Source of the DNA: Dysidea avara | Lineage: Eukaryota > Porifera > Demospongiae > Dictyoceratida > Dysideidae | Assembly: GCF_963678975.1 (NCBI RefSeq) | Contig: NC_089277.1 | Location: 21,731,440 to 21,795,439 of the forward strand | Reading direction: 5' to 3' | DNA: 64,000 bases | Shown here: positions 1-64,000 of the stretch, piece by piece | How positions within the stretch are numbered: position 1 is the stretch's first letter | Layout: the number at the start of each line of letters is the position of its first letter | The notes under the pieces: generated by a model | Databases searched by the model: none | The model's input: only the letters and a program-made list of their open reading frames with translations | Told to the model about the DNA's origin: nothing | Position numbers and translations under genes: made by a program

Positions 1-1760
1 ATAGGCTATATATAGTAATCCAATGTGATACAGGACCAGGTATACATTCATAACATACAGCTCTAGACTGTCACAGTTTACAAGTCTGTGAATTGTTGCT
101 GTATCTAAGTCCGAGAATAATTTACCTTGACTTGAAGAGCAAATAAATGAATGATGTCATCGTACTGTAGGTAAGCTGATGGTTTATAAACATCATAACC
201 AATGCTGTTAAATGTATTAGGATATAGCTAGTTTGCTGAATACACCTTCAATCACTACTGACACTGGAATGAATATAGAGACTTGAGAATGTATGCTCAG
301 TACGTATGCCTTTGGCGTAACCATTGTTTGACAGTTGATTTATCAGTTGCTGTATACATTTGATTATTAATCAACCTTCATTATATCTTGGTATAAAATG
401 TAAGAAAGGCTAGAGAGAAGCCGTAATATGGTTTATGTATTCTTATGTATGCAATTAACAGATTTTTCTTGTTCCCTGTATAGCCACATGTGGCTTCCTG
501 CATAATAACAAACAGCCACAAAACTAATGTTGATAGTGACTCTTATTCTGTAGGATCTGTAGAAAAGTGTCTTTTTTGCCCCCGTATTAGCACCTGGCAC
601 CCCTGGATGATGTATCCTGCATCATTATTTGTTTTTTGGTCATCTCCCACATATAACTAGGCCAGAAATTACCAGTTTAAAATAATGAAACCAATCTATA
701 GTGCTGCAGTCTTTGATGCCTCTAACTATTATAGCTCCTTTTTTAATAGACTGATGGTTAGGGACCCGTCGATTTCGCCGGAAAATTTTTTGGCATAATG
801 GGTGGGTAAAGCAATGAGCAAAATGCTGGCATAATAGGAGCAATTTTTGTGAAGTGGACATAAAAAATGCACAAAAGATCGAGATACTCTAATAGAACAG
901 TCAGACACGCTAAAATATCGACAATGCATAGCTAATTATTACAGGAACAACAAGTGACAATCGAGATACCCTAATAAAACAGTCACACATGTTAAGCAAT
1001 ATTAGCTAGCTTCTTGCTTTACATGTTAGAAGTAATTACCTCGGTAATTACTGATCGAGATACTCTAATAGAACAGTCACTTTAAGGCGAAACTGTAGTT
1101 TTGCACTTAGAAATATTTAATTAACAAAGATCACTGCTGAGCAAAATTTATAATTCTTGAGCAAAATATGGAGCATAATAGGTGAAAAATAAAAGAATTG
1201 CTGGAAAGAAAAATAGGTAGAAAAAAAAGCAAAATAGACTGGTCCCTACTGATGGTCAAGTGGTCCCCATATGATATTTCTGTAGACTCTAATATAGGAC
1301 AGACTAATGATTTTTTACAGTTGGATCAATGACATGTTCAAGTATAGACAAGTAGCTGCTCAAAGGATTTGTTGATTACAGTAATAGCTATTCAGTTTTA
1401 TAGCACTAGCAACTACATACTGTAGCAGTGTGAGTATGGGACTAGTCAATGACAATTAAATCTTTGACAGATTCAGCAGATGTGATGAATCTGCAGCTCC
1501 AACTAATTGTAATTGTGCATGTGTTGCTCTCACTCTGTATGAAGGCAAAAGGTTTCTTTTGTGCTGCAAGGAGACTACAATGTGTGTATGGTATAAATGG
1601 AGTTTTTCTCCAACGCCCTTCTCAAACAGGTTGTCTGGTACAAAGTCATCTTACAACTTTTACTATCATATGCTACAATAACATTGCAAGACTGGTTATA
1701 TCTATACTGTTACAAGGTTGGGCACCCACAATGCATGCGTCTTGCAGATACTGAGTAGCT
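1..1760. other. Gene-free stretch, no supported coding
   Basis: I see no exon-like protein similarity here; the short open frames have no recognisable domains. The only clear structure is three direct copies of a short motif (ACTCTAATAGARCAGTCA type, preceded by GATCGAGAT) near 878, 961 and 1053, spaced about 80-95 bp apart, plus a variant near 1286. An exon of an upstream gene cannot be excluded. Confidence 0.5.
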
Positions 1761-1769
1761 AGTCTCGCG

Positions 1770-1924
1770 TAGCCAGACCACTATTCTTCTTTTGAATTGG
1801 GTTAGGAAGGAAAAGGCTGCTATATTGTGTTCACCAGACATTCATATTTTCTTCCCGACCCAATACAAAAGAAGAAAAAGTTCTTTTCCAATCCAGTACA
1901 TAAAAAGAAAAAGTGGTCTGGCTA
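1770..1924. mobile_element. MITE-like element with TAGCCAGACCAC termini
   Basis: The left end begins TAGCCAGACCAC and the right end reads GTGGTCTGGCTA, its exact reverse complement. The subterminal parts (TTCTTTT and AAAAGAA stretches, then GGAAAAG and CTTTTCC) also pair imperfectly. There is no coding capacity, so this looks like a small non-autonomous inverted-repeat element. It directly abuts the next element. Confidence 0.6.
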
Positions 1925-1930
1925 CACAAC

Positions 1931-2784
1931 ACTAGATGGGTGTATCCATTCACTAGACTGGACTACTGGACTGGATTACTGGACTGGACTACTGGACTCA
2001 ATTTTTTTTGTTTTCTCACCAAACTTGACTAAAATAAGTGTCTTAGAAACTGACACCATTCACCATGAGACATAAAACTTGTACATTGATCACAAAAACT
2101 ACACTAAAACCTTGGTACAGTTCTTTTATCGTAATTTGCCTACTGCTAGCAATATTTCAAGCACTGTTAACACTGCTGTCTTATCTATTTAGTCTTCTTT
2201 TGTAAAATAGCCACCATATATACGTTTTACACTATTATGATATAGAAATTGCCTGTAGTCTGTGCCTTCACTCTAGCTTTGCCGGCTCTTTGGTTTATAA
2301 TGTTTGTAAATAGTGACGAGTGTGCAGTGTTAAAGAATTGCTTCCCAATGCACACACTTTCAAACAGGAAGGTAAGGTTACACATATTTGCAAAAAAATA
2401 CAGTGAGTGTAACAGGGGTTCAAACCAAAGTTATAGACCTCCAAAACTATATAGCACCTTTTCAATTATACTTAATATAACATCTTTAAACAAGCTGTAG
2501 GACCAGGTATCTTATACAGACCTTCAGCACTTGTGCCTAATTTAAAAAAAGATAGACTACAGTTAGCTGCATGTGCCTCTTTTTAATGCAAGATAAGACA
2601 TGGAGAGGAAAGCCCTAGCTTCAAGTGTGGTGTACTACTGTATGAAATCACTTTTAGTGGTTGAAAAAGGTGTTTGTGGTTGAAAAAATGTGTTTGAGCA
2701 ATTTTATGTGAGTCCAGTAGTCCAGTCCAGTACCAGTAATCCAGTCCAGTAGTCCAGTCCAGTGAATGGATACACCCACACTAG
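1931..2784. mobile_element. TIR element with CTGGACTGGA subterminal repeats
   Basis: The left end (ACTAGATGGGTGTATCCATT followed by several ACTGGACT units) is repeated in inverted orientation at the right end (2709-2784, AGTCCAGT units then AATGGATACACCC). The two arms of about 70-75 bp enclose roughly 700 bp without coding signal. The interior includes a fragment near 2489-2545 resembling the SINE-like 3' tail seen at 3940-4045. Confidence 0.6.
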
Positions 2785-3129
2785 ATACTGAGCTCCGGCA
2801 AGTTCCATAACCCTTCATTCCAACACATACTGACAGAATGTAGAGAAAGAGTGCTCAGTAACTAATGGTCACAGACCATGATTGACAGCTGCAATTGCAA
2901 CAAATACAACAGTGTACATCCTTATAGGTGTAGCTACTATCAGTGGACTGAATGATCTATCCAGGCTTTTCCAGCAGGTGAAGAAGGACTGCATGGACTG
3001 GAGTGTTGATCTTGGTGTCTTCTATGATGAGATTTCCCAATGATGTCATAGTGACTTATAAATTCATGATCATCTGCTGATCACGAGGCTTTAGCTAAAT
3101 CAGCATACACATAATAATAGAGGAGTGAG

Positions 3130-3577
3130 TTATGCACCTACGTATCAATGTCATGCCCTTTCCCCTCCCCCATCAGGGAAGTCTAGTGTCAAACTTCCCA
3201 GTAGCTACTGGGACTAATGCACTTGTCAATTTCATGTCCCACCCCCCGAATACAGGGGATTTGACATCGTGGTGTCAAATTCCCCACTACTGGGGCAAAA
3301 TCGGCTGTCAAATCCCCACTATGTCCCCACCCCCATAGTAGGGGATTTGACAACACTTCAAGGATGACTAAGCGCATATTTCATGCATGCGACTAGTAAT
3401 AAACCTGCCCTGTAGCTAGTAAAATTATCGTAGCAAGTGCGATTTTGTTGTTTAGAAATGCAACTACCGAAAATCGGTCAATGAATTGGACAACTGTCAA
3501 TTGCCCCAGGGGTGGGGTAAAGAAACAATGTCAAATCCCCACCTGAGGTGTGGGGCATGAAATTGACAAGTGCATAA
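3130..3577. mobile_element. Inverted-repeat element with GGGGATTTGACA modules
   Basis: The outer ends TATGCAC and GTGCATA are inverted. The body carries many inverted copies of a CCCCAC / GTCAAATCCCC module. A related element lies at about 45879-46190 and a fragment near 4050-4110. Non-coding; a MITE-like family is the simplest reading. Confidence 0.5.
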
Positions 3578-3697
3578 GAAGCTTCAGTGTCCCCACCTAA
3601 AAAGAAATTTGCGGATGTCGGCCCAGATTTTGATTCCCATCGTCAAAAGCCCCAAGGATGGGGCAAGATAGAGATGTCAGCAGAGCTGCCTGCCCTA

Positions 3698-3793
3698 CTC
3701 GCAGACCCATTCTCCGGAGTGGCGTTTATCGATTAGAGATTATAAGCGCCCCCTCCCGTCGATAAGCGCCACCCCGGAGAATGGGTCTGCGAG
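3698..3793. mobile_element. 96-bp hairpin element
   Basis: CTCGCAGACCCATTCTCCGG at the left pairs with CCGGAGAATGGGTCTGCGAG at the right. The pairing continues through a GTGGCG..TTATCGA / TCGATAA.GCGCCAC segment, leaving a short loop near 3735-3757. The element is GC-richer than its surroundings and looks like a miniature foldback element. Confidence 0.65.
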
Positions 3794-3834
3794 GACGAGA
3801 CTATGCTTGCCCAGTAATAATCAATAAATGAACA

Positions 3835-4045
3835 ATCGGATGGCTGCAGGTTCGAGGCTGCCAAGATCCAGTCATGGATTTTTCTCCTTTCAGTTTCACC
3901 TTTTCAAAGATACTTTCTGCATTTCTGTTAAACAACTCTAAACAGGCTGTGGGACCGGGTGTCCTACAGATCTTCAGCACTTGTGCTGTAAAACCTTAAT
4001 AATAAAAAAAAATTAATAAATAAAATAATTAATTAATTAATTAAT
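3835..4045 (+). mobile_element. SINE-like element with TAA-rich tail
   Basis: A B-box-like sequence (GGTTCGAGGC at 3849-3858) is followed by a conserved 3' module. That module (AACAGGCTGTGGGACC, then TTCAGCACTTGTGCTGTAAA) ends in an A/T simple tail. The same 3' module and tail recur at 28605-28700 in a KRIT1 intron and partly at 2489-2545, as expected of a SINE family. The 5' boundary and the A box are not clear. Confidence 0.5.
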
Positions 4046-4420
4046 GTAAAATCCCCAGTAGGTACGTGTATGGAGACCCCGGGGGTGGGGCTTGACATTC
4101 ATTAGTGCGGGAAACGAACCTGTCTAGAGTAGCTTTACGAACTGATTCCATCGTATTAACCTGTAATAAAGAAATTGCAGACAAAGGTCAGCTTACTACT
4201 CAATCAGTGGGTGGGGTCTGGGCACGAGACTAGAGGTACGTGTGCACGAATAAATTAGAGTCAACTGGAAGTCACGAGATTTTAATGGGGAGTAGCAATT
4301 AACTCCTTTTATCAACTCAAAGGAGACATTTTAACGGTGAACTAATTATTATAGCTAACAATGTTATTATTATGCTCGTGTTTTTTCACCGTTAGGTCAG
4401 TGTTGACCACTACTGAGAGC

Positions 4421-7078
4421 ATGGCGATAGCCCCACCCATGGGCGGGTACGAATATCAGTTTGTGACGCCACCACCAGATTGGTTGATATGTAATATTTG
4501 TCAATATCCCAGTAGAGAACCTCATCTTAGTGTCTGCTGTGGTAATACATTTTGCAAATCCTGTCTTGAAGGTGCAAAAAAGGCCACTGTCATTGCTGAT
4601 GCTTGCCCAATTTGCCGCAAAAAAGAAGAGTTTGGTACAATATCACACCAACAGGCTAACCGAATTGTCAGAGGTCTCTATGTGTTTTGTACTAACAAGG
4701 AGAGAGGATGTGATTGGCAGGGTGAATTAAACGATGTAATCAAACATACAGAATACAGTGACGGTTGTAAGTTTGAAAAGGTGACTTGCTCGAATGATTG
4801 CGGAAAGTGTTTACAACGACAATACTTGACCAGTCATGTTGAGTATGAATGTGTACGTCGTAAGGTTGACTGTCAATATTGCCACATTAAAGAAGAATAT
4901 CAGTTTATTGAAGGTGAACACAAGGAACAGTGTCCCAAGTTCCCCATAGCCTGTCCTAACAAGTGTGAAGCTGATAACATATGCCGTGAGGATATTGATG
5001 AGCACAGGAAGATGTGTCCACTTGAAAAAGCTACTTGCCCTAATGAATGTGGAATAAGTGTGCTTCGAAAAAGCCTAACCAGTCACGTTGAGATGGAGTG
5101 CCCAAATCTAAAAGTCAAGTGTCAGTATTGCCACATTATAGGGGAACAGCAGTTCATCAATGGTGGACACAAGGAGCTTTGTCCCAAGTTCCCCATCATC
5201 TGTCCCAATGAGTGTGATGTTGGTAGCGTCCCAAGAGATGATGTAGAAGAACACATGAGGGTGTGCCCATTAGAGCTAATCCAGTGTGAGTATCACGTGG
5301 TGGGTTGTAAGGAGAGAGTCGCTCGTAAGAATCAGAAGAAACACAACAAGGAAATGATAGAAGAACACTTGTCTCTTACCACACATCAGCTCACCAACAC
5401 TCAACACAATTTAGCAACAAACAAGATTGAGGTGGATATCTCTAGAAAGGAACTAACAACAAGGGTAACACAGACAGGAAAAGACTTGGCTACCACTACC
5501 AATACTCAAATTGAGACTGTCAAAACAATGGATAGACTCATACTAAGAATACAGGAAATAGAAAAAGATCTCGCAACTAACAAAAAGCTAACAGCAGCTA
5601 AACTAGAACAATATGAAGTTGAACTTAGTCAGAAACTTCAACAGGTGGATATGAAGTCTGCAGAACAATTAGCAGCCACTAAAGACAATGTCACTCTTAA
5701 ACTTCAAGAAACAAAGGATGCTTTTAAAGAAGGAGTAGCCATCAATAAAGAGAACCTGGAAGCTACTCAACAAGAGTTGGCTGTTACCGTGCAAGAATTG
5801 ACAGCCTTACAAGATGACGTTACTCAAACTAAACAAGATGTAAAGCAGACTGGGAAACAGCTGGAGGAAATGACAAAAGCTTATACTGCTGAATTGGCTG
5901 CAGTCAAGAAGAATTTATCACACATTCAACAAGATCAAGGTGAGAAGATAGAAATAATCAAAGGGAGCCTGAAGGTGACTGAACAAGAGCTAAACGCAGC
6001 TAAAAGGTCTCTACAGAAGTCCTTTGAAGATGAAGCACATAAAGCACAAAATAAGATTGTGAGCCTTACACAGAAACTTATGGAGAATAAACGTGAACTC
6101 ACTCAACTTATTGACCAGACAAAAGACAATCTTGCCACAGAGTTTCATCAAAATCTTTTAGCTACTAAAAATGAAATGTTTCAAAAGAATACAACTTCTC
6201 AAAAAGAACTGACTCTTGCCATTCAGAAGCTCACAACTGCACAAGAGGATGCTACTAAGAGAGAAAAAAATCTCATTCAAAGACTTACAATAACTCAACA
6301 AGAAACAAAGAAGACAAAAGATGAACTAACTCAGAAACTTACTAACACTGAAAGAGAACTTTACACTACAAAACAACAACTAGCCACAACTAATCAAAAC
6401 CTTACAAAAGCTGAAAAAGAACACACCACACTAGCTGCTAATACTGATGAGGCACTAGCTAAACTGGAGACCATATTCCAAGCTAAGATCACCAAGATTG
6501 AAGGTGCTGCTCAAAAGAGGATCACTGAACTGGAAACTAAACTAGAACAGAAGACACAACAAATTGAACTGATGATATCGGACCCAAAGATAGTCTGGTA
6601 CAACACTATTAACTACCAAGCATCAAAGTTATCATTACGTGATCAAGTTGTTCCAGTGATAGTGAAGATGTCAGAGTATGCAAAGATCAAGAGAGATGGA
6701 GTCAATTGGTACAGTAACCCATTCTACACTCATGACATGGGATACAAGATGTGCATACGCATTGATGCTCGGGGATCCCTAGGATGTTACCCGCATCTCA
6801 TGAAGGGTCCATATGATGATCAGTTAAGGTGGCCAATGACAGTACAGAGTGAGGTGAAAATATTGAACCAGATCGGTGACAGTGAACATCATTTGTCATC
6901 TAATTTTTCATGTTTTCAAAAATATCATGAGAGAGTTATCGTTGGGGAGCGAAATCAGAGTAACTTCTGGGGCTGTGGGAATTTCATTTCTCTTAAAGAA
7001 CTTGAGAAGGTTACGGCCACACGTATGTACCTCAAAGATGACAGCTTCTTTCTTCAAGTCAACTACAAAGTAGACTAA
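4421..7078 (+). CDS. TRAF-like RING/zinc-finger/coiled-coil/MATH protein, single exon
   Basis: Predicted TRAF-family adaptor of about 885 residues, probably linking a receptor to ubiquitin or kinase signalling in the cytoplasm; the function is inferred from domain order. Residues 24-76 form a RING-like motif (CNIC, then CCGNTFCKSC, then CPIC). About 85-300 hold TRAF-type zinc fingers in two similar blocks (each with CQYCHI and CPKFPI). About 315-715 are a long charged coiled coil rich in LATT / ELT repeats. The last 160 residues are a TRAF/MATH domain with YKMCIRIDARG, MKGPYDDQLRWP and DDSFFLQV. No intron interrupts it, unlike its neighbours. The frame is open from an ATG at 4361, but the one at 4421 (MAIAPPMGGYEY) starts the part that looks family-like, and TTCACCGTTAG just before it could be an acceptor. 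Oddity: the usual RING His is Asn42. Confidence 0.88.
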   Translation: MAIAPPMGGYEYQFVTPPPDWLICNICQYPSREPHLSVCCGNTFCKSCLEGAKKATVIADACPICRKKEEFGTISHQQANRIVRGLYVFCTNKERGCDWQGELNDVIKHTEYSDGCKFEKVTCSNDCGKCLQRQYLTSHVEYECVRRKVDCQYCHIKEEYQFIEGEHKEQCPKFPIACPNKCEADNICREDIDEHRKMCPLEKATCPNECGISVLRKSLTSHVEMECPNLKVKCQYCHIIGEQQFINGGHKELCPKFPIICPNECDVGSVPRDDVEEHMRVCPLELIQCEYHVVGCKERVARKNQKKHNKEMIEEHLSLTTHQLTNTQHNLATNKIEVDISRKELTTRVTQTGKDLATTTNTQIETVKTMDRLILRIQEIEKDLATNKKLTAAKLEQYEVELSQKLQQVDMKSAEQLAATKDNVTLKLQETKDAFKEGVAINKENLEATQQELAVTVQELTALQDDVTQTKQDVKQTGKQLEEMTKAYTAELAAVKKNLSHIQQDQGEKIEIIKGSLKVTEQELNAAKRSLQKSFEDEAHKAQNKIVSLTQKLMENKRELTQLIDQTKDNLATEFHQNLLATKNEMFQKNTTSQKELTLAIQKLTTAQEDATKREKNLIQRLTITQQETKKTKDELTQKLTNTERELYTTKQQLATTNQNLTKAEKEHTTLAANTDEALAKLETIFQAKITKIEGAAQKRITELETKLEQKTQQIELMISDPKIVWYNTINYQASKLSLRDQVVPVIVKMSEYAKIKRDGVNWYSNPFYTHDMGYKMCIRIDARGSLGCYPHLMKGPYDDQLRWPMTVQSEVKILNQIGDSEHHLSSNFSCFQKYHERVIVGERNQSNFWGCGNFISLKELEKVTATRMYLKDDSFFLQVNYKVD

Positions 7079-7299
7079 TATGAATAATACCAAACCCATG
7101 CATACTTGCTAACGTAAATTGTACAATATACAATTGGAAAAGTAGGATAAGTATTTTTTTTAAAAATATGATTTTAGTGTGAGAATGAAATCATTGTAAA
7201 TTCACACAATTGTTGGCCTCTCATTATTGCAACTCAATACACAGTAATGAAAAAATTAGCATGGTGCAGTGTCTATTAAGAAATCATTATGGAGTACAC

Positions 7300-7484
7300 T
7301 ACCGTATTTCGCTTTATTTTCATGCAAAAAAATTTCGTGTAAAAACATTTTCGTATGATTTAGGTAATGACTGCTCTATTAGAGTAGTTCGATCTTGTAT
7401 AAAAATTTTCATGCAAGAATTTTTTTGTACAAATTTTGCATACAAAAATTATTTTACAACAAAAAAAAAAAGCAAATTACGGTA
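7300..7484. mobile_element. MITE with TACCGTA termini
   Basis: The left end TACCGTATTTCGCTTTATTT pairs imperfectly with the right end ...AGCAAATTACGGTA. The 185-bp element is A/T-rich and carries one inverted copy of the window-wide ACTCTAATAGARCAGTCA motif at its centre (7368-7390). Confidence 0.55.
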
Positions 7485-7924
7485 CTTAAGCTTGCGTCAA
7501 TCTTCAAACGCACACATCTGTTAATCACCTTTGGTTTCATATATTTAACCTCAGGTTTTGAAGGATACACCTTTTATACGTAGCTTGGCTATTATTGACT
7601 GTATTCCACTAACTAGTAGGCATTAAGCAACTGTTAAAGAGCCAAATACATACAGTATAAATGTATACTACAGCTGGTCCTGCTATAGAATATAAGTATA
7701 ATCATATGCAGATAGAAACTAGCTAATACATGTATTGCACTCTGATATACAGCATTAATTAGCATTAACTTTGTCAAACTGTATAGCATAACATGCAAGC
7801 TAGGTACATAATATACGGGCTCTATGGAATTTATAAACCTGAAGGCCCGAGTACAAGTGAAGAAAGGGTGTTATACTGAGGGTTTATAAATTCCACTGAT
7901 TCCACATTGTTACTGTGTAACTGC

Positions 7925-7930
7925 TTTATT
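7925..7930 (-). terminator. Candidate polyadenylation signal of PDHA1
   Basis: AATAAA on the minus strand about 345 nt after the PDHA1 stop codon. It is the nearest canonical hexamer I noticed; no transcript end is visible from sequence alone. Confidence 0.3.
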
Positions 7931-8274
7931 TTACATTACATTCACACTTACATTGCTGTTTCTATTGTAGTATCTATTAAAATGGCTTGAATCTTTGTGA
8001 TAATATAATACTAGTGCCATGGTGTTCATATGACACAATTTAGTACCATCACTACATGTTAAGAATGCAAACTCATTGGATAAACCTGAGCATATGATAT
8101 ATTATGCCTGAAGGCATGGAGTATATCAGAAACCAAGGCGGAGTAGCTACAATTATGAGATTTTCTACAAATGCATTCACAGTTAAAATATTCTCAGTTT
8201 GCAGTTATACAGCATGATACATACATAAAGACATACAAGTACAATTAAATAACTATATTAAAATTTTTATCCCA

Positions 8275-11200
8275 TTATTGATGAGGATGATAAGACAGTG
8301 GGTCACATCCACGGACAAGAATATTGGGGGCATCCTTGTAGAGATGATAAAAGGTTTCCATGACGTCAGGTGGAGGTGAAGCTTCACAAAACTCTACTGC
8401 TTCATCAATATGTTTCTTAACTTCTTTATCAATATCCTACATGACACAGGTGAACGTGGTGACTAGGTGTGCACAAAACACTTTTATTGTTGTCTCAAAT
8501 GTGGACGTTGGTAAGACACTATTGTTTTTATTTACACCCCGTATACTTTTGTTGTGTCAAGAGCTAGACTACTGCAGGCTTGAAACAGCTAATTAGACAA
8601 AGTGTTTATTTAAATCACTTTTAAGTGAACTTGTTAAGAAGAAGGAAGCACATTGTTGTATATAGAGTTCTGTTCAATTACTCAAATTACAATGAAATAC
8701 TCAAAATTAAACAGTCACTTAATCATTGAGGTGTTTGCTCAAACAGATCAATAGTTTAATGGTACATACATAAGTACTAAAACAGCCTGGCTCAGCAGTT
8801 AAATATTGTGCTTTTACATACATATATTACAGACTATAGACAGACAGGAAAGAATCATCTAATGAACTGTATAAATGCACAACTTGTTTTTCAGTGTACG
8901 GTACGTAAGTTATAAATCCTCAAACTCAGAAACAACAAAATGTTAACTACACCAAGAATACATAAATGTGACTGTCTCAGCAAAAACCCCAACTTGTTCG
9001 CACGAGCATGTGTAATAAGAAAAAAATTTTTTTTTAATTCGTAAATTTACGCATGCCACTAAGAAAAAATACGAAAGTTTTTATTGGACCAGTACTCAAA
9101 GAAAATCAATAAAAACTATACACCATCTTATTTGCCTGCTTAGTGAACATTCAAAGCCAAATGGTAACGTTGTGCCAAACGGAAGCTATGGCTGTGAATG
9201 TAAGCACCTGTAGTTTATTTTCAGTAAAGTCACTGTATAAATCAATTATCCTTGCTGTTCCTACTGTCTAGCACTACTATTCCAAAACTACTCGCCACAG
9301 AAGGCTGAAACTTTGGCAATCCATTCCCTGGACACTACAAATATCACTGAGAAAAAAACCAAAAAAACTGTGCAAACAAGTTGGGTTTTTGCTGAGACAG
9401 TCACAAATACACTTTATGCAGAGAAACACAATGATAAACAGAAATACTAGAACACCTATTCACACAAACCTTTAATTCATCTTTAGTGGCAACCTGACCA
9501 TCAATCATTCTATTACTCAATGTTTTGATGGGATCCCGTTCCTTCCTCACTTGCTTCACTTCCTCTGGCTCACGGTAACTACAAATGAAAACCATCCAAT
9601 TCGATAAACCTCTACACACAGTGGCATGTTTGCATAAAACATTGAGCACATAATCTCTACCAGAATTCAGTTGAAGGTTGTTTTTTTTAGAGCAAGTGAC
9701 AGTATACAGAAAATGACTGCAGTGAACACCCATAGGGAACCTGTGGTATGTGTTAAGAAAAAGAACTGTGTGTATTGGACTACTAAGTCAAGTACATACA
9801 ACGATGTTAATGTCATTAAAATCTAAATAAATGAATGAATCTCAATGTTGTTGTACTGGGCAGAAAAAGGAAACAGGGAAATACAGTATATCATAATCCT
9901 ACTTCACAAACAGAATCTCTAGAGTCTGAGAAATTACAGGAGCGTATTCAGGGGGTTTCGGAAACCTCTGAAATGTAAACTTGTGGGCTTGCAGCAAAAC
10001 ATCAGACTATCTTAGTTTGGAAACACAAATAATACAGAAAATCTGAACATGGCAGAGCTGATTACTGAAAGTGTATTAACCCTTAAACATGCATAGGCCA
10101 GAAAACTGTCCCAAATACGCATGCTTTGCACAAAGCATTGTAACTTTTGAATTATCCATCCTATAGCTACACAATTCACGTCATTCTACTTGAGGATTAA
10201 AATGATACCTAGGATTTTATCCTAATGAGGCCAAAACTACAGTGTAGCCATATAAATAACCTTTGGCAAGGAGACATGTAAACCCTTCACATACCTTTAT
10301 AAAATGATCCATAACTCAATGGTGGTTGTTCCTATCAACTTGCAACAAATTCCGTTTGTTTGGTCATAAAATTCCTATTAGGCCATATATGGCTTACGTG
10401 AGTAAACCCACAATCAAAATTAAAGACGTGGCAAGAACTTTGAAATATGGAGACACGACTCGCTGTTGTTCATCGCTTCATAACAAGTAAGCCGCTGTAG
10501 TTACAGTATCTTCTCCAAGTAGCCCAGCGTACAGATTTTTGAACAATGTGTTGTTTTAGGCTACAATAATTAAGTTACCCACTCAACATCGCCATGTGTG
10601 CCCATATTGTGTAAACATGCATTCCCCAAAAGTTCTTTGCGGGTGTAAGGGTTAAGGGAGAACAAAGGTATGTATTGCCTTTTGTATTCACCTTACCTTC
10701 ATATAAAAATTAATCTAATAAATTTTAAAATCTTTATAAAGACCAAGATACTCTAATAGAACAGTCAGTTATATTCTAATAGAGCAGTCACAACTACTCT
10801 AGTGAACATTCATATGGGAGATTCTAATGAAAAACTCCATATACCAATGTACACATTTTAAAGAATGATTTACATGCAGGAGCTAACTTTTGAGCTTTTT
10901 GTTTTATTTGGAGAATTTGTATATGTGACTGTCTCTAGGAAAACCGGTCTTATCACCCATTAAAAAGTATCAAGAAACGTCGGTTTTAAATATTCAGAGT
11001 GTTGTAGCTGGCCAATGGTGGTAGCTACGCATACCAAATTTTGACACGTTTCACAGCAATTTCTTACCTTCCTGATCATCCACTGAAGAAGTAGCCAACA
11101 GCTAAGTTTCCCACCATTTTAGATAGTTTTTAAACCGAGGTTGTCTGTATCAGGCGAGCTCCAGAAGGGTGGGAGGCGGGGGCCCTGGAAGGCGGGCAAG

Positions 11201-14200
11201 ATGGTATTCAAAAATTGAAGAGAAACGTGTTGGGATGAATTAGGCCAAGTTATGGGCCATTCAGACCTCACAACTGGCTAAAATGAAAGGAAATTTACAG
11301 CACAGGTCATTGTCCAGCACCACGGAGCTGTACAACCACACACAGCTATCTCCTGGTTGACCAGGGTTCCATCAAGACCCCAGACCACTCGTACGGCTCG
11401 CCACTGTGCTTTAAAAAAGCAGCCAGCAAAAGCAAACTACTTTACTGTGGTCGACTGTGGCAGTGAAACTTGATAGTGTATTCATTAAGCTTGGTGTTTT
11501 GTGACAAAAATCAAACTTCCTCTCTTGGGCGAAAAGAACGGTTTTTGTATATCCAGTCACATATGTGTTTGGATCATTGCACCTAGCCTGACCAGGCATA
11601 TGTTAATACTATTCATAAAATAATTTTAAATCTGTCAGCGGGGTCTGTGCCCCCAGACCCAACTCTGGAAACCACCTTGGATATGTCCCTGAATTAGTAT
11701 CACAAATATTTTTCTAATAAGTATGCTAAACTTTTATTCAGAAATAACTAGAGACGTATTGATTTGATGCTAACATTTTTTTTGGGTACTGACTGCAGTG
11801 ACCCACAACTGTTTTAATGTATGCTCCTACCAAGGCTTGGCATTTGGACTGTTGTAGCACAGAAATCTAAGAGTTCTAATCACATACATACAATGGTAGT
11901 GTAGCAATATACATTCTACCAGTGAACTTTGACAAGTTTGAAAGTACATAGGCTTCACTAAACAATGTATACATGCGGTGTGTATATTCATACAACAGCA
12001 ACTAGCCTTTTCCCTGGGTCACTCATACTGTGCCCAAAGTATCGATATGTGTCGAACTCCATAACTAGTGGACCCTGTAACATCACATTAACAAAATAAC
12101 TCTATAAACAAAATAGACATACTTGTCCTGATCGTACATATTCAGTGGCCCAACGTATTGCCTCTTTAACAGCTAACACATCCATCCCATCAACCTACAT
12201 GTACAGTGGGATAGTCACATTTAGTACTAAATGTTTACTCTATGGAACAAAACAATATTGCTATTATATATGGTGAGAATAACAATAACTACCTTATTAC
12301 AGTAACTACGTAAATGTAATAAGTACAATAGCCATCTGTTAGCTCTCTCATAAAAATAATGCAAGCATTTGCAATAAGTAAATCATCAATCATCTATCTA
12401 CGCCTGTACAAAGCATCAATCAAATACAGTTTTCTAACACATCCTACTAAACTACTCTTTTCAATTGCAGTGCATAGATATATGCATCTGTATAACCGAT
12501 GGACAGCTTATAGCTACATATAACAACCTACCCATATTCCTGGTATGAAGTCACCACGGGTGTAATAATCAGTGCTGGCTGATGACCTCACTTCTGAGGT
12601 ACCCATCCCATACTTGTTGTTCTCACATATGTAAATGATGGGTAGATTCCATAGGGATGCCATGTTGTATGACTCAAACACCTATGTGCATGCATACATG
12701 TGTTTACATAACTGAAGTTTGAACATACATACGTACAATTTCTTTTACCATATGAAATTTTTTGTTTATGATGTAGTAGGTTAAATGTAGACATACAGCA
12801 TAAACCAAGGATTAAAAAATGGATGTGTGTGTAGTGCATGTGTGTGTGTGTGTGTGTTGTGTTGTGTGTGCGTGATGTGTGTGCGTGCGTGCGTGTGTGT
12901 GTGTGTGTGTGTGCGTGCGTGTGTGCATATGTACATGTGTGTATGCATGGGTGTGGTGCATTTTTAAACAATACGTTGGCCAACACCTCCACAAGGTAAT
13001 CCATGAGCAACAACTTTTAGTTGACAATGATCACAAGGTTGGGTTACTGTCTACCACCCAGGATACTGCCTGATGGTATCACTTGACATACACCTACTTA
13101 GTGTCTCTGAGGGGTACACGAAGGACAGGCACAGTTTGGTGGATATTGTTACAATGCCAGGGCACGTGCTGTTGAAGTTTGCTAGGTCCTTTGGTTTTTG
13201 TGCGGCTGCATCATGACCACACACATAAAGCAAAGCCTATGGCAGCCGTATGAAGCACAACTATTGCCACCCAGCGAACCAGCACTGGGATGTCTGTGCA
13301 CCACTCAGGCGCTTGAGCCTTGAGCAGGAAAATCTTCCTGGGGCAGGGCTAGTAACCCACAGGAGGACTGTCCAGGTCTCACGGAGAGAAGTCACAGAAC
13401 TTAAAGTTCCACAACGACCTCAACACTGCTAAGAAAGACGAGGACAGTTGAGCATTAACTGGGGACCACACCCACACACATGCACGTGTGTGAATATATT
13501 GGAAGTTACAGCAGGAGCAAATAATTACAGTATCACACTTACAATATGAACTATGAACATATGTAGCACTTTTACTAATGCTTACCTGTCCCTGGTTGGC
13601 TCCACCATCACCATACAAGCACATACAAACATTGTCCTCTTCTCTGTACTTGATGGCAAAGGCTAATCCAGTTCCCAGTGGTACCTATAAAGAATTAGTA
13701 AAATGAATTATGCAGATATGTAAGTCTAGCAAGTTTAAGGGATAATTAAACACATACACATGCAGAATGGAACAGATAAATTCTTATAACACAAATTACT
13801 AGCCATAATCACTGATCTACATGTTTGGTGACAGCAGTGCACACAATATCATGCATGTGTAACTATAAGTAGTTATATTACGGATGTACATAACTACAGC
13901 GACACATGTACACACGTACCTGAGCACCGACAATTCCATTTCCACCATAAAAGTTGTCATTGTACATGTGCATCGAGCCACCTTTACCTCTGACATTACC
14001 ATCACTCCGACCTACATGCATAGCATTAGGATAAGTTTGTACAGTAGTGGACAAAATAAAGTTCCCGGTTCCATTCTGTTTACTTGCACAAAAACAAAAT
14101 GTTTTCATGAGAAAAAAAACGCAAACATTGTTATTCCATTTTGATAGTGTTTTGTTGTTGAAGTGACAGCCAGTATGAAAGAATGAACAGGTGTTACAGT

Positions 14201-17200
14201 TGTGGGAAGCAACTGAACAATTGTAATGGCTGGCATCCTGGCGTCTGTATCAGCAACAAGAGTATGGGAGTGGCCCATGAAACAAAATACTCAAAAACCA
14301 GCCTCGCTTTTCCCTGATGATGATGAGATACTATTGTTAGGTAAAACTAAAGCCTTCAGGTCGACCCAAAACGCTTTCAATAAGTTGCTATGAAAATTTA
14401 TTAAACAGGATTTTCTAGTGACTGACTGACCGACTAACTAACTGACCAGGCAAGCGTAACTTGATAACGGCTAAGGCTATGGGCTCAATTTTTTCACTGT
14501 TCAGTGTCACACGTGCCTTTTGCTATACTGCAGAATGTACAATGCATTCTTCATTGACTTACCAGTGTCCTCCTTTGTGTCCCATTCATCTTCGCTGACA
14601 GTGAAAGGTGTTAATTTGGCAGTAGCACATGTGGCTTCCCTTTGTAACGGAAATTGTCTGTAGTTTTCATAGTGGCTACTTTAATTGCAGAGGTGCTTTT
14701 TGAACAGTTCTTGATTCGCAATGCTGTGTAACGGATTAAAATGAAGCGTAATAGATACTTCACCTTTCAAACGATAATTGATAGCTGAGACACTTGGTGC
14801 CATTTCTCTTTTGATGTGGATTCACCAGTCATAATAACTTTATTTTACAAAAAAAAAAGTTAACAAACGAGTACACAAAACAATATGGAATTTTCAACTC
14901 ATAGCACATTGATAAAAAATACTGAAACAAGCTGGAGTAGTGCACAATATTAAATCACAGTAAAACAACAAGTGTAGGTTATCGCACAAATCGAAGTATC
15001 TTTGCTATTTTAGAGACCTGAGGAATGGCACAATAATCACTGAGGGCGAATACTGTGGATTTGGGCAATAACCAATTTAGACTATGGCTCGTACAGCTCT
15101 GGTCACTGCCAATAATGGCGGCTTCCTGATCGAATTAGTCTTAAAACAACTCACTGGTAGGCTTCCTAGATGAATACAACTATCTCTATTATCCAGCAAT
15201 GCTTTCTTCACACTCTAGTGATGATTTCTGATGGCTGTTGTGACTGGAATCCAGCTAAACATGTGACGCACGTGACAAAAAAGTTTGTCACAGGTATCTA
15301 ACCAGTTTAGATACCTACCCACAGGTATCTATTGGATTTTAAATACCTCATTAATGACCAAACTTCAAAGTATACTATGCATACCATAGTCTAAGAAGTG
15401 TTATATCCCTACTGTGCATTTTCATTTATGGTATCTTAAGCATGGTAGGGATATAACACTTCTTGTTGTTTTACTGCGATTTAATATTGTGCACTATTCC
15501 AGCTTGTTTCAGTACTTTTTATTGATGTGTTATGGTCCCTACTCTAATCAAAAATTTCAAACATTTTTTTGTTGTTAAATGCAACATTCCAGAGATCAGA
15601 TTAAAAAGTTCCCGTTTCCATTCTGTTTACTTTGCACAAAAACAAAACGTTTTCATAATGAGAAGAAAACACAAACATTGTTATTCCATTTTGATAGTGT
15701 TTTGTTGTTGAAGTGACAGCCAGTATGAAAGAATGAACAGGTGTTACAGTTGTAGGAAGCAACTGAACAGCTGTAATGGCTGGCATCCTGGCGTCTGTAT
15801 CAGCAACAAGAGTATGGGAGTGGCCCAAGAAACAAAATCTCTCAAAAACCAGCCTCGCTTTTCCCTGACGAGGAGGAGGCAGTATTGGTTAGGTAAAACT
15901 AAAGCCTTCAGATTGACCCAAAATGCTTTCAACAAGTTGAAAATTTAACAGAATTTTCTAGTGACTGACTGACTGACTGAGTAACTGACCGATGCCTTCA
16001 GACAAGCGTAACTCAATAAGAGCTAAGGCTATGGGCTTAATTTTTTCACTGTTTGACGTCACACGTGCCTTTTTGCCATACTGCAGAATGTACAATGCAT
16101 TCTTCACAGACTTACCAGTGTCCTCTTTTGTGTCCCATTCATCTTTGCTGATAGTGAAAGGTGTTAATTTGGCAGTAACGTATCATGGCTTCCCTTCGTA
16201 ATGGAAATAGTCTGTATTTTTCATAGTGGCTACTTTGATTGCAGAGGTGCTTTTGAACAGTACTCAATTTGTAATGCTGTGTAATGGGCTGAAACGAAGT
16301 GTAATAGATGCTTCACCTTTCAGAAGATAATTGATAGCTGAAGCATATGGCACCATTTCTATCTTTTGATGCGGGTTCACCAGTCATAATAATTTTATTT
16401 TACAAAGAGTTAACAAACAAGTACACTTAGAATTTTCAACTCATAGTACATCGATAAAAAGTACTGAAACAAGCTGGAGTAGTGCGTCACATTAAGAAGT
16501 GTTATATCCCTACTGTGCATTTTCATTATGGTATCTTGAGCACAGTAGGGATACAACACTTCTTATTGTTTTACTGTGATTTAATATCGTGCACTACTTC
16601 AGCTTGTTTTAGTACTTTTTGTCGATATGCTATGGTCCCTACTCTAGTAAAAAATTTCAAACATTTTTTTGTGCATTGTAATTGTTAACTGCAACATTAC
16701 AGCAGAAAAATCTAATGCACCAAACCTTGCACTACACAAAACAATAATGCTGACTGGTTATTCTAGAATTTTGAATATGACGCTTTGTCTCCACCCAGGT
16801 ACAAGGCAAAACATCATATTCAAGATAGACGGGTTAACATTAATCGTTCTGTATCAGTGGTATGCATATCGCACGGATGGTCTGTAAGCAATGGCAATTA
16901 GAGATGAAACTGCTTCTTGTAGCTTGTAGCCATTTGCGTACTTGGCTACTCAGTCATTATTTTGACAGCCTATTCTATGGTAGTGAAATGGCCGCCACAC
17001 CCTTTAATTAGTAAGTTTTTAATCACATGCACTTGAGAGAAACAACGTTGTACTTGGGTGGTACCATAGTAAATGGACTTTTTAAACACACAAAATGTAA
17101 AAATACTTGTGTGCATGTTGCATGTTGGCTTTGTTGCTCCAGCTTGTCAGTTGTTATTACAGCAACAGTGGTAGCTAGCTTCTGTTGGCATCCCTGGCTT

Positions 17201-20200
17201 GTCATGAATCCATTAACGGCCACCATATGGTGGCATGGCTTTATAACTCATTCACAAAATAAACTTTAGTCTCATTATAACTTGTAAAACGCGTTTCAAA
17301 GCAAGATGCACTAGTACTGAAATGGACACGCCCATAAAGATCCCATTTCTGGTAAAAACTTACTAATTAAAGGGTGTGGCAACCATTTCGCTAGGAGTCA
17401 TTAACCTAGCAAATTGTTATCCCTGAAGGATAATGACTCGCTAGCGAAATGGCTGCCATGCCCTTTAATTAGTAAGTTATTTAATCATATCTCGTGAGAA
17501 ACAATATTGCTCTTGGGTGGTACCATAGTTAATAACACACAAAATGCAAAACTTGTGTGCATGTTGGCTTTGTTGCTCCAGCTTGTCAGTTGTCATCACA
17601 ACTTCAGCAGTAGCAGTGGTAGCTAGCTTCGTTGGCTTCCCTAGCTTGTCATTAATGAAAGCACTCTGAGTCAAGCGCAGCTAAAAATCATACATGCAGT
17701 ATAGTAGAGTCTATATTCACTGCTAACATGTTGCTTTTAGCTCTTGCTTGAGCTCTAACAAGTCACAAAGCTGACAGTGCTGTATTATACCTTGGCCATA
17801 GCCTATTTTCAACAACATGGAGAATGATGCTTAGCTTACTTGATACTGTACGTGCTGGGGTTACTGTGATATAAAACTGCTTATTGAAAGAAAACGCCAA
17901 CGCTAACAGAAAAGTTCGTAAATGCTGTTGAACGAAATGGAAACTCTTGTCTGCTACTGTAAGTATGACATTACAAAACACATTTCTAACTGCTTTGTAC
18001 ATACAGTACATACCATAAATAATATACAATATAGTCGCATATACTACACAAATACCAATACACACACACACACACGCACACACGCACATATATGAGTGTT
18101 CACAGCACACACATACCCATCAACTCAGCTAAGATCTCCTTAACAGATAACCCCCTAGTGTAGCACAATCCATGTACACGATAAGCAGAGATCACCGGAT
18201 CATCTCTCCTAATACTGGCCTCCATCCCTACTGCACAAGCTTCCTACATTGTTCAACAGAATCACAAGTAACCAAACGTGTGAATATACTGTACATATGT
18301 ATGTTGTCAATATGTCTTACATTAGTGTGTTAACAGACATATAGGTGCCCTACAATGCTGATTACTAATTAACCTATTAACTGTCCAGCATGAATTTTGC
18401 AGCTTGTTAATTGCAATTCGCCCTATTATAGCTTTGATATAAGGTGAATTACAATTAACAAAATTAAGTAAATAGTTAAGCTAATAAATTTAATGATTTT
18501 TTAATTTTGCAAATTAATAATTTAGAATGCTGTACAGTGCCCACCAAAATGTGCTACTTTATATCAGACAAAGTATATGTGGGTTGAAATTATATCAAAA
18601 CTATACAAGAATTTGTTAGCTATGAACCAAGGAATATTGCTGAATGTTGTTGTTTACATAACGTTAACCACAAAGTTGTTATTAAACAATAAACATGAAA
18701 AAAACGGGAAAAGTTAACTTGCTAGAATAGGGTAGTAGTCACTAATAGTGTCTTGTATTACAGTAAAGTGAAACAGATCGATAGTACTTGTGATGATTGT
18801 TCTCCCATCATCTGAAGAACAAAAGAAATGGCCACGTGCTGTTAAACGCATGCACGAAGATAAGTTTTGTTGAAACTTGCTGAAAACAGCGTTGGAAGAA
18901 GATTTCGCCGTAAGGAAGCATGGTAGAGTAGTGGTAGAGACTGATCTGACTCACTTGTTTTATGTTGTTACACTTACAATGTCTGTTTTTGCCTTGCATG
19001 CAAAGCACAATCAGTACAGATGTTGCACACATTCATCTATGTGCTAAAGTAGTGCATTGAGTTATGTTATAACTTTTAATTTCACACAGGACCTCTTCTA
19101 CAGCACTAAGTGCATACACACACACACACCATGCCGATGTATAGATGACAGAATCCTCTGATCTTCCTCTGTTCATATAATTCCTTAGCTCTCTCCTCCA
19201 TGATTCTGATGATCTGCATCTCACGATAGTAGTGCATCAACTCATCCTTTGTTGCAGTGACTGTCTCAGAAATGGACAGTGGCTCCAACTTGTGATATCG
19301 AAATGACTACAAATGCACATACAAGTGTACAGTACATGTACTGTAAAATTACAATAACTTCTTAATGAACTATTAAATCAACCTTCTGTGTAAAAAGTAT
19401 CTGCAAGTGTTGTACGTATGTACTGCAGTGTAGAACTAGACTCTTTGGATGGTGTTATACTAGGGCTGACATTTTAACTATATATATTGTGACAGCACAA
19501 AAATATCAAGTATGTTATGAATTTCTACACAATGCATGTTTGTGCATGAATGGCATTAACCCTACAAGGACATGACCTGACGAACTTGGTGCACAAAAGG
19601 AAGTTTTGATAAACACGCGGAGGCAGCTTCTTCCATACCTTTTACTGCCTGTTCAGTTCATACAATCAAACTCACTATATTTTGAATGTTACCTCACTGT
19701 ATATTGAACATTAAATTAGCCCTAATGTCCATTATAAGGAAAAAAATAGTAGCACTAAAATGTTACATTCACATACAGAGAATGGTACACAATACAACTT
19801 TACCTGTGTCACATCAAATGAGAAAGAATCAGAACCTGAAGACATCCATCTTGTACAAAGTCGTGGCACACTCTGCAATGATAAGATACAATATTCTTAC
19901 AGAATTATACAATGTCAATTGAAATATATATTGGGCATGAACCCAGCACGGATTTAGCATTCAAAAACAAGAAGTAAAAATTATATCCCTTGAGCCGGAT
20001 TTGAACCAGCGACCTATGGATTACTACACACACTACAGTCCACCGCTCTACCAACTGAGCTATCAAGGGATAGTTGAGAGTGGCTATATTAGTTGATTAT
20101 TTATGATTAATATGTAACCTTAACTATTCCAAATACATACATGGAATAGAAAAGAAGCAGGTGGTAAAAGAATAAAATTAAGTCCTTGAGTTAGACTTAA

Positions 20201-21133
20201 ACCACCACTGACCAGTCGATTACTACTATATGTGACCAGATATGCAAGAACCCCACATGTTAGTGCATTTTCAACCCCCCCTTTTTATTACATTTCTTTA
20301 TAGAGCAAAGAACTTTCAAAGCTACAGTACTATAAAGTGGTAACAACAGAAAAATCAATTTGTACAGTGACAATGTGGAAAATAAACTACAGGCACGTAA
20401 CAAATGATCATAACTAAGAATGCAGTCTTCCTCTACCGAGATAGAATTTATGCCATCAGATTCTCCATGAACATGCAAATTCATTGCTGAGTCACTCTAC
20501 TAACTGAGTTATCAACAGATAGTAGTTACTAGAAGACTGTGTTAGTTGGTTATGAATAATGTTTGTATATAGCACAAAACATTTGGAGTGTAAGTTTCTG
20601 GAATTTGTCCTTGCATCTTGGAATTTTAGTAACCATACAACATGTACACTTGTTCATACAGACCAAATAAGTACAGGTGAAATGTTGAGAACTTGGTAAA
20701 TAGTATTTACGGTCCCATTTGCATTAGGTCATTGATAAGCTATGACCACAACTCTACAAACATTTAAACAAGTCCAAACGTGTGTCCTGGCTACACCAGT
20801 GTACACGTGTACAGTGGCCACGGCTACTCCCCCAATTTTTTGCCCACAAAACAGGTACAATTTTTTTAACAAACAGTTCACACCCCTTTTTAGTAGAATA
20901 AACACTTTTCTATTTAACAAGTACATAAAGCCATAGATAGTATATTCTCCGTACCCGTACGAAGAATATACTATCTATGATAAAGCTAAGCATGCCTTTT
21001 CATTTTGGCACGATAAAACTGTAGGGCGTTTCGTTTTTACCGCATTCAAGTTCGACCTACTGTACACAATAAGTTACTAATACAACCTTACCCTAATCAG
21101 TGAGTGTCGTTGGTTAAATAACGTCCTTAACAT
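8275..21133 (-). CDS. PDHA1: Pyruvate dehydrogenase E1 component subunit alpha, mitochondrial (11 exons)
   Basis: ThDP-dependent E1-alpha of the mitochondrial pyruvate dehydrogenase complex; with E1-beta it decarboxylates pyruvate. Minus-strand exons: 21133-21092, 19872-19804, 19306-19130, 18243-18117, 14011-13920, 13684-13586, 12681-12532, 12194-12123, 12074-12007, 9578-9470, 8436-8275. They join in frame to 1167 nt, 388 residues, close to the usual animal length (~390). The N-terminus ([14 protein letters not shown]) is a basic, acid-free mitochondrial presequence. [19 protein letters not shown] and [11 protein letters not shown] are family signatures. The ThDP motif runs from GDG (194-196) to NN (223-224). 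The regulatory loop gives Ser292 and Ser299, matching two of the kinase sites of mammalian E1-alpha. Oddities: intron 9 needs a GC donor (AG|GCTAGT), and the loop reads YRYFGHS where YRYHGHS is expected. It is divergent with KRIT1. Confidence 0.95.
8967..9405. mobile_element. TGTGAC-type MITE in PDHA1 intron 10
   Basis: The ends are TGTGACTGTCTCAGCAAAAA and its near-perfect inverse (TTTTTGCTGAGACAGTCACA), continuing inward through AACTTGTT / AACAAGTT. The same family is at 42114-42687. No coding capacity. Here the flanks are AA rather than a clean TA pair. Confidence 0.8.
10080..10651. mobile_element. piggyBac-like MITE with TTAA target sites
   Basis: TTAA at 10076-10079 and 10652-10655 flanks an element starting CCCTTAAAC and ending in GTAAGGG. 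A second copy in inverted orientation lies at 48331-48914 with the same flanks. The two share interior sequence, including CATATATGGC and a GCGATGAAG.ACAGCG / inverse block. TTAA plus CCCTT ends is typical of piggyBac-type elements. It sits in PDHA1 intron 9. Confidence 0.75.
10924..11561. mobile_element. TGTGAC-type MITE in PDHA1 intron 9
   Basis: It begins TGTGACTG and ends CAGTCACA with TA on both sides. The interior is shared with 36289-36918 (GAAACG.CGGTTTTAA, CCAATGGT, GGCGAGCT blocks), so this is a second subfamily using the same outer termini. Confidence 0.7.
12830..12945. repeat. (TG)n/(TGCG)n microsatellite in PDHA1 intron 6
   Basis: Over 100 bp of nearly pure TG and CGTG dinucleotide repeat. 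The histidine/threonine-rich and cysteine/valine-rich frames across it are by-products of the repeat, not genes. Confidence 0.95.
14057..15590. repeat. Dispersed repeat, copy A of an in-intron duplication
   Basis: It begins AAAGTTCCCGGTTCCATTCT and contains a GACT tetranucleotide run near 14420 and the module GGCTAAGGCTATGGGCTCAA. It ends with an inverted-repeat part built on AGTACTGAAACAAGCTGG. Copy B follows immediately at 15603. Related fragments are at 47430-47720, 50860-51370 and 62820-63250. It sits in PDHA1 intron 5 and is non-coding. Confidence 0.7.
15603..16702. repeat. Dispersed repeat, copy B, tandem to copy A
   Basis: It follows copy A closely for its first ~850 bp, then joins directly to the AAGAAGTGTTATATCCCTAC segment and lacks about 450 bp present in copy A. 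It contains an inverted repeat centred near 16540 (AGTACTGAAACAAGCTGG on the left, its inverse on the right). Confidence 0.7.
16985..17690. repeat. Duplicated block with inverted repeat in PDHA1 intron 5
   Basis: Two direct copies (from about 16990 and 17445) share CCCTTTAATTAGTAAGTT, CTTGGGTGGTACCATAGT and GGCTTTGTTGCTCCAGCTTG. Between them, 17358-17475 forms an inverted repeat: TTACTAATTAAAGGGTGTGG pairs with CCATGCCCTTTAATTAGTAA, and both arms carry the TTTCGCTAG sequence or its inverse. No coding signal. Confidence 0.65.
19986..20069 (-). tRNA. tRNA-Tyr(GUA) with 11-nt intron
   Basis: The 84-nt minus-strand gene folds as a cloverleaf. The acceptor stem CCCTTGA pairs with TCAAGGG, followed by discriminator A. 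The D arm is GCTC...GAGC, the anticodon stem GTGGA/TCCAT and the T arm GCTGG...CCGGC. The anticodon loop CTGTAG gives GUA (Tyr), and an 11-nt intron follows position 37, the usual place in eukaryotic tRNA-Tyr genes. The A box (TAGCTCAGTTGG) and B box (GGTTCAAATCC) are intact. No CCA is encoded. It lies in PDHA1 intron 2 on the same strand. Confidence 0.93.
20184..20517 (-). pseudogene. tRNA-Tyr pseudogene split by a TGTGAC-type MITE
   Basis: 20184-20230 resembles the 3' half of the neighbouring tRNA-Tyr (CCTTGAG..., then CGATTACTAC), and 20486-20517 resembles its 5' half (CTCTACTAACTGAGTTATCAA). The 3' flank similarity continues for about 40 bp (TTAGTTGGTTATGA). Between the halves lies about 255 bp starting TGTGACCAGAT, like the first part of the element at 43663-44245. 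The stems and B box are degraded, so it is not functional. Confidence 0.7.
20231..20485. mobile_element. Truncated TGTGAC-type MITE inside tRNA pseudogene
   Basis: It starts TGTGACCAGATATGCAAG followed by CCCCACATGTTAGTGCATTT. It then tracks the 43663 element through TGGTAACAACAGA, GTGGAAAATAAACT and CCTCTACC. The right terminal repeat is missing, so about half an element is present; the right boundary is approximate. Confidence 0.6.
20932..20979. repeat. 48-bp near-perfect palindrome in PDHA1 intron 1
   Basis: CATAGATAGTATATTCT pairs with AGAATATACTATCTATG, and the centre CGTACCCGTACG is itself nearly palindromic. It lies about 115 bp inside the first PDHA1 intron and about 475 bp from the KRIT1 start. 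Confidence 0.75.
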
Positions 21134-21452
21134 CTCTTCCTCAGACCGGAGTAGTGGTGTGCTAGTCACAAGAATTTCTAAACAGGCCAACAAGCGCTAC
21201 AAATAAAATAATTATGCGCCTTAATAATATTACAGGCGTTTAAATAAATAAAACTGGGTGTGGCCATTAAAAACTTCAGGGAGGAAAGAAGACGTAATTT
21301 CGTTTGTATACTGTTTTTCTTCAAACATTTGATCAGATGATCGAAGCTGTGTTGAATCACTGACATTAGGGAGTAAACCATATTATTAGGAGATATTTAT
21401 TTCTGCTCTTTTTCGACTGCCACACCCTTTGCTGGGACGAGACTACAATACA
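21134..21452. promoter_or_regulatory. Probable bidirectional promoter of PDHA1 and KRIT1
   Basis: Only about 319 bp separate the PDHA1 start codon (minus) and the KRIT1 start codon (plus), so both 5' UTRs and any promoters must lie here or overlap the first exons. GGGTGTGGCC near 21255 and GCCACACCC near 21420 are inverted GT/CACCC-box-like sequences. I see no convincing TATA box placed for either gene. Confidence 0.6.
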
Positions 21453-24400
21453 ATGGCTGGGCTACGTAATTCAATGTATTACAAGTGAGTGACTTGATAG
21501 ATGTAGTGGTTAAAAAGTTAGCGCACACAACCAGGTTAATAGACCAACACCAGTACAGTTGTGATTTCACAATGGGTGTGTCGTGTTTGTGACTCCTGGT
21601 ACTATGATTACTCTGACAGCAATAAGTGTTACTTGAAGGTTAGGGGTGGTAGCTAAGTTTTAAGGATTGTAGATGGGAGTTGACAAGACATATTTCTCCA
21701 ACATGAGACCCTTTGTGACCAGATCACACGGCCTAGCTAGCTATGTAGTTAATCATTCATGCACATACACTTGTCCTCATCATTGCATCATTAAAATAAA
21801 TATGCAAATATTTATAGGGATGCTCCTTCACCAGACATATTTGTAGCTGGTCTTTGTATAAGAAAGAAAAAAGACAAGGAGATATTCTCTCGTCTTCCAC
21901 TGTATGACCCAGAAGACTATGAAGTACTACTAAAGTATCAGTCAGGAGCCCACGCAACACAACAATACTGGGAGATCACCTGCACTGGCCTGAAGGCTGG
22001 CAGGGACCCGCAGAAGGCCATCATACAAGACATGTTCGCTTGGACTAAGTCACTAGCTGGCAAGACTACATCAACACAACCCATCGGAGTTAGGAGTAAG
22101 CAGAAAAATATAGCATACTTACTGTATGTAATATGTCATTACTCAGTTGATTGACTGTGCGACTTTGTTGAATGACTAGAATCCGTTTTAACATGTAAAT
22201 GTATTCAGTTCATAAATAATGTATGTGACTTGGTTTGGTTGATCTATGCACACCAATAGATTGTGAGATGTGTGATTTCGAACATTTCAATGCGTGGGAA
22301 AGTCAAAAGCTACGAGTTTGAAATTTTTACCATGAATGCAGCCATCCATAGTGTTATCTCCCTTTAATCCTAAGCATGCAAGCTAGCTATTGATATAACC
22401 ATGATGCTGAGAACTTTTCGCGTCAGTCTGTAACACAAGCATGTCACCTTGGGTGGTAAATTGGTATATGAACAGAAAATAGTCAAGTGGGTATTATGGT
22501 GTGTCCATCCTTAGTGTTGGACTCTTCAAGACCACCTTTGCCACTGAAAACTAAAGAAATTTATGTGGAAAATATTTGGGCAACTGTCCAAGGATTTCCA
22601 TGTCTCTAGTTTCATATTTCAGCTGGCCAGTGGCATTTCAAGATGCCAGACTGTCCCCTAGTGACTGGTACACGTCTCTAGAAATCTACTCATGAAAAGC
22701 GACCTGAGCAAATCAGTAGTATGGCTGTGGTACAAATGTGTGATATATTGGTGTGGCTATCCATTTATGGTGAAAAGTGAACGTCACTGGTGTACGTAGA
22801 TCAAAGATAATCAAAAAAAATTGTCACATATATAATTTCAAGAGACCACATCTATACAGATGTGGACTGTCTTTAGAAGTAACAGAGTGATTGTGTAACA
22901 ATAATATGTACACACATACAGGTAAGAGAGCAGTGTTCCTCTCAATTCATGGTGGATCTGGTACATCAAAGAGTAGTAATGCCTTGAAGTTTGGCAGTCC
23001 ATCTGTTGTTCTCTGTTATATACTACCAACAACACACAGAGGTACAGCTGAAACTATGTAGTGTAGCTACCATCAATAAGGTGTATTGTTTTAGCTTCAA
23101 GTGTTATTGACTCATACCCTGATGAACCTTCAAAATATCCAGCATTTAAATGCCTGAAGACGGTACTTAGAGGTATGAGAAGTGGAGATTTTATTGTTCA
23201 TCCCTTCACTATGGAGATGTTATCAAGTTTAGACAAGTACATATATTGTGTTGTACCACGCTATTAAAGTACATGTGTGATAGTGTGCATACAGATGAAT
23301 GTACGTACGTATGTACATACACACATATGTACGTACTATGTACGTATGTATGTATGATGCGTGCATACATATATGTATGTATGTATGTGCATATCTTTGT
23401 GTCTATGTATGCGAGTGTCATGAAATTACACACGTTGCTGGGGTTTATTTCCTTTGTAGCTGGCTTAGAGAAAGACACTCCATACCTGACACTGTTAACC
23501 ATCTGTTCACACAAAACTTGAACCAGAGATTACAGCAGTACTGCATAAACCCAACATATCGTTCAGAAAACAAGCCACCAGTTCTAAACCTTGTTGATTC
23601 ATTCATTAGCTCTTCACATTTGTTCCAAGGACTCGCTGCCAGCACAAACTCATTTTCTCTGCCTGTACCATCATTAAATAAGAATGAAGACACTGCTGAT
23701 TACAATGAAAACCAAGAAGAATCAGCTCCAGCAGACAGATTTGTTGTAAATATGTACTTTGGAAAAAAGCCTCGACAATTGGGAAAGGCATGAAAGAAAG
23801 TATGTAAGTACCAATGGTGATTGTATTTGTTTCAGGTCAACATCTTTGTGGTCAATGAACACTTTGGAAAAGGAATTCCAAATTATGATGCTATCAGGAA
23901 GAGTCCCTCCACTGCACAGTAAGCATCACTATATACAGGAGGTCAACTTATTAAAAACATACTCTGTCTCAGGATCAAGGAAATGCCATCAGATTTCCCA
24001 CTTCACCGATATGCTATCAGTGCTAATGTGGATGGAGTGAGGACTACTGCTAGTAGTGGTTTATCAGTCAATGACAAAGATGAAGAATCTTGGACCCCTC
24101 TACATTATGCTTGCTGGTATGTATATTTGACCATAGGTGGTGGAAATTATTGAGCCAAAAAAAATGAAATGAAGAACTGTATTCAGCTTGTAGTTGAACT
24201 TAGAAAAGATACAATATTCAGTATAATACTCTAATACGTAGAGCAGTGACAGACTTTGTCAAAATTTTAAAGTATACTACATAATTGCTTTGTAAAGCAA
24301 AATTTTCATAAAAATTTCTTACATAAAAACTGTTTGTATGCAATAGGAAAGTTCTCTCAAGTTTTTATCATGTGGCGTACCACCTATTATTAGCTATTGG

Positions 24401-27400
24401 CTAACTTTCAACTAAGACATAATAAGAATCAAAACGTGGCTAAATCTTTTTACTACTCTATACACATATAGTACATAGCTACTACCAATGCTGCAAAAAA
24501 GATCAAGATACTCTAAAGGACAGTCATACATGTATCACTCAGTATGAACCATGCAAATTTTTTTTTTCATGAATGTTGAAAATTTGTTACATGAAGATAA
24601 AGTGAATTGTGGTATTACGCTGATTGTTGTCTGTAGGTGTGGACACATGGATATTGCTAAGTTGTTGGTGACAGAACTACAAGCTGATGTGAGGGTTAAG
24701 GATCGGGTTGGTTTTACTCCTTTACATGCTGCTGCCAAGAATGGTCATGCCAACATTGTGTCTTTTCTGTTAACACAGCCTGGAATTGACCCAGTAAGTG
24801 ACTAAGTCAGCAAATCCTCATTACAGTGGAATCTCAAGTGTTGTTATCTAACAATTTTGTGAATGCTAATGATGATTGTTCTATTAGAGTATAGCGAGTG
24901 TTCTAGTACTGTGTTTAAAGCCAGGATTTATACACTCATGGGCTCAACTACACTCCAGATACTTCATTGCAAGGTGTAGAACACATGCTTGGGTCTGTTT
25001 ATATATGCCTGGGGGTGCTTGAACACAAAACCATAAACACTGGTACATAATACACTGGGAAAACCTGCTTTCGCCATGTTTCATTGTCATTAGTGAAGAT
25101 TCTGAGCTATTTTACCATAACTTTAACTATTACCATCCCACGCTTGATGTCACAGTGTACTACATGAGACACAATAAAATGAATACCTGAATAGACACCA
25201 GGCTAGCAAGTCCACAATCATTTATAGAAATTAATTCCTTCTGCTTGGCTTCTATGCCATGTGAGGGTTCAAGTAGAGTAGTTGAAAAATGCACAGTATT
25301 AATGCAGAAGTTTCACTCTAACATTTTAAAGCGATTTTACAAAATTATGCTACCATATAATATCATTACCATATTATATTATTAATACTAAGTGGTCTCC
25401 GGGGGATCAGGTCCACTGTACTTGAAGTTTGTAAATATTGTTTGTGTGAATAGTGTGGTATACTCAGTCTAACTTTACACATGCACTTGTTAGTAAAGAA
25501 CTCTTATATTGAAACATTATATGTTTGCTATTTTTCATAGATTGATCGTATTAAACATCTGAGTGTATATCATGTACCACGGTAGTGGTATCATGTACCA
25601 CGGTAGTGGTACATAATAGGGATCAGGCAGAAATTTTTCAAAACACTCTAATAGAACGCACGCCAAAAGCAGCCTTCCGGGCTTTAGATTTTATTTCTAA
25701 AACATTCTAGACCTTTCTTTTGTGTTTACAACACTAGCCAACAAGTATTAAAAGTAAGGGAAATGGTTTTAGGTGTTTTTTAAAATTTTGAAAAATGGTT
25801 AGATTCTCCATCTTCTTCTTTCTTTCTTCTTTCTTTCTTGTTTCGCGCGCCTACAGCTCGTAGGAAGTAGATATCAGCCCTAAAAACGTATGGCGTATTT
25901 AAAAAACATTCGTACCCAGGTCTGTGTGGTATTAAAATCTTCCCTCTCTAATGCGATTGCGAGATATAGAGCAAGAATCACTCTTCGAGACGCCATTCGA
26001 TCGAGAAGCCATACAGATGATAATATAGAATTGTTTAAAATTCCATTGCTTTAGCTCACAGGACTAAAATGCATCAAGTTGTATCACACTAAACATTAAA
26101 CATAACTATTGTTCACTGAAACTCGGGTTTTAGACTTCCTTCATTACGAGACAGTGAAGGGGGTGTGGCCCGCACCTCGTCACTTAAACTATTACTGTAC
26201 GCCTTTCGTGTATACTTTCTATTATATTCTTCAGCTGTTTACCAGCTAAGAGTCGACATAACAAGGCTTGTAAGCTATTGGAACACACTGGTAAATTTCG
26301 AATTAAAAAGGGGTGTGTCCCTTCCGTACGCGATTGAAAAATAAAAAGCGGGATACTCCGTATACTCAGCACTTTAATTGGAGTCGACCACGTTTTGTCA
26401 AGCGTGTGTTTTACTCGTGTTGAGATTTCGCACCGCTTCGTTGCAGTAAACGGTCACACTAGTGGATTTATCTACTCGTCAAAGGAAAGTGGTATTGTTT
26501 ACTGTATTGTTAACTGTATTGTTAACTAATTGTTTATTAAACTTATTTATGTAATTGTTTATTGCCAGTTGATATTACAATGGGTTTCTTTATTAAACAA
26601 TCATGTACTGTTGAACGTATATTTAAGAAGTAGTCCATGTGCATGGACATGAAAAAAATCATGAAACTAGTGGGGCAAAAAAATTATTAATTTTCAACAA
26701 GTAGAATAGGGATCAAAGATTTGATTTAGAAAAAAACTGTGTAAACAAGAAGTAATAGGGATGATAATCCACAAAATTCTATGCATCATCAGTTCAAAGC
26801 AAGTTATTTGAATAGTGTACACTCAATTTGCGATTCCTATTTCAACTTGTGGTTAAATTTTGTTAAAATGTTGAAATAGGAATCGCAAATTGAGTGTACA
26901 CTATTCAAATAACTTGCTTTGAACTGATGATGCATAGAATTTTGTGGATTATCATCCCTATTACTTCTTGTTTACACAGTTTTTTTCTAAATCAAATCTT
27001 TGATCCCTATTCTACTTGTTGAAAATTAATAATTTTTTTGCCCCACTAGTATATACTACATACATATGTTAAACTATTGTTTTCTACATAGAATGTTACA
27101 GACAGGGAAGATAAAACTCCACTACAACTATGCTTGGATAATAAGCAAAATGATTGGGAGTCAGTTGTGGATATGCTTAAGGATGCACACCCAATACCAT
27201 CTCAGTCCGAATCAGCACCTTCAAAGGTTGAAATTTTTGTATAAGTCTGTTCGTGTTCACCTGAGCTCTTTTGAAGTCAGTCATGTCAAAAACGTGAACT
27301 CTATGATGTGTAGTAGTAACCGTTTTTGTATATTTTAATATGTCAATGCACTTTCCCATTTGATTCTAAAAGGTGCAGGAAAGCTTTCAAGCATAATATT

Positions 27401-30400
27401 ATGCTGTTTCTCTTTTCGAAATACACAATGAGCAATTTTTACATTTTCAGAGCTTGTAGCATTACTGAATCGATTATCAAATGGCTTTAATTTTATCAGA
27501 TGGCATGTGTAAATAATTAAGAAATACGAGGGCTCAGGTAAACATGAATAAACTATATTACAGAATCATTCTTGTTACTGATGTATTATGGTAATGCATC
27601 ATACAGGCTGTAAGGTTAAGAGTAGACTTTACCAGTGGAGGTCACCAAGTAAGGACAAGCAATTTCATAACCTTTTTATTAACAGTTAATTATTTCTCAG
27701 ATCGTGACATTACCTGAAGGTCAAAATACAACATCATCAACTATATTAAAGGTGTGTCCCATTTAACCTGTGTTGGAGAATGTCCAACAATGTTGTCTCA
27801 ACTGACCTTCACAGGAAATCTACAACAACATTGAATTATCACCGAATTTCTATGCTGTTTTCAATTTGTGGATTGTATCAGAAAGTGTTGGTAAGTAAAT
27901 AGAGGTATGGATAGTAGTGTTTCCTTTGATATTAGTGCTACGTAATGTCATACATGGACATGTACCATTTTCAGGGCTTGTTACAGTGTATATGGAGATG
28001 TAACTACAGTGTTTATTATGTGAGGGCAACAATAATGGGCTTGTGTAGGGGACATTTAACAGGATGTTTAGTGCATACCTTCTTCAACAATATGTGAACA
28101 CTCTAGTCCTTCCAAAAATCCTATTCAGTAGTTTCCAGTTACCATACGCTTAGCTGTATTTCTTTCAACCATAACTATTTGTGGCGTTTGTGTGAGAGCA
28201 GTGTGTATATAATGTATGCATATGCTATGATTAGGCTGTATACCTAACAAAAACAGTTTTATTTGAGCATTAGTATTGTGCGTTATATGTATAACATTTG
28301 TGCATTGTATGTTTTATTAGAGTGTTTTATTGCCATCACTGTGTTGTTCTGTTTCATTCAGAGCTTCTTCTTGGTAACAATGACAAACCTCTGGTGGTCC
28401 TGAATAAGAACTGGCACCATATTGTCAATGATTTATCATTACACACTGTTGAAACACCAGTTGTATTTTTGAGACGAAATGTACACTATCCAGTTGAAAA
28501 AGAAAAGCAGATAACAGACCCAATTGCACTAAAGTACCTGTTTTCTGATGTAAGTCTCTGTTGTATACATAGGTATAACAACATAAAAACGCACTTTCTG
28601 TAACAACTGACTTTAAACAGGCTGTAGGACCAGGTGTCCTACAGACCTTCAGCACTTGTGCTGTAAAGCCTTAATAAAAATAATAAATAAATAAATAAAA
28701 TTTTAAACACATGCTTACATGCATGCATAAATAAGTATACATGCATGCACTATATAACTGATATAATATTATAATGGTATAAGTGATATACCACGTTTTG
28801 TGGCTATGCTTATTATGGTGTAAAATCACAAAATCCTTACCTAAACAATAAACAAGTCACTAATATAAAGTGCCTAAATCAACCAACATTTATTTACCTG
28901 AGCTGTAGTTGATGAACTCTTCTCTCCTTCATGAATTAATCATGAGCAGATGGGTGTGGCATTGCTAAAGACTCTGAATGTCTAATCCATCAATGATTTC
29001 TATTGATTTCAATATCTAACAAGTACTATTTCACTATAAACTGCTATCTATAATCGTTTCATCTACTGGGGTGTAGAATGTAACAGTTATAACACGATTA
29101 CTCAAGATATGACTGAAATATATGCACTCTCCTTTGAGCACTGTGCGCTCTTGGGAGTCATGCGTATATTCAGTCATATCCCTCGTAAGCGTGTTATATT
29201 TGTGTGCATAGTATGCGTACGTTTGTACATGCACATTACGTACATACAGATGTATGTATGTACATATGTATGCATATACGTATGTTTGTTTATATGCTTG
29301 CTCTTACGGACATATAACTGGGTTTTTATTTTTGCTAGGCTTATCGCCATGTTCTAAACAGTTATTACCCATGTTCTGAAGATGCTGCAATCTATCTAGC
29401 TGGAATATTGCTTTCCATCACACATGGGGATTACAATAAAGCCTTGCATACTACGGACTTCCTCAAGTATGACATTTTGCTATAAACGTACTGTACTGCA
29501 TTATAATGTACCTTTTAACAGGGACAAACTAACACAACTGATCCCCAGGGCAATGATAAATGCTAAAAAGAAAAATGACTACATCAAAAGAATTTTGTCA
29601 CAATACGAAGGTATATCACAAGAGGATATTCCTGATCGAATGGTAAGATGTGCGTATATACATACGTACATACTCAATGCACACAAAGTCTTTATGGTAG
29701 CATGTAACTCCAGCATGTGTACGCACATAAGTATAATATACAAAGTACGTACATAATACCTTAAGCATCTCCAGAATCTGTGGGTATTTTCACAGGCTCT
29801 GCACTTAAAGTATGTGAAGTATTGCTGGCAGTGGCAGTATTATGGAGCTATATTCTTCCCGGCCACTATCAAGGTACACTCTTTGTGTATGTATGTATAT
29901 AGAACAACACCTAGTGGATGAATACAGTGACTATTGTGTTTAAAGAACCAGTCTGCAGTGTAATACTGATACAAAAGCATTAAACGCTCTAATAGAGCAA
30001 TTGCATAACTTTAGCTCTAACATCAGTATTAACTTCCTGTAACATATTATGTACTGAAGCTTAAAATTAGGTGTATTTTTTTATTAATAAACTGAGTACT
30101 TTGTATTGATTCAGTAATATTAAAGTCAGAAAAGAGAGGACACGATTTAAGCGCTGCTAAAATATTTTATACAAATGGTTCATTTATAAAATGTGTTGAA
30201 GAGCACTAAGCTTACTACAGAAGTTACCCAGCAGTGTTTATTGCTACTTCGTATGGCATGAGAAGGGCTGAGGTAATTGCCTATGATACATTGTTAATAT
30301 CACCTTAAACTAAAGGGATTTTAAAAACACAAACGTACCATTTTAAAACTTCTTAATTCAATTATCGGTAAACCCCACCATTCCGCCCTCCTATGTATTA

Positions 30401-32312
30401 AATACTATACGAAACACTTTAATAGAGCAATCAGTTAAATATTCAGTAAACAATACAACATTAAAATATTGTTTCCTGATAACATCCAATTATTCATGAC
30501 CTTGTATACCGACAATTCATACTCCACAATCAAGTTTAGTTACATCTGTTTTGCAGTGTTTAAGTTAAGATGTTTGCGATGTATGTACACAAAATTAGGT
30601 ATACTTTCTGGCCATTAGTTTATTGGGCACTCGTGGAATCGTGTTATGCATACAACATACTCCAATGTATGCTATAAGTATAATTATGTTCTTACCTTTC
30701 AGCCTCAAACAGTATTGGGACGCAGTGTATCAATTAGACTTGGAATCAACCACATGGGATTTCACATTGTCAGTGCCGAGGAAAACGTAAGTCAATGTGC
30801 ATACTGATATCATAAACTGATCATTTAGTCACAAGAAAATCAATCATCCACCATCATTAGGGGCCGGTACTTGGTTTAATATTTTGAGTAAAAGGAATGT
30901 TTAAATTTATTACAATGAAACCTGTCTAAGCCGGTCACTTTTGGGCCAAAATTTCTTGGCCTTGATATGCAGGTAGTTGCTTTATATAGCTGGAGGAAAT
31001 TAAAGTTGGTTTTTAAAAGAAGTGGCCTTTTATACAGGTGGCCTTTATACAGGTGGCCACTAAAACAGGTTCCACTGTACTATTGAACTTTCTATGACCT
31101 TGTTGTACTTAGGTCTTAAGTGAAACAGTCGGTTTTGAGGGAACACATTGGAGCTTCTCTACTGAAAGGAAAGAAATTACATTAAAAGTTCAAGGAAGTG
31201 AATCTTCTACTGTGATCAAATCTAAATATGTGAGTGTTTAACTTTAACTTTGACTAGTAGCAAAATTAAAATGTAAGGGTTAATGATCCAGACTAGCTAG
31301 ATCCTATGTTTATTTGCTATTCCTTCGTCACTTTACAAAATGTGACCGGGCCTGCAAAAACAGGGTATGTGGGCACAAACTACACCCTGTCACACTACAG
31401 GTCATATCTCAGTATTAGAACAAAATATTTGCATTCTGTAACTTACATCATAAAGCACATTAAATGCCTACGATTACTGTAAAATTGTATTGCAATAGCG
31501 TAATGGTATAAAAAGTTATGTGTGATGGAAGTTTGAAAAAGTAGGTAAAAATCATGTGCCCACTGCCCTATTTTTGCAGGCCTGGTCAAAATACAGTAGA
31601 ACCTCGGTTATCCCAATCCTTGAGGTGCTCAGATACTGTAACTAAAAAGTCTGTATAGTCACCTAAAACAGTGTATTCAACACTGTCACAAACAATACAA
31701 ATTTTATTGAAATATTTGGCTACTTTAGTAACACATTTACTACTCTAATAGAACAATCACTTTTAGAGTTTGGTTAACCGGATAACTGAGGTTCCACTGT
31801 ATACTTGCAGTCACTCATTCTAATACAGCAGTCAAAAGTATGCAATAATACATTTAGTTTCAATGATACTTCTGCTCATAATACATGAGTATCAGCTTTG
31901 AAGAGATCATATATGTAGCCTATGTCTCTAGTGATTAAATGACAGTGCCGGTCCGACCTTTTGGAATGACACAAATTTTACAATGATTGTGTGTTTAACC
32001 GAAGTATAGGTTGGTAGTAGAATGCCTGGTGTGTGTGCAATTACATGTTGTTTGAGTGAAATATTGATATTACATTGTATGTGCATACGAAAGATGTATG
32101 TACTGATAAAATTAATGTTAGGTCACTCAACACGTTATTGTTTTGATTAGCAATATAACATATCTCAAATGTAGGATGTGGTTATAAATGTGTTTAGGAC
32201 ACATTTAGCTATGTAATTACACTGTCTCGTTTTCTGTGTGTAATTTTAGATCCAGATTATCCAAAAGATTGTGCAAAAGATTGATGAAAAGAAGAAAGAA
32301 AACTCATCATAA
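21453..32312 (+). CDS. KRIT1: KRIT1/CCM1 orthologue: Nudix, NPxY/F, ankyrin, FERM (19 exons)
   Basis: Rap1-binding scaffold of the CCM complex at cell junctions. Exons: 21453-21484, 21818-22095, 22922-23041, 23095-23236, 23460-23787, 23836-23918, 23973-24116, 24637-24793, 27092-27226, 27607-27648, 27701-27751, 27815-27890, 28362-28549, 29339-29466, 29522-29642, 29796-29873, 30703-30786, 31113-31229, 32250-32312. They join to 2367 nt, 788 residues (human about 736). Order: N-terminal Nudix-like region to about 190; NPTY at 221-224; NMYF at 288-291; NEHF at 307-310; ankyrin repeats about 335-460 (DFPLHR, WTPLHYACW, GFTPLHAAAKNGH); FERM from 474 (VRLRVDFT, FLRRNVHYPVEKEKQI, YGAIFFPA) to near the end. 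All phases match. Intron 5 is only 48 nt and needs a GC donor (AAG|GCATGA). Start chosen because exon 1 reads straight into exon 2; a further 5' exon is possible. Confidence 0.93.
23285..23405. repeat. (GTAC/ATGT)n microsatellite in KRIT1 intron 4
   Basis: Degenerate tetranucleotide repeat (GTACGTAT, ATGTATGT units). The tyrosine/cysteine-rich frames on both strands here come from this repeat. Confidence 0.9.
25567..25612. repeat. Tandem pair of TACCACGGTAGTGGTA palindromes
   Basis: A 16-bp near-palindrome is present twice in direct tandem (spaced about 24 bp) in KRIT1 intron 8. It is small and of unknown meaning. Confidence 0.6.
26666..27050. mobile_element. Foldback MITE with identical 181-bp arms in KRIT1 intron 8
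   Basis: The arms 26666-26846 and 26870-27050 are exact reverse complements by eye, starting ACTAGTGGGGCAAAA and ending TTTTGCCCCACTAGT. They are separated by a 23-nt loop. The arms include TAGGGATCAAAG, also seen in the small element at 51469-51626. The right end is 41 bp from KRIT1 exon 9. Arm identity suggests a young or homogenised copy. No coding capacity. Confidence 0.92.
28605..28700 (+). mobile_element. SINE-like 3' end in KRIT1 intron 13
   Basis: AAACAGGCTGTAGGACCAGG, then CTTCAGCACTTGTGCTGTAAA, then an AATAAATAAATA tail. Same 3' module as at 3940-4045. Confidence 0.6.
30913..31077. mobile_element. TA-flanked CAGTGGAACC MITE in KRIT1 intron 17
   Basis: The left end CAATGAAACCTGTCTAAG and the right end ...TAAAACAGGTTCCACTG are imperfect inverses with TA on both sides. 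The interior repeats GTGGCCTTTATACAGG. Confidence 0.75.
31341..31588. mobile_element. TGTGACC-type MITE in KRIT1 intron 18
   Basis: The left end TGTGACCGGGCCTGCAAAAA and the right end TTTTTGCAGGCCTGGTCA are inverted, continuing inward through GGGCAC / GTGCCC. It lies a few bases from the next MITE. Confidence 0.75.
31594..31799. mobile_element. TA-flanked CAGTGGAACC MITE in KRIT1 intron 18
   Basis: CAGTAGAACCTCGGTTATCC pairs with GGATAACTGAGGTTCCACTG at the right, with TA on each side. The interior carries one ACTCTAATAGAACAATCA motif (31742-31759). Confidence 0.8.
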
Positions 32313-32469
32313 TTTGTTACTGATGCTTGCTGAAAAGTTGACATTTATACAGTATTGTCGTAATTATTTATAAGCATGCATACAGAGCTTTCTACCCATT
32401 GTACTCAAAAGTACACGTAAGCATGCAATGCAAAATAACCGGAAATATAAATTTCTAAACTATAGCTAT

Positions 32470-32975
32470 CAGTGTTGGGGGTAACGCGTTACATAATAAT
32501 GATTACTTTTGTGGTAACGAAGTAATGTAACGAAATATGCTGTAAAAAACTGGTAATATAACTAAAGCTATTTACTTGTAAATGTAACGCGTTACCTAAG
32601 TAATAAAGTTACTGTAACGAGTCTAATACGTATTACATAATATTAATACTTTAAGTAATGGAGTTACTAATCTTGTTAGTATTCCACTGAGTAACACCTA
32701 GCCACTATAAAGTAATGAAGCCTACTAAATGAAGCTTATTCACCAGCTTCTTGCTTATAACCAAGATTTGCACATTGTTCAAAAACGTAATCATTTCACG
32801 TGATAAAGTGGTAGTTTCACACGTGACAACTTAAGGCTGTGGACACAAAGTAATGTAATATATGTAATATTATTATAGTTACTTTATCATATGGGTAATA
32901 TGTAACTGTAACTAAATAGTTTAGTTGTAATAATATGTAACGAGTTACATTTAAAAAGTAACTGTCCCAACACTG
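32470..32975. mobile_element. hAT-like MITE with 8-bp target-site duplication
   Basis: The element starts CAGTGTTGGGGGTAAC and ends GTCCCAACACTG. ATAGCTAT is present exactly on both sides (32462-32469 and 32976-32983), an 8-bp duplication as made by hAT transposases. The interior is full of GTAAC / GTTAC repeats. A second copy is at 62333-62803. Confidence 0.88.
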
Positions 32976-33944
32976 ATAGCTATAATGTCTACTGACAATC
33001 AATTCTGAGGTACAGTATTCTACATATAATGTTGTTCCTCTCTGCATGGTGCTAATAACTACTGCATCTAATTCAAATGTTATTACATAATAATTATGCT
33101 TCGTTCACATAACAAACTGATTTCTTATAGTGAACCATATAGACCAAAGGAAAGTAATTAACTTACCCATGAATTCATTTTTAAGTTTGTAATGTGTATG
33201 CCATGAATATGAAAACCAACTTGATCTAGAACTGTGACTAGGTCCATCAGATAGATCTGTTAAGTTTTGACTATATTGAGTGTCAAGAAACAATAATGAC
33301 TAAAGTAACCAAGTTATCTTATTGTGCCCCAACTGTCGATCCTCCTCAAAATATGATTCTGCATATTTTCTGATTGCCAGACCTAGTTATACTCTATAGT
33401 TACTTATACAACTTAATTACTTTTTTTGAAGAATACTTTCAGGATTCCATAATTTTATACCATGCCAGTATCTATTGACAGCCAGTACTGGGGGTGGTAG
33501 GCAAGGGCAATCCATCTAGCCTGGGTTAAAAATTAAAAAAAAATCTGTTGTCTTAGTTGTCTATACCACCCTGTAATTATGCTCTAAATTGTGCAGCTGG
33601 CGTATAAAAGTATAGCTAAAACCAGGAATCACGCACATAATTGTTGTATATAGCTATGTACCAGGGCACAGCAGAAAATCAACTATCCATTGGCTGGTTG
33701 CTGTCATTCACGAGTAAAATAAAAGGAAGTGGTTACTAAATCGAAATTAAAGGTGTTTATTTTTGCATCTAGTAGTTGCCCCAAGCATTCGACTTTAGGG
33801 GACGCAAAAAGTAGGTTAGGGTCGGGTGGTTTCTTCTTCGCCTTTAGGTTACCTTCTTCTTACTATAAAGTGAGACTACTACTATACATGAGTAACATTA
33901 AATTAATAATGTAGGAAAGTGGGAGTAGTGGGTAGCTAGAAGCG

Positions 33945-34010
33945 GTAGCATAGTGGATAAGCTCCTGTCTACTGAGTTCCAGTGGTGAGTCCTGGCTGAG
34001 TTTTGTGGGG
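33945..34010 (+). mobile_element. tRNA-derived SINE head, probable
   Basis: GCGGTAGCATAGTGGATAAG resembles a tRNA A-box region as found at SINE 5' ends, followed by a weak B-box-like GGTGAGTCCTGGC. There is no intact cloverleaf, and the 3' extent is unclear. Confidence 0.4.
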
Positions 34011-34292
34011 TTTTTTTTCGTTTAGTGACCCTTTTTTGTCTAAGATTTACTGTCGGTTCAATAGCGAGTCCGGCTAACGCTTATCGTTGAACCGACTTTC
34101 GGTTCAGTATGCACTGCCAAAATAAAATTAAAGTGCAACCAGCAAATTTTTCCCTGGGGGCGCCCGCAATTTCCCGTCTGTCGACATAATTCCCTTTGTG
34201 GTTTTCGGACAATTTTAGCTTGACCCTCGACCCGAGCCTCGACCTCAGATAAGGTTCGTTACTCGCGTTTGTTAACTTGCGTCTCGGAGCTA

Positions 34293-37200
34293 ATGGCTGC
34301 CCTCCAGGGCAAAAAAAGTTTGCTAGTGAGTGGAGTAAAAGAGACAGGCGTGGAAATTGGAGTGGGAGCTTATGGTAGAGTGTTTGAAGTGGAGTATTGT
34401 GGGACGACATGCGCCGCCAAGGAGGTTCATTCTATTCTGCTACGTGACACAAGTCCTAGTGGCTCACTGCGAGTGAAGGAAAACTTCTTAAGAGAATGCC
34501 AGCAATGTGCCGACCTGCGACATCCAAACGTGGTGCAATTCTTGGGCGTCTATTACAGGCCTGGCACCCCCACGCCTATTATGCTGATGGAGAAGATGGA
34601 CGAGAGTTTACGGAATTCATTGGAGCGCCGCAGCCAGGCAATTCCTCTGGCCTTTAAATTGAGTATTTTATTGGATGTGTCTCTTGGTCTAAGGTACCGT
34701 GCCAGTATTGTATATGCCAGTGTATAGCCGCTATGTGTGTCAAGGTACTTATACAGCTGTTGTGTTTTTTTGTTTGTTTGTTTGTTTTTTATTCAGTGTA
34801 CATGTGTGTGTGTTGTTTTGTATGTGCTTTTTGTGAAGGGGAGCACGTTTACAGGCTTAGCCTTTTGTGTACCCTTGTCTTTTGACAAAAATGGATAATC
34901 TAATCTAATCTAATCTATTACAGATGTGTAGTAACCCTATCGTCACTGATCATTATGATGGAAGTTGTAAATAGCATTGTTATCTTAGACCATTAGACCA
35001 CTCCAAATTAGGCCAGGAAAACTTGATTAATTTTTTCTCATCCCTGCCCGTGTCCCTTTTTACCCCACCGCCTGAATTTCATAATTGCTGTTATCACGTA
35101 CACATGATTTGATGCTAAGAACGGTTGGTATCATTTTACAGCGCAGCAAATGCCACTTTCGCCTCAGAAACAGTGGTAAAATGTAAGTACTAGTTTCTTA
35201 AAAGGCTTTGGCTTATAGTAACAGACAGCATGATTTCGAGTATTTTTTTTAATAATGAATAATAAAAATGACCTCCCTCCCGTGTGGAAATCCGTAGATG
35301 AGAAACAAGTAATCAAGTTTGCCTGGCCTTAGGTCACTATTTTGTGATTTTCTGTTTTTCATGATGTAGAGTGTTGGCGGGTAGGTCATCACCATTATCC
35401 CTAGTACTTGGCCATAATTAGCTATTTGACTTAAGTTTTACACCCCTTGCATTTTTCACATCTGGTAGTCTCCACCACAGGAATTCCTTACCATTTAGTG
35501 AACATTTTCAGTCGTCCCAAGCTCCCACAAGGTGTCACCCTCTATCTATCCGGCCTGTGACATCGTCTATTAATTCTTTTTGGTACTCTTTCTTTGTGAA
35601 CAGCCCATTTCTGTGTAATACCATACCCCATACCATCCTGCAAATTAAACAGCCACCCTTGTTCCGTTTAGCCCTCCGTCATTTTCTTTTTTGAATCTTC
35701 TCTATACTTAATGTTCTTGTTTTGTTGGTATTTATTTTTGTTCTTGTAGTAGTTATTTTGTTTTTCAGGTGTATTTGCTTATGTCATTGTTTTTGTAATT
35801 TCTGGTGTGTATGTGTGGTAAGTACGCCTACAGGCTTGTCCTTTTGTACAACCCGGTCTTTTGACAAAATTGATAATAATAATAATAATATAGCAGTTAC
35901 CACCACTTATAAACATCTTGCCCACTTGCTGGAGTTATCCGTATTCTGTGTTTATAGGCTGGCTCATTGCAGTTGGGGTTCTCCTTGCTTTGCTCTTCAA
36001 TAATGTGCACACATTAGGGGATCACGTTCTCGATCAAAGGGTCCCTGTGTGCCTCCAGCTGTAGACCTTGTTGCTGAGGGGCACCTGCCTCTCCATTAGA
36101 ACAATAATAAACAATTAATACAGTTTAGCGATTTCTTGTGGTTGCTTTGCATAATAACATTAGCAACATTTGATTTCCTATTCTATACTCTCTAGGACCT
36201 GATACTCTCTGGAAATTTGCTAACTTAGCTAACACAATGTAGCTAGTTTGGCAAGTATCCTCTTTAGATGTAGCTATATATAGCCATATGTGACCCAGTC
36301 TGGGAAAACCAGGCTTATCGCCTATTTAAAAGTACCAAGAAACGCCGGTTTTAAGTATTTAGTGTGTTGTAGCTTGCCAATGGTTAAAGCTATGTGTACC
36401 AAATTTTCACACGCTTTACACCAATTCCTTACCTTCCACAGCATCTACTGTGCGAGTAGCCAACAACTAAGTTTCCCGCCATTATTTTAGATAGGTTTTA
36501 AACCAAGGTTGACTGTATCAGGCGAGCTGCAAAAGGGGTGGGAGGTGGGGGGGGCTGGAAAGTGGGCAAGATGGTGTTCAAAAATTGAAAAGGAAGGTGT
36601 AGGGATGAATTAGGCTAAGTTTTGAGCCATTGAGGTCTCAAAACTGGCTAAAATAAAAGGAAATTCACAGCAGAGGTACTTATTCAACACTACAGAGCTG
36701 TACAGCCACATACAGTCATCCCCAGGCTGACCAGAGCTCCATTAATGCCCCACGCCGCACATACCGATCGCCACTGGGCTTGGGAAAAGCAGCCAGCAAA
36801 ACCAAGTCTAGCTGATTTTAATTGTGGAATTAGATAGTTTATTCATGTAGCTTTGTGTCCTGGATTAAAAATCGAATCTGCTGACATGGGTGATAAGACC
36901 GGTTTTGTCCGACTGGTATATAGCTGTCCTTTGTCAACGTGATCAGTTCCACTCAAGGATCAACTTCTTACTTGTAAACTTCATTGCACCAATCTCTTAG
37001 TTACAATTAATGCACAAGGTATAGCTAGTCCAGCAATCTTAAAAACTGAACTGCACATCCTCAATATTTGGTTGATTTGATGAAATAATGGTTATTTCTT
37101 TAATAATGCATAAATATGTGTGGCAGTAAATATATGTGGGCACTGATGAAAAACAGAAAATCATTAAATTGTGGCCTTAATGTCTGTCTTCAATCAGGCA

Positions 37201-40200
37201 TGTTTTCATGTGGGTAGGTGATCCATGTTTCATTATAAGATTAGCGACTTCCAAGCCATATTTTGCCTGGCACAACTTACCTTTGCAAGATCATTTTTAT
37301 TGAGCCTGCATAGTATGCAAGAAACAACAGAAACATAATATGGAATTTAGTACTAATAACAAACAGATGTAAGTGGTGGACAGAATTTCCTTGGAGTGGC
37401 CTTAGTAGATGGCAGTGTGGACAGTTGCTTAGACCACTACAAGTAAATTCTGTTTCCTGTCCTGCACCCAGGCATAATTGTATGCGAACAGGTGGTCCAT
37501 TTTCATCTCATTCCAATATAAGATTGGTTGCTTTTCGAGCCATTAATTGCAAGGCACAACCATAAAAACTGCATGCTTAAAAGTTTGTACAGTGGAACCC
37601 CTCTTTAACGGAGACCCCTGAATGGCGGACAACCTCTTTATAACGGACAATTAATAAAGTCCCAAATGCAACCTCCAATACATGTGTGTATTAATGCCCC
37701 ATCAATAGCAGACACCTCTCTATTCCGTAAACCGGATACTGCACAATTTCCAGACATGTCAAACACTACAATATAACACCTCGCTAAACGTGGACACAAG
37801 TAACAAAAGTCAGTTACAACAACCGTTTGAACTACATCGTGTAGCTAATGTAGAAAGTGCAAGACGAAGTGCTAAAGTACGAATGCATATACAAGTACTG
37901 CTGTCAATGTTCTTACCCAGGTCTTCTGAAAATAGTAGCTAGTTCACTTTAAGAATAAACTGCATTAATCTACATCTTGATAACTAATGAAATACAGAGT
38001 AATCTGGAGAAGTCTTATGGGAGTATGTATAAAATTTTTGTGGTGCCTAATTGTCTGGGTAGGGTAGTAGAGGCCACACACCATAGGTAACCCTTGCTCA
38101 ATAACATCACTTCTGTTGCTACTATACAGATGTTTATAACATCATGGGGTGAGCTTGAGGTAGTTTAATTTGTGTGTGTGATTTACTGACTTTATGGACA
38201 TAGCCAGTTGTAGGGTATTTTGTAGGTGCATGGTGATCTGAATTGTGTGAAGAAGGATAATTTGATTTGTACTGAGACTAGTATTTAAATGGTAGTGGAA
38301 AAATGTGTGTAGTACTATAAGTGGAAACTGAAAGCAAGAATAGAAGTTGGGAGGTCATTTAAATGGATTTTGGAAAGCATGTAGTGTGTTTAAATGCTTA
38401 ATACTGAATAAGGTGGAAATGGTTAACACTGAGTATAGTAATTTAATATTAATTGCTTAATGTAAATGGATTTTTAGAAGATAATTAACATATTCACATA
38501 TATTATACAGTATACATAACATGAAGAAATAATTTTTGTACAGCTAGTTATTTTTTTGATTAAAATATTATTATATTGTTGTCATAGAAATGGAGCTGAG
38601 GGTGACTGTGTTGTATGTGAGATGATAGGAGGTGATGGTGTGTTCTTATGTGATAGAGATGGTGTTGTATCGTGTGTTAACAAGGGTGATGATGGTGTTG
38701 GCCTATGTAACATCTTAGGGGGAGATGGTGCTGTATCGTGTAGCATTATATGTGTTGTACAATATGATGTAGTAGGGTGAGATGATATTGGTGATTGATT
38801 GTTAGTGGTAGGTGTTGACTGTAATGTAAGGGTTTGTGATGTAGATGAGTTTCCCTGATGTTGATGTAAAGTGTATAAATGTTGATGTTCAGAAAGTCGT
38901 TCTTGTAAACGTGTACTGTTAGAAATGTTGTGTAAATGTAGATATGAAAATGGAGCAGCAAACAAAAGATCATTAAGTTGTCTAACTCGAGAACAAGCAA
39001 CAAAAGTTAGGCCTGAGCAAAATTCATTTTTACCTATGTCTATTACCACTTTATTTAAAGTTAGACCGGTTTGTGATGTAGATGAGCTTTCCTGCTGTAA
39101 AATACGTAAACGTTGATCTCCAGAAACTTGTTCTTGTAAACGTGTACTGTTAGAAATGTTGTGTAAACGTATATAGATATCCCGAGGTTGCTTGAAGGAT
39201 GGCATCTCTTTGTTTGATAGCGGGAGCGATTGCAGCCCGTTTAGTTCTGTCCTTTCTCTTCTCTTGGCTAATCTAGATTCCCTTTGCTGTGGTGATTCTC
39301 TTATTCTTCTATATCTCTCACGCTCATTTCTTCTAAGCTAGTCTTCTCTGTTCATGATTACTCTCCATGTTGTCAACGACGTATGTACCTTATATGGATG
39401 ATCAGTAAACGGCACCGATTATTATCTCTGTGTTATCAACAACGTACGTACCTTATATGGATGATCAGTAAACAACACCGATTATTATCTTGTGTTATCA
39501 ATGATGTACGTACCTTATATGGATGATTAGTAAATGACACCGATTATTCTCTATGTTATCAACGACGTATGTGTAAGTGTTCCGATTTTCGTCGTTTTTT
39601 GTGCATGAACCATGCTACGAAAGTCCTGCTAGTGTGGGGCTTACTCAGGGTCGCCCCAATTAAACTGATCATATCTGGTTCACATGGTACCGTAACCCAT
39701 CTTGCCCCACCACTTGGCCTAGTATTGTGCATTAAAACTGATTATTTTAAAATTTTAGAAAACCTCTTAAATAAGGACACCTCCATATTAGGGCTGAGCG
39801 ATACTACCGTTTTCGCGATATATCGCGATATTTAGAAAGTATCAATATCGCGATATTTTGTTATTAACTATCATGATACCATGCCTGTACATTACTGTCA
39901 TTAAAAACCATTTGTTATGCAGTACTAGGCTAAGAATCCTTATAAATGATAAAGTCCACCCATCTGGTTTCCCCTGCAGAGAGGTGTGAACACCATAACA
40001 ACCTCAAAGCATGTGTTACAATAACTGTTACTGTAAACAAGGATGATAGTGGCTAGTTTGCTATCACCTATAAGGACTTCGTTTAGGAATGCTGAGCAAT
40101 ACACTATGTAGCACCAGCTATGATTGACTTATTTGTAAGTATCGTGAACTATTCAGTATCGTGAATAGTAGCTTTAGTATCGATCGTGATACTAAAATGG

Positions 40201-43200
40201 CAGTATCGCTCAGCCCTACTCCATATAAAGGACATATTTCATTTTCCCAATGGTGTCCGTTTTAGAGGGGTTCCACTGTAACTTCCTTTCAAAATGCACA
40301 CAAACATGAGTTTGTGATGACAAAAAGCACACTGATATGTGAGCTGACACCCTTACTAGTTCGCTTTTACTGAGCCTGCACAATATGCAAGAATATCTAG
40401 TAAATAATGGAAAAAATAATTCAGAATAATGAAATATTTAGAGCTTACAGTAATTAGATGCAGGAGTTAATTTAGAGTGGCCTTAGCCTTGCTACCACTA
40501 TGACAGCAATTTTAAGAGGGTCCTTACAGATTCACATGATGTATATACATAATGCTGTATATTCCATGCATCCATTCTGTGAGCTGCAAAGACTGTGCAA
40601 GTTAATAGTATACATAGTTATAGTACTGTAGCTATGTACTTTACTAGAGAACTTATAGTGGCTACTGTATATAAATGTACTATTCTCTTGACAGATATTT
40701 GCATTCGCACAAGCCTCCCATTGTTCACCGTGACTTGTCATCAAATAATGTTTTGTTAACAACATTTTTACGAGCCAAGATTAGTGATCTAGGGGTAGCC
40801 AAAGTGATCAAACCTGACCAGAAGAAGTCACTGACCAAGGTACCGGGCACAGCTGATTTCATGCCCCCTGAGGCAATGTATGATACTACATCTTTAAAAT
40901 ATGACGCTGCTCTTGACGTGTTCTCATTTGGGGCAGTAATGCTACATGTTGCTACCCAAGAATGGCCCATGCCACTAGCTACTAAAACGTATGATACAGC
41001 AAAAAGAAGGCCAACGGCATTAACTGAAGTAGAGAGACGTCAACCTTACCTTGATAAGATAACAGGAGTTACTAGCAGCCTGACTCCACTGATAATATCA
41101 TGTTTGGATGATGACCCATCAGTACGACCCAGTATTATTAAAGTGTCAGAGAATATTAAGAAAGCAAAGAAGGAACATTCACCAGTTAGTTTGATAACAC
41201 TGCTAGACAAAGCTGCTGAACAGGTATTGTGTAAGCAGTCCTTGTTGAACTATATATGCATAAGTCTATAAATATTGTACAAATATATAAATATTATACA
41301 CAGTGCATGAACCTTTAACTACTTACTGGTCTCAGAGTATTTATGTTCATACATACAGTATAGTCTAGTGATTGTGTTAAGCGTGGAGTCGTGCATTTTT
41401 CATATCAAGCATGCATGCATGATTCAGTAACACAGACTTCATTTTGTCTCACAGTCTCTAATGTACTGTATACATACGTTGTTAGAATGAAGCTCTCGAG
41501 AGCCAAATTGATCAAAAGACAAAGGAAATTGATCGGCTTAAGAAGGAGATTGACCGTTTACAAAATCCAGGTCAACATCACAATGCTGCACATCGAACTC
41601 ACTCCAACACAATCAGCACCGTCACACAGGTATCATGTCGTGTCACTTTTAGTAGGATGTGAAACTATCACATAAAATTGTATTCATGTGACAGATGGTA
41701 CAGAATGTAATAATCAGATCAAATCAGCATGATTATAATGATGTAAATTTGTATTGTACTGTCACTAAGTAACATCATCAACTTTTTAATGTTCATGTCT
41801 TGTTATACAGACAAACCCTGAACATCCTGTTGGTGTGCATGATCCTGTTGGTGTGCATGACAAGTCAAAAAGTTTACCAGCAAAAGAAGTTGGTAGAGGT
41901 ATTTCGAGACTACCGCGGTGGAAACGTATTCACGAGTATGAGGAAGTCGATGATGACATGTTAGATGATGTTGATATGCAAAATGTACAACAACTTTTTC
42001 AGAATGAATCTACGTTGAAGGAACATTTGCCAAAAATCAATGTGGTTATCAGTGATCACGTGTCCAGTAAAAGGTTTGTGTAATTATGATAGTATATACT
42101 GTATGTGACTGTCTTAGCAAAATCCTGACTTGTTTGCACAACTTCCAGGATTCCAAGGAATGGATTACCTAAGTTTCAGCCTTTTGTGATGAGTAGTTTT
42201 GGAATTATAGTGCTTTGACAGTAGGAAGAGTGAGAAATAAAAATTGATTTGTACAGTGACCAAACCAAAAATAAACTACATACAGGCACTTACACTTGCA
42301 GCCATAACTTCCGTTTGGATAAGTCTACAACATTGGGATTTGGCTTAAAATGTTCACCATGGAGAAGCAAATCAGCCACATTATAGTTTTATCCCTGTAG
42401 TCACTTATGCATATGGGTATGAAGGCAGTTTAATTGAATAAATGACGACGATCTTGCGTTATACATAAATGCGCATGACTGTTGGGGCTACAGAAATGAA
42501 ACAAAGCTCCATGTCAGGGCAGGCAAAGTAAGATGGTATATAGTTTTAATTGAATGGAGTAATGGCCCAATAAAATCTTGTGTGTTTTTTCTATGTAGCA
42601 TGTGTAATATTATGATTATTTTAAAATTTTGTTTTTCTCCAAATGCATGCTTGTGCGAACAAGTCAGGTTTTGCTGAGACGGTCACGTATCGTATAATGT
42701 ATACTAGTGTACTAAAATGAAATAGTGATAAAAGTAGTAAAACAGGAGATTATAAATGAAAAATCTTCCCAGTACAACATATATATGTAGACTTTTCTCA
42801 TAAGGATGGTTTTCTTCATGTATGGTATTTCTACTTGCATAATGATTTGTTGTGACAACATTTTGGCTGGTACTTTATTTTGGGGGGATCACTACTATGC
42901 AGTACTACCATACTGTTTGACAAAAGTGTTGTGCCTAGGTCATAGGTGTCTTCTGTGTTTATAATTACAATGGAACCTGTCTAAAGCGGTCACCTTCAGG
43001 CCAGAAATTTTTGGCCTTTATAAAGAGGGAGTTGCCTAACTCAATATCCTCTATAAAGCAGTTTGGCCTTTATACAAAGGTTCTCCTCACACATGCCTAC
43101 ACTTCAATCCATAACAGACATAAACAAAGTAGTGGAAAGGATCAGCAAACAGAGCCAGAAGCCACTGTATGGAGACACTATCATAAGGCTGCCTTGCTAC

Positions 43201-46200
43201 AAAGCCAGTGAGGAAAAGCTGTGGTTTAACCTTTATTTTAGACTGGAAAGATAGTTAGCTGGTAACTACACAATTGTAAATTCAGGAAATTAGCATATCA
43301 TGAGGTGAGCTTTAATTAGAATAACATGAAGAGACAAAGCCAGGAAGTGGCTATAAACTTATCTGTACAGAACACAAGTGTGAGTATAAAAACGTTATTA
43401 ATAGAAGTATAAAGTAGTGTACATAGTTTACTCACTGTCATGGCTGTTGCTGGCTGCTTTGTGAGAGGCTTTTTTATGTAAAGAAATGCTGTTTGAGACT
43501 CCAAAAACTGGCTGTTATACGTGTTATAGAGGTGACCGCTTAATGCAAACTATTTCTGTACAAACTGATTGGGAATTGGTCGGGACTGTAGTTATGCTGA
43601 GGTGACCACCCAACTCAGGTGACCGTTAAGAGAGATTCCACTGTATATGTAGCATTACTATATATGACTGGATCTACAAAATCCCCAACATGTTAGTGCA
43701 TTTTTCAGATAGGCCAACCAGAGTTGAAACCAAGAACTTTTGAAGTTTCAGAACTACAAAATGGTAACAACAGAGTGATTGATTTGTGCAGTGACTATAT
43801 GGAAAATAAACTGCAGAAGCTCAATTAAACGGTCATGGCTTATGAATGTTGTCCTCTACCAAAATGCAATGTATATATGTTGTCACATTCTTCATGAGTA
43901 GACAAATCCATTGTTGGGTAAATTGTCTTTCCTAAGACCAGGGTGAAAGTGAAAAAATGAGGAAAAAATGACAGTGAGCCATTCGTCCAATGCGAGGCAG
44001 GCTAATGCTTCTATATACCGTCCATCTCACAAAGCATTGATTTTTGGACTCCTTGATCTTGCTTTTGGGGAACACAATGCTACCAAGATTTTTGCTGTTA
44101 GCACCTTAATTCAGAGCTCGAAAAGTTTGCAGAATTTTTTAAAATATTTTGTAAATATTTCATTCATTGCATTTATTACATTGTTACTGTAAATTAAATA
44201 ACTAAGCATGCACTGACATGTGGGATTCTTGCAGATCTGGTCACTTATTGTATTGTTATAATTCGTTACGAAATGTACAGCTTCCCCAGGTCAGTACAGC
44301 CAGGTCATGCTCATGAATATGAAGAAATTGATGATGATGATGATGATGATGTACCACCTGATCCATCACCACAACTTCAAACTGATTTTCTTAGAGTTGC
44401 TCAGTCACCAGAAATGAAGGATGCTAAAAAATCGAGGTATAATAGTACATCACATGTATAGATACTCACATTTTATCTTATTGATAGACGTAAGGCGGTG
44501 CTTGTTAGGAGACACAGCTCTGTTGAGTGTGAAAGGGATATGTTGAAAGCTAAAGCTGACCACGAGGCCATGTAAGCACATTATTTTATGTGATTCCAAT
44601 AAGTCAATAAATATTATCTTGTGTGAGTCAATGTGTGTGTAGCGCCTACAGTATATTTTATACACAAAGTTCTACAGTGTAGAATGTTGTATATGTACAG
44701 TATCTACTAAATGTTACCTAGTGTAGGTGACAACTACCTATAAGGTCACACTGATTTTAAGAAAGACAAATAGTAGCCTGAATGATGTGAGAAATATTAT
44801 CATTAGTCTTACATATTACAGAATTAGTTAAATGATCTTTCCAAGGTATGGTAACTATAACAAACTGCAGAAATTATGCACAGAAGTTTCTTCTCAGTTG
44901 TCGTATTTTTTTAATAAAGATTCTCTAGATAAAATCTCAAGGCTGCTTTTCATTTTAAGAAAGGGACACACTTCCTTTAATTCAAAGGAGTCCACTAATA
45001 GCTTAAAGAGACCACCAACAGCACCTAACTGTACAACTGTTATTATAGTAGCCGACTATTCTGTTTAGACAGAACATGAGGCAGTGTGTGTTGCGTAACC
45101 AAGTAAACACAGTACACTTCATTGTGACCATTTTGAGAGAATGAGACCATTGATATGATGTCTCTCAGTGGCAATGGCCCTATAAGCTGTAGAATCAAAC
45201 AGCAGTCGTGTGACTTTATAGCTATTCTATGTGAGTAGACAAATGAATGTCTATGAAAAATATGACAGTGTGACACTGCAAATGACTTCCTCACTTTTCT
45301 AGGAAATACTGTGAATATTGTTACTTGGTATATGAATACAATTTGTGGGGACATTGGTACTTATCATTCTGCTATATATAGTCAAAATATCTCTTTCCAG
45401 CAGTGTGTGTTGCGTGCATTTACAGCCATACTTATTAGTACTGCCTTTCATATATATGAAAAAAAAATAGCACTAGAGGAGCATGCTAACAGACTAACAG
45501 ACTAAGGTATGCGGTACAGCATTTTTGACAATGTGCAATCATAACTGGTTTATGGAAACCCCTTTGAAAAATTGCACTGGTGTGGATGCCAAGCTCTCCA
45601 TTAAAAATTCTAGTCCTTACATAATGATGGATTAGCTAATTAAGTGATTACACTAACAGTTAGCTACAGTTGTTGTGGCTTGGTCATGTGTGAAGCCCTA
45701 TAAAAAAGATGAATTGCAATTCAACAAACGTGGCATGTACAGAACCTTGTGCAATGGTATACCTTTTTGTCATCTAAAATTTAATGCAGTCTCAGAGCAT
45801 CTATATAATGGGAACATGCCTCCAGACCCACATGCATGCAGAGCATGCATGATAAATGTGCTTCCTATTTGTCAATCTTATGCACCTGTCAATGTCAAAC
45901 CCCACCTCCCACCCTCGGGAATCCCCATACACCTACTGGAGATTTGACATCTACATCTTGCCCCACCCTGAGGCTTTTGACGGTGGAAGTTTGCTGAACC
46001 AAAATTTATTTTAATAGACAAATCAGATCCCACTATAGAAACCCCTCTATCAAGGTGGGCACATAGTGGGGTTTTGACAAGCTTCTTAGCCCAAGCACTG
46101 GGGAATTTGACATGAGACTTTGTCAAATCTTCTGTATTCCCCCACCCTACCTGGGGGGTGAGGGGGCGGGGCATAACATTGATAGCTGTATTATACATTT

Positions 46201-49200
46201 GAAACCCCTAGAGTGGTGCTTTAAGTGTTATATAATATGGACAGTAAGCAAGAGAACATTAGTCATCTACATTGTGTATCTGAGCATGTATATACATGCG
46301 CTGTAGCTCAAACTCTTTCATCTGCTCTTCCTCATTTTAGTGCCCATAGAAAATTGTTAGAAACATTTGAATAGTTACCACTTTTGAGGTTATGTATTGT
46401 GCTGAACACTGCCACTGAACAGTGGGACTGACTTCGAATACTATCCTGAGGCAAAGAAAACATTTCACCCTCATTTTCTATAATAAATTAGAGTAACTGT
46501 CGTAAGTCTCTTTACTCATTATGCCAACTTACTTTGCCTTGATGTAGTAGAATTTGTGCTAGAGGTTATGCAACAATGGAATACTCTCTGAATTAGTATT
46601 AGGTGTACACGAGATCAAGATACTTGAATAGAGAGCAGTCACCTAACTACTCTAACAGAACATTCATAATAATAGTTGGTTGTGCTATGTACTCTATCTA
46701 ATTTGTCTGCATTAGACCATGTGTCTATATTCAAGTACAGAGGTCTATGACCTTCATTTGTGACAGGATCTGTGAAAACTTTGACATTGATGTAGTTTCA
46801 ATTTTTTTCATTGTTAAATAATTGTAATCTACATAGCCAAATGTATGCTCTGGTGAAGTTTCAGCCTCAACCCTACTAAAATCATTTCAATGTAATGTAA
46901 ACAAATGCCCACAAATACTCACGTATTTGTTGGTACACTGCAACGAAACAAAGATTTGCGAACTCCTCTTAATTAGGTGACTAAGATGATGTTCAAGTTA
47001 CCATCAGATGGTTTCTTCACAAAGAAAAATGCACTTAAAAATTTACAGAATTTTTTAAGATACGCATTTGGCAAGCATGTATTTTTGTACCCATTGTGAT
47101 CAGTTGTTTATACTGTAAAATTTAGACTTGCAGATAATATAAATGCTGCACATGGATTGGAAACGAGTCCGTAAATTGCATGATATGGTGAAACACTCTC
47201 TGTAACAAAATTTACGGAAACCAAGGGAATGGCTACTAAGGGGAGAACCAGTATATCAATTTGAGGATGGTGTTAGTGAAGCTAGTACTGAGGATGAAGA
47301 ATGCACTTACGAAGCAAATCCGGTCAACAGCTGAGTTGCACATAATTATAGTGAGAACAAGTCTATTTAGTGTATTTAAGTATTACCTGAATCGTACAGT
47401 ACGATAGTACTGTATAGTAGGGACATCAAAGGTGTGGGGGCGATCCGTGATATAATATAACCCAAAAACCTGCCGCGATTTTTCCTCACAACAACATGAC
47501 AGTATTGGTTGGGTAAAACCAAGCCCAAAAGTGTCTTCAGATCGACCCGAAACGTTTCCGTCAAGTTGCTACAGAATTTTTAAAAAATTTTAGTCAATGG
47601 AATTTTCTACTGCCTGCCTGCCTGCCCGCCCGCCCGCCTGCCTGCCTGCCTGACGTCTTCAGTCAAGTGTAGCGGAAAACTGGTTACAGCTACGGCCCTA
47701 ATTCTTTCGCAGAAACTTTTCTAGATCGCTTAAGAAAAAACCTTTGGTATATTGATAAACATACAATGCTTACGCTATTGTCGTAACCCTTTATCCTTCT
47801 TTACCATGGCCATCAGTCAAGGTTCTACCGCTGAGTGTTAATAGACTACAGTATGGCTTCCATCTACCAATGTATATTGCATCAAACTATTCGAATATAC
47901 GTGGTCGCCAGGTGTACCAAACTACACACGTACGTGACTTGCTGTTGATATCGATCAGTGAGAGCAACTCGCGGCGAACTATTTAGCAATGTGTAAGTCA
48001 GTTAATATAGTTTATTTAGTAACACTGTTAAACCGAGTCTGGTCATCCAGGTCCCGCTTTACAGATTACTCGGGTCTGACCCCACTTGCTAAACTAAATG
48101 TGGATGTGTTACTACACGTCATAGCGTAGCCCTGCTTCTTTTGTGAGCCACGCCCACTTACGTAAATTACTCTCTGTGGACACATGGTAGCCACGCCCAT
48201 TCATCAGTCTGTAGGTATACACGAATTCATGTCCATTATTTCCTGCAGGCTTATGTAGAGCCACGCCCACTGATCAGTTGTTATTGTATGAGTCATAATC
48301 TAGTATAATAGTGCTGTGATTAACTCTTAACCCTTAAACGCGAGAAATGCGTGTTTACCAAAATTGGTTTTATATTGAAAGTGGTGAGAGTTTGCTAAAC
48401 TGAATTAGCCTAACATCTTATATAAACAGAAAGTTTATTCAATAGGCTATCAGGGGAAGTTTAAATAACCACTGTAACAATAGGCGCTCACTTGTTATGA
48501 AGCGATGAAGAACAGCGTCTTGACTTTTCGCGATTTCGTATTCCTTCCAGTGGCAGCCATATTTGTAATTGGCTGAGTCACGTGACCCATATATGGCCTG
48601 AGGCATAATTGAATGGCGAATTGATCAGCGTTTATTGCAGAACAATAGAATGAACTGGGAAGGAGATACGAGTCTTTTTCCAAAGGTATGTAAACAGTTT
48701 TACGTGTTCATTTCGTAAAAAGTTAGTTTCATGGCGAGTTTTGGCCCTGTGTTTCAGTGTAGGGTAAAACCCTACATATCATTTCATTTGCTATTACATC
48801 ACGAATTAAATGATGGCAGTTGCGTAGCCATAGGGACAATGGTTCGGAAGTTACAGCGCTTTGTTTACTGCCATGCGTGAGGGCCACTTATAATGGCCTT
48901 TGCGCGTTTAAGGGTTAAAGTATTGCGACAGGTTTTGTGAAAAGCAGGCTATTTTGTGGTCATGAGGTTGCAAAAAAACTTCACAAACAATATAAGAAAA
49001 AATTAGGAATTTTAAATTAGAGTAGGGACAGTGTATAGTGTTGCAATAAAAAGTACTGAAACAAGCTGGATCGAAGTAGTACGTAATGTCCAAATACTGT
49101 AGAATTGAATATCCCTACTGTGCATTGAGTGTAGCACAGTAGAGATGTTCACTTCTTATTATTTTACAGTATTTGGACATTACGTACTATTCCAATCCAG

Positions 49201-52200
49201 CTTGTTTCAGTACTTTTTATTGCAGCACTATACACTTTCCCTACTCTAATTTAAAAGTCCTAATTTTTTCTTATACTTGTAGTAATTTGGATTCTAATGA
49301 AGCAGTCAAGCAATATTAAATACTCTAGTATAACAATTCTTAGGAAAAAAAATGCTTCAAAATTCCTATGTGTGCCTGTTAAAGAGACACATGCATATGT
49401 TAGTTATTCTGGATTTTAGCAGAATCAATCAATCAGTGAATCTTATTGATACAGTAGGACCTCCATTATCCGAACACCTGTGTGCCAGCTGAATCACAAA
49501 AGTGTTCAGATAAGTGAATTTGTTTGGATAAATGAATATATACAGAACTCTGTTGAACTACTCTAATAGAATATACACCTGTGCAAAATACTTTAATAGA
49601 ACATATAACTGTTGACAAAATACCTTAATAGAACAGTCACCACTACTGTTCGGATAATCGAGGGTTTGGATAATCGAAGTTCGGATAATCAAGATCCTAC
49701 TGTATAGTGTTTGCCCTTAAAGGGGCTATGCGCTCAGTTTGTTGACATCGTGAAGCTGTTTAAGTTTATCATAACAAAACACGTCATTATATACAAACAC
49801 GTGTGCTGTAAAATGGTATGATTTGTTTTTGCTGGCCTTGTACAACGATTGTAAGCTAGGTGAGCAAGCTTAGAATGTTTCCTGAGTTGCCTGACATCAT
49901 GACAAAGATGCTACATTGTAGTAGAAGGCGTGATAATTCTGCCCGAGATGAGCCCTTCATTTTATCGCAATAACATCGCAAAACACAAGTTGTTGTGTAG
50001 TGTTAATTAGTCCTCAGCTGCTTGTTTATTCCTTTGCAGCAGTACAATGTTAATCGTTGGTGATTTTTGACATTGCTCTCCCATGCAGCTATTGGCTTGA
50101 TGTCAGCATGTTACGTACTAAAATGAAATATTATGTATTGTTCATGATTTCACTAGCAGTAAAATATTAAACAGCTTCATCAAGTGCATAGCCCCTTTAA
50201 TGTGAGTATCAGTGTTAATTTACAGTTTGTCTGAGGTATTAGTAATGTTGCAGTATAGGAGAAAACTTTGACCAAGAGTTCATAATATTTGTATGGGGAA
50301 GAGTGTCTACTTGCCAATATGGCCTGTACAAACACACTGCTACAAGTTCACTTTTAATCATACTGTATGTACACCTCTAGCCTGATTCTACTGATGGCAA
50401 AGAACTGTTGATAGGTGATGACTGGCATTGAAAAGGTCAAGCCTTTCTTCTAAGACAATCCTGAGGTGTTACTTGCAGCAGTGTGTTTGCTGAATGTACT
50501 CCAGTTAGATGCTTTCCCCCATACAAATATTATGAACTCTTGCTTTGACATTGCCACAAATACTCTCTATATGCATAGAGCGTAGCATGTGGTCGGATCT
50601 GGGAAAAATGGTGTTATAACCTTTCCAAATTCCCAAGTTTGACTAATCATAACTCCTAACTTTATCACCTTCATATTACACCAAGCAAGAGTGGCTTGTT
50701 AGGAGTAAAATGTGACCAAATTCCAGGGTAGTGATATACATATTCAAGTTATTGGTTGCAAAACACATGCAATTGGAAATGCTATAAGACCTCTTTTATC
50801 ATACAGTATAATATTAAGAATCATGAAGAACTGGGCTTTTCCAGCCAAAAATATCACCCTAAAACCAGCTTCAATTTCCCTTCATGACAGCTGGGCAGGT
50901 ACAGCCAAGCCAAAAAATGGCCCCTTCCAAAACAATTTTTTTTTAAATTTTTCTATTTAACGGATTTTTATGCTGACTGACTAACTAACTAACTGATGCC
51001 TCTAACCAAACATAACTTGACAATGGATTAGGCTACGGGCTTGATTTCTTCATTGTTCAACATTGCTTCTTCCCGAGATATGCCTTTTCGTGAATCACAG
51101 TATGTACAATACACGCATCATTGACTTGCCTTTGTCCTCCTTTGTGTTCCAATTCTTTTTGCTGACAATGCAAGGTGTCAATTTGTGATAGCACGATGCG
51201 GCTTCCCTGTGGCTGTGTTGGCTAATCACCCATATTTTCCATAGTGACTGGATTGATTGCAGAGACACGCTTCTCGTGCTATTCTTCATTTGTAGCCCTG
51301 TGTGATGGGTGGAGCATAGTTGAAAACAAAGCATAATGGCCACCTCCCTTTCTGTAATGTAATTGATTGTTGGGGCTTGCGTTACTGAAGCAAAATTACT
51401 TTTATGACATTCCTTGCACTTAATGCAATATGCACTGGTTCATTTGTTATAATCATGTTATTATCAACAAGTAGAAGGTAAAATTAGAAATTTTAAGTTG
51501 GATTAGGGATCAAAGAAGAAAAAGTAGTGAAACAAAGGAACAAGGAAAGTTGCCTATAACTGCAGATATACTAGTGGACATTGATTTTAATCCTTAGAAT
51601 TCAACTTAAAATTCCTTCTACTTGTATGTGTTTACTAAGATACAATGTATACATATACATGTGTGTGTATGGCAGTTCTTATAGTAATGGATTTGTTGAG
51701 CAGTTCATGGGAACATACTGAGCTAAGTCTCACTATAGCTAGTCACCAAAACTACCCAATATATATATATATATACATACCAAATAATACTGAATCTGTA
51801 TATTGCAGCCCGTTTCACATTCAAGAAATATAACAGAAACAAACAAACAAAAAAAAAATTTGTACATTGTGTGATTACTCAGTCAGTTTCAGTTATAAAA
51901 CTGTCCACGTTTATAGTTAGTACATGTTATATATGGCGTTCTATATCTTATCATTGTAGAGGGAAGTGGTCATTCATTCCAGATGTGATGAAAAGAATAT
52001 ATCGTCCAAAACCCAAACAGAGACTGAAATCAGCCAACTCATCAAAATGGTTTAGATCTACCTCTCCACCAGTACCACAGCACCAGTCACCAAAGAGCAG
52101 GAAGAAATCAGATGTTACTGCCACACCTCCACAATCATCATCGCCAAATCATTCAATGGTATATTATTCATACTTGTTAAGTGAGGATTGAATGCAGATG

Positions 52201-52621
52201 AAAATCCACGTGGCTTCTCAGGCACTTGTCCTAGACTGCAAGTTAACAAGTCACTACTTGGGCTGGAATTTTTAGTCTGCGTTCAGTACCTCAGTACCGT
52301 TTTACATGTAGCATTAAGTTTCTGACTTCGTGCTTTGCAGGCTTTCAGCCCTTAGATTGCTAAATCCCTTTAGAGTTAGAAAGTACAAATATCCACAGAA
52401 TTTTTTTCCCAAAAAGTTTAATGGTATAAGTATCACAATAGATGTGTTGTCATGATATTTTTTATCTACAAATATTACTTCTACTTCACGTTTTACAGGT
52501 AAACTTGACAGGAACTCCACCACTGCCATGTAAAAATGATCACTTTGGAGAGTCTGACAGCAAGATTTCTGCACGGGATCCTATCCTTGACCGGCCACCC
52601 ATGCCTACACCAAAAAGATGA
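34293..52621 (+). CDS. TKL-like protein kinase with YEE-motif, proline-rich tail (8 exons), kinase 1
   Basis: Cytoplasmic protein kinase, probably Ser/Thr by its HRDLSSNN loop; the substrate is unknown. Exons: 34293-34693, 40695-41223, 41486-41629, 41811-42073, 44281-44436, 44488-44571, 51960-52158, 52499-52621. They join to 1899 nt, 632 residues. Kinase domain about 15-290: GVGAYGRV loop, Lys43 (AAKEV), HRDLSSNN with Asp147/Asn152, DLG at 165-167 in place of DFG, MPPE, DVFSFG, and a C-terminal RPS. A short coiled coil (QTKEIDRLKKEIDRL-like) spans about 311-340. The tail carries HEYEEVDDD (Tyr401) and HEYEEIDDD (Tyr459), then basic and proline-rich segments (SPPVPQ, TPPLP, RPPMPTPKR). Introns 1 (6.0 kb) and 6 (7.4 kb) are packed with repeats, and a small exon could be missed in intron 6. 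Kinase 2 downstream is a tandem paralogue. Confidence 0.85.
34830..34918 (+). mobile_element. Non-LTR retrotransposon 3' end, (TAATC)n tail
   Basis: TTTACAGGCTTAGCCTTTTG, then CTTTTGACAAAAATGGATAA, then TAATC repeats. A sister 3' end at 35815-35892 ends in ATA repeats. A shared 3' end with a variable microsatellite tail fits 5'-truncated LINE copies. It lies in kinase 1 intron 1. Confidence 0.5.
34995..35336. mobile_element. MITE with AGGCCAGG termini in kinase 1 intron 1
   Basis: The left end (TTAGGCCAGGAAAACTTGAT) and the right end (ATCAAGTTTGCCTGGCCTTA) are inverted, with a CTCATC / GATGAG pair inside. About 340 bp, non-coding. Confidence 0.55.
35460..35892 (+). mobile_element. Probable LINE 3' end with (ATA)n tail
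   Basis: It ends CTACAGGCTTGTCCTTTTGT, then TCTTTTGACAAAATTGATAA and ATA repeats, matching the 3' end at 34830-34918. The upstream part is not clearly coding and the 5' boundary is a guess. Confidence 0.45.
36289..36918. mobile_element. TGTGAC-type MITE in kinase 1 intron 1
   Basis: It begins TGTGACCCAGTC and ends GACTGGTATA, the outer end having decayed. The interior is collinear with 10924-11561, sharing ACCAAATTTT, GTATCAGGCGAGCT and AAATTGAA segments. Confidence 0.65.
38582..39355 (-). pseudogene. Helitron-like protein remnant: basic N-terminal piece plus helicase C-terminus
   Basis: On the minus strand, 39337-39179 reads a basic segment (RESRLAKRREKDRTKRAA) typical of sponge and cnidarian Helitron-type proteins, with a TAG near its start. 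A different frame then encodes, at 39067-38867, a PIF1-like helicase end (GLTFVACSRVRQLNDLLF). LHNISNSTRLQE occurs twice, at residues 14-25 and 91-102 of the 207-codon frame, so an internal duplication flanks this piece. The rest of the frame is low-complexity Ser/Thr/His/Pro. Frame change, stop codon and the missing Rep and core helicase show it is a dead, internally deleted fragment. Confidence 0.6.
39368..39568. repeat. 63-bp tandem repeat, about 3.2 copies
   Basis: Each unit contains GTACCTTATATGGATGATCA, then a CACCGATTATT part and GTTATCAACGACGTA. The copies differ by scattered substitutions. Confidence 0.85.
39789..40218. mobile_element. hAT-like MITE with 8-bp TSD (TAGGGCTGAGCGATACT ends)
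   Basis: The left end TAGGGCTGAGCGATACT and the right end AGTATCGCTCAGCCCTA are exact inverses. CTCCATAT is duplicated exactly at 39781-39788 and 40219-40226. TAGGG ends with an 8-bp duplication indicate hAT. The interior has repeated ATCGCGATA and TATCGTGA palindromic pieces. It is the innermost element of the nest. Confidence 0.9.
42114..42687. mobile_element. TGTGAC-type MITE in kinase 1 intron 4
   Basis: TGTGACTGTCTTAGCAAAAT pairs with TTTTGCTGAGACGGTCACG, and TA is on both sides. The interior is shared with 8967-9405. Confidence 0.75.
42968..43643. mobile_element. TA-flanked CAGTGGAACC MITE in kinase 1 intron 4
   Basis: CAATGGAACCTGTCTAAAGC at the left, ...CTTAACGGTCACC-type inverse (GGTGACCGTTAAGAGAGATT, then CCACTG) at the right, with TA flanks. 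Confidence 0.65.
43663..44245. mobile_element. TGTGACCAG-type MITE just before kinase 1 exon 5
   Basis: The left end TATGACTGGATCTACAAAAT and the right end TGCAGATCTGGTCACT are diverged inverses. An inner CCCCAACATG / CATGTGGG pair supports the assignment. It ends 35 bp upstream of exon 5, and its right part contains an unused AG. It provides the full-length reference for the truncated copy at 20231. Confidence 0.65.
45879..46190. mobile_element. Inverted-repeat element related to 3130-3577
   Basis: TATGCACCTGTCAATGTCAA and several inverted CCCCAC / GTCAAAT modules match the element at 3130-3577. It lies in kinase 1 intron 6. Confidence 0.45.
47430..47720. repeat. Diverged copy of the PDHA1-intron repeat family, with CCTG/CCCG run
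   Basis: GACAGTATTGGTTGGGTAAA, then TCAGATCGACCCGAAACG, matches copies A and B in PDHA1 intron 5. The GACT run of those copies is replaced here by CCTGCCTGCC / CCCGCCCG at 47610-47652. Confidence 0.55.
48331..48914. mobile_element. piggyBac-like MITE with TTAA target sites, second copy
   Basis: TTAA occurs at 48327-48330 and 48915-48918. The ends CCCTTAAACGCG and CGCGTTTAAGGG are exact inverses. The interior is the inverse of parts of 10080-10651, for example CTTGTTATGAAGCGATGAAG. It lies in kinase 1 intron 6. Confidence 0.85.
48991..49275. mobile_element. Long-armed inverted-repeat MITE in kinase 1 intron 6
   Basis: Arms of about 115 bp: TATAAGAAAAAATTAGGA, then AGAGTAGGGA, then AAAAAGTACTGAAACAAGCT on the left, with the inverse on the right. 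The AGTACTGAAACAAGCTGG part is shared with 14900-15560 and 16420-16660. Confidence 0.8.
49452..49702. mobile_element. TA-flanked CAGTAGGACC MITE
   Basis: CAGTAGGACCTCCATTATCC pairs with GGATAATCAAGATCCTACTG, with TA on both sides. The interior contains three degenerate copies of the ACTCTAATAGAACAGTCA motif (49559, 49590, 49622). Confidence 0.8.
49721..50196. mobile_element. TTAA-flanked AGGGGCTATG MITE
   Basis: TTAA at 49717-49720 and 50197-50200 flanks AGGGGCTATGCGC at the left and GTGCATAGCCCCT at the right. An inner GAAGCTGTTTAA / TTAAACAGCTTC pair strengthens the inverted ends. It is another TTAA-type family, different in sequence from 48331-48914. Confidence 0.75.
50260..50556. mobile_element. 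Inverted-repeat MITE (AAGAGTTCATAATATTTGTA)
   Basis: AAGAGTTCATAATATTTGTA at about 50274 recurs inverted at about 50525 (TACAAATATTATGAACTCTT), with TTTGAC / TTTGACA-type ends and GGGGAAG / CTTTCCCC nearby. Non-coding. Confidence 0.6.
50860..51370. repeat. Diverged copy of the PDHA1-intron repeat family
   Basis: GACTGACTAACTAACT is followed by GGATTAGGCTACGGGCTTGA and CAGTATGTACAATACACGC, collinear with copies A and B. It lies in kinase 1 intron 6. Confidence 0.55.
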
Positions 52622-52948
52622 CACAACTAAAATGACAGGCTATAGCAACATCCAGTATAGTAGCAGATATGTACACAAGTGATGATACACTATCATACAG
52701 TAATTATGCAAATGATGAATGTATTTCTCCACATGTCTCCATATAGTCAAGCATACATATTCCATTCCACTATTGAGCCAACACTGAAAAGTCTTTGCAT
52801 TACTGCCAAACTTGGATAGATGCATTGCAAATCCGTTGATAGGTATAAAGAACCCAGGAAGCTTTCTCCTCAAAAGTAATGTTCACTCGTGTTTTGGTAG
52901 GACTTTGAACAATTTAGCATGTATAAGTTACTAAGCCATCATAGGGAA

Positions 52949-52954
52949 AATAAA
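52949..52954 (+). terminator. Candidate polyadenylation signal of kinase 1
   Basis: AATAAA about 328 nt after the kinase 1 stop codon; the first canonical hexamer seen after the stop. Confidence 0.4.
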
Positions 52955-53191
52955 GCATAATGTCACACCATCATGACAGGTGAAATAATTCAACGAAATT
53001 TACAATACCCTGAAATACCTTTAACTGGTTTTAAGTACTGGACAATGATTTTAATCATTATAATCATTGTTCCTTAATCATCATTGATTATAATCATTGT
53101 TACCTTGTAGTGCCTATTTAGTTGTACAAACTGAGTTGTTAATTGTGATATTGTGATTAATTTCCTACAAGATTTATAGTCATGACATGTA

Positions 53192-53436
53192 CAGTGGAAC
53201 CTCATATATCTGGACCCCACTTATCCGGATTCTCGGTTAACTAAACTACGGAAATTACTGCTCTATAAGAGTAATGACTGTTCTATTAGGGTAGTTATTA
53301 GTTAATACTGAAATTTTAAAGATGTTCTTTATGCTATATATTTAAGGTTATTTACACACAGTTTCAAAGATACAGACGTTTCATAATTATGGACCACCCC
53401 TGGTCCCAAGAGGCTCAGATAACTGAGGTTCCACTG
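53192..53436. mobile_element. TA-flanked CAGTGGAACC MITE downstream of kinase 1
   Basis: CAGTGGAACCTCATATATCT pairs with AGATAACTGAGGTTCCACTG, with TA on both sides. It contains inverted copies of the TCTAATAGA motif at 53265-53296. Confidence 0.8.
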
Positions 53437-53689
53437 TAGCACTATACAGTATAACAATTGTTAGATGACCAAATATTGTCAGGTATTTGTCTTAATATGC
53501 ACAAACATTATCACACTTTAACTTCAATTTTTTGTGTCATGACTAGATATACAGTGAGTATTAAAGGTTGTATTTTTAAGACTACCCATAAGGATCCATA
53601 TGTATGCCAGGGACTATACAATAAGGCACAGTTCAAATTGATGGTATATATGGAGGTGTGTGAAGTAGCTATACCTAGAAATAGATAAT

Positions 53690-54011
53690 ATCTAATCCAA
53701 AACAGCCAAGCTGTAAAAAAAGTGTGCGGCCCTCAGAAAGGCTATGGTGAAAAAAGATGTGAAATCCAAGGTGGCGGCCAAGAAATGGCTGTGATGGTAG
53801 GTTAGTGGTAAAAATTTTAATAATGACAATTCAGGTGAATTTTTGTGCCGCTTCACAAAAATTCACCTGAATTGTCGTTATTAAAATTTTTACCACTAAC
53901 CTACCATCACAGCCATTTCTTGGCCGCCACCTTGGATTTCACATCTTTTTTCACCATAGCCTTTCTGAGGGCCGCACACTTTTTTTACAGCTTGGCTGTT
54001 TTGGATTAGAT
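53690..54011. mobile_element. Hairpin MITE: 158-bp arms, 6-nt loop
   Basis: 53690-53847 and 53854-54011 are reverse complements with one mismatch seen by eye (in the ATGACAAT / ATTGTCGT region), around the loop CCGCTT. The ends are ATCTAATCCAAAACAGCC and its inverse. There is no coding capacity. It lies about 1.1 kb 3' of kinase 1. Confidence 0.92.
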
Positions 54012-54178
54012 TTCATTTCTTTTTGTATTTGTATACCCCAAAGCCGGCCTATGGCCAGCTTTGGGACTTTTTTAACCTATGTTTTTTTCTTTACTACAGG
54101 AAGAAGAAAAGATGAAGTAGATGTACTTTAAATATTTTATCAGTAAATGTACAAATTATATATACTGTATAATACATA

Positions 54179-54408
54179 TGTGACCGGATTTGCGAAAAGG
54201 GGTCCAATTTGCCAACTTTGACAATTGATAACTTCAGATTGGAAAGAGCTATTGCCTTGATATTTGGGCAGTGGTGAGCACCACTATAGCTGAATACATG
54301 GTGAAATGTTCAGGTTAATAATTATGTTACTTGAACACTGAGTTATGGTCTCCAACATTTACGGAATTGGATGTGTGTGGAAGACCCCTTTTCGCAAATC
54401 CGGTCACA
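54179..54408. mobile_element. TGTGACC-type MITE with perfect terminal repeats
   Basis: TGTGACCGGATTTGCGAAAA pairs exactly with TTTTCGCAAATCCGGTCACA, the match extending inward to GGGGT and outward through the flanking ATA. TA is present on both sides. It is the least decayed member of the TGTGAC family here and abuts the minisatellite. Confidence 0.92.
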
Positions 54409-54429
54409 TATATTGATTACAGAAATCTC

Positions 54430-57400
54430 CATGGTGGTTTCTTTGTAACTGAACACTCTACAAGGTGACTTCTTCTAATTGCTCTCTCTACAGGGTGAAT
54501 TGTTTGTAGCTGAACGATCTACAAGGTAACTTCTTCTAGCTGATCTCTCTACAGGTGATGTGTTTGTAGCTGAATTTTGTATAGGTGATTTGTTTGCAGC
54601 TGAGCTCTTTACAGAATGGTTTCTTTGTAGCTGAACTCTCTAAAAGGTAACTTCTTCTAACTGATCTTTCTACAGGGCAATTTGTTTCTGGCAGAATTTT
54701 CTACAGGGTGATTTCTTTGCAGCTGAACTCTCTACATGGTGGTTTCTTTGTAGCTGAACTCTCTACAAGGTAATTTCTTCTAGCTGATCTCTCTACAGGG
54801 AGATTTGTTTGTAGCTGAACTATCTACAAGGTAACTTCTTATAGCTGATCTCTACAGGGTGATTTGTTCGTAGTTGAATTCTGTACAGGTGATTTGTTTG
54901 CAGCTGAGCTCTTTACAAAATGGTTTCTTTGTAGCTGAACTTTCTCCAAGGTAAGTTCTTCTAACTGATCTTTCTACAGGGTGATTTGTTTGTAGCTGAA
55001 CTATCTACAAGGTAATTTCTTCTAGCTGATCTCTCTACAGGGCGATTTGTTTGTAGCTGAATTCTGTACAAGTGATTTGTTTGCAGCTGAGCTCTTTACA
55101 GAATAGTTTCTTTGTAGCTGAACTCTCTACAGGGTGATTTGTTTGTAGCTGAAATCCCTACAAGGTAACTTCTTCTAGCTGATCTCTCTACAGGGTGATT
55201 TGTTTGTAGCTGAACTCTCTACAGGTGATTTGTTTGTAGCTGAACTCTACAAGGTGATACTTCTAGGTGATTTCTCTACAGGATTCCTTGTTTCTAACTG
55301 AACTCTCAACAGGGTGATCTGTTCATAGCTGAACTTTCTACTGGGTGATTTGTTTGCAGCTGAACTCTCTAAATGGTGGTTTCTTTGTAGCTGAACTCTC
55401 TACAATGTGACTTCTTCTAGCTGAACTCTCTACAAGGTGACTTGTTTCTAGCTGATCTCTCTACAGGGTGACTTGTTTCTAGCTGAACTCTCTACAGGTG
55501 ATTTGTTTGTAGCTGAACTCTCTACATGGTGGTTTCGTTGTAGCTGAACTCTCTACAAGGTAACTTCTTCTAGCTGATCTTTTTCACTGCATATTTGTTT
55601 GTAGCTGAGTTCTCTACAGGGTGATTTGTTTGCAGCTGAACTCTCTACATGGGAGTTTCATTGTAGCTGAACTCTCTACAATGTGACTTCTTCTAGCTGA
55701 ACTCTCTACGGGTGACTTGTTTCTAGCTGAACTCTCTACAGGTGATTTGTTTGCAGCTGAACTCTCTACATGGTGGTTTCTTTGTAGCTGAACTCTCTAC
55801 AAGGTAACTTCTTCTAGCCGATCTTTCTACAAGGTGATTGAGTTTTTTGCAGCTGAACTCTTTACATGGTGGTTGCTTTGTAGCTGAACTCTCTAAAAGG
55901 TGACTTCTTCTAGCTGAACTCTCTACAGGATGATTTGTTTGCAGCTGGATTCTCTACGTGGTAGTTTCTTTGTAGCTGAACTCTCTACAATGTGACTTCT
56001 TCTAGCTGAACTCTCTACAGGGTGACTTGTTTCTAGCTGATCTCTCTACAGGGTGACTTGTTTCTAGCTGAATTCTCTACAGGTGATTTGTTTGCAGCTG
56101 AACTCTCTACATGGTGGTTTCTTTGTAGCTGAACTCTCTACAAGGTAACTTCTTCTAGCTGATCTTTCTACAGGGTGATTTGTTTGTAGCTGAATTCTCT
56201 ACAGGGTGATTTATTTGCAGCTTAACTCTCTACAAGGTGACTTCTTCTAGCTGAACTCTCTACAGAGTGATTGATTTTTTTTGCAGCTGAACTCTCTACA
56301 TGGTGGTTTCTTTGTAACTTAACTCTCTACAGGGTGATTTGTTTGTAGCTGAACTCTCTACAGGGTGATCTGTTCATAGCTGAACTCCCTATAAAGTAAC
56401 TTCTTCTAGCTAATCTTTCTACAGGGCGATTTGTTTGTAGCTGAGTTCTCTACAGGGTGATTTGTTTGCAGCTGAACTCTACATGGTAGCTTCTTTGTAG
56501 CTCTACAATGTTACTTCTTCTAGCTGAACTCTCTACAAGGTGACTTGTTTCTAGCTGATCTCTCTACAGGGTGACTTGTTTCTAGCTGAACTCTCTACAG
56601 GTGATTTGTTTGCAGCTGAACTCTCTACATGATTGTTTCTTTGTAGCTGAACTCTCTACAAGGTAATTTCTTCTAGCTGATCTCTCTACAGGCCGATTTG
56701 TTTGTAGCTGAACTCTCTACATGATGGTTTCTTTGTAGCTGAACTCTCTACAAGGTGATTTCTTCTATAGCTGATCTTTCTACAGGGTGATTTGTTTGTA
56801 GTTAAACTCTCTACACGATAGATTCTTTGTAGCTGAACTCTCTACAAGGTGATTTCTTCTATAGCTGATCTTTCTACAGGGTGATTTGTTTGTACCTGAA
56901 CTATCTACATGATGGTTTCTTTGTAGCTGAACTCTCTACAAGGTAACTTCTTCTAGCTGATCTCTCTACAGGACAATTTGTTTGTACCTGAACTCTCACA
57001 TGATTGTTTCTTTGAAGCTGAACTCTCTACAAGGTGATTTCTTCTAGCTGATCTTTCTACAGGGTGATTTGTTTGTAGCAGAACTCTCTACAAGGAAACT
57101 TCTTCTAGCTGATCTCTCTACAGGGAGATTTGTTTGTAGCTGAACTCTCTATACATGATTTGTTTGCGGCTGAATTCTCTACATGATGGTTTCTTTGTAG
57201 CTGAACTCTCTACAAGGTAACTTCTTCTAGCTGATCTCTTTACAGGGTGAATTGTTTGTAGCAGAACGATCTACAAGGTAACTTCTTCTTACTTATCTCT
57301 CTACAGGGTGATTTGTTTGTAGCTGAACTTTTTACAAGGAAACCTCTTTTAACTGAGCTCTGTACAGGGTGAATTGTTTGTAGCTGAACTATCTACAAGG

Positions 57401-57862
57401 TAACTTCTTCTAGCTGATCTCTCTACAGGATGATTTGTTTGTAGCTGAACTATCTACAAGGTAACTTCTTCTAGCTGATCTCTCTACAGGGTGATTTGTT
57501 TGTAGCTGAATTCTGTATAGGTGATTTGTTTGCAGCTGAGCTCTTTACAGAATGGTTTCTTTGTAGCTGAACTCTCTACAAGGTAACTTCTTCTAGCTGA
57601 TGTATCTACAGGGTCACTAGTTTGTAGCTGAATTCTCTACATGGTGGTTTCTTTGTAACTGAACTATCTACAAGGTGACATCTTCTAGCTGATCTTTCAA
57701 CAGGGTGATTTGTTTGTATTTGAACTCTCTACAAGAAATCTTCTTCTAACTGATGTTTTAACAGGGTGAATTGTTTGTAGCTGAACTCTCTACAGGGTGA
57801 TTTGTTTGTAGCTGATCTCTATACAGGTTACTTATTTCTAACTGATCTCTTTAATTCTGTTC
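54430..57862. repeat. 3.4-kb minisatellite of ~30-31-bp units
   Basis: About 110 head-to-tail units of the form TAGCTGAACTCTCTACA followed by a variable half. Three common unit types are seen: ...AGGTAACTTCTTC, ...GGGTGATTTGTTTG and ...TGGTGGTTTCTTTG. They often occur in runs that look like a three-unit higher-order repeat of about 92 bp. There is no long open frame, and the units differ by point changes and small indels. Confidence 0.95.
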
Positions 57863-57949
57863 AGGGTGACTGCTCTATTAGGATGACTGCTCTATTAGAG
57901 TATCTCGATCTCGCACTTGCTACACCAAGTTGGATTTCGTGTTATAACT

Positions 57950-58745
57950 CCGTGGATTTAAGTCTGATTCTTCTACACCATTGAAGAGCCTTTCTAAGAT
58001 GATAACTCCATCTGTACAGCGATTTTGAAAGCATTACCCCAAGCGGTTTACCTGGTAGGCGTGGCAAGCATAATAATAATAATAATAATAAAATAAAAAT
58101 ATTAAAAATTAGCTAATCTCGATTGCGTAATTGTTACACACTGTTGATTTTTTCGCTGTATCTTCCTGGTTTTTAGCTCGATTTCTTTCAAACCACAAAA
58201 GGTTTGAGGTTCAATAGTTAACCTATTCACCCACCGATTTTCAGCTTCTTCCCATACGCGGTTTACCCTGTAGGCGTGACAACATATTGGTGTTATTTTT
58301 CGTGCATAATCGCTCATAACTCTTTGTCTGTTTATGGTATTCCAGCCAAAGTTGGTACCGAGATGCGCCTTTATACCCCCCTTCTGTGTGCCAAATTTCA
58401 AGGCAATCGGATAACGCGTTCGAGTTTTATAGCAGTTTTTGTAAGTGTGCGACAAGAAAAAGAAAAATAAGAAGAAGAAGAAGAAGAAGAAGAAGAAAAA
58501 AAACGAAGAAACTCAGCCAATTTTTGAAGTCGCGTATCTCGGGAACGCGCGAAGCGATTTCGCTCAAATTTGGAATGTAGAGTGCTGCAGTTGGGGGGCA
58601 TGTCCACAGCAAAAATCGTCTTGTTTCATCAAGGAAGCACAGAGCTACGGAGGTGCGAAAATTGCGTTTTCTTTCTTCCTGTCAATATACTCACGGGTGT
58701 TACGCGCCGGCTTCTTGGGCCGCACGACACACTACCGTGTGTCTT
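57950..58745. repeat. GC-richer repeat with (TAA)n and (GAA)n internal tails
   Basis: Two pieces share CGGTTTAC followed by TAGGCGTG (near 58036 and 58260). The first ends in a TAA run (58071-58091), and the second ends in a GAA run (58470-58495). A third piece from 58500 has a distinctly higher GC content (CGCGTATCTCGGGAACGCGC). Its short open frames include a lysine run from the microsatellite and no domain I recognise. It resembles the 3' part of a retroelement family, but I cannot assign it. Confidence 0.5.
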
Positions 58746-61313
58746 GATACCTTGGAAGTTTACCAATATAATGCAGAATGCATTGAACAGATTTTCTGCA
58801 GTTGATATATATCACCTAATATACAGGAAAAGTATATGAGTGTATGTAGATTCTCATAATTTACTCTAATAGAGCAGTGACATATTTTAAAGGAACTATC
58901 AAATAAAGTACACTTTAGCAATAGTAATAGAAGCTTTACAGTACAGCGCAAATAGAATACAATTACAAAAAATAATTAACTACTTATGCTGCACTGAAGG
59001 CCTGCTAGTAGCCAATAGAGTGGTCATTAAGATTGTTTGATGTCAATTATTATGTGGCAACCTAACCTCCTGCATGTATGTATCTTGCCAATAATTTATA
59101 ATAGCATCCTGAAATTATATACTTATATATATCAACCACTAGTGGTCAGAGCTTATAGCTAGATATCATCATGAATTCATGATCAGAGCTACACAATGTC
59201 ATGTCCAATTAGTAAAGTGACATTTACGTAAAAGTAGCTAGACGTTATACTTATATATTATAATTATTATTGTTATAGCTGCATTGCCATGTCATTAATT
59301 TTTATGCTGAGTTAAGTGTATTGTAAAAAGAGAAGATATGCTGAATTCTCAGGATAGCTATACTGAGAAGGATGGGAAAAAGTGGTTGGATTAGCCCTTG
59401 AGGACTGTGACAGCATATAGTTACTCTCCCCTTTAGGCCATAATTTGACCTCTGTGGTGCAAGTTGATCTGTTTGTTTGCTCCTCAACCCATATCACACT
59501 TAGATAATTTTAAAATACATGTACTATAACCACCTCTAGGTAAGGTTATGGTATAGACATGTACCTTTGTAGCATTTTACCAAAGAAACCACAGGACTTT
59601 TACCAAGCAGAATAAACTGATCGTGAGGAGTAATGTTCTTTACATTGTCTTTCACGTTTAAAGCATATCAAGACAGTTTTAACTAATTTCTATGGAAGAT
59701 GGTGCAAAAATTATAGCTGTCAAGAAATGGCTGCAATAGTGGTGATGTTAGTAATGACTTAATCACAATGTCATTATTTGAACATCACTGAAGCCATTGC
59801 CAAACTTGACTTAATCCTGGTTGTTGTGAAGGCTGATTCCTTTTTTCACTGCTAGGCTAGCTATCTTAGCCACTTCTTGTAAACCATCAATAAATACAAG
59901 AAATTATGCTGGTTGAACACAGGGGAAATTGTGGATCCCAGGCCATGTGACTCTTCAGACACTTTCTTAGGCTATCTAGGTATTATACTAGCAATTGTTT
60001 TGTACTAGCTAATACTTTGCACTTTTTCAACAGTCTGCCACTATAGAACGTTCAGATTGATTATGATTAAAGGGAGACTACATCAGCTCTAGAGTTAATT
60101 CTACATGCATCTCTCAGTATGGACAACATGCACATGCACAATTGTAAAGGGGGTCGCCATCTTTGAAGGATTATTGTATAGTTATTTATTTTAGATTATG
60201 TAGATTTAGTATTAAGTAATCACTTTGCATCTGTGTGTCACGCTTAGAGTTTCTACACACTATATAAATAAATTTAAAAATAGTGGCAAAGAAGAAAAGC
60301 ACACTGTTAAAACTACCTAAAGATGCTATGGTAGCACCTAGAAGTGCTAAAGTTTGCCTATTTCAGTAAAAAAAAATAGCACCTAGATCTGGAGGTGCTA
60401 CCACAGCACTTCATGTGTTGTGTAAGTATAGTTATAGACTATTGCCTGTTTCTGTCAAAATGTTATGTTCTACGGTTTCTATATTAATGAAAAGTAGCTA
60501 CTGAAAATAGACCTCAGCAGGGTGGATACCGTGTAGGTAATAAAACTGACCATATGCATAAAGATAACTATAAGGTAAAGGCCACTCCAAATAAATTCTC
60601 TGTTTCCCGTCCTAGTTTCAGGTATATTTGCATTAGGGCGGGGGGGTCTATTTCTTATAAGATTGGCTAGCTCTTCAAGCCATTATTTGCCTGACACAGC
60701 CAAAAAGGCTGCATAAAAGCATGCTTAAGCTTGTTCTTTCCTCTGTAAGTTGCAAAAATAGCTCAAACGGGAAGTTTGTGCTGACTTCGTAGCACTGCTG
60801 ACACGTGAGCTGACACTGTTTCAAGAGCCTATTAGTATGCAAGAATAACCCGAAAATAATGAACGAATACGGAATAATAGAATATTTAGTAACCAGATGT
60901 GGGCGGTGGACGGGAAACAGAGAATTTATTTGGAGTGGCGTAAGGTTAGCCTGCTGAATCAAAATTAAAAAAATCAAAGCCCTTTTTTAAGAGTGATAAC
61001 ATGTTTTAGCCACTTTGAAATAATAGCTAGCTCGACATACTGCGCGCTGCAACCCAGGCCAGATAATACTTTGATGCACTCTAGCGACTTGTACCTAGTA
61101 GGCACTGAGCATATATATGCAACAATTATACCTCCCTGCATTGACCTTATACGTATGGACTCACGTGCACACACAAAAAGGCAGACGCCCGGCTTTCTTA
61201 TAAGGATGCTTCAAGCCAGACCGGCCTTCTCTCTAGCTGTACACAATTTAATACATTCCATCTGCGCAAGTGTACTGACCAGACTTATCTTTAGTACGTC
61301 TTTGTAGCTATTA
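58746..61313. other. Intergenic region before kinase 2
   Basis: No supported gene. It contains an imperfect inverted repeat near 60330-60410 (GGTAGCACCTA paired with its inverse), one ACTCTAATAGAGCAGTGA motif at 58863-58880 and the MITE at 60581-60939. The ~300 bp before 61314 presumably hold the promoter of kinase 2. Confidence 0.55.
60581..60939. mobile_element. GGCCACTCC-type MITE upstream of kinase 2
   Basis: GCCACTCCAAATAAATTCTC followed by TGTTTCCCGTCC pairs exactly with GGACGGGAAACA followed by GAGAATTTATTTGGAGTGGC. At 359 bp it is the intact reference for the disrupted copy at 37432-40482. Confidence 0.88.
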
Positions 61314-64000
61314 ATGGCTGTCTCCTCTGGACCCTTAACAAGTTTGTTAGTAAGTGGAGTGAAGGAGACAGGCGTGGAAATTGGAGTGGGAGCTTATGGT
61401 AGAGTGTTTGAAGTGGACTATTGTGGAACGATATGCGCCGCCAAGGAGGTTCATTCTATTCTGCTACGTGACGTAAATCCTGGTGGCTCACTGCGAGTGA
61501 AGGAAAACTTCTTAAGAGAATGTCAGCAATGTGCCGACCTGCGGCATCCAAACGTGGTGCAATTCTTGGGAGTTTACTTCAGGCATGGCACCCCTACACC
61601 CATTATGTTTATGGAGAAGATGAACGAGAGTCTGCGAAAGTCGTTAGAACGTCAACAGAAGATCCCCCTTACAGCCAAGTTGTGTATCCTGGAGGATGTG
61701 TCTCTTGGTCTGAGGTAGGCTACATAGCTAGGTATAGTACGTATGTACAAGTTGAGCTGGATCCTGAAAAACAGCTAAAAATCAAGTGTTTTTTTTTCTT
61801 AAAAGAGTTAACATTCAGCCAACCAGATGATTAGTGGTGACAGCAAAGGTGTCAACAACAGACACATACGATTTGGCTCCATTACAAGTTCGGGTAAGGG
61901 CTGTAATGGACGCTGTACTTTTATGGTTTCCCAATTGGAAATGTATGGTGAAATTTTGATTGGCCATAAATAGTATGTTGGACATTCGAACGAAAAGATT
62001 TTGAAATATTTTTAGCAGATCATGCAAGCTGTACTACAAATGAGCCAAATTTCAAGATCGTGTGTAATTGCATCCATGAGTTATTAAATGTTTTTGAGGA
62101 TTCAGCTCAACGCGTACATACTATAGCTACTCTGTTGCTAGCTATGCATGAATCAATGTGGTGGCTAGTAGACCCTATCCTGTATGTACAATATCATATT
62201 GTACGGTAATAGCTAGCTACTGTGTAAATGACTAGAGATCACAGAGCGGGTTTGCACTTTCTAATCAGCCTCACAATACGTTCATGTTGCTGCTACTCAA
62301 TATTGGTTAGTTGTGCTATAGCTTCCAGTAGGCAGTGTTGGGGTAGTTACTTTTTATAAAAGTAAATCGTTACTTTAGTTACAGTTACATAGCTATTTCC
62401 TTAAAATAAAGTAACTACAGTATTATAATTACTTTGTGTACACTGTCATGTGTGCAGCTACCAACTTATCATGTGATATGATCACCTTGTTGGACAATGC
62501 ATAAATCTTGGCTACAAGAGAAAGCAGCTGGTCAGTAAGATTAATGGGCTTTGTTTACTCCGTTGTGGCTAGGAGTTACTCAGTGGATTAGTAATGAGAT
62601 TTAGTAATAAAATTACTAAATTATTCCTGTTGTTACATTAACGTCATTACTTAGGTAACATGTTACATTTGTAAGTAAAGTAACTTGAGTTACAATATAT
62701 TGCTAGTTTTTATATAAGTGTATTTTGTTATTTACTTAGTTACCACAAGAAGTAATAATATTATGTAACTCATTACATAAGTAACATGTTATTGCAAACA
62801 CTGCTAGTAGGTTGCTACAATTTTTAAAAATTATCCAGTAGAATTTTCTACTGACTGACTGACTGACTGACTGAGTGATACTTCTAAACAAGCAAAACTT
62901 GATACTGGCTAAGGATACAGGATTTATTTTTTCACTGTTTGACGTCGCTTCAGCCTGCCTTTTGGTATACTGCAGTATGTACAATGCATGCTTAATGGAT
63001 TTATCTGTGTCCTCCTTTGTGTCCCATTTATCTTTGCTGACAGTGCAAGGTGTCAATTCATAGTAACATCACATGATGGCTTCCCTACATTTGTATTGGG
63101 AATCATCCGAGTTTTCCGTTGTGACTGGATTTATTGCAGAGGTCCTTCTCGTAGTGTTCTTCATTTGTAAAACTGTAACGGGCTGAACTGAACATAGTTG
63201 AAAATGGAGTGTAATGCAGATGGTCATTTCTGAATGTCACAAGGTATGCAACTGCATTCAATGGGTACAATTAGTACCTGGCAACCTGAACTGTTGCACA
63301 ATATGAAACATCCCTCATGAATATGTACTTAATGAAAACTGTTAAATGGATTTAAAACTACTACAATGGTTTCTGATTACATATTACTGCTGCTACATGT
63401 CAGCTACTGCTTAGGTGAATGCGCTGCAATCAAACCATACTATATGTTATGTAATAAAATATCTCTGAAATGGCATCCCTACGTGTGAAGCATTAAATGT
63501 TTCTGAAAACTGGAACTTTATATTGGTCAAGTTGCATACCAGTTTAAGTACTGTGTCATTTCTTCTTTGTATCTTAGAAACACACACTTTTTGACAGGTA
63601 CTTGCATTCTCACAATCCCCCCATTGTTCATCGTGACTTATCATCAAATAACATTTTGTTGACAACATTTTTACGAGCCAAGATCAGTGATCTGGGAGTA
63701 GCTAAAGTTATTAGACCGGACCATAAAATGTCTCTTACAAAAATACCAGGCACTGTTGATTTCATGCCTCCTGAGGCAATGTCTGACGCTTCATCATTAG
63801 AGTATGGAATTGCTTTGGATGTGTTCTCATTTGGGGCAGTTATGTTACATGTTGCTACCCAAGAATGGCCCAGACCACTAGCAATTAAAATGTATGATAA
63901 ACAGAAAAGGAAGCCTACGGCATTAACTGAAGTTGAGAGGCGTCAACCTTACCTTGATAAGGTAACAGGTGTTACTAGCGATCTCAAGCCCCTGATAATA
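61314..64000 (+). CDS. TKL-like protein kinase, kinase 2 (5' part; runs past window end)
   Basis: Tandem paralogue of the gene at 34293. Exon 1 is 61314-61714 (401 nt, same length and phase as kinase 1 exon 1). Exon 2 starts at 63598 (TTGACAG|GTACTTGC) and is still open at 64000. The encoded part has GVGAYGRV, AAKEV, HRDLSSNN, DLG, MPPE and DVFSFG, so all catalytic landmarks of the paralogue are kept. Exon 1 shares runs of about 40-50 identical bases with kinase 1, while the 1.9-kb intron is unrelated to the 6.0-kb one except for repeats. The tail exons lie outside the window, so presence of the YEE motifs is unknown. Confidence 0.85.
62333..62803. mobile_element. hAT-like MITE in kinase 2 intron 1
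   Basis: It starts CAGTGTTGGGGTAGTTAC and ends TTGCAAACACTG. The flanking octamers CCAGTAGG and CTAGTAGG match at 7 of 8 positions. Same family as 32470-32975. Confidence 0.75.
62820..63250. repeat. Diverged copy of the PDHA1-intron repeat family
   Basis: A GACT tetranucleotide run (62848-62871) is followed by GGCTAAGGATACAGGATT and GTATGTACAATGCATGCTT, as in copies A and B at 14057-16702. Confidence 0.6.

Follow-up and report, generated by a model that had tools for sequence, protein, structure and literature searches.

The 64-kb stretch of Dysidea avara DNA analysed here (the window) raises the question of what an 18-bp motif is when it recurs about twenty times on both strands, in some places inside MITEs and in others with no host element in sight. 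It might belong to one repeat family, serve a transposase or a host factor, or simply be carried along.

Abundance and extent of the motif

We scanned the window on both strands with the motif ACTCTAATAGARCAGTCA, allowing up to 3 substitutions, and found 20 matches. In 100 dinucleotide shuffles of the window the mean was 0.18 matches and the largest number 2, so the original prediction of about twenty copies, above chance, is borne out. Fifteen of its 20 positions were reproduced within a few bases. The other five are weaker: those at 24228, 24507 and 46620 match the motif only with an insertion or deletion, and those at 25644 and 29986 have 4 differences by hand count. The scan added copies at 28306, 31817, 46649 and 49291, and the position listed as 53265 resolves into two copies, 53255 and 53275.

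The assembly totals 550.8 Mb and has 15 chromosome-size contigs; over its full length we found 143,886 copies with at most 2 mismatches (71,619 forward and 72,267 reverse), or about one per 3.8 kb, against 53 (32 and 21) for the reversed pattern. The exact 27-mer GATCRAKATACTCTAATAGARCAGTCA occurs 12,729 times forward and 12,597 times reverse, while its control gave 0 on either strand. The window shuffles and the reversed-pattern counts rule out a chance origin. An exact 20-mer had no match in the prokaryote or the viral contig collection, from which near records may be absent. A known structured RNA was rejected as the identity of the motif, the window's one Rfam hit to reach the gathering score being a tRNA at 19986-20069. 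Text searches returned no description of the motif in the parts of the literature that they reached; the papers matched by its letters were on unrelated subjects.

The motif is directional. Strict conservation covers 18 bp, about 22 bp are kept across families, and the fullest form is 27 bp with GATCRAKAT in front. Conservation ends abruptly at the 3' edge and fades gradually on the 5' side through AAGATCGAKAT. The proposed near-palindromic core holds for TCTAWTAGA but not for the rest; what is strongly kept is the longer, directional 18-22 bp. Among 64 unbiased copies A11 and A18 were present in 64 of 64, G10 in 50 and G15 in 49, and position 12 was divided between A and G (33:31); the heterogeneity among positions gave a chi-square of 79 on 16 df, a value inflated by related copies.

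We compared the flanks of 84 motif clusters and obtained 31 flank groups, 26 of which are singles whose relatives are perhaps missing from the sample; 21 of 88 clusters had no covering match at all. When one row per flank group was taken the 18-22 bp core persisted and nothing was conserved 3' of it. It had been proposed that the observation would be refuted if every copy aligned over a long flank to one ordinary repeat family, or if the genome-wide count were no higher than chance. Neither was found, with 31 flank groups in 84 clusters and 143,886 copies versus 53, and a single ordinary repeat family was rejected.

Elements that carry the motif

The motif was found in hAT MITEs, in a group with CAGKGGCGGATCCAG ends (the CAG group), in pogo-like TA MITEs, in a TACCGTA MITE and in a 5-kb minisatellite-bearing element, family A. 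The hAT-type MITE of the window (759..1248, + strand) has the TIR TAGGGACCCGTCGAT / TAGGGACCAGTCTAT and the 8-bp TSD CTGATGGT. It holds three + strand units, 886..903 and 1062..1079 with 0 mismatches and 968..985 with 2, each preceded by (G)ATCGAGAT.

Host elements predicted at 7300, 31594, 49452 and 53192 were confirmed, that at 49452 with a degenerate right end. The first, a TACCGTA-ended MITE (7300..7485, - strand) recognised by its end pair at 7300-7484 and by a relative at L016:903-1078, has a copy with 0 mismatches roughly at its centre (7368..7385, - strand). The end pair at 31592..31801 (+ strand) defines a pogo/Tigger-like MITE with CAGTAGAACCTC ends and a TA target site; one copy lies close to its right end (31742..31759, +) and another, with 2 mismatches, just beyond it (31817..31834, +). 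The pogo-like MITE at 49450..49706 (+ strand), whose end coordinate is approximate given its degenerate right end, contains three motif units; the scan placed copies at 49560..49577 (+, 3 mismatches) and 49622..49639 (+, 2 mismatches). It also gave a copy at 49291..49308 (+, 3 mismatches). A last pogo-like end pair, 53190..53438 (- strand), encloses two units, 53255..53272 (-, 2 mismatches) and 53275..53292 (-, 1 mismatch).

Family A occupies 53682..58748 (- strand) and is 97% identical over 5,079 columns to L043:2002-6950. It consists of about 850 bp, two motif units and then a 31-bp minisatellite array (54426-57827 in the window). The units are head to tail with a 17-bp step, at 57867..57884 (-, 2 mismatches) and 57884..57901 (-, 0 mismatches, with GATCGAGAT). 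A Helitron/Helentron-like element should have a terminal hairpin but neither TIR nor TSD. We saw no TIR and no TSD in the window and L043 copies, and there is a hairpin, ACACACGGTAGTGTGT, near one end. The copy in L050 is inserted in the central motif of a hAT MITE that has TTTAATAC visible at both ends; this copy has TTAGAGTA on both sides.

Of the remaining copies in the window, 10750..10767 (+, 0 mismatches) is the first in a tandem group and is followed 23 bp further on by 10773..10790 (+, 1 mismatch). The copy at 24873..24890 (-) was found beside a lone pogo-like end at 24822, and that at 46649..46666 (+), which the indel-bearing unit at 46620 precedes, lies within a decayed repeat related to L044:1410-1565. 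No host element was seen around 28306..28323 (-, 3 mismatches), 30416..30433 (+, 2 mismatches) or 58863..58880 (+, 1 mismatch).

A search for TIRs with TSDs at 88 clusters gave 10 rows, compared with 4 of 88 at random positions; the L031 row is the motif itself as an inverted pair, the L001 row is a weak A+T-rich pair, and the overlapping L021 and L022 rows are one element. We found hAT MITEs with a TIR starting TAGGG or CAGGG in L022, L026, L043, window 759-1248 and L042:7223-7582, with an 8-bp TSD (AAGTAGTG, CTTGCTAG, GTACTAAT, CTGATGGT, ATTGTGCT). The CAG group has an exact 5-bp TSD in 5 of 7 paired ends, with none visible in L008 and L042:3098-4060; the 8-bp TSD expected of hAT elements was not found, and we give this group no superfamily name. 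The elements at 31592-31801 and 53190-53438 have CAGTRGAACCTC-type TIRs at both ends and a TA target site, and we call the CAGTRGAACCTC-ended MITEs pogo/Tigger-like. The five known end patterns were absent within 900 bp in 26 of 44 clusters, although a few of these lie in otherwise recognised elements. The first option of the original prediction, that several MITE families conserve the motif in their interior, holds: the same bounded motif occurs in elements with unrelated ends.

How closely the motif is tied to its hosts differs among lineages. Among the matches listed in C1:1-3.52 Mb, all six hAT elements with both ends exact hold an exact motif pair near the centre, at 248-269 of 425-446 bp (chance 1.4e-12 for 436-bp elements, the listings being compared by hand), and a listed pair accompanies 3 of 7 lone exact hAT ends. 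Searching 254 kb for hAT ends gave 8 elements; 7 of them have the motif (4 of 5 among non-query elements), against a background of 5.7% of 330-bp windows; the hAT copy L034:9329-9762 lacks it, and so does the element L017:2397-2687. Of 12 pogo-like ends or end pairs in a random sample 5 enclosed the motif, as did 1 of the 4 from the CAG group, lone ends being scored over 250 bp; two of the three CAG-group misses, L032 and L040, have a motif further in, at 480 and 347 bp. Elements of these two lineages can do without the motif.

Candidate explanations

The original prediction offered a transposase site or a host-factor site. Transposase sites in some superfamilies are typically repeated direct and inverted short units, and the cassette resembles these, since elements often have two to four motif units, head to tail or inverted. 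We scored hAT dimer domains at no fewer than 150 loci in the genome and read one complete autonomous hAT among them, L051:935-3309, with TIR TAGGCCTGAGCGATT, TSD CAGCCAGT and a 678-aa open frame. It contains no copy of the motif, although it and the MITEs have different inner ends: by eye they are alike over roughly the first twelve bases only, and blastn gave no end match. Because this element lacks the motif, the motif is not simply a transposase end site. The motif is also internal and often central (0.28 to 0.74 of element length in hAT copies), and it crosses types whose ends differ. Together, unrelated host ends, sharp motif edges and the motif-free L051 indicate that it is not one repeat family and most likely not a transposase end site. 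That it binds a transposase mobilising all these elements has a very slight chance of being correct.

Unit number differs between close element copies; L040 has one extra 21-bp unit relative to its relative in L037, a gain that looks like tandem duplication. In 100 listed genome-wide pairs the spacing was 21 bp in 33, 25 bp in 21, 27 bp in 12, 28 bp in 8 and 32 bp in 8. Helical phasing, which steps of 21 and 32 bp in a smaller set had suggested, failed on these pairs. If a 27-bp unit were a tiny satellite or mobile unit, inserting or templated into other elements, one would expect the 27- or 28-bp steps seen in 20 of the 100 pairs, 12 of them with GATC before the second unit as in head-to-tail 27-mers, and overlapping 17-bp steps also occur. 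However, an unsystematic look at the sampled loci showed no cassette inserted at a clean empty site, and the L037/L040 gain resembles duplication in place. We consider this explanation a slim one.

We then asked how copies fare after insertion. If about 7.5% of sites had changed by neutral decay, 17.6, 24.3, 15.7 and 6.4 copies with 0-3 mismatches would be expected; the 23, 16, 16 and 9 observed fit this roughly, and therefore give no evidence of constraint after insertion. Divergence in motif and flank showed no consistent direction. Over all 40 compared rows together 384 of 1,422 motif positions differed versus 4,333 of 25,818 in the flank; this was reversed, to 28/298 versus 376/2,192, in 11 hand-picked rows with truly paired units, a choice that left out L034:9710-10000 with L043 (degenerate units; 18/54 versus 46/233).

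Such decay suits a functionless motif that moved from one MITE lineage to another through nesting, gap repair and recombination and is copied along with its elements. Exchange of interiors does occur: L042:7223-7582 and L017:1417-1759 differ in their outer ends but are similar inside after the motif (80 columns, 69%), L042 and L019 share 127 columns at 72%, and L050 shows nesting. Pogo-like and CAG-group elements that do without the motif fit as well. Yet neutral hitch-hiking should have brought variable neighbouring sequence along, whereas the lineages share the same 18-22 bp; tolerance is very uneven among positions, and several units are repeatedly held per element. It is a serious rival, if a somewhat unlikely one. 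By eye, the inner ends of L042:7223-7582 and L017:1417-1759 also look alike.

Another possibility is that the motif is the host's own, an enhancer, insulator or loop anchor that host selection maintains and that transposons picked up. A kept stretch of 18-27 bp would suit a site of a multi-finger zinc-finger protein. In ctenophores the loop anchors involve lineage-specific C2H2 proteins, and looping there is associated with transposable elements (PMC12221973). Single copies, however, show no sign of constraint after insertion; the best-placed ones are built into their elements, and a copy about every 3.8 kb would be very dense for anchors. We give this reading a small chance.

Tentatively, we favour a cassette of 22-27 bp that several lineages of DNA transposons have kept as a putative binding site for one sequence-specific factor, host's or transposon-encoded; judged from sequence, host-factor binding is still the best mechanism. 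The factor might help cassette-bearing elements to multiply, e.g. through open chromatin or countered silencing in germ-line cells. Lineages would gain the site by recombination with one another, and those with it would spread more and keep it while the remaining interior turns over; an inserted copy would then decay like other dead repeat DNA. A bolder and rather doubtful form is that one factor, perhaps a lineage-specific zinc-finger protein, reads the site, which unrelated lineages adopted as a common device for silencing escape or chromatin opening and dispersed to about 144,000 places as a dense potential regulatory grid.

Comparison with known systems

Transposons carry binding sites, usually of one kind per family, and the CENP-B box and other repeat-carried protein sites occur in satellites or one transposon family. 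Like the CENP-B box, the cassette is a 17-18-bp site spread by repeats, but its sequence is unrelated. The hosts resemble ordinary MITE families (hAT, pogo/Tigger-like, TACCGTA) in their ends and, where tested, in target-site duplication. An internal motif common to MITEs of different superfamilies is, to our knowledge, not on record, and none appeared in the literature listings searched, as far as they extend. If a single long motif does reside in unrelated transposon types, elements with different transposases would be arriving independently at one non-transposase device or exchanging it. It becomes testable whether selection on non-autonomous elements favours interior sites that act on host chromatin, and the motif is a ready bait for identifying an abundant DNA-binding factor in an animal that may be early-branching.

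In Arabidopsis, VANDAL transposons have arrays of short VANC-target motifs in non-coding parts, read by a transposon-encoded protein (PMC5735166). The cassette likewise recurs as short arrays in non-coding stretches of DNA transposons, with tandem gain and loss of units between related copies. It differs in crossing unrelated element types with non-autonomous hosts, whereas the VANDAL motif, as described there, belongs to VANDAL-type elements (PMC5735166). The CTEP1/CTEP2 motif of ctenophores is rich in GC and has identified C2H2 proteins as its binders (PMC12221973), while the cassette is AT-rich and its binder putative; both are lineage-specific motifs of non-bilaterian animals in which transposons are linked to regulatory motifs.

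Abundance and boundaries of the motif

The original prediction held that a short motif recurs about twenty times in the window, beyond chance. This was borne out, as we found 20 matches to ACTCTAATAGARCAGTCA with at most 3 substitutions versus 0.18 in shuffled sequence. The window (C6:21731440-21795439) belongs to an assembly of 550.8 Mb in 108 contigs, 15 of which span 14 to 65 Mb (N50 about 40 Mb by manual calculation). Across the whole assembly there were 143,886 matches with at most 2 mismatches, versus 53 for the reversed pattern. The 27-mer GATCRAKATACTCTAATAGARCAGTCA occurred exactly 25,326 times and close direct motif pairs 13,496 times, and the reversed counterpart of each was found 0 times. 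An unbiased 254-kb sample, consisting of 19 random 10-kb stretches and the window, contained 64 copies with at most 3 mismatches; a weight matrix gave 64 sites of at least 14 bits in the same sample and none in reversed sequence. Among the papers listed by text searches of an open-access library, no earlier description of the motif was found.

In a profile of 147 copies, in which some loci overlap and 30 were picked for having the exact motif, information content was about background directly after the last A and upstream faded through AAGATCGAKAT. Flanks were then clustered with the motif masked. The 84 clusters fell into 31 groups: a chained one of 44 that mixes several element types, a group of 8, three pairs and 26 singles whose relatives are perhaps merely absent from the small sample. 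With one row per group, using the best copy and thus favouring intact motifs, the conserved core remained 18 bp, together with A...T at -4 to -1.

Elements that carry the motif

One suggestion had been that the motif could be an internal part of several MITE families, and we did find it inside hAT-type, pogo-like and TACCGTA MITEs as well as family A. At loci L022, L026 and L043 and at window 759-1248 it lies within hAT-type MITEs whose ends are TAGGGACC and whose duplications are 8 bp long; at L042:7223-7582 it lies within an element with CAGGGCCGCCC ends. Between hAT families, matching was mostly limited to roughly 80-120 bp of the ends, the interiors being unlike except for the motif. In the group with CAGKGGCGGATCCAG ends (CAG group), 5 of 7 paired ends had exact 5-bp target duplications (L017:1417-1759, L017:2397-2687, L019:1389-2518, L029:1417-1758 and L044:1212-2690). 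These fall short of the 8 bp usual for hAT.

Family A, a 5-kb element without TIRs, lies at window 53682-58748 on the minus strand, and a copy at L043:2002-6950 is about 97% identical. A 31-bp minisatellite fills 3.4 kb of its centre (window 54426-57827) and a hairpin lies near one end; in appearance alone it resembles a Helitron/Helentron. At locus L050 (G000:C1:14604786-14607664), a hAT MITE with the duplication TTTAATAC, a family-A element is inserted within the central motif group, with TTAGAGTA on both sides. At locus L014 a motif copy (684) directly adjoins a family-A end.

Pfam matches in the window were animal-like: protein-kinase exons, and a protein with TRAF zinc fingers and a MATH domain in a single, apparently intronless 907-aa open frame (4355-7078, plus strand). 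A 63-bp tandem repeat of 3.3 copies (39368-39569) lies between kinase-like exons. Two weak dehydrogenase E1 matches (9401-14249, minus strand), one just at and the other just under the Pfam cut-off, flank the motif group at 10750, which may therefore be intronic.

Occupancy and unit number

As a check on bias in the link between motif and elements, two tests took element ends as their sole starting point. In the 254-kb sample the motif was present in 7 of 8 both-ended hAT elements (4 of 5 without the query elements), against 5.7% of 330-bp windows. The exact 20-bp hAT end occurred 2,160 times genome-wide and its reverse 0 times. On contig C1 up to 3.52 Mb, where two listings were compared by hand, every one of the 6 hAT elements for which both exact ends were listed contained a listed motif pair, at an offset of 248-269 bp; one of these elements overlaps loci L021/L022, earlier retrieved via the motif. 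Among the matches listed, a pair also lay at at least 3 of 7 lone exact ends. In the random sample the motif accompanied 5 of 12 pogo-like ends and 1 of 4 CAG-group ends, lying further inward in two of the three CAG-group misses. In one lineage, then, the motif is almost always present; in others it is optional.

The number of units per element ranged from one to four, in head-to-tail or inverted arrangement. Steps among 100 listed direct pairs were 21 bp (33), 25 (21), 27 (12), 28 (8), 32 (8), 23 (7), 20 (6) and 17 (2), with three others once each. GATC preceded the second unit in 12 of 20 listed pairs with a 27-28-bp step, as if the whole 27-mer had been repeated. Compared with L037:8174-8570, a relative at 86% identity, L040:1041-1460 carries one additional 21-bp unit, as would be expected from tandem duplication.

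Scoring covered at least 150 hAT dimer domains out of 1,875 candidates; dozens lay in frames of at least 600 aa. The hAT element at L051:935-3309 is complete: its 15-bp TIRs are perfect, an 8-bp duplication flanks it and its open frame runs to 678 aa. Four places shared its score and frame length among the matches listed, which suggests that it may have been recently active. Its ends had no blastn match to the MITEs, so it is perhaps not their autonomous partner. In this element, the only autonomous hAT read, the motif was not found (best 0.6 bits versus at least 14 for real copies).

Decay of copies and a putative binding site

The 64 unbiased copies had 0-3 mismatches in 23, 16, 16 and 9 cases, where neutral decay at 7.5% per site would predict 17.6, 24.3, 15.7 and 6.4. 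Such near-neutral decay argues that individual copies matter little to the host. Positions within the motif were strongly unequal (chi-square 79, 16 df, inflated by related copies). Pairwise comparison of motif and flank pointed in both directions. Over all 40 rows the motif had changed more, with differences of 384/1,422 in motif and 4,333/25,818 in flank, totals influenced by misaligned units and minisatellite rows. Eleven rows hand-picked for clean unit pairing gave the opposite, 28/298 versus 376/2,192; the rows omitted included a very recent pair, window 53682/L043 (0/35 versus 27/4,902), and one whose units are degenerate (18/54 versus 46/233).

Several lineages of DNA transposons carry the motif as a cassette. 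Its internal position, its spread across element types and its absence from one autonomous hAT speak against a transposase end site. A putative binding site that would be important during multiplication of the elements is favoured by boundaries that stay fixed while interiors change, by the presence of multiple units and by the uneven tolerance. A reader of the motif, and any benefit from the cassette, are what we infer. The nearest described situation known to us is the VANC motif arrays of VANDAL elements in Arabidopsis (PMC5735166).
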